Below are positions 1-64,000 of a DNA stretch of 64,000 bases, piece by piece (within the stretch, counting starts at the first letter, position 1; every line of letters begins with the position of its first letter). Under the pieces are notes generated by a model, which did no database searches, had not been told where the DNA came from, and was given only the letters and a program-made list of their open reading frames with translations. The stretch is from Ceratodon purpureus (taxonomy: Eukaryota > Streptophyta > Bryopsida > Pseudoditrichales > Ditrichaceae). Location of the stretch: the NCBI GenBank assembly GCA_014871385.1, contig CM026433.1, positions 7,451,930-7,515,929 on the forward strand, in the 5' to 3' direction. The translations under genes were made by a program, and so were the position numbers.

Positions 1-505
1 ATTGTGACTGTAATTGAACGTCTCTGTTTCGTGTTTCTCTCTCGATTCAGTTGTGTCCTTCCACATGCTTTTCAGTTGGAAATAATTTGGTTTCATTGTT
101 AGGGCTAGTCTTATTGAAGTGGATCACACATGTTGAACTTCGTGAACAGTCACAAAGAGTTGTTCCGGTTGTTGCCTCAGCTTGATCCGATCCAGCTAAT
201 TGGGATTTCAGTTCTGCCTGCCATTTCCTTAGAGATTATGCTGACGGTAAATTCGCATCGTATTGGACTATTGACAGCAAAGAGGATTAGTTTCAAGGCC
301 GCAGCGTATCAATGCAATACATAGCACATCAAATAATGAAAATCATAAGCATTATCAAAGAAGCCTAAGTTGATAAATTATTAAATTGCAAAGAGAAAAA
401 AAATGGAAAGGATATGCACACAAGAATAATCATGCCTACACAAAAGGATGCACCTTCATAATTGAGCAATACCCATCATGAAGCCCAAACAAGACTTATC
501 ATGAG
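1..505. other. Spacer, no gene recognised
   Basis: No convincing coding potential. The short open frames here lack recognisable motifs. From about 440 the sequence contains degenerate 'atacccatcatg' units that resume after the LINE at 6950-7517, so the LINE has split a low-copy, decayed minisatellite. Confidence 0.5.
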
Positions 506-518
506 AACTTGAAATTTT
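506..518. repeat. LINE target-site duplication, 3' copy
   Basis: AACTTGAAATTTT directly next to the poly(A) tail of the LINE. It is an exact match to 6925-6937, as expected from target-primed reverse transcription. Confidence 0.93.
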
Positions 519-622
519 ATTTTTTTTTTTTTTTTTGAAGCAAATGAAGAGAAATTCATTGCAAGAAAAACCAGTACAAACCCTCATCAGACAAAACGTC
601 CAGGGTAGAGAGAGAACAAGAG

Positions 623-3600
623 TCACCAATTCACAACAATCTGAGCGGGCATCGGGTGCCACTTAACCTGCATGCCTATTCTAGAGCACAGCACATCGTT
701 AGGAGTCCACATGGCATCAAACTCACAGAGAGCTTGCTGAATCTTTTCAGCATCGTTTGTACTCCTAATCTTCCTACATATCCTAACCCAGTCTACCCTA
801 CCACTTTCGATCACAGCGTCCCATATATAAATTCTGATCCTCTCCGGGGACCATCTGCAGTTTTCGAAAACGACGTCGTTTCTTGAGATCCAGCTTCCCC
901 AGAGAATGATCCCCCTCAACAGAGACCAGACCTTACAGATTCCCATCTTGCGAATTCGTACCGCTTTTCCAAAGAGGCATTGCTCCAAGGAAAATTCTTT
1001 GGGCGGGCTTACATTCCGTGTCCCTTTTGCCATCCAGTGCACCACCGTGAATGCAAACTTCCAGAACAGCCAAGTCTGTGAGCATGAATAGAACCTGTGT
1101 ATGTAGGATTCTGGAGAGCCAGAGGTACATACTATGCAATCAGGATTAGCTAGAGGATTATACTTAGCTCTCCAAGTGTTTGTCGCAATTGCCTGATGCC
1201 ACATCGACCACATAAACCCTGCTTCTTTTTGTGATCGATCATCCCATACTCCTTTCCAGTTGAGCCTCGTCCTGATTACCGTTTCGTGTCTCCATTTGTC
1301 CTGCACCGGTTTAATGAGAGTCTCCTTATCCGAGAGGAATTCTCTTCCCACTTTGGCGCTGTACATTGTAAATGGTTTGCCGTTCTTCCATTTCCAGTGA
1401 GCTGGATCGAATTGTGGGAGTGCACCTGGCTCACCATAATATACCCAAATGGAATTATTGGCAGACTTGTGTCTCTCGACTTGTGTGACCCTCGCTTGCC
1501 GAACTAGTCCTGTCCAGCGCCTGATAATTCCTTCGAGCCTGTCCGTCTGATCTAGGATAAGGATTCTCGACTGAGCACCAACTCTGTACGCCGGGTATCC
1601 TGAGGGGAAGCCTCTAAGACACGATCTATTCCTTAGATTACCTGGATTCCAGCTTTTGCACGTTTGGATCAAAAAGACCGGGTCTTCACTTGCGTCCCAA
1701 CTGTAGCCCCCAATCCATGTTCCTTCAGGTGTCGTGTCACACGGGGTGCAAAGCTTCTGGCTAAATCGCTGCTCAACCCTGTGGCATAGATCTTCCACGA
1801 CAGGAATTTCTTGTGGCTCAAGTCTATAGCGCGCCGTGAGCTGCAGCATAGATTTTGGTGCTCTGTCTGACGAATCCCAAATGTCGTTGATCACTCTCAT
1901 CCCACGCTGGTAAAGCGACAGAGCCATCTGAAGAGAAGCATTAATGTTACCTCCCAGGAATTCAGTTGTCCACCACAGGGATTTCTGGCCTGTGTCAGCT
2001 TTGTTCAGCGGTTCAGCTTCCCTGAGGTGCCGCACCATCTTGCTCCATGCCAGATGAACCTTGCTCCAAACCTTGGATCCTGGGACTGAAGAGTGATTAA
2101 CCGCAAGGCCCCATTGCGCGTGGCTGGGCCACTTAGATCTCTTCGAAGGATTACAGTACCAGAGTTTATTCCGAATCATGACCTGTAGATTGGAAGATCC
2201 CGGGAGGTATGCCGTGACTGCCCACTTACAAAGTAAACTTGTCATGGCCTCCTGTGGGTCTATGAGACTCAAACCGCCAACCTTCTTCTTCGAGCAGCAG
2301 TCTTTCCAGTTAACCCTCGTTCTTGTGGAGTGTTCGGCTCCAGACCATAAGTAATTCCTGAGCAGAGCCTTCACTTTTGCCAGCGCCTTAACTGATCCTC
2401 CCCATATCGTCAAGAAGAACCATAACGATGATAGCAGCACTTGCTTAACTATGACAGCCCGACCAGCTAACGACAGCTTTGTGGAAGACCAATATTTTAA
2501 CTTGTTATGAATTCGATCAATCAGGAAGCTATCTAAGTTCTCCGATGCCATATCCAGGCCAAATGGAGTCCCCAACAGTTTTGAGATGTCTTGATCGTTT
2601 GCCCATGTCCAGCCGATATCATGCAGCCAAGGGGGTTTCGGGAAACTACAGCACCAGTATGCGTGTGATTTTCCCCAGTTGATCTCCAGTCCCGAAGCCT
2701 CCTTAAAAAGATTTAGAATGTCTATGAGGTTATGGACCTGGTTCGGCTGGCTAACTTCCACTGAGACTGTTGTATCATCTGCGAACTGTGAGATAAGTTG
2801 AGTCTGGTTTGAGTTTGGAAGTTTAATCCCACTTATCTTCCCTTCTGCCTCGGCTCGTTTCAGCATCAGATTCAAGACCTCTGTGACCAATATGAAAAGT
2901 GATGGGGCGAGGGGGCATCCCTGCCGGACCCCCCTCCTAATCTCAAAGCTTTCGGAAGAGGACCTGTTAACAGCTACTGTCGCAGAAGCTCCAATGAACA
3001 GTAACTTGACCATCGCCAGAAATTCCGGCCCGACGCCAAGACGCTCTAGGGTGCCAAATAGAAACTCCCACCGCACCTTGTCAAATGCTTTCTTGAAATC
3101 CACTTTTAAAAATAAAAGTTGCTGCTTGGTTCTCCTGGCGGTATCGATCACCTCATGTGCCACGAAGACGTTGTCGAGGATGAAACGCATTGGTACGAAG
3201 GCCGTTTGGTCTGGGCTTACTAGCTCCGCCAGCAAAGGCTTAATTCTGGTTTGCAACGCTTTAGCCAGAATTTTGTAGGCAGTATTTAAAAGTGTGATGG
3301 GTCTCCAATTACTGAGTTCTTCTCGTGGCCCGGATTTATGGATCAGCGTAATCCGGCCCTGCGTCATTCCTCTCGGCAGCTGACCACTTCTGAGACCTTT
3401 GTTAATCATGTCTAGAAATTCACCTCCTAACAAGCTCCAATGATGAGTGAAGAAAGTGATGCTGATCCCATCCGGGCCAGGGGCTCTGTCCTTAGCGAGT
3501 TCCTTTGCTGCATCACTGAGTTCAATGGACGTGAGGGGTCTGCCGAGGCTCGCTCTCATAGCTTCTGTCACCTTGGGGGAGATGTGATCAAGGGCGAAAT

Positions 3601-4918
3601 CCATAGCTGCCCCGTTAGCCTGCGGGGGAGGGGCGTATAGATCAGCGTAGAAGTCTCTACAAATTTCCTCCAGCTTTTGACTATCCGTATGAAGTTGCCC
3701 ACTCGAGTCTTTTAGTTGCGAAATGGATTGGAGTCGGGGCTTCTCCCTGACCAGTTTGAAAAACTCGGCGTTGCAGCCGTCTCCACGGTCTCTCCACCTT
3801 ACTCTACTTCGGATCCTCTGGCCGGTTGCCTTCTTTCCTTCCAGTTCGGTGATCTGCTCTTTCACAATTGCAGCTTTTAGTTGCAGCCGGTAAGAGCAGG
3901 GGTTTTCCTGCAGGCTCTCGTGAGTTTCTATGAGCTCCTGTCTGAGGGCCGTCTCCTTGGCTCGCATCTCTTCCGCTTTCTTGACAGAGTAAGTACGGTA
4001 GAAATGAATAACTTTCTTCAGCTTCGAGAAAAACGGGAGATTTCCTGGGAGGGATTCCCAAAGCTTTTTAACTTCTTCCCCGGTCTCTTTTATGTAAGAT
4101 ACATTCATCTTCCAGTGAGTCTTGTGCTTCGAGGCGTTACCTAGCTGAAGTGTCAGTGTAACCGGTAGGTGGTCTGAAAAGGCACAATCTCCCCGGATTG
4201 CGTAGCCAGAAATAGTGACCGTGTTGCACAGAGGGGGATTCACCGGGGTGTAGATCCTATCTAGCCTTGCAAGGACTCGGTTCCTCCTCTCCTGCCCGTT
4301 ATCCCAACTGAATTTTAGTCCTGATCCTGGTGAGAAAGAATCCCTGATGTTCAGTGCATCCTTTAGGGAGTTCCAGGCTAGCCTCTCTTGAGGGCAAATG
4401 GTTCGTTGGTGCTGAGAGAACTTATCAGCGCTCTTCTCGACCATGTTCAGGTCACCCCCTAGCACCCATTTTGCCGCATGGGGTAAGCAGCTTGGTAATC
4501 TTGACCACATAATCCTTCTCTCCTGTGAGTCATTCGCAGCGTAAATGTTGATGAATCCGCAACTTCCACCAGGGAGATTGTTCAAAACAAACCATAAAAC
4601 TCTACCCTGGTGAGAGCTGCCTGAGCTCTCCATATTCGGGCTGAGCCTTGCATGGATCAAAATGGCAACGCCTCCACGTCCCGCTCCTTGATCACTGGGG
4701 TCATTGCCGTAGCCTGGCTGGGCCTCGGAGAACAGATAGGTTGCATTTGGGTTTAGTTGCCTTCCCAGATTTGCCGCCTTAGATCCTGTGAGCTTATGCT
4801 CCTGGATAAATATAATGTCTGGGGCTGGAGAAAAAGAGGATAGATAGTTCCTGAACCGAGTCACCTTTTCAGGGTCGTTTAACCCTCTAATGTTGATGGT
4901 TAGGATGTTCATCATCAT
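623..4918 (-). CDS. LINE ORF2: endonuclease-reverse transcriptase
   Basis: A 1431-residue protein that nicks target DNA and reverse-transcribes the element. The N-terminus (about 1-255) is an apurinic-type endonuclease, with NIRGLND near residue 9, the QEH glutamate near 39, GGDLNMVE near 154 and the SDH motif at 248-250. The reverse transcriptase spans about 470-760: KDRAPGPDG near 476, VDFKKAFD near 606, RRGVRQGCPLAPSLF near 661, and the catalytic FADD at 712-715. The C-terminus has the zf-RVT-like region with a C-x2-C then H and C cluster after WHQAIATNTW. The ATG at 4918 overlaps the ORF1 stop as ATGA, which suggests termination-reinitiation. No frameshift or stop is seen, so the enzyme may be active. 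Length is normal for plant L1 ORF2. Confidence 0.96.
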   Translation of the reverse strand: MMMNILTINIRGLNDPEKVTRFRNYLSSFSPAPDIIFIQEHKLTGSKAANLGRQLNPNATYLFSEAQPGYGNDPSDQGAGRGGVAILIHARLSPNMESSGSSHQGRVLWFVLNNLPGGSCGFINIYAANDSQERRIMWSRLPSCLPHAAKWVLGGDLNMVEKSADKFSQHQRTICPQERLAWNSLKDALNIRDSFSPGSGLKFSWDNGQERRNRVLARLDRIYTPVNPPLCNTVTISGYAIRGDCAFSDHLPVTLTLQLGNASKHKTHWKMNVSYIKETGEEVKKLWESLPGNLPFFSKLKKVIHFYRTYSVKKAEEMRAKETALRQELIETHESLQENPCSYRLQLKAAIVKEQITELEGKKATGQRIRSRVRWRDRGDGCNAEFFKLVREKPRLQSISQLKDSSGQLHTDSQKLEEICRDFYADLYAPPPQANGAAMDFALDHISPKVTEAMRASLGRPLTSIELSDAAKELAKDRAPGPDGISITFFTHHWSLLGGEFLDMINKGLRSGQLPRGMTQGRITLIHKSGPREELSNWRPITLLNTAYKILAKALQTRIKPLLAELVSPDQTAFVPMRFILDNVFVAHEVIDTARRTKQQLLFLKVDFKKAFDKVRWEFLFGTLERLGVGPEFLAMVKLLFIGASATVAVNRSSSESFEIRRGVRQGCPLAPSLFILVTEVLNLMLKRAEAEGKISGIKLPNSNQTQLISQFADDTTVSVEVSQPNQVHNLIDILNLFKEASGLEINWGKSHAYWCCSFPKPPWLHDIGWTWANDQDISKLLGTPFGLDMASENLDSFLIDRIHNKLKYWSSTKLSLAGRAVIVKQVLLSSLWFFLTIWGGSVKALAKVKALLRNYLWSGAEHSTRTRVNWKDCCSKKKVGGLSLIDPQEAMTSLLCKWAVTAYLPGSSNLQVMIRNKLWYCNPSKRSKWPSHAQWGLAVNHSSVPGSKVWSKVHLAWSKMVRHLREAEPLNKADTGQKSLWWTTEFLGGNINASLQMALSLYQRGMRVINDIWDSSDRAPKSMLQLTARYRLEPQEIPVVEDLCHRVEQRFSQKLCTPCDTTPEGTWIGGYSWDASEDPVFLIQTCKSWNPGNLRNRSCLRGFPSGYPAYRVGAQSRILILDQTDRLEGIIRRWTGLVRQARVTQVERHKSANNSIWVYYGEPGALPQFDPAHWKWKNGKPFTMYSAKVGREFLSDKETLIKPVQDKWRHETVIRTRLNWKGVWDDRSQKEAGFMWSMWHQAIATNTWRAKYNPLANPDCIVCTSGSPESYIHRFYSCSQTWLFWKFAFTVVHWMAKGTRNVSPPKEFSLEQCLFGKAVRIRKMGICKVWSLLRGIILWGSWISRNDVVFENCRWSPERIRIYIWDAVIESGRVDWVRICRKIRSTNDAEKIQQALCEFDAMWTPNDVLCSRIGMQVKWHPMPAQIVVNW

Positions 4919-6702
4919 CTAGATTGGGTGGGGGGATTCTGGGGCTGGATTGGGACTGCTTGCTCGATCGTTGTGTCGTCAATTCTCCGGTTGACTGCCT
5001 CAAGCTTCGCCTTGTAGGACGCTGCTAGCTTGATGGCTCTAGAATTCGGGGCCAGTGGGGTAACCGCGTATTGAACCTGCTGTTCCGGTCTGGGGGCCTT
5101 GTCAACTGGGGGAACACTACCTGGGATCACAGAAGGAAAAACTCCGTCGGATGTGTGTTGATCAGCGGGGGCTTGAGCTGGAGAAGCAATTGCTTGGGTT
5201 GGGTATTGATCCAGGCCAAGAGATGAGGTATGAGATGAGGATTCCGAGGTTTTCCTTCTGATCTCCTCAATCTTTTTAAAAGCAACCGCGGGGGGCTGAT
5301 CTAGCAGAATTCTGAATTGCCCCTGTTCAACTACAATTGGATCATCCTGCTTAACCGAAGGGGGCTCGGTCATGAGCTCAAGTCGCTTGGACGTAGCGCT
5401 ACTGTGCACCGGGGAACAGCTGCTCAGGGTGCTGCCTGCTCCTCTTTTTGCTCCTGGATTCCGACCGTAGCGGCCGGGGGACCACGTCATGGGGGAGCTC
5501 TCAATGCGCTCTGGAGATTCAGACAACATCTCTCTGACTTGATCAGTTGTAAGCGGGACCTCAGGGGTGAATTTTGGCTGGGGGTCTGCGTTCCTGTGAT
5601 TCGAGTTCTCGGAGCCATGGTGCTGCACTACTCTCGCATCTGAGGTCGCCTTGGACGGTCTGTTCTTCCTGTTGGTAAGCCTGGTGAACCCTTGGGCGTC
5701 TGCTTCATTTTGATTCCGAGTGTCTGGAGCTGGGGGTTGCTGCTCCTGCGACTGGTTGGAGCTCTCTCTGTTGAATCTTGTGTGACGGGCTGCAGGGGCT
5801 CTCGGATTGTGCGGGGCTGATTGCTGCCTGTGAGGTTTATATTGCGCTCCAAGATCAGGGCAGTCTGATACCTTGTGATCAAGAGCCAGGCAAAACCTGC
5901 AGCGTACTGGGGCATGCTCGTAGTTCACCAGGATGTAGTTCGTGACGTTGTCCAGCCCTTGCAGAGCTAGAGCTGAGGGCCACCCTTGCGACAGGTCGAG
6001 TCCTACACAGAAGCGGGGGTCGCGCAAGTGGTTGTTTTGTTGATCATGGGCGTAAACAGGACCAAGAGCGCCAGCAATATAGCCCTCTAGAGGCTTGAAC
6101 TCTAAAGGAAGCTTGACAAGAGAGATCCAGGCAGGTAATCGCAGCCCAATAGGGTTGTCTGGGTTGAAATTCGTTGTCCATTCTTGGTAGACGCACTGCC
6201 CCCACGGTGTTGAGTGAGGTGTCATAGATAGTACCTTTCTCGTAACCACCACACTTGCCGTAGAAAGGAAAACGAAACCCCGTCCCATGTCGACTCTGAA
6301 CGAGACTCCATCGAAACCTAGCTTCTGGTTTATCAACTGGATCCAATCGGCGAAGAGGTGCTGGGGGATCTTCTTACCAATGAAACTCGCGATGATGGTG
6401 GTCTCCTTCAGATGAGCCGCCTCCCGACTTAGGGTTTCCGTGTCGAGTTGAGGTCCATTCGTGAGGTACCGCATGAGGAGCCCATGGCAGTTTCTACCGA
6501 AACCAGCAGGGAGCTGTTCTCCAGGAGTTGCTTGGTATGGATTGTGTTGACCTGGCTCGCTAATCCTGTAGCACAGAACTGGACAAGCAATAGAAGCGTC
6601 AGTGATATTCGGTTTTGAATGCGGAAACGTTGGAGGGACTGTCCGTGACTGTGCGCCTTGGTCAGTCTCGCCTCGTGCGAGAGCGTCACGGTATGACGCC
6701 AT
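4915..6702 (-). CDS. LINE ORF1: RNA-binding protein with DUF4283 and CCHC knuckle
   Basis: A 595-residue protein expected to coat LINE RNA and form the ribonucleoprotein. Residues about 95-260 match the pattern of the plant DUF4283 (RRM-like) region, with an FIGKKIPQHLFADW segment and a following beta-rich stretch. One zinc knuckle C-x2-C-x4-H-x4-C lies at 268-281. The remainder (about 290-595) is low complexity, rich in P, S, Q and N, and presumably disordered. Its stop codon shares bases with the ORF2 start (ATGA). The start at 6702 is the first Met of the open frame after the 5' UTR. Function is inferred from the family and position. Confidence 0.9.
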   Translation of the reverse strand: MASYRDALARGETDQGAQSRTVPPTFPHSKPNITDASIACPVLCYRISEPGQHNPYQATPGEQLPAGFGRNCHGLLMRYLTNGPQLDTETLSREAAHLKETTIIASFIGKKIPQHLFADWIQLINQKLGFDGVSFRVDMGRGFVFLSTASVVVTRKVLSMTPHSTPWGQCVYQEWTTNFNPDNPIGLRLPAWISLVKLPLEFKPLEGYIAGALGPVYAHDQQNNHLRDPRFCVGLDLSQGWPSALALQGLDNVTNYILVNYEHAPVRCRFCLALDHKVSDCPDLGAQYKPHRQQSAPHNPRAPAARHTRFNRESSNQSQEQQPPAPDTRNQNEADAQGFTRLTNRKNRPSKATSDARVVQHHGSENSNHRNADPQPKFTPEVPLTTDQVREMLSESPERIESSPMTWSPGRYGRNPGAKRGAGSTLSSCSPVHSSATSKRLELMTEPPSVKQDDPIVVEQGQFRILLDQPPAVAFKKIEEIRRKTSESSSHTSSLGLDQYPTQAIASPAQAPADQHTSDGVFPSVIPGSVPPVDKAPRPEQQVQYAVTPLAPNSRAIKLAASYKAKLEAVNRRIDDTTIEQAVPIQPQNPPTQSR

Positions 6703-6924
6703 GGCATCAAAAGAGAAAAGTAACTGTTACTGAGTTGGCATAAACCCCATTTAGGGTTTCGCAAGTATTGGGTACCAAAACGCACTGCGACTGGTTCTGT
6801 ACTAAAAGACTAGCAAGGACCTCGAAAATCGCACACACGCTTTGCGAATCAGAACAGGAGGAGCTAAAAATTAGCCTGCATCGCGATCTGGGTGACAAAC
6901 CCTAAAACCGCCGCCTCACTGCTC
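6703..6924 (-). promoter_or_regulatory. LINE 5' UTR / probable internal promoter region
   Basis: About 220 bp between the 5' end of the element (bounded by the target-site duplication) and ORF1. LINEs usually carry an internal promoter here. No specific box was identified; the call rests on position only. Confidence 0.4.
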
Positions 6925-6937
6925 AACTTGAAATTTT
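6925..6937. repeat. LINE target-site duplication, 5' copy
   Basis: AACTTGAAATTTT, identical to 506-518. It marks the 5' boundary of the LINE at 6924. Confidence 0.93.
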
Positions 6938-6949
6938 CGTCAAAGGAAG

Positions 6950-7517
6950 CATACATAAATAACTTTCATAACTCTCTATACAACACCCATCATGAAGACT
7001 TTATGAATTAAATCACGACCTAAGAAAATACCCATCATAAACCTACTTTGAATTATATCACAACTCTCCAAGCAATACCCATCATACCCAAGTTTTTAAG
7101 CAAAAAGATTTATCTCTGGTTGCCCTTTCATGGGTTAATGGCACACTGTAAGATTGGGCCAATAGCCATCATAGCCTCAATGGAGTTATATCACAAAACT
7201 TTGAAACAATCATAAAAATAAGCACACTTGGACATACCTCCTAAGTCCTTAGACAAATTTATCCATCATGAATATAATTTTAAATTCATCGCCATCTTTA
7301 GGGTTTACTCATCTTGGTATTACCCATCATAGAGTAATTTAAAATGCATCACGATCTATAGAAAATACCCATCATAGAGTTTTTGAAATGCATATTGTCT
7401 TCTCGGAATTAGCCATCATGGACTACATATGAGATAAATAACAACCACATTGAAGAAATACCCACCATAGAGAAACTTTAGAATACATCACAACTCTTTA
7501 AGCCATACCCATCATGA
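6950..7517. repeat. Degenerate 'cccatcat' minisatellite
   Basis: Repeated 'aatacccatcatga'-like segments every 40-60 bp (near 6984, 7027, 7075, 7163, 7321, 7366, 7407, 7463 and 7505), separated by A/T-rich variable sequence that often contains 'atatcacaac'. The same unit precedes the LINE at about 469. It is the pre-insertion context for both the LINE and element 1. Confidence 0.6.
7508..7517. repeat. Candidate target-site duplication of element 1, left copy
   Basis: CCCATCATGA, matched exactly at 29114-29123 just outside the right terminus. A 9-10 bp duplication fits the MULE class. Caution: the same motif recurs in the left-flanking minisatellite, so the match could partly be chance. Confidence 0.55.
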
Positions 7518-7590
7518 GGGGAAAGTTCGTACGTGAGCGGAGAGCGTAGAGCGGAGAGCGGTGAGCGCAGAATGGAGAGCACAGAATTGA
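7518..7590 (+). repeat. Element 1 left terminal inverted repeat
   Basis: Starts GGGGAAAGTTC and continues with a 43-bp block (7529-7571) that is a perfect inverted match to 29060-29102. The block is itself built from GAGCGGAGAGCG-type short repeats. The outermost ~11 bp match the other end only loosely, so the exact first base is uncertain. Confidence 0.8.
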
Positions 7591-8287
7591 GAATTAGGAA
7601 AATTTTCAAAAGCAAAGTAGACCCTATAACCGTGGAAAATTACTAAATTAAGGCTTGATTTTGACACTTTTTTTAGAAAAATAGTGCATTACCGTGGAGA
7701 TTAGGATTATCTCTGGTAAGAATTTATTACGTTTGTTCTCTAAGATACAAATTAGGGCTGATGTCATGATGACGTCATGCATATATTTTGTTAGATTTCT
7801 CATGGATATAGGCAAGATATAATGATCAGGCGTTAAGTTCTAGATCAAACAATTAATTCTTTCATAGGTTTATGTAAATGCACAAGGAAAGAAACAACTT
7901 TCACAGAACATAAAGGAGGCAAGGTTTGAAAACTTCCTGGAATATTTCAAAATTCGTGTATAATATCTTAACTGCAGAAACCAAGATATACCTTGTTAGA
8001 GTCCTTGTCTTCATCGAAGATTACTCTCTCTTCGTAGGCAGCAAAGCATCTTCATTTCAGTGATACAAGTAGGAGATTTTCATCATCAAACAACACTTGG
8101 TAAGCTGGGTTCCAGAGAAGGAGGTCACTCTTGGTTTCTTGAGCTTGTCTCTAGATGGCGTATTTGGATAGTGACACAGTCCTTGGCATGCTGTGCTGTA
8201 TGCGAAGGTAGCGTAGGAGTTCGGGGATGTCAATCTGCAAGCTTGCCTGTAACGTTTTAAGAGTACAACAATTTAGTGTGTTGCGCG

Positions 8288-8659
8288 ATGCCGAAGGTGT
8301 GTAATGCGAGATCCAGGAGGACGAGAGCGGCTGTAGGTTTGCCCCCAAAGGCACCGGCGAGTTATGAGGAGCTGCGGCCGTGGCTGCTGGAGGTGGAGCG
8401 CGCCAGGGAACGAGGCATGGACCTGCCACCGTTTAGGCACATCGGAAGCCTCCATGTTGGTGAAGGTGAATGGCGTTGGACAGTGCTTTGTACCAATGAG
8501 CTTCTCCGTATTATGGAATTGTCCCTAATCCCGTATCCCTTGCTATCGAACGTCGATGACAATCCAGTTGTTCAGCTGCCCGAAGTGATCATATCGGATG
8601 GCGAAACTTGCTGGTTTGATATGGACAAGAGTTGGACTGTATATCCTTCGAAGGATTAG
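8288..8659 (+). CDS. Orphan ORF of element 1, unknown function
   Basis: A 123-codon frame from the ATG at 8288 (MPKVCNARSRR); an upstream in-frame ATG at 8276 is possible. The N-terminus is basic (ARSRRTRAA). The middle has PASYEELRPWLLEVERAR, a probable helix, then GEWRWTVLCTNELLRIMEL, and an acidic, aromatic C-terminus. No family recognised. It lies between the left terminus and the 3' end of the methyltransferase gene, on the opposite strand. No counterpart is visible in element 2, but the matching end of element 2 is outside the window. It may be one exon of a longer gene. Confidence 0.45.
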   Translation: MPKVCNARSRRTRAAVGLPPKAPASYEELRPWLLEVERARERGMDLPPFRHIGSLHVGEGEWRWTVLCTNELLRIMELSLIPYPLLSNVDDNPVVQLPEVIISDGETCWFDMDKSWTVYPSKD

Positions 8660-9172
8660 TACTGTGAAGTCTAGTGGGGTGTTTGAATACAATCCTTAAG
8701 ATTTGGTCATTCATTGGATCTAGATACGAGTATTCCAGCATGATGGTTTTAGATAATATAGATGATTCTAGAAATAAGAAAAGATCAATCAACTAAAAGA
8801 AATGGTCTTAGAAGTCCGTGGAATATTTCAGAGTTCGTGTTCAATAATGGAGTAGCAGAAACCAAGATGTACACCAAGTCAAGAATAGGTAACATGGCTA
8901 TGGAAATGTGGGATTTTGAATGAGTAAAATATATATAACAGCGCAATATTTTTTTTGAGCCTTCCTTTTGTAACATTTCAGTCTTCATATTATATTTTGA
9001 GCATTACAGTTGTGACATTTCATCCTTAACAAATACGAAGACAAATTGGATATGAGAATCATAAGAAGTTTAGGTTCAGGGAAGTAGAGTAGACGAAGGA
9101 TTACCCAATGAACTCCAATTAAATCAAATCAAATCAAATGAAAACAACAACAGACCGAAGTCTCCTTCAAAC

Positions 9173-12100
9173 TCACAACATGCTACAGTCGCTACTTTCA
9201 CTCTCAGAACTAGATGACTCTGAATCTCCTTCTACCGCCTCATCATCGACGAATAGAAGGGCCCTGGGATCAAAAGTAGTTGGCCGAGTAGGAACATATG
9301 TAAGGGCTCCAGATTGAAACGCCTGTGCTAAGCCCTCTGCGTAGTCCGGAAGTATGAAAGGCTGAATCGGGCTGGAATGAAGACGCCACGATGGAGTGGA
9401 CACTGCTCTTGGCCCACGTGGCGGTGATGCAGAAACTACTCTGCAATAGAGAACCGATTGTGGTTAGATCTTGTACGTAGAGCTGGAAAGAGAAGTAATG
9501 CTTGGATAATGTGAACGAAGAATAAAAGACGTACACCACTTGTCAGGTCTTGCTCTCTTTGGAGGCGCTTCGCCTGTTGCTGCCGGCCTTGGATGTTTAG
9601 GAGGGCCCATGGCGGATGGTTTGAGAAGGGCGTTGAATATGGCTTCGTCCTCCTCAAAAGCGAGAATGTGACGACCAACAGCCTTGGCGGCCTTGATGGA
9701 GGCCCCTGAAACTCGAAGAGAAACAAAGAAATGAGAAACTTTGGAAAAAACGAGAGGAAAAATGAAGCAGAGATATGTAAGAGAGATACCTGTCCCAGCA
9801 TTCCAGTCAACGACTATGTCGTCGGGCTTGGACAGCTCCTCAATGATGTTCTGCATCATCTCAGGGGATTTCTCCCTTGGGCCTCTCCACGGCACCTCCC
9901 CATTCATGAGCTGAGATTCGGCATCGGTGAAGTTGAAAATGGCATCACTCTCGGTAATGTTGAGGAGCCCATGTATCAGGTCTTCCTTCTTCGTCTGGAA
10001 GGAGAAAGTACTGCCACTACGAACGTAGACGCGAATCCAGAACCGCATAGTCTGCAGTCAAGCAGAACTAGTGAGTAAAATTAAGCGGAAGGGTTATCAG
10101 TAAGCGAAGAGAAGGGCATGTTTAGGAAAAGTACCAAGTTCTCGGGGTTCGTAGGAGAAGTCAGGCCGAGTACATTGACACCCCACCAGTCCTTGAACAG
10201 CACGTATCCACCAGCAGCAGCTTCTTCCTCGATATCCTTAGCCAGCTTCTGATCAGTGTTGTAGATGAGGCAGATGGCACCATCTCTCTGCAGGAATTCA
10301 TCTGCAAAATGGAAGATGTCGTACAAATAATCCTTGTAGCGAGAGTTCCAAGGCGGAATACTCGTGGGGGGAATGGAAACGGATGGGACGGGAAGATTCT
10401 CAGGGATGTCGGCAATGATCAAGTCGACTCCCAGATGGTTCTCTTGTTTGCACCGGTCCGGAACTTCGTTTTCGCGGCCTGCTCCAAACTAGAGGAAACA
10501 AGAAAGGAGAGTTAGTAACTACATAGCGAGTAGAGTTGGCAGAATCCATTAGATGTCAAATTATAGGAACAAACCTTGCGAATGAAGTCTTGAGTCTTGA
10601 TCCAATCCGGGTCGCCCCCTTTATTCTCCTGTCTCCTATTTCGCCGTAACAAGGAATCCACAGATGAGTTGAAGACGGAAACATGTGTGGAAATCGAAGC
10701 TCCAGCTGAAGAAGTTGTTTGAGGATATAGTTTGGCCTTCCTCTGCTGAAGGAGACCTCTGGTGATCTCCGAAGCACTGATCGATGAAGGAGCCGGCGAA
10801 GAAGCTGGAGAAGGGTTGGTAACAACAACACCCGGAGACGGCTCTGGTGCCTTCTCAGCTGGCGCGGAAGACTCCGCACCAGTTTGCTGTGATGCCTCTG
10901 ACTGAGAACGCAGAGATTTCAGTCGCCTTCCTCTCCCTCTCTTCGGTGGTGGAGCAGAAGACTGATCCTGCTCTCCTTCACGACCTTCTGCATCATCCAC
11001 GGAGTCCTCCACCACAACCGTACCCCCATCGTGCAGCATCTTGACTTCCGCCTCGGAGTCAATAGTGAAACCACCAATACAATCAAGATACCAGCATCCA
11101 GCATCCAGGTGAGCAGGTTTGTACCTTTTTATCTGCTGAGGAGAGTACATACACTCGTCCGATGATGTCTGCGTCCAAAGCTTGAAGTACATGGGGAGTT
11201 GCTGAACGCTGATGGCCCCCTTCAAAACAAGCTCTCGCTTGAAGTACCTATGGGAAGACAAGAAGGAGGTAAGTATAAAAAACAATTACAAAGAAAACTA
11301 TGAAATGGAAATGAGATTAAGTAAGGTAATGTACCGGTAAGTAACGCGCTTGACAACTTGCGCGGTTCCCGGGAATTTAGCGAAGTTGGACTTCTTGTCG
11401 AAGTGCTTCTCAGCTTTTTTTCCAATGAACGTAGGGAAGGCCTTGTCCCACAAGAGAATACGTGAACTCTCGACAAAATCGCCCGGCTGTTGGACATCAG
11501 GAAACGCCATCCAATCGATATCGAGGTTCTCAGACTTGAATACATCTTCGACTTCGTGGATGACGGCTTCCTCCAACTGTAATACAAAATTCATATAAGT
11601 AGCATCGAAGAATGAATATGGTAAAAATTTAAAGGAACAAGGAATTGGAATGGATTTTTTATGAAAATTACCCCAGCCCAGAATGAAGCTTTGTTCAACC
11701 ATGGGTCGAATTCGGTGTCCTTGAATTCAGATGGCAGAAATCTGTAAGACGTTCGAGCACTGGGGGATGAGTTCCACCACTTCAACCAACGAGCCTTGTA
11801 TTTGGCCTCAACGGCCGCAGGAACAATCTTCTGAAGCTTATCCACTGACATCTCTGGCTTATTGTTGAGACTGAAATGGCGATTAATCTGCAAGAAGCAC
11901 CGAAGTTTGAAAAAGGTAAATACAGAAATTATGGAAGTCATGGGAAACAGTGAATTGAACAATGATCAGTGAGTCACCTCGTTGAGGAAGTCGTCACCAT
12001 TCTTGGGATTTGCAATGGCCAAGTACTTGGTAAAGTCCTTCTTCTTGATGGCTTCGACCATTCTCTCTGATGCCTCATTCATGACATCCCAAACTGCACT

Positions 12101-13917
12101 TGCAGACTGCTCATCCTCGGGTGTCTTCATGCGGTAGGCATTGGCTGCTTCATCGGAGGCCGCAGCGAGTTCCCGCTGTAGAAAGAGAATTCAGACTTAG
12201 GAAATTTCATGAGTATTGAATAATAAGAAGCAAATAGAGAGAGGATGTAGGACTTACTCGGTACAAAAATGCGATGAAAATTTTAGTTGTCAAGGGAAAC
12301 CAGGAGGGATTAGGTGGCTTGTTCTTCAAACATGCGTCATACTCTTCAGGACTGAGGAGGTCTTTGAATTCCTCCAGCTTCATAATTCCGAAAGAGCGGA
12401 TTCGAAATAGTTTTGCAGGGAGATTACTCTTGACGTGGTCATTCTCAGTCGACCTGAAAATGAACCAAAATCCGTATGATGAATAATAGAGATGAGATAA
12501 AGTAACAAAAGAAAAACAGGAAAAAAGAAACAAGTACTTACCAGTTGATGTCATGCATTGCGTGAAGAAGATTGCCAACATGGCCACGGGGATCGAGTAC
12601 TATGCAGTTCACAGATATGTGCCATGACGGGTCGTCTGCATGATGCTTGTTGATATGACGAAGCCATGCTGAGAGGCGATGGTTTCCTTCCCAGACAAAA
12701 AACATCTTCCCCGAGAATTGCGACCAGTCCTCGTCATTTAGAAGCTCAGATTCAAATGCATCATTCGCGTCCCTCCACAATGGGCTCCATTTAGCCATGA
12801 CCTCATCCGTAACATCTCGTGTCTGCTCTTCGTTGTTGTACATGGAGATGTACATGACGCGGTCGCCATCTCTATACCCCTTGACGAACTCCCGCTCCAA
12901 ATGCTGCACACCCACTTCGCCCACTGGTCTGACCTTTGCCATTGGGATCATCCTGCACAGGGGCACCGACATTCGGGACTTCTGCGATGGCTTGATCCTG
13001 AGCTTGTTGATGACGGCGTTGGTGTTCACCTTGTATAAGGTTTGATGTTCCAATTCCCCTTCTGTGGCAGTCTTCAAGTTTAACGGACAAGATGGTTTCA
13101 CCAACACATCTTGTGTTTGCGTAACCTGCCAGAAGGTACGCAAATTAGGAGAACAAGCACAATCGAAGAAAGTCATGCAAAGTAGACAAGTATGTAAAAG
13201 AAAGTAACAATATATCTTCATACTGTCATCTCTCTTTTAACAACTCAATCATCATCTGTGATTGATAAAACTATCTACGGGAGGATCGACTATAGTACTC
13301 CTTAGACTGTCTACAGTTCCAGTGACGGCGCCTCCTCCAAAATCGCCTGGTCTGTTGGACAGGGCACGGCAGAATTGCCGGCAGAGCAAAGACCACATGG
13401 GCTGGCCTCCTCACTCTAATCGGCGAGGAAGGAGAGGGTGGAGACATCGGCGGGGAGCCCTGTGGAGGAGACGTGGGCATATAGCCCGGGGAGGTTGGCT
13501 CATAAACCGGGGATGTAGGCATGTACACTGGAGAGGTAGGCATGTACACTGGCGAGGTAGGCATGTACTGAGGAGAGTGGACCTCGAGAGGTCCACTTTC
13601 CACACCTACAGGGTTGGCTACATCACAGGTACAATAAGGCTGATCAAATGAATCCGATAAATCGGAAACATTGATCACAGAAATGGGAGAGGTGGCGGAC
13701 ATCTCAGGAGCATCGGATGATACCTAGAGTAGAAGAAATGCAAATAGGATTAACTTCCATAATTAAAAGAGTAGGAAACAAAGAAGGGAAGAGGGCGAAT
13801 AGAATTGAAAATCATGAACAGAAAAAAAGAATATATATTGTAGATTGAATGAAATACCTCAGTTTCTGCTGGCGTAGGTTCTTCACGTTCGCTCCCCAGA
13901 TGATCACCATCAACGTC
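9173..13917 (-). CDS. Element 1 ParB-like/DNA methyltransferase-like protein, multi-exon
   Basis: Inferred exons on the minus strand: 13858-13917, 13723 to about 13300 (3' edge unclear), 12542-13125, 12258-12453, 11978-12175, 11672-11887, 11335-11576, 10575-11247, 10135-10488, 9790-10051, 9540-9705, 9173-9440; the intron edges read as GT and AG. The 12542-13125 exon ends in a ParB/sulfiredoxin-like module: PLCRMIPM, then MFFVWEGNHR (G-N-H-R codons 12676-12687) and an IVLDPRG strand. The C-terminus follows the N6/N4 methyltransferase order: VDLIIADIPENLP (motif IV position, 10399-10410), a D-G-A turn, PWRGPREKS (the usual HPTQKP position), DIVVDWNAGTG (motif I) and GRHILAFEED. Motif IV is DIPE rather than D/N/S-P-P-Y/F/W, so catalysis is doubtful. 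A P/S-rich linker lies in the 10575 exon. The tail shares F-I-L-P-x-Y-A-E with element 2. Upstream exons at 21978-22958 may belong to the same transcript. Confidence 0.72.
13463..13567 (-). repeat. Five Pol II CTD-like heptads encoded in tandem
   Basis: A 21-bp tandem repeat on the minus strand encodes YMPTSPV, YMPTSPV, YMPTSPV, YEPTSPG and YMPTSPP in one frame, followed by an S-P rich stretch (QGSPPMSPPSPSSP). The pattern Y-x-P-T-S-P-x matches the RNA polymerase II CTD consensus YSPTSPS at five of seven positions. The frame is continuous with an upstream exon (13858-13917) across a phase-0 intron, supporting that it is translated as part of the methyltransferase locus. The 3' splice junction of this exon was not resolved. 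Confidence 0.7.
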
Positions 13918-14019
13918 CTGAGGAAATTGATAATTATTAGAGAAACTTACAACTATGAAGAATCAAACCACAACCTAGACAGGGCTCCCAATCAAATATT
14001 AAAAACTCATAAAAACATA

Positions 14020-17000
14020 CAATGTTTAAGGATTTCTTTAATATTTTAATTATCAATAAAAACCTTTAAAAAATCAATAAAATCCATCAATAATTCAAAG
14101 AAAACTAAGCATTCTCAAGCAATCCAACCCAAGCAGCAGCAGCGACTGGAGAGAATAGTTACGAAATCTCACTTAATCAGCAGAAAAATTCAAAGAAATA
14201 AAAAAATGGAAACCATCCCCAAAGCAACCTCCACGCCCTCGGCCTACTGTCGTCAACGACAGTAGGTTTGAGGTTTTCTTTATTTTTTTAATTATCAATA
14301 AAAACTTTTAAAAAATCAATAAAATCCATTAAGAATTGAAAGAAAACAAATCATTCTAAAGCAATCCAGCCCAAGCAGCAGCAGCGACTGGAGATAATAG
14401 TTACGAAATTTCACTTAATCCACAGAAAAATTCAAAGAAATAAAAAAATGGAAACCATCCCCAAAGCAACCTTCACGCCCTCGGCCTACTGTCGTCAACG
14501 ACAGTAGGTTTGAGGTTTTCTTAATTTTTTTAATTATCATTAAAAACTTTTAAAAAATCAATAAAATCCCTTAAAAAAAAAAAAGAAAACAAATCATTCT
14601 AAACCAATCCAGCCCAAGCAGCAGCAGCGACTGGAGAGAATAGTTACGAAATTTCACTTAATCCACAGAAAAATTTAAAGAAATAAAAAAATGGAAACCA
14701 TCCCGAAAGCAACCCCCACGCCCTCTGCCTACTGTCGTCAACGACAGTAGGTTTGAGGTTTTCTTTATTTTTTTAATTATCAATAAAAACTTTTAAAAAA
14801 TCAATAAAATCCATTAAGAATTAAAAGAAAACAAATCATTCTAAAGCAATCCAGCCCAAGCAGCAGCAGCGACTGGAGATAATAGTTACGAAATTTCACT
14901 TAATCCACAGAAAAATTCAAAGAAATAAAAAAATGGAAACCATCCCCAAAGCAACCTTCACGCCCTCGGCCTACTGTCGTCAACGACAGTAGGTTTGAGG
15001 TTTTCTTTATTTTTTTAATTATCAATAAAAACTTTTAAAAAATCAATAAAATCCATTAAGAATTAAAAGAAAACAAATCATTCTAAAGCAATCCAGCCCA
15101 AGCAGCAGCAGCGACTGGAGATAATAGTTACGAAATTTCACTTAATCCACAGAAAAATTCAAAGAAATAAAAAAATGGAAACCATCCCCAAAGCAACCTT
15201 CACGCCCTCGGCCTACTGTCGTCAACGACAGTAGGTTTGAGGTTTTCTTTATTTTTTTAATTATCAATAAAAACTTTTAAAAAATCAATAAAATCCATTA
15301 AAAATTAAAAGAAAAGAAATCATTCTAAAGCAATCCAGCCCAAGCAGCAGCAGCGACTGGAGAGAATAGTTACGAAATTTCACTTAATCCACAGAAAAAT
15401 TCAAAGAAATAAAAAAATGGAAACCATCCCCAAAGCAACCCCCACGCCCTCTGCCTACTGTCGTCAACGACAGTAGGTTTGAGGTTTTCTTTCTTTTTTT
15501 TAATTATCTATAAAAACTTTTAAAAAATTAATAAAATCCATTAAAAATTTAAAGAAAACAAATCATTCTCAAGCAATCCAGCCCAAGCTGCAGCAGCGAC
15601 TGGAGAGAATAGTAACGAAATTTCACTTAATCAACTGAAAAATTCAAAGAAAATAAAAAAATAGAAACCATCCCCAAAGCAACCCCCACGCCCTCGGCCT
15701 ACTGTCGTCAACGACAGTAGGTTTGGGGATTTCTTTAATTTTTTAATTATCAATAAAAACTTTTTAAAAATCAATAAAATCCATTAAAATTTAAAAGAAG
15801 ATAAAAATAATACTCAAAATCTACAAAATATTCAAAATTTAATTAAGAAGATGTGAGCAATGATGAAGTTCATTATCACACAATGCCACCAAAAAAAAGA
15901 AAAAATAAATAAAAAAATAAAATTCTCGAATTTTTTGAAGTGCCCCCGGCCTACTGTCGTTGACGACAGTAGGTTTGGGGTATTTTCAAAAATTCAAAAT
16001 AAAAAATAAATATCAAGGAAATACTGGAAATCAACCAATAATTCAGATTTTAATTCACAAATTTTGAGCAATTATTCATTTCATTATCACACAATGTCAC
16101 CAACAAATGAAATAAAGTGAATCAAATATAAAATCCCCGAATTCATTGAGGTGCCCCAAACCTACTGTCGTTGACGACAGTAGGTTTGGGGTTTTTCAAA
16201 TATTCAAAATAAAAGAAATAAATCAAGAAAATACCAAAAATCTACGAGATTTCAGATTTTAATCAACAAATTGTGAGCAATTATGCATTTCATTATCACA
16301 CAATATCACCAACAAAAGAAATAAAGACAAACAAATATAAAATCCCCGAATTCATTGAAGTGCCTCAAATCTACTGTCGTTGACGACAGTAGGTTTGGGG
16401 TTTTTCAAATATTCAAAATAAATGAAATAAATGAAGAAAATACCGAATAACACAAAAAATTACCAAAGTTTGGGAGACAAACACATTGACATAACACAAA
16501 AATCCAAATAGAAAATAAAAAATAAAAAAACTCGCACAAATCCCCAAAGTAAAATCCATGCCTCCGGCCTACTGTCGTCAACGACAGTAGGTTTGAGGTT
16601 TTCTTAATTTTTTTAATTATCAATAAAAACTTTTAAAAAATCAATAAAATCCATTAAAAAAAAAAAAAAAACAAATCATTCTAAAGCAATCCAGCCCAAG
16701 CAGCAGCAGCGACTGGAGAGAATAGTTACGAAATTTCACTTAATCCACAGAAAAATTTAAAGAAATAAAAAAATGGAAACCATCCCCAAAGCAACCCCCA
16801 CGCCCTCTGCCTACTGTCGTCAACGACAGTAGGTTTGAGGTTTTCTTAATTTTTTTAATTATCAATAAAAACTTTTGAAAAATCAATAAAATCCCTTAAA
16901 AAAAAAAAGAAAACAAATCATTCTAAACCAATTCAGCCCAAGCAGCAGCAGCGACTGGAGAGAATAGTAACGAAATTTCACTTAATCCACAGAAAAATTC

Positions 17001-20000
17001 AAAGAAATAAAAAAATGGAAACCATCCCCAAAGCAACCCCCACGCCCTCTGCCTACTGTCGTCAACGACAGTAGGTTTGAGGTTTTCTTTATTTTTTTAA
17101 TTATCAATAAAAACTTTTAAAAAATCAATAAAATCCCTTAAAAAAAAAAAAAAAAACAAATCATTCTAAACCAATCCAGCCCAAGCAGCAGCAGCGACTG
17201 GAGAGAATAGTTACGAAATTTCACTTAATCCACAGAAAAATTTAAAGAAATAAAAAAATGGAAACCATCCCCAAAGCAACCCCCACGCCCTCTGCCTACT
17301 GTCGTCAACGACAGTAGGTTTGAGGTTTTCTTTATTTTTTTAATTATCAATAAAAACTTTTAAAAAATCAATAAAATCCATTAAAAATTAAAAGAAAACA
17401 AATCATTCTAAAGCAATCCAGCCCAAGCAGCAGTAGCGACTGGAGAGAATAGTTACGAAATTTCACTTAATCCACAGAAAAATTCAAAGAAATAAACAAA
17501 TGGAAACCATCCCCAAAGCAACCCCCACGCCCTCTGCCTACTGTCGTCAACGACAGTAGGTTTGAGGTTTTCTTAATTTTTTTAATTATCAATAAAAACT
17601 TTTAAAAAATCAATAAAATCCATTAAAAAAAAAAAGAAAACAAATCATTCTAAACCAATCCAGCCCAAGCAGCAGCAGCGACTGGAGAGAATAGTTACGA
17701 AATTTCACTTAATCCACAGAAAAATTCAAAGAAATAAACAAATGGAAACCATCCCCAAAGCAACCCCCACGCCCTCTGCCTACTGTCGTCAACGACAGTA
17801 GGTTTGAGGTTTTCTTTATTTTTTTAATTATCATTAAAAACTTTTAAAAAATCAATAAAATCCCTTAAAAAAAAAAAGAAAACAAATCATTCTAAACCAA
17901 TCCAGCCCAAGCAGCAGCAGCGACTGGAGAGAATAGTTACGAAATTTCACTTAATCCACAGAAAAATTTAAAGAAATAAAAAAATGGAAACCATCCTGAA
18001 AGCAACCCCCACGCCCTCTGCCTACTGTCGTCAACGACAGTAGGTTTGAGGTTTTCTTAATTTTTTTAATTATCAATAAAAACTTTTAAAAAATCAATAA
18101 AATCCATTAAAAATTAAAAGAAAACAAATCATTCTAAAGCAATCCAGCCCAAGCAGCAGCAGCGACTGGAGAGAATAGTTACGAAATTTCACTTAATCCA
18201 CAGAAAAATTCAAAGAAATAAACAAATGGAAACCATCCCCAAAGCAACCCCCACGCCCTCTGCCTACTGTCGTCAACGACAGTAGGTTTGAGGTTTTCTT
18301 AATTTTTTTAATTATCAATAAAAACTTTTAAAAAATCAATAAAATCCATTAAAAAAAAAAAGAAAACAAATCATTCTAAACCAATCCAGCCCAAGCAGCA
18401 GCAGCGACTGGAGAGAATAGTTACGAAATTTCACTTAATCCACAGAAAAATTCAAAGAAATAAACAAATGGAAACCATCCCCAATGCAACCTTCACGCCC
18501 TCGGCCTACTGTCGTCAACGACAGTAGGTTTGAGGTTTTCTTAATTTTTTTAATTATCATTAAAAACTTTTAAAAAATCAATAAAATCCCTTAAAAAAAA
18601 AAAGAAAACAAATCATTCTAAACCAATCCAGCCCAAGCAGCAGCAGCGACTGGAGAGAATAGTTACGAAATTTCACTTAATCCACAGAAAAATTTAAAGA
18701 AATAAAAAAATGGAAACCATCCCGAAAGCAACCCCCACGCCCTCTGCCTACTGTCGTCAACGACAGTAGGTTTGAGGTTTTCTTTATTTTTTTAATTATC
18801 AATAAAAACTTTTAAAAAATCAATAAAATCCATTAAAAATTAAAAGAAAACAAATCATTCTAAAGCAATCCAGCCCAAGCAGCAGCAGCGACTGGAGAGA
18901 ATAGTTACGAAATTTCACTTAATCCACAGAAAAATTCAAAGAAATAAACAAATGGAAACCATCCCCAAAGCAACCCCCACGCCCTCTGCCTACTGTCGTC
19001 AACGACAGTAGGTTTGAGGTTTTCTTAATTTTTTTAATTATCAATAAAAACTTTTAAAAAATCAATAAAATCCATTAAAAAAAAAAAGAAAACAAATCAT
19101 TCTAAAGCAATCCAGCCCAAGCAGCAGCAGCGACTGGAGAGAATAGTTACGAAATTTCACTTAATCCACAGAAAAATTTAAAGAAATAAAAAAATGGAAA
19201 CCATCCCCAAAGCAACCCCCACGCCCTCTGCCTACTGTCGTCAACGACAGTAGGTTTGAGGTTTTCTTAATTTTTTTAATTATCAATAAAAACTTTTAAA
19301 AAATCAATAAAATCCATTAAAAAAAAAAAGAAAACAAATCATTCTAAACCAATCCAGCCCAAGCAGCAGCAGCGACTGGAGAGAATAGTTACGAAATTTC
19401 ACTTAATCCACAGAAAAATTCAAAGAAATAAAAAAATGGAAACCATCCCCAAAGCAACCCCCACGCCCTCTGCCTACTGTCGTCAACGACAGTAGGTTTG
19501 AGGTTTTCTTAATTTTTTTAATTATCAATAAAAACTTTTAAAAAATCAATAAAATCCATTAAAAAAAAAAAGAAAACAAATCATTCTAAAGCAATCCAGC
19601 CCAAGCAGCAGCAGCGACTGGAGAGAATAGTTACGAAATTTCACTTAATCCACAGAAAAATTTAAAGAAATAAAAAAATGGAAACCATCCCCAAAGCAAC
19701 CCCCACGCCCTCTGCCTACTGTCGTCAACGACAGTAGGTTTGAGGTTTTCTTAATTTTTTTAATTATCAATAAAAACTTTTAAAAAATCAATAAAATCCA
19801 TTAAAAAAAAAAAAGAAAACAAATCATTCTAAACCAATCCAGCCCAAGCAGCAGCAGCGACTGGAGAGAATAGTTACGAAATTTCACTTAATCCACAGAA
19901 AAATTCAAAGAAATAAACAAATGGAAACCATCCCCAAAGCAACCCCCACGCCCTCTGCCTACTGTCGTCAACGACAGTAGGTTTGAGGTTTTCTTAATTT

Positions 20001-21420
20001 TTTTAATTATCAATAAAAACTTTTAAAAAATCAATAAAATCCATTAAAAAAAAAAAGAAAACAAATCATTCTAAAGCAATCCAGCCCAAGCAGCAGCAGC
20101 GACTGGAGAGAATAGTTACGAAATTTCACTTAATCCACAGAAAAATTTAAAGAAATAAAAAAATGGAAACCATCCCCAAAGCAACCCCCACGCCCTCTGC
20201 CTACTGTCGTCAACGACAGTAGGTTTGAGGTTTTCTTAATTTTTTTAATTATCAATAAAAACTTTTAAAAAATCAATAAAATCCATTAAAAAAAAAAAAG
20301 AAAACAAATCATTCTAAACCAATCCAGCCCAAGCAGCAGCAGCGACTGGAGAGAATAGTTACGAAATTTCACTTAATCCACAGAAAAATTCAAAGAAATA
20401 AAAAAATGGAAACCATCCCCAAAGCAACCCCCACGCCCTCTGCCTACTGTCGTCAACGACAGTAGGTTTGAGGTTTTCTTAATTTTTTTAATTATCAATA
20501 AAAACTTTTAAAAAATCAATAAAATCCATTAAAAAAAAAAGAAAACAAATCATTCTAAAGCAATCCAGCCCAAGCAGCAGCAGCGACTGGAGAGAATAGT
20601 TACGAAATTTCACTTAATCCACAGAAAAATTTAAAGAAATAAAAAAATGGAAACCATCCCCAAAGCAACCCCCACGCCCTCTGCCTACTGTCGTCAACGA
20701 CAGTAGGTTTGAGGTTTTCTTAATTTTTTTAATTATCAATAAAAACTTTTAAAAAATCAATAAAATCCATTAAAAAAAAAAAAGAAAACAAATCATTCTA
20801 AACCAATCCAGCCCAAGCAGCAGCAGCGACTGGAGAGAATAGTTACGAAATTTCACTTAATCCACAGAAAAATTCAAAGAAATAAACAAATGGAAACCAT
20901 CCCCAAAGCAACCCCCACGCCCTCTGCCTACTGTCGTCAACGACAGTAGGTTTGAGGTTTTCTTAATTTTTTTAATTATCAATAAAAACTTTTAAAAAAT
21001 CAATAAAATCCATTAAAAAAAAAAAGAAAACAAATCATTCTAAAGCAATCCAGCCCAAGCAGCAGCAGCGACTGGAGAGAATAGTTACGAAATTTCACTT
21101 AATCCACAGAAAAATTTAAAGAAATAAAAAAATGGAAACCATCCCCAAAGCAACCCCCACGCCCTCTGCCTACTGTCGTCAACGACAGTAGGTTTGAGGT
21201 TTTCTTAATTTTTTTAATTATCAATAAAAACTTTTAAAAAATCAATAAAATCCATTAAAAAAAAAAAAGAAAACAAATCATTCTAAACCAATCCAGCCCA
21301 AGCAGCAGCAGCGACTGGAGAGAATAGTTACGAAATTTCACTTAATCCACAGAAAAATTCAAAGAAATAAAAAAATGGAAACCATCCCCAAAGCAACCCC
21401 CACGCCCTCTGCCTACCACA
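14020..21420. repeat. ~242-bp satellite with a quasi-palindrome in every unit (about 30 copies)
   Basis: Units repeat every 242-244 bp. Each has CCTACTGTCGT, a 2-bp centre and its inverted arm ACGACAGTAGG, followed by 'tttgaggttttctt', T/A-rich sequence, 'caatccagcccaagcagc' and 'gcgactggaga'. Palindrome starts include 14243, 14485, 14728, 14970, 15212, 15454, 15698, then a variant trio at 15950, 16161 and 16371, then 16568 and about every 242 bp to 21169. The last unit breaks inside the palindrome at 21416 ('gcctac|cacaac'). From about 18000 on, two unit types alternate (aaagcaatcc/ttaaag versus aaaccaatcc/ttcaaag), a dimeric higher-order pattern. The array sits between the putative N-terminal exons and the main exons of the methyltransferase gene. 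Confidence 0.95.
15900..16450. repeat. Divergent satellite subfamily with inverted palindrome centre
   Basis: Three units (palindromes at 15950, 16161 and 16371) spaced about 200-210 bp apart have a different spacer ('gagcaattatgcatttcattatcacacaat') and a TG centre instead of CA. Because the arms are inverted repeats, TG is the same site read on the other strand. The 16161 copy is extended by flanking CCCCAAA/TTTGGGG, giving arms of 18 bp. Confidence 0.85.
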
Positions 21421-21977
21421 ACAGAGCAACTTCGAAAGCTGGACCTTTACGTGAAATTGCTCAAGCAGAAGGGAGGAACAGTTGTGCTGTGGAGGAGAAA
21501 CAACTTAAGAAGAATAACCAAACTCAAAAAAAATTCCGAAAGAAGCATAATAGAGCTAAGTGCAAGCACTCTCACATCCCCATGATCGGGTTGAAAGCAG
21601 AGATGATGAAGGAAATGAGTCAATGTCAGCCACCACCAATGTCGAGCCTCTTCCCCCGAGAGCAATCCCAAGAGCAATCGTGCAGGCTGTTCAAGCAGCT
21701 TCGAGGAGCAGCAACAAAGCGAAACCCAAATTCTAGAAAACGTGCCAACACAAATCCCAAACCATAAACCCCCAAACCGCAACCCCAAATATCCCTCAAT
21801 CCAGAACCAACGACCCACAACAGCAACTCCCCAGACCCAATCCACATGAACAAAAACTAATATGAAATCAACCTTAACTGACCCGTACAACACTAATCGT
21901 ACGACCAGAAGCCAAACCCCAAGATTCAAAAACCCATCATCATTCAAACCATCATCATCATCATCACTCTGAATATC

Positions 21978-22958
21978 TCAACCGGCTAGGAAGCTTCGGA
22001 CTCGAACCTGGTCTCCATCACCGCGCTCTTCCTCCCCATCCTCCCCGTCCGTCGTTTGCTGGTCCTCGCTCGCATTTCCGGCCATCATCGGCTGCTCCTC
22101 CTCTCCTCCGAGCTCGCCCGCGGCCACCTCCAGACCCTGGTCCGCACCCGCAGCCTCTTCCTGGTCCATCTCGAGAAGAGCTTCTCTCACCTGCTCCGCC
22201 CTTGCTGCAATAGCCTCGCCCCCTTCACCTGCTCCCAAGATCTCCCTCCTCGCCTTCCTCGCAATGGCCAGCAAATGCTCGACTTCTCCTCCCACTTCTC
22301 CAACTAAACCCTTACTCGATTCCCCTACTAACCTTATCCTCAGGTTACTCTACGCACATTGTTTCAAAAATACACAACCCCTGAGTCATTACGCACTTAT
22401 GTAATTTTCCCAAATCGATTTAGTTTTTTCTGTTACTAATGCTTCTACTGAATTTATTTAAACAAAACAATTCAGTTAAGACGGTGTAGAATTGCTTACG
22501 TTTTCTGAGCCAAAATATAAATCTGCTTGAGAATCCGGCTCCCCTGTCGAAAATTCATTGAAACTAATAGAAGGTTGCGGTGACTCTACTCTTTGAGTAC
22601 AATTAAAGACTAATTCTTCCGTCATGGCCTCCCGATCAACTCCTCTTAAAATTACCTCCTCTTCCTGCTCGTGATTAGCGACTACGGGATTCTCTAAAAG
22701 GTCTTCGTGCTCCTCGTCTATAGACTCTAGAATGAGTTTACGAATGCTACAAAACTTCAAAGCAACAGGCAGACCTGAACCTCTCCTTTTCACGGGAGCA
22801 CTTAAATGGTCACTTTTAAATACTACATTCTTACGTGACTCTCTCCTCTTCCTAGCTCTTCTATCCGTAAAATCTGTACGACCTGGTTTTCTTCTACGTT
22901 TCGGAGTAACATATGTAGAGGGAGATGGCCCTCCACTCTGCTTCATGTGTCTAACCAC
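21978..22958 (-). CDS. Putative N-terminal exons of the element 1 methyltransferase gene
   Basis: Two open stretches on the minus strand. The first (22958 down to about 22500) begins MVRHMKQSGGPSPS, is strongly basic early (KRRRKPGR, RRARKRRESRK: nuclear-localisation-like) and acidic later, and ends at a good donor (GTAAGC) near 22500. The second (about 22310 to about 21990) begins near GEVEHLLAIARKARR and becomes very acidic (DGEDGEEERGDGDQ). Both are on the same strand and upstream of the methyltransferase exons, separated from them by the satellite. In element 2 the same place holds basic-then-acidic exons (56124-57134). Sequence similarity between the two is weak, so linkage to the downstream exons is an inference needing RNA support; they could be a separate gene. 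Confidence 0.45.
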
Positions 22959-23469
22959 AGGAAGGACTCTCTCAAATATAATCTCCCTACAAAACTTCCT
23001 TCCAGCTTAAATACCTAAACTGTACAACTATTTCAATACAAACCTAAAAACTGACACGTTTTCTACTCTCTTTATTTAAAGAGTACCCACTAATATTCTA
23101 CTTTGAATTAAAGTTAAAATTATCGACCTATAAATATTAAGAATAAATCCAAGCACACTATATATTAAATGATTTGAATCAAACACTTTAATGCATGCCT
23201 TTTTTTATATTCATTGTTTTAAATGTAGAATTTAAAAGACGGCTCAATCCAATCTTACCAAACTTCATAACTAATAGACTCTGCGCCACGATTGAAATTA
23301 CTAAAGCAGATTTAATAATATCTTACCTGCTATTCTTCGGCCAGCAAAAAGTTACATTCCAAATAGTTAGCGCCGTCCCTCTTAAATCATACATTCGTTA
23401 CGTAACAGAATGAATCATTCTCCACCTGTTCACATGGACATTCCGACCTGAATATAATGATCAACAGCG
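22959..23469. promoter_or_regulatory. Probable divergent promoter region of element 1
   Basis: About 510 bp of A/T-rich, non-coding DNA between the minus-strand basic/acidic exons and the plus-strand transposase start. Element 2 has a comparable divergent spacer at 55860-56123. No certain TATA or initiator site was assigned. Confidence 0.4.
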
Positions 23470-26400
23470 ATGCATCATTCCTCTCACTTTGCTCTTGCAA
23501 TATTGCTTCGCCAGTACAGTCACACTTCTCTCTTCTTGACTGAGTTGCCTGCGAACATGGGGATGGTCTGCCTGTACGCCCAAGGCATGGGCATCCCACT
23601 TAGGTTTCGCGTAGATGACGATGGTCTAGCTACGGTGTCCTCTCTTCGCCTCAGTCTCAGATTCCATTTCCGTGAAGATTCCATCAGTATAGAGGAGGAG
23701 ATCTTTGATGACGTTACTGCCGAGGTTACCCACACCCTCGGACAACCTTCAATGAGAGATGAGAACAACATGTTGCAGTGGAGACTCCTCCCTGGATCCT
23801 ATAGAGTCTATGGTCTTACTGATTCTCTTATGGCTGCATCCACTGAGATCCTCACCCCCCGTCGCTCTTCTACTTGCACAATTCAGACTCCCTTACCTCA
23901 TGATGTCAAAGTCAAAGTCGAGCCTGGTACCGAGACTTCAGATGTAGAGAAACCTCCTCCGACCGTCATATCTCTCTCTTCTGATGACGAAGTCAGTCCC
24001 GTGAAGTTGGTGCCTAAGGTCCATGCAGATGCTCCTCCTTCCAATGTGTCTCCTCCATTGTCCCAGGTCACAGTTAGCATTGTTCCGCTCCTTAAAGAGA
24101 TTGCTAAGACGCGTGGGTCCAAAAACATTTTGAAGAAGATAGACTATTCCACTATTAGACACGAGAGAGTAGAGTACTTGCCCGCGAAGTTTGATGGTCC
24201 GGTTCTTTTTGAGTTGCCCCCAGCTGCTGCAGGTTCCTCTAAGCTTGCCGCCAAGTCAATGCAGGGAATGGACAAACGATACGACGGACACTTGTGGACC
24301 AAGACCATCACAACAAACATCAAAAACGACTTCGGACTCTCTTTTCGAAGTTCCACCTGCGTCGGATGGCTCCGCTGCAGCAACAGGGACTGTGACTTCC
24401 TGAAGCGTGTTCCCAAGATCTTCGAGGTTAACGAGACTGAGTTCGAAGGCTGTACCCTGCAAGCTTTTCTCATGGATCAGCCTCCTCCATCTGACTCCAC
24501 GCTAGTGTGCAAGGTATGTAAAGAACCTCCATCATGTGTAGCTACATGCGAGGCTAAGATTTATTATGTTGTGGGCAAACCAAATCAGACTAGAGCTTGT
24601 ATTCACATAGGAACACATCATCATCCAGTGAAAGTTGGAGACTACAGAGACTCTAAAGCAGAGATTAGTAGCTTAATAGAAGAGCAGGTAGAGATGAACA
24701 ACAAAGCAACAAAGAGCGTCGTTGTCCTGGAGGCGAGCAAACTCCTCATCGGCAGCTACCTCCTACAGCCCGAGGATGCTCCACCGAGGAAGCTGACGAT
24801 GGAGGAGCTGGTTCCTGTTCTGGATCGATGCAAAGATATGGCGTCGCCAAACATCCGCAACAAAGTCGCCACCTTCAAAAGATTCAAAAGGTACGGAATC
24901 ATGGACGGTATCACCAAGCTCCGTGGTAACAGTCTCTGGGCGTATGTCCAGGAGAATAGGTTTCCTGGTCAGGGATCGATGCGTGACAAAGTCTTCCTCT
25001 TCAAGATGTCGGAGGTTGGGCCGGGAAGTGGTGTCGACTTGGTCAGCCGAATGCAAGCTGGTGGCGACTTGGAGAACGCATGGATCATGTTCGACCATGT
25101 AAAACGCGTCAAAGACTGGTCGACCATGGCGTGCCATGTGTACGACGCCACGTACTGCCGCGTGATGACAATCGCCACTTGCGACATGCAGTCCGAGGAC
25201 ACGGACGCCCAGCTCGTCTTCTGGAAAAACCTGAACCTGGTCATGGAGATCAATGGCGTTGCAGCGCCGAACTTCAAGGGGTTCATGGCGGATAACGCAC
25301 AGGCGAATTGGAATGCAGTGCGAATCCTTTACGGCAATGGCAACAAAGAGGACCCAATGGAGGACCGGGAGAGGTCGTGCTTGTTCCACTGGACTCAGAA
25401 CATGGTGGCGTATACGCAGAAGCACTTCCCCGAAGAACTCTGGGAACAGCACAAGAAGATGTGCACTCAGTACAAGAATGCGACCAGCATGGCAGAGGCG
25501 GAAACTCTGTACCACGCGTTGCGAGCATGGTGGGCATCCACCGGGGTCGTTGGCGAAAGCGGCCTCATCAAACTCGATCAGTGGCTGTCATTCTGGCACC
25601 ACCGCTTCCGCCAATGGGGGGGATTCATGACCGAGGTATTATCTCTGAACTCTGTTTTGATGTTTTTCATACTGGTTTCCTAGCCCTAACCTACAAAACT
25701 CTAATCCGTGAATCTAATGGCACCTACTGTCAAAATTGCAGAAATTCACGGAAGAAGAACTCACAGAGATGCCCACCTGTAACCTCGCCGAAACAGTTCA
25801 CAACAAGTGGCTCCAGGCTTCTGGAAACAACGGGAACGACCTCTACGTTGCTACCGTGGACGATTTCGTTCGGGCTTTTCTTCAAGTTGTTAACTACTAC
25901 CAATTCCTCAAAGGTGACGTCGGCGGAACAGGACCGTCCAAGAAGGAACTCAGACTCCGGATGGCTGAACGCAACGCCAAGAAATGGGGAAATCCTACAC
26001 TGCTCGATAAGCCCATGCTCGATATGCCAGGCGCGGATGAGTTCTGCACCCGTCAGCCTATCATGCCTGGAGCGGAAGTCTTCGGTTCACAGAAGCGAAA
26101 AGCCGACGTCCCCATCGGAGCTGACGAGGAGTCTCATCGCCCGGACAAGACAAACTTCTCACGCCCAAGAGGCCCAAGACGTGCCGTCAGGGCTCGCCCT
26201 ATGCAGATGCCCGTCATTGTGGAAGACGACTCCGAACACGACACCGAGGTACAATGTACGCAACCTCCTGCCCAGGAAGTTGATTCCCCTTTACCTTCAC
26301 CTGTGAACAAGGGCGGCATTCGCCATGTCAACGCGGTTGAAGAAACCAAGGTGGACGTGAAGGAGTGGCACATTTCGAGACTTCACAAACTTTCTGCGAA

Positions 26401-27235
26401 GTGCTGCTGGGCCCAGAGAGCTGAAACGAAGAAGAAGTGCACTGAGAGAATCGTCAGGGGGCCCCTTTGCACAGCTGCACCGACCTACACTGGGCTGTGG
26501 ACTAACTATCGCAGGAACACTGTTGAGAAGACAGAGTTCTTCTTCTGCTCCGACGATATTGAGCGCTGCGTGAAAGGCTCTAAGCGCAAGTGGGTAGCGC
26601 ACTACTCAAAGGACCAGGAATTCCCCTCCATTCCAGAGGTCTGGCCAGTGAAACTAGGTACTAATCTAAAACTGACTGAGATTCTTGCCCTCGAAGCAGC
26701 AGGCTTTCAACTTCCGCCTAAAAAGCCGGTCTCCCCAAGACGCCTCTTCTCCTCTGCCCCGCCCCCTGCGAATCTCAACTCGGTGCCAGTCCCTGCAGAC
26801 GCTGACCGCTACCCAGGCAAGAGAGACGGCAAGATGGTGAAGCGCACTGCCACTCGTCCCAATCCGGCGCAGCGACTATCCATGGGCTCCTCCGAGTCTC
26901 TCAAAGCGCGCCTCCGTTCCGTCACCATGATACCTGAGCCGGGCCACGGTTGCATCATTGGGCTGGATTCGGGCGTCGCTCCTCACATCACACGTTACCA
27001 GATTACCATCAGTTCTTACCCTGGTTGCACTTGCCCAGCATTCAAGAAGACGATGACTACGTTCAAAGGCAGGACTCAGTTCACGTATTGTAAGCACCTT
27101 TACTACATACTCTTGAAGGTCTGCAACCGTGATCCCGAAGCCGAGCTTTTCATCCATGCGCCTACCTTTAGCTTCAACGAGGTCAGGCTTCTCCTAGAGA
27201 GTGGAATCTTGCGTCACCCCTTGGCGAAGAAGTAG
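23470..27235 (+). CDS. Element 1 MULE-like transposase with SWIM zinc finger
   Basis: Two exons, 23470-25635 and 25742-27235 (106-bp GT-AG intron, phase 0), give about 1219 residues. Residues 147-152 carry a VKVEP sumoylation-type site, soon followed by a SUMO-interaction-like stretch VISLSSDDE (166-174). A zinc-binding region at about 295-387 (C-x6-C-x4-C, then C-x2-C, C-x3-C and H-H-H near 383) resembles WRKY-GCM1 domains found with MULE transposases. The DDE-type core has VYDATY (D559), FMADNAQANW (D608), the C-x2-H signature CLFH (637-640) and a glutamate near 677-679. Exon 2 ends with a SWIM finger C-x-C ... C-x-H (27027-27100). The start is supported by similarity of the region upstream of the second Met to element 2. 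No stop or frameshift is seen. It presumably cuts at the terminal inverted repeats. Confidence 0.85.
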
Positions 27236-27489
27236 GTAGCCCTCCTACTTTAGAACTGCCATTTCCACAATGGCCATTTGTCACGTAGTGAATGATTTTA
27301 GTAATATACCATGTACTAAGTCAGCTATTCAGAAGCTGTATTGACTTTTTCATTATATTAAAGGCTTTGGCGTTCACATTGATTGCATTCTATTTCAATA
27401 CATTCTATCTTGAAGAAGTGCACTATATACCTCGTATCCTCTGACATGTACCCTTTATTACAGCAAACATATACTTGTTATTAGATGTC

Positions 27490-27942
27490 CTAATCTTCGA
27501 ACCTAACACGTTTAGGGTTGCCCACTACACTATCAGCAGGATTGCGAACCTCTGACTGTACTACAGGACAAACTACATTCGCATTCACTTTCGTTCCCAC
27601 ACTTGGAGCGTGTCCTTGGTATGATCGTTTCAGCAATGGCCCACCTCCCCGCCTCCGATTCACTGATTCCCTGGAATAGGTTCCCCTTGGGATCTTTCCA
27701 ACCTTGGAGTATGCATGAGGTTGCAAAGGCACATCTGCGTCCTCCTCCAGCACTCTGATATCATCCGAATTTTCTGAACGTGGAGGGTCAGCTCTAACAT
27801 CCGGTTGCATGTCAACATCCGTTGTTAAAGGACGCCCTTGGCTGCTGGCCATCACCTCTTCTTCGTCCTCCACCTCAACATATGGTTGAAATGGACAAAC
27901 ATCGTCAGCAAGTGAAACAACAATATCTCTGACGTCTTCCAT
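27490..27942 (-). CDS. Element 1 HAYSKVG small nuclear-type protein
   Basis: A 150-residue, single-exon frame starting MEDVRDIVVSL. The N-terminal half is acidic (DEEEVM, EEDADV); the C-terminal half is basic (RRRGGGPLLKR, PKRVRFED). The central motif HAYSKVGKIPRGTYSR is shared with the 55344-55823 protein of element 2 (HAYSKVGVIPRGTYHR), followed in both by an RRRG segment, an N-x-A-D pair and a basic end. No known family recognised. It lies convergent to the transposase, about 255 bp beyond its stop, whereas the element 2 copy is upstream of its transposase. Its conservation in two diverged elements argues that it is a real, selected component. Confidence 0.75.
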   Translation of the reverse strand: MEDVRDIVVSLADDVCPFQPYVEVEDEEEVMASSQGRPLTTDVDMQPDVRADPPRSENSDDIRVLEEDADVPLQPHAYSKVGKIPRGTYSRESVNRRRGGGPLLKRSYQGHAPSVGTKVNANVVCPVVQSEVRNPADSVVGNPKRVRFED

Positions 27943-28219
27943 AACTGCTGTCCCGCAGTACGGAAAAGAGCTTCACAAAACACCAACAGAAAAGAGGAAG
28001 AGACATTCCATAATCCTAACTTAAATATCCGTGAAGGAGATGCTTGGCGCCCTTGAAAATCGGATATTCATTCATTTGGAAGTTGCATCTTCCTCAACTG
28101 AATGGAAAAGGATGAGGGTTGAGCAGAAGTCATTTAGCTTTTAAAATTTAAAAATAATAAAAAAAATTAAAAAAAAATTATAAAAGCAAAAAGGAAAAAA
28201 AGCAAAAATAAATATTAAG

Positions 28220-28590
28220 GTTGAAAATAATATGAAGGCGACTAAGAAAATGAAAGAGAAAATAAAATGAAAGACAAAATAAAATGAATGAGAAAATAAA
28301 ATGAATGAGACAATAAAATGAAAGAGAGAATAAAATGAAAGACAAAATAAAATGAAAGAGAAAATAAAATGAAAAGGAAAATAAAATGAAAGAGAAATTA
28401 TAATGAAGGAGACAAGAAAATGAAAGAGAGAATAAAATGAAAGAGAAAATAAAATGAAAGAGAAAAAAAAATGAAAGAGAGAATAAAATGAAAGAGAAAA
28501 TAAAAGGAACTAGAAAATAAAATGAAAGAAAAAATAAAATGAAAGAGAGAATAAAATGAAAGAGAAAAGAAAATGAAAGAGAATTAAAGG
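28220..28590. repeat. A-rich minisatellite (aaaatgaaagaga)
   Basis: About 20 imperfect copies of a 17-18 bp unit 'agagaaaataaaatgaa', purine-only on the plus strand apart from the T residues. It lies between the HAYSKVG gene and the right terminal repeat of element 1. No coding frame supported. Confidence 0.85.
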
Positions 28591-29039
28591 AAAGGAAAGA
28601 TAGATAGAGTAATGGAAGTTAATATGAAGAATTAAAGAAATAAACCATGTAGACCATGGCGGATGATTTCTAACAATGTTAAGAAATTGTTACGATATTA
28701 AATGTTACTTTATCCCTCTTAAGAGCTTTAATACCAATACATTTTATGCGGTAATTTGCATATAAATTTGAGGAGATAAAGGGAATTAATGTATGCCTAA
28801 ACTAGTTAGAAGGAGCTGGAGCATAGTAATTGGTGCACGTTAAAAAATTAATCATCAAAAAAAAGAGAAAACGAACTACAAATTCAATGAAAACACTGTA
28901 ATTATTCCACGGTTATAGGGTCAATAAAATTACTAAAATTAGTATTTTTCCAAAAATATACTGAGAATATTCGAATCTTCTAATTTTATATTTTATTTTT
29001 AGTAAAAAAAGTGCTATTTTTAGGTTCTGTCCCCCACTC

Positions 29040-29113
29040 TGTGCTCTCCGCTCTCCAAATCTGCGCTCACCGCTCTCCGCTCTACGCTCTCCGCTCACGT
29101 ACAAGCTACGTCC
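29040..29113 (-). repeat. Element 1 right terminal inverted repeat
   Basis: Inverted copy of the left terminus: 29060-29102 is the exact reverse complement of 7529-7571. The outer end on the minus strand reads GGACGTAGCTTGTACG, against GGGGAAAGTTCGTACG on the left. Confidence 0.8.
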
Positions 29114-29123
29114 CCCATCATGA
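29114..29123. repeat. Candidate target-site duplication of element 1, right copy
   Basis: CCCATCATGA, identical to 7508-7517. Downstream sequence no longer shows the repeated 'cccatcat' pattern, which favours a genuine duplication. Confidence 0.55.
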
Positions 29124-30240
29124 TTGCATTTCTAGAAAAAAATTGTATCTCTGCTTTGTGTAATTATTCTATAACACCTATAAACCTAGGAAATAAATAA
29201 TTATTAAATTGTTACAACAATATGCTCTTAAAATATAAACCATTCAAATGTGCATATATTTTTAATGCATGCAATAAAATAAAAACAAATAGAATTAATG
29301 AGTTAAAGGTTTAAAACATATCCCATTCAAAACTTCAACGGTGTTTGACTTACAAATCTCCGTTGAAACCACAAGTAATATCCACTCCAATTTATGTGCA
29401 CAAAAATGTTTAGATCCTCTCATTTCATTGGAAGGCAATTTCAAGTTGCATTTGTTCCTTTAAATGGATGTGGGTGCATAAGGATGATTGCACAATAAGG
29501 CCAAAAAGCCCCCATTCATCCACATGTCAAGGTAACCATGGGTTCGAACCATAGGTTACCTACTTGGATCTTGATGGATGAGATACCGAAGGACCATCCA
29601 CGGCATTCATCTGGTAAGGTGCCAGTGTGAGGGTCAATTCTCCCTGGCCTGTAGAGACGGTTGGTTTTTGCTCCGCCAATCTGAACGTTCACCTCTCCAA
29701 TCTATGAAATGGTGCCAAAATTGATTACCAACTCGGCAAAGCTAATTCCCTGAAACCAGTGAAGATGATCAGGCCAATCTTGCGCCTTCGACAAATTCTA
29801 GTGCACAAAACCAGTGCTGGCTAGTTGCTAATCTTGTGTCTTCGACCAAATTTAAAATGCCGACAACAATAGCTCAAGGTAAACAGGTGAGAACTGAACA
29901 CGAAGAATTGCATAGAATTTGTGCACCACTGACCTAATTCGAAGCAAAAACAAGGGAACAATATCCAAAATCTGGTGCGATTTGTATATAGCTGATAGTT
30001 ACAGTAGTCGAACACAGATGAGTTACGGAACATCAAGTGCGAAGCTTCAAAATTTATCACAAACTTTGTACACTGGTACATGTGAAGCATGTCTGATAAC
30101 AAGATTCTCAGTACGTTAAATGTTCTAAAAGTTTTACAAGTGTAACCAGTGATACAAGCCACATGTTGATGTGGGTTAACCGACTGGTATGATGGGACTG
30201 GTAACTGTTTGATGGATGAGTTCCACGTTGCGCTTGGGAT
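29124..30240. other. Spacer, no gene recognised
   Basis: A/T-rich DNA between element 1 and the 3' end of the quinone oxidoreductase gene. The 113-aa minus-strand frame near 29821-30162 has no recognisable motif and may overlap the 3' UTR of the neighbouring gene. Confidence 0.5.
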
Positions 30241-32708
30241 TTAGGTAGTAAGCAGTATCTTGCCGAAGTGCGTGCTGGACTCCAGAATTTCGTGAGCCTT
30301 TGAAGCTTCTGCTAGAGGAAGGACGGTATCGATCATCACCTTGACATTGCCCGCCTCAATCTCAGGCCATACTTTCTCCAATACGTCCTGCACAATCTCG
30401 CCCTTTTTCTCCACTGACCTCACCCGCAACCCCGCTCCTGTGGATCAACAAGCCCCAACATGTTTCAGATATTGCAATTTGTGAGCGACATGACTATTTT
30501 GTTTGCAGAATACTAGATATAACTTGGTTCGTACCCACAAAGAAACTCTACATCCAACCAGGGTTTAAATGTCTAGCTTCTGATTCACCAACTCAGAATC
30601 ATTGAAGTGGGTACTAATGCTAGCCTCGCACATCTTAACCCAGGAGACAATCCCATCACTACAGATAGAAAACTACATTACGAGCGGCCTCAAGAAATAT
30701 TTGTTCACGACAAGGACTACCGCATTGGGGTCTGAGAATGTACCTGTAACAGTCAATCGTTTGAACAATATGGTATTCAAAGTAAGCTCTCCTTTTATTC
30801 CTCCTTGCAAACCGATGATGAACAGGCGACCATCAAATGCCAAACAATCGACGTTCTTGCTCAGATAAGCTCCTCCCACACAATCCAGAATGACATCCAC
30901 ACCTGCATTCATTGCCACCAAAGTATTTGAAATCCTTCATTCATTCACATAATTCAAACTCGTATGACGATGCAGACTGCAGATCAACTGCAAGCGACAA
31001 TATCTTTCTTCCTCACAAGACTTAGAGCATCCATGTAAGACTGGACTTGCACCTCATGCAATCTTGCAGTTGATAGGAGTTCAATTCTAAGCTGCAGCAC
31101 GAGGTCCTGATTCCAAACTACACACAAATGAAGACATACATTAGAGAAGTCTCACCTTTACCACCGGTTGCGCTTTTAGTCTTTTCCACAAAATCCTCTG
31201 ACTTATAATTAATCCCAACATCAGCCCCAAGCTCCAGACATTTCTTCACCTTCTCGTCAGACCCTGCAAAACAATCACAGCATCAATACCGCATCAATCA
31301 AGGGACAAGGAAGCAATAAAATTTTGGTAACACTGCGTAACTTCAAGCATGGCAGAGGAGAGATCCTCACACAATTCTGCTTAAAGCTTACCCGCTGTTA
31401 TGAGTACCCTCACTCCTTTAGCCTTGGCAATCTGTATCGCAAACGTGCCGATGCCGCTGCCGCCACCATGAATCTACACAATCAAACCAAAAGAAACTCC
31501 ACTCTGAGTTTATCAATACCGCTATATCTTCTATTGAGACAATGTGACTATTTTAAGACATTCTTAGTCCTTTGTCATCTAAGAAATGTGAGTACATAAT
31601 TCATTCAGCCTTTCTGCAGGCGGAAGATTCTCGGGCATTGCACATTCAGCTCGACTCGAGCTAAATGTGCAAGGTCAGCCTTTGACAGGCGCTGCCTTGC
31701 ACATTTAGCTCGAGTCGAGCTGAATGTGCAAACTTGCCTGCTCTCCCAGAGTCCTTCCCAATCATCTCCTTTCTGAAACATACCGAAACCCTCGAGCTAA
31801 AACTTTAATCATCCGCAATGTAGTTTAGGGTCTATTAAAAAATTACCAACAACGTCTCTCCCTTTGTCAAGTGAGACGTCATAAAGATTGTCGACCACAC
31901 AGTACACGCAACCTCAGGAATTCCTCCAGCATCTCGCAGACTGACCCCTTTGGGAATTGGAAGCACCTGCACCGCTGGCACATTAACCTTCTCCGCATAC
32001 CCACCCCCACTCAACAAGGCACATACCTGCACATCAATCACACAAGTAACGATCAACTCTAGGCTCTAACTCCTCATCTTCCACATCCAACACACAATCC
32101 TCACAATTAACCCACATACATACCCATCAACACAACCCATTAAACCACACACTAACCAACACTTTAGGGTTTAAATTCTCATCTCCCACATACAAAACAT
32201 GCACTGCATAATTCACCAACATACACACATATCCACCAAACCCATGTACAACCACAAGAAGGGTCAGGAGATGAATCCAACCAACCTCATCTCCAACTCT
32301 CCACTAATCCATAACCCACACAAGAACCAACACTCTAGGGTTTAACTTCTCATATCCCACATACAAAACATGCACTGCATAATTCACCAACATACACACA
32401 CATCCACCAAACCCATGTACAACCACAAGAAGGGTCAGGACATAAATCCAACCAACCTCATCTCCAACTTTCCACTTGGTGACGCCATGCCCCACAGAAT
32501 CGATAACCCCGGAACACTCCAACCCCGGGATCGGTGAAGCTCCAGGAGGTGGGTTGTACTTCCCCTCCCGCTGCATGGTGTCAGCTCTGTTCACAGCAGT
32601 GGCCACCACCTTGATCACGACCTCGCCATCTCCAGCTACCGGATCCTCAAACTCGTGCAGCTTCAGCACCTCCGGCCCTCCGGCGCCATCGATCTGGATC
32701 CCCTTCAT
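30241..32708 (-). CDS. NADPH:quinone oxidoreductase, PIG3/TP53I3 type
   Basis: Six exons on the minus strand: 32457-32708, 31847-32026, 31392-31473, 31156-31263, 30744-30902, 30241-30437. The protein is a zinc-free medium-chain dehydrogenase/reductase that reduces quinones or enones with NADPH. Visible motifs are the GroES-like N-terminus ([27 protein letters not shown]), the nucleotide-binding turn [13 protein letters not shown] at the start of exon 3, [13 protein letters not shown] and DVILDCVGG. The C-terminal FGKILLTT matches the typical end of the family. The start is the ATG at 32708 ([15 protein letters not shown]). All introns have GT-AG ends. No organellar targeting peptide is apparent, so it is likely cytosolic. 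A host gene, not transposon cargo. Confidence 0.92.
31638..31731. repeat. Perfect 37-bp inverted repeat in an intron
   Basis: Arms 31638-31674 and 31695-31731 are perfect reverse complements with a 20-bp loop. Each arm is itself nearly palindromic (TTGCACATTCAGCTCGA ... TCGAGCTAAATGTGCAA). It lies in the intron between exons 2 and 3 of the quinone oxidoreductase gene. It could be a fold-back mobile remnant or a hairpin-forming RNA. Confidence 0.9.
32155..32476. repeat. 171-bp tandem duplication spanning a splice donor
   Basis: About 150 bp beginning 'accaacact(t/c)tagggttt' at 32155 is repeated at 32326 with an offset of 171 bp. The duplicated segment includes the end of exon 1 of the quinone oxidoreductase gene and its donor (GAG|GTTGG), so a second, decoy-like donor sits 171 bp downstream in the intron. 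Confidence 0.85.
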
Positions 32709-32719
32709 GGTGAACAAAA

Positions 32720-34097
32720 TCTATGCCCAGATTGTGTCTTGTCTAGAAAATTGGCAGCATTAGCTCTGCAGCTGAGAGTGCAATTGTTGCTGATTGTGAG
32801 CAGATTTGGAGAATGGATTGTGGTTTTCTAGGAGAAGGATTTGTGGTTTGCATCAGGTGGGCGAGGTTGATCACAAGCTGCATGAGAGTTTGGTTTTTGC
32901 ACTTCTGGATTGATGTTGTTGGTGATACTGGTATGATACTTGTTTGATGCTCAGGTGCTTTTGTTGTGAAATGAAGTGCTTTCTGATGTTGGGTAATTGT
33001 GGATTTGAGAAAGAGAGTAACTTTGGTCTCTTGAGGATACCGGCGTGAATAAAGTGTATGTTTGAAGATTTTAGGTGTTTGCAAAATATCGTTGTTTTTT
33101 TCACACTAAGCAATCCTAAGGCGAGGGGGCTTGTTTAAGGGTATCAAAATCTAGGATCAGTGCAAGCGTTCTTGAGTAGTTCAATAGTTTGAAAATTCTG
33201 TTTCCAACGTCTGTGGTAGGGTTGCTTTTGAATGAAAATGGTGCTATCCAAGAATAGACTTGTCGTAGATGATATCATCTTTCTTTGTTATTCCATGTAA
33301 TTCTAGAAATTTCACTCTTAAGCTAGTATATCAGGGTAAATCTCTCTTGATATATGTAAATATCCTTTCTTGCGATGTACGGAAAGCAGCCTAGTGCACT
33401 TAGGACTTATTTCTCAAGAAAGGCTGAACATGTGACCCAATTGTTATGCCCTAATAACCTCCATTTAATGCGGATTACAAAGTCTACACTATAGATCATG
33501 CATTAATGACTTCGGTAATTGAAGACCAAATTTGTTATATTGAGATCTTTCGCAATCTCATTTTTATCCTTGACTTGAGGATGAACCGCTTCATCTCTTT
33601 AGTAGTAATTTTCTATCAATAGATTATAATACAAATTTTTAAGTTTTTATTATAGGATCACTATTTGAATATTATCTATTTTTTATGTTATTTAGTTATT
33701 TTTTAAGTGAATTTTTCAATAATAAGCATTCTATCTCAAAATCAACAATAAATCTCAATATAAAGAATATGGTCATATTGGGATATCACCAAGAGTAGTA
33801 ATCAACGTGCACCAGGCCTTTCCATTATTGGAAATATGTATTTTATTTTACGGCTTAAATAAAACACGTCATAATTCAAGCTCACGACTATGATGTAGAA
33901 TTCTCGATTCGTCTTCCTAAACGCATATTTTGCAGACAGATCTCTTCTCTTTGATTAAATGGTTGAGCTTAAACAAATATAATGTTGTTTTCTATTTCTA
34001 CTTGGATGATAATTATGTATTACTTTATGTATGACCTTTATACATTGGATTTATGCATTAAATTTATGTACTATGTTTGTTTAAGATTAATTATGAA

Positions 34098-34145
<48 letters not shown>

Positions 34146-34302
34146 ATTTTTATTTTATTTTATTTTTATTAATGAATTTGAAATACACATATATGTGCTA
34201 CTATTTTACAACAGGGTTTCAACTCTCTATGAAGAGTCACACTCCCTTAACTAGTGTACTATCAGAGTATTTATACGTCTAATACTCCCACTAGTATACT
34301 AG
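32720..34302. other. Spacer upstream of the quinone oxidoreductase gene
   Basis: Contains the presumed promoter and 5' UTR of the minus-strand gene (32709-33100). The 95-113 aa frames here have no motifs. An (AT)n microsatellite lies at about 34101-34141. Confidence 0.5.
34101..34142. repeat. (AT)n microsatellite
   Basis: About 20 uninterrupted AT dinucleotides, followed by a T-rich run. Confidence 0.95.
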
Positions 34303-35159
34303 TTAACCCCTAAAGTTCTGAGGGTATTTTTCATCAAAACTGCCTCAAAACAGCCCCTCTTCAAAGCAAGGTGGATTTTGCAAACTTGGGGTCTTTTTTA
34401 GTACGTCTAACCGTAAGATCTTGTAGATTACTTTTACGTTTACATGCCTACCAAATCTCACACACTCATTCCTCACAAATTGCAAGATCATAACGTTCAA
34501 AGTAGAAAACCAAGTTTTTTTTCCCTGCAAAAAAAGGGGACAGCAGAGTTTTGAAGGCCCAAAAAACCATTTTTTGAAGTAGATATGGAATGAGTCTCTA
34601 CATGTAATTGTTCCTAAGTGAGTTGGGTACATGTCAAAAAAATACCATTAAAAAAAAAGTGTGGAAGGTTTCCAAAAAAATCATTTTCCGCTAGGGGATA
34701 AGCTGAAATTCACATACAAAGGCTGTTTTTTGACAATAAAATAGCATAAGAAACATTCTTGGATTGAAAATCCGAACGGTGGAAACATGCAATACTGCCT
34801 TATCTATAAACTGGAATTTTTATTTTTGAGAATTATTAAAATCTCAATTTTTGGTGGAATTTCAAAGTTTCATCTTTGGGCAGATTTTCGCAGATTTTCG
34901 CAATTTTGGGCAGAATTTGCTGCATTCACAGTGGCTTAGAAAATTTCAGCAGCTGCCCAACGAGCAGCTTTTGACACTTAAACCTTCGTAACTTTTGATC
35001 CCGATGTCGGAATTGAAAAAAAAAAAGACCCAGACGTAGCTCTCGTTATGGTCTACCTTCAATAAAAACTTCATAAAATCAAAATTAAAATTGCAACCGT
35101 AGGTACATGCCCAAGTTTCAAAAACGCCCATTCTAGGACAATTGTCCTTTAGGGGTTAA
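34303..35159. mobile_element. piggyBac-like non-autonomous element
   Basis: TTAA at 34303-34306 and 35156-35159 flanks an 849-bp body that begins CCCCTAAAG and ends CTTTAGGGG. TTAA duplication plus termini opening with CCC is the hallmark of piggyBac. No transposase frame is present. The interior is A/T-rich with a 'gcagattttcgcagattttcg' type short repeat. The terminal repeats are short (9 bp inside TTAA). Confidence 0.6.
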
Positions 35160-36440
35160 CGCTTCATTTTTTTGGAGTGTCGTTGCATTATAGTCTTGTG
35201 GTTGCGCGACACCTTTGTTCTTGTCCCTCCTTGCAGCTCCCATTCCTTTGAGCTAACTTATGGTTGGAGAAACAGATGAGAGTTTCCGAAGGCTAGAGCA
35301 GAGGCTGAGGCAGAAAGTGTTATGCTCAATAGTTGATGTGCTGGTGTTTGTTGTGTGTGCATACTCATTGAACTTTAAACCACAGCATTTGGACATGAAA
35401 GAAAACAGCATTAACCCTTTGGAGCCCAATGAACCATAATGTGGTTGCGAAACTCAAATGGAGATGAATATCTTGAAATCCCAAATGAATTTGCTCTTGA
35501 TTATACATGTTCAGATTTACGTTCTTCTTAGAGGCTCATAATGCAACAATCAGATCTCAATTCGGAGTAGTATAGAGGGTCTCAAATCGATAAGAATACA
35601 TCACTGTAGCAATATACACAGCAACCAAAAGAAAGGCAGAATTGAAGAGAATTCGAAGATGAGAGTACAAAAGATAATGGTCTTGGTGGGTTGAACTTTG
35701 GTCATGAAGAAAGTTTTAGTCCATGAGTGGTTGTTTCCGTTGACATTATAAATATAGATGGATGATTCTCTGGAAAAAGAAGTGATGTGTCATTGGAGTA
35801 AGGCTAAAGATGATTGCCATAACGATACACGTCCTTGTCGATACGGTATTACAATAATATTGTACATATAGTGTATTTAGAGGAAAATACAGTAGATTTG
35901 AGGTATTTTTTTACTTTTTTTTCTTTTATGCCTCCATTCTAGCATTTCAACTGTTGTGGATTGCATTACATTTTAGTGATGTCAATGAGGCATAGTGTAC
36001 AAAAAGCACCCTAATCCGTATACTATTTTCATGCCTAAACCTTAGAAATTCTCTAAATCTTTTACAAATTTAGCACATTTATATTTTTTATTTATCCTGG
36101 AGATGTTAACATTGGGCATAGCTGAATTGATCTTTTACTAAATTTAGAAATTTATTCCGAGATTTATGGGGTTCCAAACTTACACCCCTAAAAAAAATAC
36201 ACAAAATTGCAATCTTACTGTCCTATATATACGGAGTATATACTTCAACATCTCACGGTTGGATTAGGTCCGTGTTTTGCCCATAGTATTCTACTACCCT
36301 TAGCTACAGTACTATATGGTTAGATATACAGTAGTTCAAATCTAATTTTGTATATTCCAATAATAGCGCAGAAAATAAGAAAAAATAGAGTTGCTGGAAA
36401 AAAACCCTGAGCTCCAAAGGGGTAAGGCAAGTAGAGTTAC
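35160..36440. other. Spacer, no gene recognised
   Basis: A/T-rich intergenic DNA without a convincing open frame, promoter or repeat family. Confidence 0.5.
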
Positions 36441-37660
36441 TTTAACTTTGCTTGAGTTCATTCCTTGTATTGTCTGTTGTGATCTTGCCTGGTTGTTTTG
36501 GCTTGATAAGTCTTGCAATGTCACTCCTTTGTGTACAATAAAGGTAATTTCTCCCAATCAAAGATTGCTCAAGACATAGAAAACTACCAGTGAAGTTGAA
36601 AGGTCTAAAAACCAAAGGTGCTTGTTTTTTAGAACTTTTTTGTGTAGTAGGAATTAAACACATGCCATGTTTATTCATACAATAAAGATGCTTATCTTGT
36701 GGTAATGCCTTGGTGAGAATATCAGCTACCATTTCCGCCTTAGATATAAATTGAAGTTTAATTTCTTTGATTAAGACTTTTGCACGTGTAAAATGATATT
36801 GAATATCAATATGCTTAGAACGTGAATGATACTTTGGGTTTGCTCTTAAATCAAGAGTGCTTTGACTATCTAAATAAATAGGTGTAGGATCAAATTGGGG
36901 AAACCCAAGTTCTTGTAGTAATTTTCTTAACGAAATGGCTTCAATTGTAGCTTTAGCTAATGCTATATATTTTGATTTTGTGGAAGAAAGAACAATAGAT
37001 TGTTGTTTCTTGCTGCCCCAAGTGATGACACCGTTGGCTAAAAGAAAAAAAATAACTAGAGGTATATCTTCTAGTGTCTTTGGAGCCACATCAATCAGCA
37101 TCAATATATCGATGAAGAATGGGCCTTTGTGAAGAAAGTTTGTAGCATATTTTATAAGGTAAGGTGCCTTTCACATATCTCAAAGTTCTTTTAAGAGTTT
37201 GAATATGGGTTTCGATTGGTATACTTGGATATTGTGCTAAACTACTAATTGTATAAGCGCGGTCTAATCGAGTATTGACAATAGCATGCATTAGATTGCC
37301 AACTATTTGACAATAAAGGTGTTGATCTTCTCGAAATAAAAAAGAATCTTCTTTTCTTAATTGAATCCTTGATTCCATTGAGGTGCTAACAGAGTTGCAA
37401 TCTAACAGATTGTACTATGTGAGTTTGGAAATAAGGTATTTTTGCTGATGAATAAAAGTCCAACCTTCAGATTTATTTATGATGATTGCATTGCCAAGGA
37501 TGAAGTGTAATTGACCTTCATTTGATATATCAAATTCTTGTTGTAGTAGAGTTTTGATGTTGAGAATGAAAGTGAGTTGATTAATCACTAATATACAATC
37601 ATCAATATAAGCTGTAAGTATGATTGTCAACTTTTTGTTGGATGTATATACTAGCATCAA
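36440..37660 (-). pseudogene. Decayed Ty1/Copia polyprotein fragment (RT and RNase H)
   Basis: Three minus-strand frames in order carry recognisable Copia pieces. 37415-37660 has the reverse transcriptase YIDDCILV box and the following FILG segment. 37091-37378 has the connection region with NLMHAIVNTRLDRAYTISSL. 36442-37104 has the RNase H region (GVITWGSKKQQSIVLSSTKSKYIAL, HSRSKHIDIQYHF, ILTKALPQDKH). Frameshifts separate the pieces and the 5' half (gag, protease, integrase) is missing. No long terminal repeats were identified with confidence. Dead fragment. Confidence 0.88.
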
Positions 37661-38304
37661 ATTCTAATCTTTGGAATTTGTGGAAAATAAGGTATTAAAC
37701 CATATTTGTTATTTTGGAAAAATTCCATGATTTTAATCTAGTGTGCATTTAACTCAACCCAACCTAAACCTTCATTATTCATACATTTTAGAGTGTGGAG
37801 CTACTTTTTAATTTTAGGCCTTATTTCTTAGAGAATTATAAAATAGATCATTAATAACCTTAAAAATTAGAAACTAAGTACTTAAAATAGATTATAATCC
37901 TTAAAATGTGAAAAGAACTTAAAGAAAGCTTAGTTTACATTAAGAATATAAATTAGCTTAAGAATGAAACATAAGTAAACATGTTAAGGTGTGAATCCTT
38001 TAAGGGATACGACTTTAGAAAGAGTCGCAACCTAGGGAGAGGTGCAAACTTAAGGATGCACCCCTTATTAAAGGGTGTTCAATTAAGACCTTAATTGTGT
38101 TAAGTGTTATTTGAAAGTGAGATTGCAAATAGAGAAATAGTTATAAGTACTTGATCATTAAGTGTGAGTGAATAGGTACTTAGATCTTGAGTGAATAAGT
38201 ACTTAGATCTTGAGTGAGTTAAGACTTTAAGAATAATTCAATGAGTTGACACATTGGTGATATAAAGAAGTTATGCATAAAAAAGGGTCATTGCATAATG
38301 CATT

Positions 38305-40480
38305 TTTAATTTTATTTTTTGAGGCAAATGAACTAACTTTATTGCAGAAAGAAACGTACAACCATCATCGGATTTTCATCTAGGGCGGAAAGTAACCAGA
38401 ACTTGAGAAAACTAGTTAGAGCCAATTGGAGATAACTCCACCTAGAGGTATTAGTGTCCATCTAATAGTAAGATCTATCCGACATCCCAACATGTTTCTA
38501 ATCAACCATCTAGAGTCAAAAGCTTTCGATAAGTCTTGGATGATCTTCAGCTTCTGCCCTTGGGATGGCTTTGAGAGTCTTCTTCCAAGCTATACGCCCA
38601 TAGTCAAGAAGAGAGTCCCAGATAAACTATCTGATTTGTAGGGTAGGCTAACACTCATTCTCAAAGATTTTACTATTCCTACTTCTCTATATACACCAGA
38701 GAGCTATCGCCCTAAGAAGAGACCAGATTTTAACTAGACCATGTTTCCTAGGTCTAACTGTTTTACTAAGCACACATTGTCAAAAAGAGAACTTTTGTGG
38801 GGGTGACAAGTTGTATCTGCATCTCTGCAAAATATGCATGAGATGGAAGCAGTAGTTCCATACCTCTTTTGCATTTTTACTGGCCTGCTAGGACAAATCA
38901 TGCAAGATTGATCTATCATGGCAGGGTTGAATTTACCTCTCCACAAATTTGTAGCCACTGCTTGGTGCCAGATGGACCACATAAAGGCAGTCTCCTTCTT
39001 GGATCTTCCACCCTTCCATACTACTTTTCAATTGGGGTGAATCTAACTTGGACATCTCCTTTCCACTTCACTTGGACTGGTTTGCTAAGAGAGGATCTAT
39101 CTGTTAGTAAGTGTCTACATCTCCTTGAATAATACATTATGAAGGGAGTATCACATGCCCATTTCCACAAGGCAGGGTCAATGCCTAGTAACTTTTATGG
39201 TCTACCAAAATAGACATAATATTCCTCTTTAGATGCCTTACGTTCGTCTATCTGTTCTACTCGAACATGGTGGAAGGGTCCCTGCCATTGTGCTAATCTT
39301 ACTAAAGAGGAGTATTGCTCTCGTTTGAACAATAAGCGTGATCTAGTGCCTACTGCATAAATAGGTGTGAAAACAGTGGGGTCTCTAAGGCATGGGATGT
39401 TGGTAAGGGAACTTGGGTTCCAAATTGTGGACGTCCTTAAGATAAAAAGTGGGGTCCTGACTAAATTCACTGTCAAAAGCTCCCACCGAAGCCCCTACTC
39501 TTAATTCAGTCTCTGATGAACGAAGAACATGGCCTAATGAAGATTTTGTTTCACTTACTAAGTTAGAGAGACAAGTTACTTCTTTAGGATTGAGATTGAA
39601 CTCCCTCCTGAGCTTTTAAGGTTATTTGGGGCGACTTTGGGCATTATCCCATATGTCCTTCACTTGCTTCAATCCTTTGCTGTACAATTTGCTAGCTTGG
39701 ACCTTGGATATGCTTAGTTGAACAGCTTTGTATCTAGTATCCCACCACATAGACATATTCAGAGCCTCAATTGGATGAGTATGGGGGGGCTAGTGTTCAG
39801 TCTTTTGTTTAGCTTCGTCCAAGCTACGTGAATTTTTCCTTTGTATCTAGTATCCCACCACATAGACATATTCAGAGCCTCAATTGGATGAGTAGAGGGG
39901 GGCTAGTGTTCAGTCTTTTGTTTAGCTTCGTCCAAGCTACGTGAATTTTTCCCCAAGCCTTGGAGCCTGGGACGGAAGTATGACCTTCACCTAATCCCCA
40001 TTGGAGGTTAGTGGACCATTTACTTTCCTTACAAGGGCTGCAACTCCATAGCTTGGATCTCAGTATGATTTGGAGGTTAGATTCACCTGGTCCATAAGCA
40101 TTGATGATCCACTTGCATAGAAGGGTAGTTGTAGCTTCTTGAGGATCAAGTAAGCTAAGGCCTCTTGCCTTCCTCTTTACACAGCAATCACTCCAGCTCA
40201 CTCTTGCTCTTGATGCATACTCCATACCAGACCAAAGGTAGTTCCTGAGTAATCCCTTTATCTTGCCTAGAACTTTAACAGATCCATGCCAAATAGATGT
40301 GAAATACCACAGAGACGATAGTAGGACTTGTTTGACTATCATGGCTCTCCCTGCCACTGAGAGTCTTTGGGATGTCCAATAGGCTAATTTTGAATTGATT
40401 CTATCTAGTAAGAATTTGTCTAAGCTCTCCATAGATGAATCAATTTCAAATGGGGTACCCAATACTATTTTAGCAAATCA
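38305..40480 (-). pseudogene. Decayed LINE ORF2 remnant
   Basis: The 3' end resembles the intact LINE: a T-rich run then 'gaggcaaatgaactaactttattgcag' near 38310 parallels 'gaagcaaatgaagagaaattcattgcaag' near 536. Coding blocks similar to ORF2 lie at 39872-40462 (GTPFEIDSSMESLDKFLLDRI, LSVAGRAMIVKQVLLSSLW, LLRNYLWSG), 39195-39476 and 38734-38982 (MWSIWHQAVATNLWRGKFNP). They are broken by frameshifts and deletions. A 113-bp tandem duplication occurs at about 39726-39950. It is 5'-truncated before the reverse transcriptase core. Confidence 0.88.
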
Positions 40481-41440
40481 AAGTCATTAGCCCATTGCAA
40501 ACATATTAGTATTTTGACATATTTCTATTCAAAAATTGCAATACCAAATTATAATAGTTAACTTTATTTTCTCTTATAGATGCATTATATTAGTTAAAGA
40601 ATATGAAATAATTTTATTTTATGAATAAAAAATCTTTTACGAAACATACAAAGAAATTCTTTAAACAAACTTGTTCAATGTTTATAATAATTACAGTTTT
40701 ACAATCTTTATTGAAACAGCCTTGGAGATCTCATTCATTTTACTTCTTACACTAATACATGTATGCCATAAAGGATTATTTTGTCAAAGCCTATAAATAT
40801 AGAAGAACATATTATATTATAAAGAAGACTAATAACTTATTTCAGATATATTCTTCACTAGATGTTAAATACAATTCTCTATTTTAAAAATAAAACTATT
40901 TGTAATTTAATGAGGCTACATGATATTTAAAATTATATATTCTGTCCTCAAATGAATAAATACTATTGTATATTTGACCTAACATATTTAGTAAAATTGT
41001 TACCAAATCACAAAATATTAATGAGTTTTTCATTGTATGTGATCTGAATTTCAGAAAAATCTGGTCAATTTCTTTTTGCCATATATTACCCCAAAACCGT
41101 CAAATTTATTATTAATGTGGGACATAACATAAATCATAACTAATTCCATAATTTTCAAGTAAAAAAATTTACATGAATTAAATTGGAAATCTCAATAATT
41201 TCTTTGAAAATGTGAACAAAAATACAGTTTACCACAACAACCTCCAGTGACCAAAAACCTGCAAAATGCGAGAGACGCTGCCTCGGCAGGCAACAGGCTT
41301 TCACAACAAGCATGCATCGACCACCGAGACTCACAGCTTGCAATTGGCGGCACATTCAACCACCGAGACTCGCAGCCTCGGTTGGAAGCTTGCAGCTCTA
41401 GTATATGGCCTCACCTCTCACGCCATCATTTCTCTCTTGC
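40481..41440. other. A/T-rich spacer
   Basis: No gene recognised. The 3' part probably holds the promoter of the PLATZ gene. Confidence 0.5.
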
Positions 41441-41780
41441 TCTCGCCCTGAGGTTGTGCTGCACCTCTCTAGAGCTCGGACCTGCAGAACGATCATCCTC
41501 GCCTGGAGCTCCTGATCTGTTTCAGGTAATTCAGGTCTGGTAACCTTTTGTTGATGTTTCGACAATATGGTTGTATGGTTAGAGTCTTGGAGCTGCTAGT
41601 TGCATTACTGATAGAGCTCATTACATTGCATAGTTTCTAGCTTGTACATACCGAATGAGTTGTGCATTGTGTCTTTATTTCCTAAGTTTTCTCGAAGAAT
41701 CCTAACCCGAAACTGTACTGATCTAACGTGGTGTACTGGTGTGCCTCCTCTCAGGTGTGCTGCGGTCGGATATTGGTATC

Positions 41781-42389
41781 ATGGCGGGCAATGCAATTGG
41801 CGACTTTCTAAGTCTGTGGAGGACTCTGCTCGATGCCGAGTATTTCTTTATCACGGTAGACGGATGTCAAACCTGCTCGACTTCACAGGAGTGCGGGAAA
41901 GTTTTTTGTGTCGATTGCAGAGTGGGAGGAGTATGTGAGGAATCCTTTCTTCATGGTGGGACACACCCTGAGCACAGGGGTGTCCGCTTGTGGAAGGTCA
42001 CGAGGAAATTATCGATTGTCGTCGACGACATGAGGGGGCTCATGCCGGATGAACTGATCAACCGGATCCAGCTCTACTCCCAAAACCGCCGCAACAACTG
42101 CAAGTTGTTGAAGCCAGTGGTGGACGGCCAGGGCGCAGGTGGTAGCAGGCGAAGGATGTGCACTGGTTGCAACAATTCCATCTCGCCGTCGTCAATCCCG
42201 AACACTTCGCAGCATCCAGTGTGTTCGGTCCAGTGCCTGCTCGACCAGGCAGCAGCCGAAGCAGCAGCGCAAGCAGCAGCCGACGCAGCAAGGCAAGCAG
42301 CAGCGCACCAGCAACAACCGCGGCGGAGACGTCGCAAACGAAGTCCATCATCTGTTAAGAGATCGAAGCTCGGCAACGAATTCAGATAG
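41781..42389 (+). CDS. PLATZ-type zinc-binding transcription factor
   Basis: Encodes a protein starting MAGNAIGDFLSLWRTLLDAEYF. It has a cysteine/histidine cluster (C-x2-C ... FCVDCRVGGVC ... HGGTHPEHRGVRLWKV), then VVDDM, NRIQLYSQNRRNNCKLLKP, and a second cluster CTGCNN ... HPVCSVQCLLD. This order (zinc cluster, H-x2-H, V-V-x-x-D, I-Q-x-Y-x-x-N, C-x2-C, FCS-x2-C) is that of plant PLATZ proteins. An alanine-rich helix (AAAEAAAQAAADAARQ) and a basic tail RRRRRKRSPSS follow, suggesting nuclear location. The coding exon opens after an acceptor at 41754 (ctcctctcag|gtgtg); an upstream 5' UTR exon likely ends at about 41526 (tttcag|gtaatt). A host gene. Confidence 0.82.
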   Translation: MAGNAIGDFLSLWRTLLDAEYFFITVDGCQTCSTSQECGKVFCVDCRVGGVCEESFLHGGTHPEHRGVRLWKVTRKLSIVVDDMRGLMPDELINRIQLYSQNRRNNCKLLKPVVDGQGAGGSRRRMCTGCNNSISPSSIPNTSQHPVCSVQCLLDQAAAEAAAQAAADAARQAAAHQQQPRRRRRKRSPSSVKRSKLGNEFR

Positions 42390-44717
42390 CCATGGGTCGA
42401 TTTCGCTGTGGTGTAGTTTCTGTGCATCGACATCTCTGGTGAAGTTCCTGGACTTGCGATGAGTATTGCGCAGCATTCGACTTCATGGGATTCGGTGAAT
42501 TTGCTGGTCGACAGTTATGAGGATATCACTTCAATGAAGTGATACCGATTGTATAGGTTGAGATTGTATAGGTCTGAACAATGTGGAGTCAATAGATGCA
42601 ATGCCGAAGATTTGTGGAAATTTGGTTCGAAGTGAAAGACGGCCTTTTAGTTGGCAGAGTTTTTGTTATGGAATTTTTTGCTAGGGGTCGGTTTCTGCGC
42701 AGGAGTTGTTGAAGAGGGTTCGGTCCTCGTATGTACTATAGTGCGGAAGATTTGTGTTATATTTTGCGAAGCAAATTTGTATTTTTATACATGATGAATA
42801 TTCATTGAGTTTGAATGTGGACACATCACATGCCGAAATACTTTGTAAATGTTCAGCAACTTACATTTTGCTCCAGGGTCTGTGTGTTTGTTTGGTATTT
42901 CCATTTTCACCAACACTTGATTCATAGTGAATGAACTTTTTTAATTGTTTTGGCATGCGGTTAAGTTACAAAGTTTTTCCAAGCGGCCAATTTGGTAACA
43001 GTACCACCACAACAGTGTGAATATTTTGATATCTCTGGAGAATTTTACGAGCCGCAATCTCTACACTTTAGTATAGAATAAGTAGAGATGACATCAACTA
43101 GCTTAGAAACTTGGCTAATTGTTATAGAAAACAGGTTTGTCTTCTTACATATATGTTTCATCATATTGTTTCTTATATCTTCTCTTTGTAGAGTTGGTTT
43201 TTTTGACTATGTCACATGTGTAAGACTTAGTTTTGTAATATGCTTACTAAATAGTTTTTTCTTGTTTCAAATGGAAATTTTAGAACTTCACATTTATTTT
43301 TACAATTACAATTGTTTGTTGTAACATACCAAGACATGATGTGCCCTCATGTCAGTTCGTATTGTGACGGACCCTTCTGTTACGACACAATTGGATCTAC
43401 TAAGGATCAATATAGAATGGAGTCTATAGGTAGGGTAATTTAGCTTCCCAATGTTAACATTTACATCCATCATGGCATAATAAATTAATATGTATATGAT
43501 TTTTTTGCCGTAATTTATTCAAGGAGGTTATTAAAATCCTAATACAGAAGCAATTTGTTGATCATTTTATGAACTTACCATAGTATGAATTTCTCGATTT
43601 TTGTCTTGAATGGCTTAGAAACACCAGAAACATCTCAAATGGCTTAGAAACATCAAAATATCTCAAAATAACAATTTGTTCTCTATTCTTTTTTTCTATC
43701 CTCATAATTTTCCAACTTTTTGTTTTCTCTTTTAAAATGATAATTTTAGGCCTAAACATGATATGGTGCTACGATAGGCAGTTAGAGATGATGGGTTTTG
43801 GTTTCGACCTCTAGCACAGCTGCTGGACGTTTAATAAGGTATACACACCTATGACCGGTAACTTAAGCATTTCAGTATAGTAAATCTTGGGTTATCAAGA
43901 AAGAGTCATTTTTAATGAGTAGGAAAATAAGGTTTATGAAGAATGAACTTTTTTTTCAAAATTAATTAAGTAAAATTAGAATTACTACAAATTTTATTGT
44001 TCCAAAGTTGGTCAGAACGCATGACCAACATATAGATTCACCAATGACCGACATCAACAAGAGTAGTGAACAACAACATTATTGTCCCCCTGTCCTTTGG
44101 GCACCGGGTCAATGGCACTACGAACGGACACTTTATTCACGCCGGCCCGGCTGGGTTGGTGTTTCTATCTATCTTGAACAACAACATGTCCGTAACACTC
44201 ACAGATGCATTCTATTGGAGGACGCATCCTAAATTTACTGTTCATCAATTATCGGCAACTGGTTTTCCATTGCTCAGCCTACTTATCTGTGGGTGTCTAT
44301 ATAACCTTACTTCTCAGCAAAACTTGTCCATAAATTTTCTAACATGAATTTTCGTTTCTCCATGTGTTAGAAGCTCTTGTAATTGTTGAAACTAATGGCC
44401 GACTTTGTAGATGAAGCAGCACCTTGAGCAGTTTCACCCATCAACAAACGTCTTGTTTGAGCAAGCCTGAGGTGAAATCAGATAGAGAATTATGTGATAC
44501 TAGAACTCGCATGCACAGAATGCGGCTGATTCAACGGAGAAACAAACTCCAATTAAGACAATCAAGTGCATCATCACTTCTCTAGAGACAATCATCTGTG
44601 GGTGAGCCTGGAATGGTGACTTTGATCATCAGCAGGAGAGCCCAGCTTGTGGGAGCATGGTAGCTCAAGGAACAAGGTGGTGATGAAGGAGGTGGTGGTG
44701 GTGGTGGAGAGGGAGCA
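42390..44717. other. Spacer between PLATZ and HAD genes
   Basis: 3' UTR of the PLATZ gene at the start, then A/T-rich sequence. A GC-richer island at 44040-44240 has overlapping short frames (one reads GTTNGHFIHAGPAGLVFLSIL) without a recognised family; it may be a gene fragment. The 44400-44717 part is the probable promoter/5' UTR of the next gene. Confidence 0.45.
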
Positions 44718-47423
44718 ATGGCTGCAAGCAGGGTGTTGCGGTGGTCACGGACAAGCACAAGGCTCTGGTTCTCTGCCAGAGCTTGCAGCAGCGAGTATGC
44801 GGTTGGGGAGCCATCGCTTCATTACTACAATAGATTGAACCTCTTCAGGTAATTTGCCAATTTCATCACTTGTTTGAGATTTCTACTAAACCCTAATTTT
44901 TCTGATCGGAAATTGATTTCTTCTATGGCATGTGCTATGGCATGTGCTTCAAATGTGAAATACATGTATGGATTCATTGAAGATTTTGAGTTTTGGTGTA
45001 CTTGGGCGAAGAAGTAGACGCTGTGGAAGGATGCTCAGTGAGTTGTTAGTTCCTGATTTAGGGTGTATTTTTGGGTTGTTCGGTGCAAGTCTATTATGAT
45101 CTAGGTGAGACGTCGAATTCGCCCTCTCTTCAAGTTTCAGTCGTTCAAGATTGCCTGATTATAATCTCAAGTAGAATTTGGGGGTTTTTGCAGATTGGTA
45201 TCAAGTGGGCTTGAGATGAGGTGATTTTGACGTGATTGGAGTTGGGGGGTGAATGGTTACAGGAACGCTTTTGGAATTGCATTTGATATAGATGGTGTCC
45301 TGATTCGAGGCAATGAAACCATAGGGAGGGCACCCGATGCTCTGCGCCGTCTTTACAAAGATGTAGAAAGAGGTGACGATTGGCAACTTGCTTCTTTGTT
45401 GATGTTTCTCCTTGTGGTTTAAATTCTGAGATTTTAGCTTTGAACTGATGATTCCTGGGCGTGAAATTTTGCAGGGGAGCTCCTTGTGCCGTATATATTT
45501 CTCACCAATGGTATGCGGCTCAGGCTGTACAATCATGCAAACTGCGTTTGTTTAGTAGCCCTTATTGCGAGCCTTTGATTACCTATCGATTTTAAAAGTC
45601 CTAGTAATATTCAAGACTGGTGTAGAGGCTTAATCTATCTCTTCAGGATGTCTAAATCAGTGGATAAGTTTTGTTGTTGGTCTAGAACAGATGTTGTATG
45701 ACTAAGCTGTGCTTGGTTATTGTACTTTTACAGGAGGAGGAACAACGGAAGCAGCCAGAGCGGTGGTGCTAACTCGCCAACTTAAAGTTCCTGTGAATCC
45801 CATTCAGGTGGTTTTCTCAAATCCTGTTCTTTTGCTCTATTCGTGTTATGCCGGTCAAGGTTTGTGAGGTCATCAATGGTTTGATTTCGCTGCACTTTTC
45901 TCTATGTGGCTTGCCTGCTTATTTTCAAATTTTTCGTCACTAGTCCTTCTCAGGGAGACAAATTTTGGAACCTGACTGGCAACAATGATAAAACTTGCAG
46001 GTACTTCTAGGTCACACTCCATTCAAGTCTTTTGCAAAGCGGTTTGTTTCCAACTTGATGGATTTTATGTCATCGTGTAAAAGTTCTTGCGCAACGTTTA
46101 TGCTTTGGAACAGTACGCTGTTTTAAGTTCAGTTTATTGAAGATATACTAGGGAAATTTAATTGTCTAAAACTTTCACAAGTCTAATTGATGTTTATAGA
46201 TAAGAATGGTGTTCTCTGCGAATGCAGATATAGATCACGGAGGGTGTTGGCTGTTGGCAAAGGTGATCCAGCAAAGGCTATGACCAGCTATGGGTTTCCG
46301 TAAGCTGCAATCTCCTGACAAAACTTCTAGTTTAAACTGTAAATCCTTCTGGTTGATTTGGTCTTTTTTCCATGGAAAGGCTGAAACTATCATGATAATT
46401 TTAGATAGTCGATACTTTAGCTGCATTCTTCGATGAATGTGCTATTTTTAGATATGTATAGGTAGTGCACCTTTTTAATATTGTGACTCTAACTCTGTTT
46501 GATTTTAATTCTCGTTCTCGTTCTCAAGTGAATGATGTTGCTGTTTCAGAAAGGTCGTAAAGATGGAGGATTTTTATAAAGAATTTCCGCACATTGATCC
46601 CTTGGAGTCCTTCAAGCCTTGGGTGAAAAATGAGACCATTCCTACCGACATGCATACGCCTGCAAATGAGAGGCAGATCGCAGCTGTGTTTGTGTGTAGT
46701 GACCCAGTTGATTGGGGTGGGGATCTCCAGGTACGTGAACATTCTTATGATATACCCGAATTCAGGTTTTAGTGTAACCACATCCGGTTTCTTTGAGCTC
46801 AAATCGCTTATTGAGCTTCTCAGTTGTTCATGAAGTGAGTGCTGTTGTTGCAGGTATTATGTGATGTGCTTCGAAGTGGTGGGCTTCCTGGGAACGTTGA
46901 TTCCAACATTCCTCAACCACCAATATTTTTTGCAGCCGATGACTTCGAGTACCCGGCCAAATTCCCAGTTCCCAGGTTTGGCATGGGGGCCTTTCGAATC
47001 GCTCTTGAGACTCTATACGTGAAATTAACGAAACGTCCTCTTGCTTTTACTTCATTCGGAAAGCCGAAACCCATTGTCTACCATCTGGCAGGAAAATCAT
47101 TGCACAACATTGCAAGGATGATGCATCTCCAAGATAAAATGCTTCTTCCTTCCACCGAAACTTCCACCGCGAGTACTTTGGAGTTACCAGAACCAAGAGA
47201 AGAAGATCCTCCACTGAAGACCTTGTACATGATAGGTGATAATCCTGAAACGGACATAGCCGGAGCAATCCGTGTGGGACGGCCATGGTTCTCCATCCTT
47301 GTGAGAAGTGGCTATTTCCGAGGAACTGGGAACCACGACAAGTACCCTGCCGATAAAGTGGTCGATGACGTATACGAAGCTGTAGATTTTATTCTCAAGA
47401 GAGAAGGGATTAGCACTCAATAA
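44718..47423 (+). CDS. HAD-IIA hydrolase, CECR5/HDHD5-like
   Basis: Eight exons: 44718-44848, 45263-45372, 45474-45510, 45734-45807, 46001-46041, 46228-46299, 46550-46730, 46854-47423; all with GT-AG ends. A haloacid dehalogenase superfamily phosphatase-like enzyme; substrate unknown. Exon 1 encodes an Arg/Ser-rich leader (MAASRVLRWSRTSTRLWFSA) typical of mitochondrial targeting. Motif I is FDIDGVL (exon 2), motif II is LTNGGGTTE (exons 3-4), and the last exon carries motif IV GDNPETDIAGA. The cap region has FFAADDFEYPAKFPVPRFG. Exon 1 joins exon 2 in frame as ...LFR-NAFGIAFDIDG. A host gene. The choice of first exon rests on frame and splice logic. Confidence 0.88.
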
Positions 47424-50320
47424 CTCAACATCTCCACGACAATGGTGGATACATCCTTATCTCAGCACCAGCAGGTAGATCCACTACAGTGTACTACGTT
47501 ACATCTATGCCAAGTGGGTCACAGAATACGATAGAAAAATAACTTGGAAATGTTCAGCATCAGTCTTTTGTTAAGTTGACAGGAACCAGGTTGCAGCTTC
47601 ACAATCCGAAAATCATTTGGGTGCCCGGAGAGAGAACGCTCAATCCTTCCCTTGAGGTTACCAGCAATCACCGCAGGTACTACATCTCAAAATGAGCAGC
47701 CCATTAGTCGTTCGTCATATCTTTTTGCCTAGGTTGGAACACAAATTAAAACCTTGTGCTGATGTGCTCTTCCTGAGATATACTATCTATTCTGCAGCTT
47801 GACATGAAGACACAGGAACAATTTTACAGTTACTTCTGTTCAGTGTTTCGTTACCTATCTGTCATCTGTGCTGAGCTTCTTAGAACTCGAATGTTAAAAA
47901 TCTCGAAGGAGAACAAACCTATCAGCCCATCCAAGAACGCAGGAGGCTGTTCTGTTCTAACTTATCAAAGTTGGCATTACACAAATCTGCCTGAAATCTT
48001 TCAAGACTCTTCAAGAGATGATTGTCATTTTGGGAATTAATGTAATTGTATTTCAGATTGAGTTCAAAAATAATGTGACCTTAGAGTATTTGTATGTAAT
48101 CATAATCATGATTTTTTTTATAGAAAATGTAGGCTTTGTAACCACACTTTTCACATACATGAAAATATGTGCAATAATTTTGAATTCTTTGCATCACCCA
48201 TCCAAGACACATGGTAATTTTAATGTTGTAAATCTTCATGTTTTCTATATGGAATCTAACTTTATGTTAATTTTATGTTGCACAATAAGGTGGTGATTGT
48301 GGTTATCTCTAGAATTTTGTATGCAGCTGATAATTATAATTTTATTTGAGATTGTAGAAAAGAAATGTTCTATAATATAAAAAATTCCTTTTAAGCGGAA
48401 TTAAAGTAATTTCCTAATGCAAAAAGAACTTCTTTCTTGCTGCATAAGTATAAAAGTTTTATTTATTTACTATATGTAACCAGGAGTATAAGACTAAAGA
48501 ATGAAACAAGTCTCTAAAAATTCAAATTCTCATGTCTAAGGATAGTAGGCCATGTGACTTTTGAAATAGTCTTTACCAGCTAAAGACCTATATTTACCTT
48601 AAGTGAGCTATAAGTATTGTGCCTGAATAATATTTATTGTTTGTAAGTCGTATTTCCTAGACGTGAATTATATTTACAATATGTGAACTATATTCACCGT
48701 ATGCAAATAATATTTACTCTCTGTGAATTATATTTATTGTCTGTGGCTTATTTTTACAGTAAATAGATTGTTTTATTGTAGCTAAAATATTGTCTCTATC
48801 CTTAGGAGACAAGACTAAGGAATGGTGCAAAGTTTACAGATGTTTCTATTGAATACAAGTGCTTAGGTTTCAAAGTTTTTGTATCTGCACTTATATCACA
48901 TTTATCGTTTGTATTGAATAAACCTATTTTGGTGTTTTTTATATATCCCATCTTCTTTGCATTTTGTCTTTTTTAATAATATATCTATGTACTTGTTTGG
49001 GTTGAAAGTTGTCAATTCAATCACATTACTTATGAAGATAATAATTGTTCGTAATAAATTAAGTGAAATTATTATGATGCCTAGCGCTTCCTGTTAGATT
49101 TGTTAATAGAGGTTATTACAATCCCGTGGGCTTCTATTCACACATGGTTGCCTAAGAGTGGAATGTATGTTTGTATAGAAAATACCTCTTGTATAATTTT
49201 ACTATTTTTTGTATATGTTTTGTTTTACAGATAGGATTTTAGTTTGTGGGCAGAAATTTTTAGTGTGTTCTATAGCCTTTCATTTTAATTAGAATGTTTG
49301 TGCTTTTTTGTGGTGTTTTAATCCCTAAAGACTTTTGAGACCCGATTCGGGTCGCAGCACTTCTGGGCAGGCTATTATAAGGTTTCAAAATTTTGTTATT
49401 TTCTAAAATTTATACTTTATGTAGCTCTCAATAGTAGCTTTCCAATGGCCCAAATTTCAAAGCATTTGGACTTACGATGCAAAAGTTATGAATTTTAGAA
49501 GAATTTGCCTTAAATCTATGCAGCTAATAACCAATCAAAATCTCCCATTTTCTGCCCAAGTTGCCCATTTTTCATTCGGGCAGAAGTGAAAAGAGAAATT
49601 TTCAGAGGGTGGGCACTTGCAAAATGATGGGCCCAATATTTGTTCATCCATACACATTTATGACAGTTTTCATCCAATATAAAATTTTCATCTAATTAAC
49701 CATTTCCATAAAAGAGGTTGCTAAATTTTTTCATCCAAATTACAATTATCATTTTTTCATCTACAAAAACTATTTCATCCAGTCTTCATTTGTCATCCAA
49801 ACTTAATAAATATCATCCAGTATCTATGATGTGGCAGAGGGTCCATCCACATGACCCCCTCTTATCAAAACTGCCCATTGCAATAAAAGGGAAATATACA
49901 GCTTACACTTCAAAAAATTCCAAATATTTGAGATCTACTCCAATTGCATTGAAATTTTTTGTGGTTCTTTTCCTCGTCAACTTCAACATATCTATTATTC
50001 CAATTTCTAATTGGACATTTTAAGACTACCCTGTAAGTAGTTTTAATTTTTGAGAATGTAAGGCAATTTAAGCACACCCCCTTCCACAAAATCAAGGATT
50101 TCTTTGCCTTTCCAAGCCCGTATGAGGCTCAAACTTTGTGAATTTATACCTTACTTCCATACCAAAGGAATTGATGATTCTCCATGAATCAAATCTGTTT
50201 GAAAAGTATAGTTTTTGGGCATCAAAACTTAGGTATACTCTCGGGGCAGTGTCAAAAAAACTTTTACATCAACTTTAAACGTTATAATCTTGCAATCTAT
50301 ACGGGTGATTGTCTTCAAAA
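47424..50320. other. Spacer, no gene recognised
   Basis: 3' UTR of the HAD gene, then A/T-rich DNA. At 48590-48790 a ~20-22 bp degenerate unit 'tgtgaattatatttac' repeats about eight times. Near 49320 'ttaatccctaaagacttt' resembles the piggyBac-like terminus at 34303, but no partner end was found. 49660-49830 is enriched in 'catcca'. Confidence 0.5.
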
Positions 50321-50324
50321 TCAG

Positions 50325-50510
50325 CGAAGCTATCTTGTGAGCAGCGAGCGGGAGCAGAGAGCAGTGGAGCCGTTTTTGACGTTTTTCTTTTTTTTTTTTT
50401 TGAAAAACGCTCCGTTTTTTGACCTAATTTTGAAATTTTTTGGAATTTTTGACGAATTTGGACATAAATTACTAAAATTAGTAAAGGACCTATCACCGTG
50501 GAATTCCGTG
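50325..50510 (+). repeat. Element 2 left terminal inverted repeat (diverged)
   Basis: GAGCGGGAGCAGAGAGCAGTGGAGC-type short repeats at 50341-50372 parallel the GAGCGGAGAGCG repeats of element 1. The downstream 'ttactaaaattagtaaa' and CCTATCACCGTGGAA blocks match the inner part of the element 1 right end. The outermost base is not fixed because the partner end is not in the window. Confidence 0.6.
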
Positions 50511-50683
50511 GAATCGAGGATATTTTTGTCGAAAAAGTTAAATATAGAATTAAAAAAAAATTCATCGAATATACACTGAATTTACTGAAATGCGGATCAG
50601 TTTACAATGACTTTTTTCCAGATTTTTACGACATTGCCTGAATTATTTTAATACCGAATTTGAAAAAAAAAAAAAAATTGGAT

Positions 50684-50880
50684 GCGCAGGAGGTGGCTCT
50701 CGGATCCGAGAGTCCCCTTGGCTCTGCCACAAAGAGACCCTCGGATCCGAAAGTCACCTCCTCTATATCCAATCTGTATTTTTTTTTTACGGTGGTTTTG
50801 CAATGCTTAAGATGTATCTCGGATCCGAGAGTCCCTTTCACTCTGCCTCCAAGGGACCCTCGGATCCGAGATACATCTCT
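50684..50880. repeat. Two long hairpins carrying paired TCGGATCCGA palindromes
   Basis: Hairpin A (50684-50772): arms around 'aggaggtggctctcggatcc' and its near reverse complement, each with a TCGGATCCGA core (50700 and 50741). Hairpin B (50805-50877): 'gatgtatctcggatccgaga' followed by 'gtccctt', matched by its reverse complement with one mismatch in about 27 bases. They lie between the element 2 left end and the transposase 3' end. Confidence 0.88.
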
Positions 50881-51147
50881 AGTGGATACACATTGTGGGA
50901 ACTTCATGATGCGTTGCTGAGTTTTCTCACCAGAAAAATAGAGTTGTTTGTCATAGGGGTGAAGGATTTCTATTTTGCTGTGCAATAGAATTCACCTTTT
51001 TGATTGTATATAATGGCATAGAAAGAAACTACCTTTATTTTCCACAGTTCAAATCAAGACAAAACCAATCCAGAACAAAACACTGCTGATATAGATTACC
51101 TACTGTCCACTGCTGGAGTACTTGTACGTTATAAACTGAATAGTTCT

Positions 51148-54100
51148 TCAAAAAGCACCCATTCGTTCGAGGATTTCCATAACCTCGTCGAAGCTGTAAC
51201 TCGGAGCGTGCATGAAGGAGTGTTCTTTAGGGTCCATCTTGCACATGTATCGAAGAACATAATACATATGTTTGCAGTATTTCCATTGCTTGTTTTTTCC
51301 TAGAGTCTCTGATAGCATCTTGATGAAATCTGGACAAGTGCATTCCGGAAAACACCCAATGGTGACGCGGTAGAGCTTGTCATTTCCCGTGTTAAGGGTA
51401 ACAACACAACCATATCCAGGATACGGAATAGTCGTTACCCCCGTAATACCGCAATGGTCCATGAGAGCGGCGCTTTCCCACTTGTTACGGTGCTCCACAG
51501 TTGGGGCATCAGAGTTCCTGCGAATGGAATGCCCACCTCGAAGCGTTGGGTGTGCATTGGGATCCGCTGGTGCCTTGAAATGGGATCTCGGAAGAGGCCA
51601 GTTACAAGCTGCTTGGAATTGGCGGCGTGGTGATAGAGCGCCACGCTGTTGCAGTTGGAAACCCGCTTCTTCGAGGGAGAGTACCTCCTGTCGAGTGAGA
51701 TTGGTTCCAATTTTGACTGGCCAAACCACAGGAATTTCCGGCCAATCCACAACAAATGACTTAGGACCTCCCTTCACGCATCGGTTGATATCATCAGAGC
51801 AGAACCAAAACTCCGCTGCAGTCAAGCGTCTAGTGTGGAAGTCCTTCTTCTGTCCAGAATATGTAGGCGCCGCTGTACCCCAAGCTCCCTTCGAAATCTT
51901 AGCGTCGCACTTCTTACGAGTCTGTGCCTGAAGTGCTTGACATTTTCGTCCAGACCGGTTTGAAAGGCGGGCAATGTGCCACTTGGATGGATCGCATTCT
52001 GACTCCTGCACGGACGTGGTGTGCTGTACACCACACGTTGGATCCGAAAGAGCCTCCTGAATCCGGGCCCTTGTTGACCGTGTCCCCATCGCAGGAATTG
52101 AATAATTGACCGTATCGGAGCGGTGAGAGTCATGGGCTGAACCAGGAGGGTGATCAAGCTTTCTCTTCATAGATCCGAAGATTTCAGCTCCCTCGAGTCC
52201 CTTCTCCTTCGTTAAAACGTCTGCAGCTCCGGGATACGCCTTCATTGCCTCAGCTATCATTTTCGGGTCTAAGCTCCGCTGTGCTTGACGGAGGCGGAGC
52301 TCTGCCTTGTCTGGTCCTTTGCCTCCCCTCCCTCCCTTCAGATACATTCTGTACTGAGTGATCTGCATGAACGCACGCATCATGTCGTCCACAGTCGCAG
52401 CGTAGAGGCAATCGCCTGTGTTGCCGGACTGTTGAAGCCACTTGTTGTGTATAGTCTCTGCTAGGTTGCATGACGGCATGTCGGCTCTCTCTTCCAGAGA
52501 TAGGTTCTGCATAGGCAAGTAGAAGTGTGAATGTGAGATGATATCAATTAGAAGCTCTCATGGTACTCATCAATTAAGTAGTTCGGAAGACACTTACAAG
52601 TTGCATAGATCCACCCCACTGCCTGTATCTGTAATGCTAGAATACCATCCAGTCATTTAGCGCTCGTTTGCTGCCCTCAGATGGGACACAACCTCCAGAT
52701 TGCCACCATCCCCGTATGACGTTGTACATGTCCTCTGCCTCCTCTTGAGTCTTTGCATCCTTCCACTGTTTACAAAGAGCTCTCATCTGGTCCTGGCAGT
52801 CTGTCTTGATATGAGCTAAGGTGACCCTCTCCAGACATTTCGTCCAATGAAACAAACACGTCCGCTCTCTGTCTTCCATTTTGTCGTCGATATTACCATT
52901 CCCGTATACCTTGCGTACTGCGTGCCAATTTGCCCCAGCGCTGTCCGCCATGAAGCCCTTGAAGTTTGGTTTCGGATGTCCGTTTTCCACCATCACTCCA
53001 TTCAGCTGCTCCCAGAAGAGTTCTTGCGCTGTCGCATCCTCTGACTGCATGTCACAGTTTGCAATGGTCATCACCTTACAGTATTTGCTGTCGTACACGT
53101 GGCAAGCCATGGTGCTCCACTTCTTCACGCGCTTCACGTGGTCGAACATTATCCATGAATCTTGCAAGTCTCCTCCAGGTTGCATGCGCTTCACCAAATC
53201 CGTTCCACTGCCCGGCAAATCGACGGACATCTTGAAGATGAAGACTTTCCCCTTAGTCTGGCCTGGAAATCGACTATCGTGCACAAACTTGAAGTTATTG
53301 TGTTCCTTCAATCGCATAATGTTGTCGATGAGACCGTTGTCTTGCCGAAGAAACTTCTTCGTACCTGCAACAAAGTTCCTGACATTGGCATCGGACATCG
53401 TCTCGAACTTGTCCATAGCCTCCTCCATCGAAACACCACGGAGATGGTTCTGTCCTGGAGTTGCTCGAATTAGGTAGTCGGCTAAGAAAAGCTTGGATGC
53501 GCCCATCACAATCGCCAAATTCTTGGCATTCGGAGTACGGAGGACCTGCTCGCCGATACACTCATATATATGGTCTAGTGTATCCTGGCAAGTGCCATCG
53601 GAAACTGGATGGTCATGAACCCCCAAGTGTATTGCAGCCTTAGTGTAATCTGGCTCTCTCGATGTCACATGATAAATTCGAGCATCACAAGACGCTAAAC
53701 AAATAGGAGGTGTGTGGCACAGCTTGCAAACCAGAGTCGACGAAGGAGGATGCGCCCCGCTTACTGGAATCTGTGTAGGAGTTAACCCAGCCCACTCTGT
53801 TGAATTCACCTTCCCGGGATTCCAGTCAACAAAATCACAAGCAGGATTCGGACATTGCAAATGCCCAGTACAAAGAGATTTCCGGAATTTCAGACCGAAA
53901 TCATTCCTAATGTTCGTGGTCATGGTCTTACACCAAGCATGTCCGTCATACTGTTTTCCCATTCCATCCAGTTCACCGCTAAATGATGTCGGAACGCCTT
54001 CAGGAATCGGAGGCAACTCAAAGATCTTGTCACCGTTATATGTCGGAGGGAGATACTTAACCTCCACATGCTCTAGGGAGTCTAAGTCAACCAACACAAT

Positions 54101-54766
54101 CTCTGACCTAGACCCTTTGCGCTTTGCCGTCGCTTTAATGGCATCGAGGATACTACGACGTTTCTTCGTGTTTGGATGAGCTGGGGGACGACCAGAGGAG
54201 ACTGACGGAGATCGTCTTAAGCTGCCTATTGGTAGAGACCGAGTGGAGCCAATACTTGTACGTTGTACAAAGGAGGTGACCTTTGTATCAGCTATATTGA
54301 TATCCGGAAAAGTGTCATCGTCAGAATCACTAATGACATGGACCTCAGGATTCTCGACTTTCACTCTCACTAACGCTGGGACTTGGACTGTTGACGTTGA
54401 GGACGGAGGAGTCAGAACGACTGTTGACATCGACATGTCAGAATCAGACAAACCATAAACCTTAAACGTGCCGCTCGACAAAGTCCAGAAATAACCCTCT
54501 TCATCTCTAGACCTGGTCTGCAAAATGGTCTCACTTAGTTCTCCGCTATCATCATAAATCTCTCTCTCCACGTACATTGACCCAATTCTAAAGTTGAACC
54601 TAAGACTAAGCAGTTGCTCCGGAATGGTAACTGTGCCGTCCTCCCCTAAGGGTGCTGTGAAGGGCGTCGCTCTACCATGTGCACGTAGAGACGCCATCCT
54701 TAGAGCCTGGAAGAAGATGGGAGTGGTACAGTCGTGCATTACAGAGAACAAGAAGGAAGAGGCCAC
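51148..54766 (-). CDS. Element 2 MULE-like transposase with an in-frame stop
   Basis: Exon 1 is 52598-54766 and exon 2 is 51148-52506 (GT-AG intron at the same place as in element 1). Total is about 1175 codons, homologous over most of its length to the element 1 transposase. Conserved parts: SUMO-type VKVENPEVHVISDSDDD; a zinc region (CTGHLQCPNPAC, CKLC, GVHDHPV); the core FDHVKRVKKWSTMACHVYD, FMADSAGANWHAV and CLFHWTKC; and the SWIM finger C-x-C ... YCKHMYYVL in exon 2. Near the end of exon 1 the frame reads NDWMVF, TAG (52637-52639), HYRYRQWGG, where element 1 has WLSFWHHRFRQWGG. A single G-to-A change of a Trp codon therefore interrupts the protein just before the intron. Probably inactive unless read through or spliced around. 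Confidence 0.85.
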
Positions 54767-54780
54767 AGTAGATGACTTGA

Positions 54781-55343
54781 AGGAATGAATTGGGGAAGGA
54801 CTTGGAGCTTCATATACAATAACTCCTTGCTTAAATTATAATTGTCGTTGTAGCATACTTAGGATGTTAGGTGCATACATGATTCCCTCTGCCAGGTGTC
54901 CAGTTTAGGAGGGTTAAATCAGACAGGCATCCTGTAAGTTCTAAATTATGAGTGTCCTAATTCAAGATTACAGACGAAATGTCTGGGTTGAGAAACGACT
55001 TTCGGATCCGAGAGTACATGAGTCATGTAAACTATTTTCCTCCAGATACGATATTAGTGCGCGGGTATCCAGAAGACTCTGCATAAATGAGCCATTAAGT
55101 GGACACAGTTCCTTTACCATTTACGGAATCTATGTACTTGGATTACTGTCGTGGATATTCTTAGAGAGGCCTGTGACGGCGATGGTCAGGAATATGAATG
55201 CACTTTCCGATCATTCTGTTGATAATATTAATTTGGAATAAAGACTTTCCACCACGATTAAAACTGACGAATGAGGTTAAGAGCATATTGATCGAATACG
55301 CAGGCAAATGTATTAATATTAAAGCCTTAAAAGGGAAAGAGAA
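54781..55343. other. Spacer with one TCGGATCCGA site
   Basis: Non-coding DNA between the transposase start and the HAYSKVG gene; it holds the transposase promoter. A single palindrome core (ctttcggatccgagag) occurs near 55000. Confidence 0.5.
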
Positions 55344-55823
55344 TTACAGCCTCTTATATCGCTTGCAAGGGCCGTCCTTGCGGTCTACACTTATTGCATC
55401 AGCGGAATTCTCAGTTCCACGATTGATATTGTTGGGTATGGGTAAGGACCTACAGCCTGGCGTGCTAAGTTTAGGACCTCTACGCCTATGTGTCCCACTA
55501 AACATTGTCCTGTGGTATGTTCCACGTGGGATAACTCCTACCTTCGAATAGGCGTGAGTCCTCGACGCTTCTGGAGCAGGCGTCAATCTCATATTGCCGT
55601 CCTCCACGTGGTCATCGGATGGATGAATCGCTTCATTTTCCACAATGTCTTCCACGGGCTGGAACAGAGTAGCCGCATCTCCGGAGACGTTGGTAATCCC
55701 GGCTTCAACATCTATGAGTGGATCAAACGGTCCATGAAGATCATCCAGAGAAACGATTTCGTCTGTGGCAGGTTCCTTCGTTGCTGCACTGTCCGCAAAC
55801 TTCATCTGCATTACATGAGTCAT
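55344..55823 (-). CDS. Element 2 HAYSKVG small nuclear-type protein
   Basis: A 159-residue frame (MTHVMQMKFADSAATKEP). The acidic N-terminal half contains EIVSLDD, parallel to DIVVSLADD in element 1. It then has HAYSKVGVIPRGTYHR, RRRGPKL, and a basic end CKRYKRL. It is homologous to 27490-27942. It lies upstream of, and on the same strand as, the transposase, about 580 bp from its start, so the gene has moved relative to the transposase between the two elements. No function recognised; charge pattern suggests nuclear location and possible nucleic-acid binding. Confidence 0.72.
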   Translation of the reverse strand: MTHVMQMKFADSAATKEPATDEIVSLDDLHGPFDPLIDVEAGITNVSGDAATLFQPVEDIVENEAIHPSDDHVEDGNMRLTPAPEASRTHAYSKVGVIPRGTYHRTMFSGTHRRRGPKLSTPGCRSLPIPNNINRGTENSADAISVDRKDGPCKRYKRL

Positions 55824-55859
55824 ATTCGAATTCTACGGCCGTTTAGCAACGAGAGCTGA

Positions 55860-56123
55860 CATAAAGAGAGCCATAGAAGTGATTCAACTTCTGATTTTAT
55901 AGTGCTCGTATCGGCGACATGGTACCGCCGCCGATTGCAGTCTAATCCTAGATCTGGAATCAAGGTGATATTTACGGGTAGGTTAATTAAAGTGTTTTGA
56001 ATCGCCAAGTAGTTCAGTACTCAGAGGTAGTATAAGAGCTTAGATTGATAAGGTACATTTTATTCTTTAAATCTGCGCTTAAGTTCTGTGTCTAGATTGG
56101 TGCGTTGAGTCTATGTCATACAC
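55860..56123. promoter_or_regulatory. Probable divergent promoter of element 2
   Basis: A 260-bp spacer between the minus-strand HAYSKVG gene and the plus-strand basic/acidic exon at 56124. The head-to-head layout parallels 22959-23469 of element 1. No specific box assigned. Confidence 0.4.
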
Positions 56124-57134
56124 ATGAGGGAAAGGAAAGGGAGAAAGTTAGTAGTTCTAGAATCGATTACTAGTCCTGAGAAGAAGGATGGGCACGAAAA
56201 TATATCAGGTGTACCTAAAGGCAAGAGGGTTGCAATAGCTAGGAAGAAACAAAAGAAATTGCTAGAGGAGGTGGACACTCTAGTTAGGTCGTTAACGTTT
56301 GAGGATTGTACTGACGAGGGAGTTAGTAAACGACCGCTGCGAAGGGTCTCAGATATTTTAGAGGAGGGGCCCAAGTGCCACTCAATTGAAGTGGAGACAC
56401 CAATTATCGCAGCGGTTGCACCTGAGGTGCTGGACGTCACTTCAGCGGTTCCCGAAGAGGTGCATGATGGCGTAGTAGAGGCAATACTCGAGCTTGGGGG
56501 CATGGAAGAGACTTGCGGCTCACTTCTCCCTGGTCGCGGATTGGGCTGCGTGGGCGGGAAGGTCGCGAGTAGCTTCCCACTTGAGGACTTAGAGGTATAA
56601 GAAGGGCTCATCTGCACTCATTCTGTCCCTCTTGCTGCGCGACTTGTCTTATCTCCTCATTCTTCCCTACTCTTTGCCCTTCTCCTTCTCTCTGTTGTAG
56701 GAATCCTCTGGGCCGCGGAGGCAAGGTATATGAACCCCCACTTCAGATGCTTCATTTGCGTGCTTTCTTTTGTGCTTGGTTATGTTGGGTTGTTTTCTAT
56801 TGTCTGCGTTCTTTGTGAAATCTTAGTTAGCTTTTTGTGACGGCTGTGTTTAGGGTTAGGGCTGTGAGGGTACCTTGGTTCGCTGGGTATAAGAGCTATG
56901 ACTGGGAGGAAGAAGGGAAGGGTTCAGAAACCAGAGTCTAGTATTGTGCTAAGTGAGTCTGGGAGTAGTGACGAGGGGGACAGAAAAAAGATGAAGGGTT
57001 TAAGCATTGGCGCGGCGCAGGGTTCTGGAGGGTCGAAGAAGGTGAAGAAAGGAGGAACCTCGAAGAAGATGAATACACCAGGATCAGCGTCTGCAGCTTC
57101 AAGGTCCGCGATGGAGGAAGAAGTCGCGGAAGAG
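56124..57134 (+). CDS. Putative N-terminal exons of the element 2 methyltransferase gene
   Basis: Exon A 56124-56594 (MRERKGRKLVVLES...; donor GAG|GTATAAG), a possible 25-nt exon 56701-56725 after the acceptor 'ctgttgtag', and an open stretch 56898-57134 (MTGRKKGRVQKPESSIVLSE; donor GAG|GTATGG). Exon A has basic patches (RKGRK, ARKKQKK) then is acidic and valine-rich. The 56898 stretch is K/S/G-rich, with ESGSSDEGDRKKMK. The location, same strand and upstream of the ParB exons with a satellite between, mirrors 21978-22958 of element 1. Joining to downstream exons is inferred, and the 56898 ATG could instead start a separate transcript. Confidence 0.45.
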
Positions 57135-57179
57135 GTATGGGTTCTTTAAGTTTGATGTTTTTAGTCCTTTAAGTTAAGG

Positions 57180-58390
57180 AAAGAGCAGAGAGAGAGGAGG
57201 CAGGGGAGGGTGCGGAAGAGGGAGGAGGTGTGTAAGGAGGGAGAGATTGGGGTTGTTGGGGGGAAAGAGGAGGGGGAGGAAGGGACCTTCGGATCCGAAG
57301 GTCCCTTTCTCCCCCTCCTCTTTCCCTCCCACAGCATAGAGAAAGGAGGGAGAAGAGGGTGAGGGAGAGGGGAGGAGAGTGGGAAGGAGGGGAAGATTGG
57401 GACTATGGGAGGGAAAGTGGAGGGGGAGGAAGGGACCTTCGGATCCGAAGGTCCCTTTCTCCCCCTCCTCTTTCCCTCCCACAGCATAGAGAAAGGAGGG
57501 AGAAGAGGGTGAGGGAGAGGGGAGGAGAGTGGGAAGGAGGGGAAGATTGGGACTATGGGAGGGAAAGTGGAGGGGGAGGAAGGGACCTTCGGATCCGAAG
57601 GTCCCTTTCTCCCCCTCCACTTTCCCTCCCACAGCAGAGAGAATGCTGGGAGAAGAGGGTGAGGGAGAGGGGAGGAGAGTGGGAAGGAGGGGCAGATTGG
57701 GACTATGGGAGGGAAAGTGGAGGGGGAGAAAGGGACCTTCGGATCCGAAGGTCCCTTTCTCCCCCTCTCCTTTCCCTCCCACAGCAGAGAGAATGCTGGG
57801 AGAAGAGGGTGAGGGAGAGGGGAGGAGAGTGGGAAGGAGGGGCAGATTGGGACTATAGGAGGGAAAGTGGAGGGGGAGAAAGGGACCTTCGGATCCGAAG
57901 GTCCCTTCCTCCCCCTCCACTTTCCCTCCCACAGCAGAGAGAAAGGAGGGAGAAGAGGGTGAGGGAGAGGGGAGGAGAGTGGGAAGGAGGGGAAGATTGG
58001 GACTATGGGAGGGAAAGTGGAGGGGGAGGAAGGGACCTTCGGATCCGAAGGTCCCTTTCTCCCCCTCCACTTTCCCTCCCACAGCAGAGAGAATGCTGGG
58101 AGAAGAGGGTGAGGGAGAGGGGAGGAGAGTGGGAAGGAGGGGCAGATTGGGACTATGGGAGGGAAAGTGGAGGGGGAGAAAGGGACCTTCGGATCCGAAG
58201 GTCCCTTTCTCCCCCTCTCCTTTCCCTCCCACAGCAGAGAGATAGGACGGAGAGGAGGGTGAGGGAGAGGAAGGTGAGGGAGAGGAGGGTGAGGGAGAGG
58301 AGGGTGAGGGAGAGGGGAGGAGAGTGGATACTGGAGGGGGAAGCCGAGAGGAGCGACGGAAAGAGTAGCAGCAAGAGCAAAAACAGCTAG
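57180..58390. repeat. 150-bp tandem array centred on CCTTCGGATCCGAAGG
   Basis: Seven palindromes at 57288, 57438, 57588, 57738, 57888, 58038 and 58188, exactly 150 bp apart. Around the core the inverted symmetry extends far: at 57738 it is perfect for about 46 bp (GGGGGAGAAAGGGACC on the left arm) and near-perfect beyond. The rest is G/A-rich 'gggagaagagggtgagg'. It is followed by GGTGAGGGAGAGG 15-bp repeats (58258-58320). Because 150 is divisible by three, long frames run through on both strands; they are not taken as genes. The position mirrors the satellite of element 1. Confidence 0.95.
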
Positions 58391-58560
58391 GGTCCCGAGG
58401 GACCTTCGGATCGGAAAGTCCCTCAGAGCCCCAGATGTTTTTGCTCTTGCGGCGGAGGGAGAGGAGGAAAAGTAAGGTGAGCAATAGGTTCTGGAGGACC
58501 GCTGACTGTACCATGAAACCACCTTCGGATCCGAGGATGGTTTGTTGATGCAGCCTTTCT
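58391..58560. repeat. Additional GGATCC-centred hairpins after the array
   Basis: 'gcaagagcaaaaacagct' near 58369 pairs with 'tgtttttgctcttgc' near 58436, around a degraded core TTCGGATCGGAA (58404-58415). A further core 'ccttcggatccgagg' lies near 58525. Confidence 0.75.
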
Positions 58561-58668
58561 TCGAAGGATACAGTAGTTGCATACATGAGCGGCTGGAGAA
58601 GAGTGTAAGAATCAGTGATTTATAATTGTTTCATTGAATACTCATGGTCTGGTGCGTGTGATGTTCAG

Positions 58669-61600
58669 GAGTCTGAGATTGTACCCATGGATGTGGAGGG
58701 AGCTGAAGAAGAAGAAGAGCCATCAGAAGACCGTGGAGTTCATTATACGGTTGCGAAATTGAGGCAGAAACGTGCTGGAAACTCACACATCGTCCTTAAT
58801 GAATCGGTGGAGCAGCCGATTGGGGAGTTGGATATTCCGCTTTGTAGGATGGTGGCAATGACAGATGTACGAAGTCCTCTATTGAAAGATATTGCGAAGC
58901 TGCAGGCGGAATTTGCTACTGGCTACAGGCGAGGTGGACCGTGCTTCTATGTGTCTCTTCATAGTTATGCATTGCAGACACAGGAGGAAACAGACGAGAT
59001 TAGAGCCGGGTGGTCAGACACTTGGAAGAATGCTGAGAAGACATTCGAAGACCAATGCCAAGCTATTCCGGAATTGAGAATCTTCTCAAACAAAATGTTC
59101 TTCATTTGGGATGGGAATCATAGATTCAAGGCTTGGATGGAGGAGATTCATCAGTTTCATTATGACGACCCTGATTTCCATCCGGCAGTGAAGTCAATCG
59201 TGTTGCGCGTTTCCGAAGAAAACAATCAGCAGCTATTAAATGCGATGACTCATTGGAACAAGTGAGTGTCTTGAAATACGGCTTTTTGCATTCTTCTTTA
59301 TTAAATGAGTAGTGGTGCTAACGATTTACTGTTGCAGGAAGAACGAAGTCGACCATGTCGAACAGCATTGGACTCATGAATTACGCCGAATCATACAGTT
59401 CGGCACTATGCCCTTCGAGACGTTAAAGACCATTCTTCCCAAACGGGACTATGCAGCTAGTGTTGCGGAGTGGGAAAAGGTGACCAAGAAGAAGAAGAAG
59501 TGGTACCATATGACAGCAGATGCCTTTTGCAACTTCTTGTATGGGGTACTGAACAAACCTACCTCCGTGATTTTATGATTTATCGTTTGATTATATGTCA
59601 TTTTAATGTGTGCTTTATGTACTCTACAGAGGGAAATCAATATGGCGGAGGACGCTGCGATTCAACAGTACGAGGACACGCTGCTGAAGTACGAGGGGAA
59701 AGCCCTGGAAGGCTCATCTATTGACTTGAAGAAAAAATCTGAAGAAGCTATCGCGGCTTGCAAAAAGAAGTTGCACACCAATATGGACCGCTTGCTTGCC
59801 ATCGCGGACCCCGCAAATGGCGAGGGATTCATCGATGAGGTATCTCGATTCACTTATCCAATGTACTTTCGGATCCGAGAGTAGTTTTGTAGTGCGACAG
59901 AGTTGTTGTTTTCTTAGGCTAACTCTCAAATTTTAAATGAAAGTAGATGCAGCCCAATGTACTTTCGGATCCGAGAGTAGTTTTGCAGTATAACAAAGTT
60001 GTTGTTTTCTTAGGCTAACTCTCAAATTTTAAATGAAAGTAGATGCAGCCCAATGTACTTTCGGATCCGAGAGTAGTTTTGCAATGCGTCAGAGTTGGTG
60101 TTTTCTTAAGCCAATTCTCAAATTTTAAATGAAAGTAGATGCAGCCCAATGTACTTTCGGATCCGAGAGTAGTTTTGCAGTGTGACAGAGTTGTTGTTTT
60201 CTTAGGCTAATTCTCATATTTGAAATGAAAGTAGATGCAGCCCAATGTATTTTGGGATCCGAGAGTAGTTTTGCAGTATGACAGAGTTGTTGTTTTCGTA
60301 GGCTAATTCTTAATTTTAAAATGAAAGTAGATGCAGCCCAATGTACTTTCGGATCCGAGAGTAGTTCTGTGGAACTGGATATTTACTTTAATTCTCGATA
60401 AACAGCCCTAATTTCAGCCTAGTTCAAATCATCACCATTTAATTCAGGTTGTGTTTGATTAAATGGTCAGCTTATGATGTTATTGACTTTATTAATGAAT
60501 ATTTTGATGTTGTTGGACAGATTATTGCGCATTACAATTGTAATATGTCTCAGCCGGAGATGAGTCCAGAGAAGCTTCAGTTGATAGCGACCGCCAAAGT
60601 TCCGGCCCAGTACAAGCAACGATGGTTAAAATGGTGGAATATGAGCAAGGATGGACGACAGGCCAACAACTTTCCAGAGCAACCTTGCGCTACTACCCAA
60701 CTGAGACCATGGGTGGAAACTGCTTCCTTCTACGCGGGCGTAAGTTCTCGGTAACATATTCTTGATATTTAAAAAAAAAATCTACCTCCAGGGGTACTTT
60801 CGGATCCGAAAGTCCTTTTGGAGGGGGCTATTACTAACTCCAAAAACTTGTAGGTCGTCAATTCCTGTACCCATTAGAGTTGTATAAATCAAATTCCTGC
60901 AGGGTCAAGAGTACTTTCGGATCCGAGAGTCCTTTCGGAGAAGGCTGTTTTACCTCCCAAAACACATAGGTCGTCAATTTCTATACCCATTTTTTATTCA
61001 GAGAGAATAATTTTTGCACTGCCCAGGGTACTTTCGGATCCGAGAGTGCATTTGGAGGGGCCGAAATTTTACTAATCTTCTGGAGTTTGATGCAGCTTGA
61101 GGAAGAAGCAGGAAATATTTATAACAATATCATTGATGAAGACAATCTCCAGATTCCGCGCCCGGGATTTGAGGGATCCATTGTTGACATCCGGAAATTC
61201 GTTCTTGACGGAAGCCAGATAATCTGGAAGAAAGGCTATCCGGATCTGGTTGGGAAGCCCTCAAAATTTAATAAGCAGAAGGAGTTTCTGGAGTGGGAGA
61301 ATACAAAGGAAGCCGCGTGCAGGGTTGTGGTGAGGTACTTTCAGCAGGAGTTGTTGAAGAAAGGGGCAATTGCCGAAGACCAATTTCCAGCTCGTTTCAG
61401 GAAATGGTTGGACACGGCAAGCGAGGACTGCATTTTTACACCAAGCCAGCGACGCGATTTCACGAGGCCGCACCTTCATCGGTGCCCTTGGTACATTGAG
61501 CTCAAGCCTGGAGACCGTTGCCCAGATCATGAGCTGGAGACATTCGCCATCTGCAAGAGGGAGACTGAGGAGATGAAGTCTAAAGGCCTGGACCTTGCGA

Positions 61601-63349
61601 ATGCAGATGCGCTATTGAATCTGACTGAACAGCAGCGGAAGAAGATGTCCAAAAAGCTTGAACGTGAAGAGCAGAGGGCAAAAGCAAAGGCTGAGAAGAA
61701 GGAAAAGGAGAGGGCGGAATCCACCAGACGGAAGGAAGAGAAGCTCATATTTCTCACTCAAGCCAAGAAGGTAAAGGAAATGGGCTTGAAGAAGGTTGCT
61801 GAGGATGAAGGTATTTCACCTTCTGGCAGTAGCATACCTTCTGATAGTATTCACGGGACATCTAGCTTGCCTTCGCAATCTGTCTACACCATCAAGACTC
61901 AAGATTCGGCGGAAGACAATGCGGAAATCCTCATTCTGAACGAGAGTGCCACGAGTATCTTCGACGAGTTCGAGGTCGAGTCGATTGCTGAAGAGGGCAA
62001 GAAGCCGCCGCTGTATTCGAAGATTCTGAGCTTTGTGCAGGAACATCAAGGACGTAAGCATCGGACATACAAGGGGCGGGAATCAAACGAGTGCGTGGAC
62101 CTTATTATTTGTGACGTGCCGGAGGGCTTACCTGTTCCTGGATTCCCACCTGCGAAGGAGGTTCCTATCTGGAATCAGCTGCTCATTACTAGAGATGAGG
62201 ATGGAAATAAGGAGGCGAAGTGGATCAGGCATGCTTTCGAGTTTGCAAATGAGTGGCTCAGCGACGATGGGGGTTTCCTTGTCATGTACCCGGATTCTGA
62301 GTATATCACCAACGAGATCTCAGCATGGGCGAGATGGTCGAACTTCAAGGTGGAGATGAAGTCGATCGTGACGAACAATATGCCTCTCACTAAGCCGGAT
62401 TTTGTTGGGAAGTATGTTGAATACTTTGTTATGAAGCTGTTCGTTAGGCAGGAAAACCGCGAGGAGTCTATTCCGGATGCGAACTTCCGTTACAACCCTC
62501 AAAGCCAGCTCCTGGATCAAGGTGTAGATCTTATCAACAAAGGGCTGGTTACTAATTGCATATCCGAGGAATCTATTACGAAACAACGGCGTTCCGGAAT
62601 TCCTTGGCGAGGGGCTCGGGAGAAATCAGACAATTTGCTTCTGGCTCTAATTGACCTCTGCACCGAAGAAGAAGACATTGTTGTCGACCTTTCAGCATCC
62701 ACAGGTGACATATCTATTCCGCGCCGATGATGATGTTTTATGGAATTCCTTATAATGATTTTTGCTCTTAGTACTAAATGTAAGGTTGTATCAGGTGCAT
62801 CCATTCGAGCTTGCAGAGGTCTCTATCGTCATATTGTGGCACTGGAGGCGGACGAGGATCTTTACCAGGAAGTTCTTCTTCAATATCAGAGCTCCGATGA
62901 AGAAGACTCTCCTCCACCGACCCCTCCATCTCCTCCAAGACGTCCCCCTTCTAAAGTTATAATGGAACCAGAGGTCAAGAGGGCACCGAAACGCAAATGT
63001 GAGTAAGTCCATATCTCCATACTTTAGCAGTTTGTAGTATTCAAATTTCGGTGGAGTTCTTTGCTAATTTCCTTTCTGGCAATGCAGATGGGAAATAAGA
63101 AACAAAACATCCAGAGAGGGGAGTTCATTTCGCAGAGCAGTGGAGAGGATTTCTAGCCCTGAAAGGTCATTCATATTACCTTCGTATGCAGAACAAGCCG
63201 CTCAGACCTTGGCATTGGCTCCATCTCCCTTCCCTTCAGAGAAGACACCATGTCTAGAATCTCGTGCTGTTGAGAGATATTTAGACATATATGCTAGTGA
63301 GGAGCACGTCCCATTCCTGGACACTGTGGAAGATGACCGTCGAGCATAA
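58669..63349 (+). CDS. Element 2 ParB-like/DNA methyltransferase-like protein
   Basis: Exons 58669-59261, 59338-59545, 59630-59839, 60521-60739, 61096-62704, 62795-63002, 63088-63349 encode about 1100 residues, plus possible upstream exons. The first exon has ELDIPLCRMVAMTDVR and MFFIWDGNHRFKAW (G-N-H-R at 59113-59124), a ParB/sulfiredoxin-like signature. The long exon has a charged, probably coiled-coil lysine/glutamate stretch (61640-61760), then VDLIICDVPEGLP (motif IV position, 62113-62124), SDDGGFLVMYPDS, PWRGAREKS and DIVVDLSASTG, completed by GASIRACRGLYRHIVALEAD in the next exon. This order (IV, X-like, I) is that of beta-type N6/N4 DNA methyltransferases. DVPE replaces D-P-P-Y, as DIPE does in element 1. 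Splice sites coincide with those of element 1 at several positions. All exons are open. Confidence 0.78.
59860..60365. repeat. ~96-bp intronic tandem array with TTTCGGATCCGAGA
   Basis: Six units with cores at about 59869, 59965, 60061, 60157, 60253 (mutated: ttttgggatcc) and 60349. Each unit reads 'gatgcagcccaatgtac', core, 'gtagttttgcag', 'ttgttgttttcttaggc'. It lies in the intron between exons 59630-59839 and 60521-60739 of the methyltransferase gene. Confidence 0.93.
60790..61050. repeat. Three further TTTCGGATCCGA sites in the next intron
   Basis: Cores at about 60798 (perfect ACTTTCGGATCCGAAAGT), 60915 and 61033, each followed by 'cctttnggag' and 'ggctnttt', about 117 bp apart. They lie in the intron between exons 60521-60739 and 61096-62704, and form a separate, degenerate tandem set. 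Confidence 0.88.
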
Positions 63350-64000
63350 ACCTGTAGATATTGGACTACTTGTGTGCATATTTTGTAATATTTGCCACAT
63401 GAACACTTATGCTTTCATCTTCGAACACTTATTGATTCTAATCAAAAGTGCTACTTCACATGCCAATTTGTAATGTCTGCTATTTTGGATGTCTGATTTA
63501 AATTAATCTTCATAGTTTTTATTGGTACAAAATAATGAATGTTTTAAATTCAGTTTGAGATCTCTGAATCATCCTTCGGATCCGCATGTCCATTTCATTT
63601 CATCCTTTTAACATTTAGTTTAATTTATCTTTTACAGTTTCCTTAAAATATGCCGACTTATTTTAAATTAGTTTTTTGCAATCAAATTTGTTTTTACGTT
63701 AATAATTTATTAATTATTAAGGCCCATATATCTGGAAAGGAGTGAAAAGGGGGGTTGGGAAAACAGTTCTCGGATCCGAGAACCGTTTCCGGACCCCCCT
63801 TTTCTCCACCCTCCACTCATCCCCTTCCCCCCAACTACCCTCCTATCCCTTCCTTTCCCCCTCCCATCTCTCCTCCCTCTCCCTCTTCCCCCCTTCCCCT
63901 CTCCCCCCTCTCCCTCTCCTAAACCCTTCCGCTCTCCTCCTCTCCCTCTCCCCCCCTTCCCCTCTCCCCCCTCTCCATCTCCCCCCCTTCCCCTCTCCCC
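63350..64000. other. Element 2 right arm: palindromes and C/T-rich low complexity
   Basis: 3' flank of the methyltransferase gene. A core 'ccttcggatccg' lies near 63573. A hairpin at about 63740-63812 has 'gttctcggatccgagaac' (63766-63783) at its apex, with arms gaaaaggggggt/accccccttttc. From about 63815 to the window end the sequence is C/T-only repeats (ccctctcccc). No gene seen; the terminus is not reached. Confidence 0.7.

What the first reader, a model, noticed from the sequence alone, without database searches (positions are those of the whole stretch)
7518..64000. A family of giant plant DNA transposons pairing a MULE-like transposase with a ParB-methyltransferase protein
Elements 1 and 2 share a divergent transposase gene, a ParB-like/DNA methyltransferase-like gene, a HAYSKVG small gene, similar termini and a palindrome array at the same relative place. 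They are clearly diverged at protein level, so the set has been kept together over time. I know of no described eukaryotic transposon with this exact cargo. ParB-like plus N6/N4-methyltransferase combinations are known from phages and bacteria, so capture of a prokaryotic module by a eukaryotic transposon is a plausible origin. Shared set and layout are seen directly; origin and cooperation are inference.
Basis: partly seen in the sequence, partly recalled or inferred. Interest (0 to 1): 0.95.

Follow-up and report, generated by a model that had tools for sequence, protein, structure and literature searches.

The report
Giant moss transposons carrying ParB-methyltransferase-like protein
Two very large jumping genes in this plant (probably moss) genome, each more than twenty thousand letters long, carry their own cut-and-paste enzyme plus a second big protein that looks like a bacterial DNA-partition protein fused to a DNA-methylating enzyme, a pairing we found in print only for algal transposons.

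Summary
Element 1 (7518-29113) has terminal inverted repeats and a 10-bp target-site duplication. Element 2 starts at 50322 and ends outside the window, also with a 10-bp duplication. Both carry a spliced transposase gene and a ParB-methyltransferase-like gene of about 1,050-1,100 aa.

The transposase model most resembles ISCth4 (IS256 family, bacterial kin of MULEs). The GNHR region folds as ParB/sulfiredoxin. The C-terminus is homologous to CcrM/DpnA-type adenine methyltransferases, but the catalytic DPPY reads D[VI]PE in 5 of 6 distinct sequences and YVPE in the sixth, so methylation is doubtful.

The gene shows purifying selection, and 8 of 9 further genomic copies examined carry both large genes. 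Genome size and a 110.5-Mb contig suggest the moss Ceratodon purpureus (inference).

New here, as far as searched: a land-plant host, a MULE-type transposase, the conserved catalytic change, and palindrome arrays that differ between the lineages. Palindrome binding is inference.

The parts
7508..7517 (.). Element 1, left target-site duplication CCCATCATGA
   Evidence: Sequence; identical 10-mer at 29114-29123
7518..7571 (+). Element 1, left terminal inverted repeat
   Evidence: Arms 7524-7571 / 29060-29107 96% complementary
9173..13125 (-). Element 1 ParB-methyltransferase-like gene, 10 exons found (1,055 aa; 5' exons uncertain)
   Evidence: All introns GT-AG; N6_N4_Mtase 4.2e-8 above the gathering score; all 10 exons found again in 4 other genomic copies
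13271..13917 (-). Possible upstream exons of that gene or of another, with RNA-polymerase-CTD-like heptads; unresolved
   Evidence: Splice-site reading only
14024..21416 (.). Element 1 array of about 242-bp repeats carrying a 24-bp interrupted palindrome
   Evidence: 29 palindrome matches starting 14243-21169
23461..27235 (+). Element 1 transposase, exons 23461-25635 and 25742-27235, open to its terminal stop; start codon not settled
   Evidence: AlphaFold model of exon 1 and fold search
27490..27972 (-). Element 1 HAYSKVG small gene
   Evidence: tblastn E 1.3e-8 to element 2; shuffles
29060..29113 (-). Element 1, right terminal inverted repeat
29114..29123 (.). Element 1, right target-site duplication
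50312..50321 (.). Element 2, left target-site duplication TCTTCAAAAT; the right copy lies outside the window
50322..50375 (+). Element 2, left terminal inverted repeat (CAGCGAAGCTATCTTGTGAGC...; inner border approximate)
   Evidence: Inverted match to the right end, and the same termini in a second copy on contig C2
51148..54835 (-). Element 2 transposase, exons 54835-52598 and 52506-51148, with one in-frame stop near the end of exon 1
55344..55832 (-). Element 2 HAYSKVG small gene
56898..57134 (+). Inferred first exon of the element 2 ParB-methyltransferase gene; if right, the palindrome array lies in intron 1
   Evidence: Open frame, GT donor, phase 0 match to the exon at 58669; inference
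57184..58270 (.). Element 2 array of 150-bp repeats with TCGGATCCGA palindromes
58669..63349 (+). Element 2 ParB-methyltransferase-like gene, 7 exons found (1,102 aa)
   Evidence: All introns GT-AG; N6_N4_Mtase 3.8e-4, below the gathering score
59858..61047 (.). Further TCGGATCCGA repeats in introns of that gene (59858-60366 and 60788-61047)

Best explanation
These are giant, intron-bearing DNA transposons of the MULE (IS256-like) kind. Shown: inverted ends, 10-bp duplications, an RNase-H-type transposase model closest to IS256, linkage of the transposase with a ParB-methyltransferase-like gene in 8 of 9 further genomic copies examined, and purifying selection on that gene. Inferred: the transposase cuts and pastes the element; the ParB-methyltransferase protein is an accessory DNA-binding protein that loads on the element's own DNA, perhaps on the internal palindromes; its ParB/sulfiredoxin domain acts as a nucleotide-dependent clamp or nicking domain; and its methyltransferase fold, having lost the DPPY aromatic residue, mainly recognises DNA rather than methylating it. 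That would help the two distant ends of a 20-plus-kb element to pair, or keep the element from being silenced.
Confidence: 0.6

Rival explanations
1. The protein is an active N6-adenine or N4-cytosine methyltransferase that marks the element's own DNA, for example at the palindromes, to escape host silencing or to regulate transposition.
For: Proposed for the algal relatives in PMC12477816. Domain homology to CcrM and DpnA. Element 2's palindrome holds GATC; element 1's methyltransferase keeps a near-normal motif I (DWNAGTG).
Against: DPPY is D[VI]PE or YVPE in 6 of 6 distinct sequences; motif I is altered (DLSASTG, DITASTG, DLTTTTG) in element 2, L001 and P0055; the methyltransferase exons tested are under weaker constraint.
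Confidence: 0.22
2. The ParB-methyltransferase gene is a passenger or a selfish helper kept by linkage, with no role in transposition.
For: No functional data. Element 2's own transposase has a stop, so elements may persist on help from other copies.
Against: Purifying selection across copies, retention over saturated synonymous divergence, presence in 8 of 9 copies examined.
Confidence: 0.1
3. The elements belong to another large DNA-transposon superfamily (KDZ, Sola, EnSpm) that merely resembles a MULE.
For: No curated MULE profile matches above cut-off; giant elements with accessory genes are reported for KDZ, EnSpm and Sola-1 in Ectocarpus.
Against: IS256-type ISCth4 stands first in both searches; 10-bp duplications at three sites, whereas Sola, EnSpm and KDZ duplicate fewer bases (recalled).
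Confidence: 0.08

Closest known systems
ParB-methyltransferase accessory proteins of algal giant transposons (Sola1-1_Ec32 of Ectocarpus; green and red algal cases cited there)
   Same: A protein of about 1,100 aa with ParB-like and N4/N6-methyltransferase domains, in a DNA transposon of about 21 kb, transcribed opposite to the transposase (PMC12477816 section 5)
   Different: Land-plant host; MULE/IS256-type rather than Sola transposase; catalytic motif changed here (state of the algal motif not seen); palindrome arrays. Sequence kinship not tested: the Ectocarpus sequence was not at hand, ref 50 of that paper is not held, and ref 51 is known only from the reference list
MULE / Mutator superfamily and the IS256 family
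   Same: IS256-type RNase-H core with D in the first strand and D after the fourth; long inverted ends; 10-bp duplications
   Different: More than 21 kb, introns in both large genes, no match to curated MULE profiles above cut-off, a large accessory gene
Prokaryotic ParB-methylase fusions (Bacillus cereus Bce_0392) and other ParB/sulfiredoxin nucleases
   Same: ParB domain fused to an adenine methylase; Bce_0392 ParB domain reported to nick DNA (PMC5512222, passages)
   Different: About 1,100 aa, spliced, a long middle region between the two domains, catalytic motif replaced
CcrM / DpnA beta-class adenine DNA methyltransferases
   Same: Same order of motifs (IV before I); CcrM alignable along the domain, DpnA over 56 positions
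   Different: DPPY replaced by D[VI]PE or YVPE; motif I altered

Membership tests
MULE / Mutator (IS256-like) transposons | RNase-H-like DDE transposase core of the IS256/MULE type | tested here: met
MULE / Mutator (IS256-like) transposons | Target-site duplication of 8-11 bp (range recalled) | tested here: met
   10 bp at three insertions: CCCATCATGA, TCTTCAAAAT, TATTTGCGGT
MULE / Mutator (IS256-like) transposons | WRKY/GCM-like zinc region and C-terminal SWIM zinc finger (recalled as typical) | tested here: inconclusive
MULE / Mutator (IS256-like) transposons | Match to a curated MULE profile | tested here: inconclusive
   None above cut-off; Transposase_mut E 0.034 in 2 of 21 members
ParB / sulfiredoxin superfamily | ParB/Srx fold with conserved arginine in G-x-H-R | tested here: met
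   pLDDT 87 model; ParB, Noc, KorB and Srx lead both fold searches; G-x-H-R in 116 of 120 listed homologues. No Pfam ParB_N match in 53 members
ParB partition proteins | parS-type site binding, CTP switch, ParA partner | not tested
   No helix-turn-helix search of the middle region, no ParA search; nucleotide binding needs an experiment
Beta-class N6/N4 amino-methyltransferases | Domain homologous to the class, motif IV before motif I | tested here: met
   PF01555 4.2e-8 in element 1, above cut-off; 3.8e-4 in element 2, below it; CcrM alignment over profile positions 3-225. The fold itself was not modelled
Beta-class N6/N4 amino-methyltransferases | Catalytic [DNS]PP[YFW] | tested here: not met
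   DIPE (element 1 and 4 further copies), DVPE (element 2, L001, P0055, P0057), YVPE (P0056)
Algal transposon ParB-methyltransferase accessory proteins | ParB plus N4/N6-methyltransferase protein, about 1,100 aa, in a giant DNA transposon, opposite strand to the transposase | tested here: met
   Layout compared with the published description
Algal transposon ParB-methyltransferase accessory proteins | Sequence homology to the published algal proteins | not tested
   Their sequences were not at hand

The most novel reading that the evidence does not exclude
A eukaryotic transposon system that uses a parS-like arrangement: an array of palindromes inside the element is loaded with a ParB/sulfiredoxin clamp fused to a catalytically dead methyltransferase used as a DNA reader, and this nucleoprotein body pairs the ends of, or spatially addresses, 20-plus-kb MULEs. 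Each element lineage evolved its own palindrome together with its own reader.
Probability: 0.15. Interest if true: 0.92.

Novelty: new variant of a known kind. Interest (0 to 1): 0.74.

Why it matters
It extends a puzzling prokaryote-like protein pair, found in print only for algal transposons, to a land plant and to another transposase family, with at least 150 scored matches of the ParB exon in one genome. That suggests the ParB-methyltransferase module may be a general helper of giant DNA transposons, independent of the transposase type. The conserved loss of the catalytic DPPY makes the published guess (self-methylation) directly testable, and the lineage-specific palindromes give candidate binding sites. 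A moss with recently moved, near-identical copies would be a workable laboratory system.

Tried and rejected
Recent capture from a phage or bacterium: set aside, because a eukaryote-like copy on a contig binned with a cyanobacterial MAG (L001) has five introns at exactly the positions and phases of element 2. Scans of viral contigs with the transposase (137 stretches matched a pattern, 0 relatives) and with ParB (29, 0 relatives): nothing; of genome contigs with ParB (83 stretches, 1 relative, L001). Pfam on 53 ParB-exon relatives: no ParB_N match; only chance-level hits, among them CB_ParB_C E 0.089 in one member, so the ParB identity rests on fold and motif. tblastn of the element 1 protein (first 939 of 1,055 residues) against phages: 153 records, the 20 listed all match in the methyltransferase part only, 18 of them annotated as methylases; no ParB-methyltransferase pair among those listed. 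Comparing the genome lists of element 2-type ParB (150 places) and element 1-type transposase (62 places): 3 pairs within 30 kb against 1.5 expected. The lists hold different lineages, so this neither supports nor refutes linkage; it stood in for the wanted test, since the two matching searches did not complete. Contig length 674,632 is listed for a transposase relative (P0013) and a ParB relative (P0095): suggestive only. ORFs 22476-23006 and 56109-56600 as a shared gene: rejected, score 49 against a shuffle maximum of 73. The element 1 ORF at 8261-8659 gave no match in the readable right part of element 2.

For L001 the last exon junction is ambiguous (three readings). Exon borders of elements 1 and 2 were chosen by eye with each other's sequence in view, so the match of their intron positions is partly built in; L001 and the four other genomic copies are the better check.
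Full report
What is there. Element 1 spans 7518-29113. Its arms 7524-7571 and 29060-29107 are 96% complementary, and six bases outside each arm the same 10-mer, CCCATCATGA, stands on both sides. Element 2 starts at 50322. Beyond the window its right end is found, with inverted termini CAG...CTG and a 10-bp duplication TCTTCAAAAT. Part of the sequence between the window edge and that end reads N, so the total length, about 25.6 kb, is approximate. A second copy of element 2 on contig C2 has the same termini, its own 10-bp duplication TATTTGCGGT, a transposase 98.7% and 99.3% identical in its two exons with no stop inside exon 1, and HAYSKVG at 98.8%; its ParB exon is 99% identical. The first 3 kb of the two copies are 99.4% identical (2,975 of 2,992 aligned bases). 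These are whole elements that have moved recently.

Genes. The transposase has two exons in both elements; 46.5% of 1,111 aligned residues are identical. Element 1's is open; element 2's has one in-frame stop. The second gene was read as 10 exons in element 1 and 7 in element 2, every intron GT-AG; 32% of 1,008 aligned residues are identical. All six introns of the element 2 model match element 1 introns in phase and, to within one residue, in position; the borders were chosen with both sequences in view, so this is partly built in. An outside check: the L001 gene, 41% identical to element 2 over 1,079 aligned residues, has five introns at exactly the element 2 positions and phases. At identical residues 76-78% of fourfold sites differ between elements 1 and 2, that is, saturation, while second codon positions differ at 35-44%: old divergence under constraint on both proteins. 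An upstream exon of element 2 at 56898-57134 fits in phase; if real, the palindrome array lies in the first intron. That is inference.

Methyltransferase part. Spliced element 1 matches PF01555 N6_N4_Mtase at 4.2e-8, above the gathering score; element 2 at 3.8e-4, below it. A four-sequence profile (element 1, element 2, L001, P0055) matches DpnA (4.3e-5, 56 positions) and CcrM (0.0031, positions 3-225), with D-V-P-E lying on CcrM's D-P-P-Y. The NCBIfam CcrM model matches 3 of 4 members, far below its cut-off, and PHROG methyltransferases reach 1.2e-9. The change is shared by element 1 (DIPE; also in 4 further copies), element 2, L001, P0055 and P0057 (DVPE) and P0056 (YVPE). P0054 is a near-copy of element 2 and is not counted. 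The aromatic residue that stacks on the flipped base (recalled) is therefore missing in 6 of 6 distinct sequences, and I predict weak or no methylation.

Selection and linkage. Against the window's element 2, 18 other copies of the ParB exon differ with pooled pN/pS 0.20. This compares each copy with one reference, includes 5 copies with stops, and is not a tree-based estimate. Four copies of element 1's whole gene give 0.26, 0.08, 0.24 and 0.29; all ten exons align without a gap, and the only stop is the terminal one. In the two methyltransferase exons tested the pooled ratio is 0.50, and in one copy (L036) nonsynonymous changes prevail (14/481 against 2/134), so that part is less constrained. 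In the genome, 150 ParB-exon places were scored out of 1,870 first-look candidates, all at E 1.8e-37 or better, 20 of them at least 93% identical over the exon including element 2 itself. For element 1's transposase exon, 62 were scored out of 3,066, all at least 95% identical, 50 of 62 without a stop, element 1 included. Both counts are lower bounds by the tool's note. Linkage was tested on nine copies picked by hand from these lists. 4 of 4 element 1-type transposases have the ParB-methyltransferase gene at the expected side: L036, L037 and L039, and the fourth after a further fetch beyond a longer palindrome array (L038, L044). 4 of 5 element 2-type ParB copies have the transposase (L034, L040, L042, L043). 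The fifth (C8) does not within about 14.6 kb; a fragment of an element 1-type transposase is there instead. A genome-wide test could not be made because the server was busy; the list comparison does not test linkage.

Host. G000 has 362.5 Mb in 151 contigs, one of 110.5 Mb. PMC9273592 (passages) gives 110.5 and 112.2 Mb for the sex-chromosome assemblies of the moss Ceratodon purpureus. That this is the species is my inference. Copies lie on the large contig and on others.

Palindromes. Element 1: 29 copies of an 11-2-11 interrupted palindrome in 242-bp repeats. Element 2: 22 copies of TCGGATCCGA in its window part and none elsewhere in the window, some extending to 28 or 48 bp. Both have the form TCG-N4-CGA, which may be chance. 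Another element 1-type copy has 36 in one 8-kb piece and 5 in the next. A role as binding sites is inference.

How it probably works. Cut and paste by the DDE transposase (inferred from family and duplications), with the ParB-methyltransferase protein as a DNA-binding helper. ParB/sulfiredoxin domains elsewhere are reported as nucleotide-regulated nucleases, and a bacterial ParB-methylase nicks DNA (PMC5512222, passages); that ParB proteins can be CTP-driven clamps is recalled. Self-methylation, suggested for the algal protein (PMC12477816), is the main rival.

Novelty. The pairing of ParB and methyltransferase in a giant eukaryotic transposon is in print for a brown alga, with green and red algal cases cited there (refs 50 and 51, not seen). 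In ten searches of the held library (listings only, several cut) I saw no report from land plants or with a MULE. Most subscription papers are missing from that library, and it holds no separate bioRxiv collection, so absence is weak. Hence: a new variant of a known kind.

Noticed in passing
L001:1-4691 (CADCWO010000058.1): A contig binned in an uncultured cyanobacterial MAG carries a spliced, eukaryote-like ParB-methyltransferase gene with element 2's intron positions; probably eukaryotic contamination of the MAG.
   Followed up: partly
13271-13723 (-): Heptads like RNA polymerase II CTD repeats (Y-M-P-T-S-P-V) just upstream of the element 1 ParB exon; could be an N-terminal exon.
   Followed up: partly
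623-6726 (-): Long LINE-like pair of open frames (1431 and 603 aa) next to element 1; looks intact (label from reading, no search run).
   Followed up: no
8261-8659 (+): Small open frame near the left end of element 1; no counterpart found in the readable right part of element 2.
   Followed up: partly
just inside the right end of element 2, outside the window (L033): Acidic open frame of 217 aa near the right end of element 2, no counterpart identified.
   Followed up: no
41727-42389, 46839-47423, 32304-32720, 36442-37170: Open frames that look like a PLATZ-type protein, a HAD-type hydrolase, a quinone oxidoreductase fragment and a copia-type retrotransposon tail (labels from reading, no search).
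   Followed up: no
G000:C8:5315500-5330100 (L041, L045, L046): An element 2-type ParB copy without its transposase but with an element 1-type transposase fragment (91%) upstream; a possible nested or rearranged element.
   Followed up: partly
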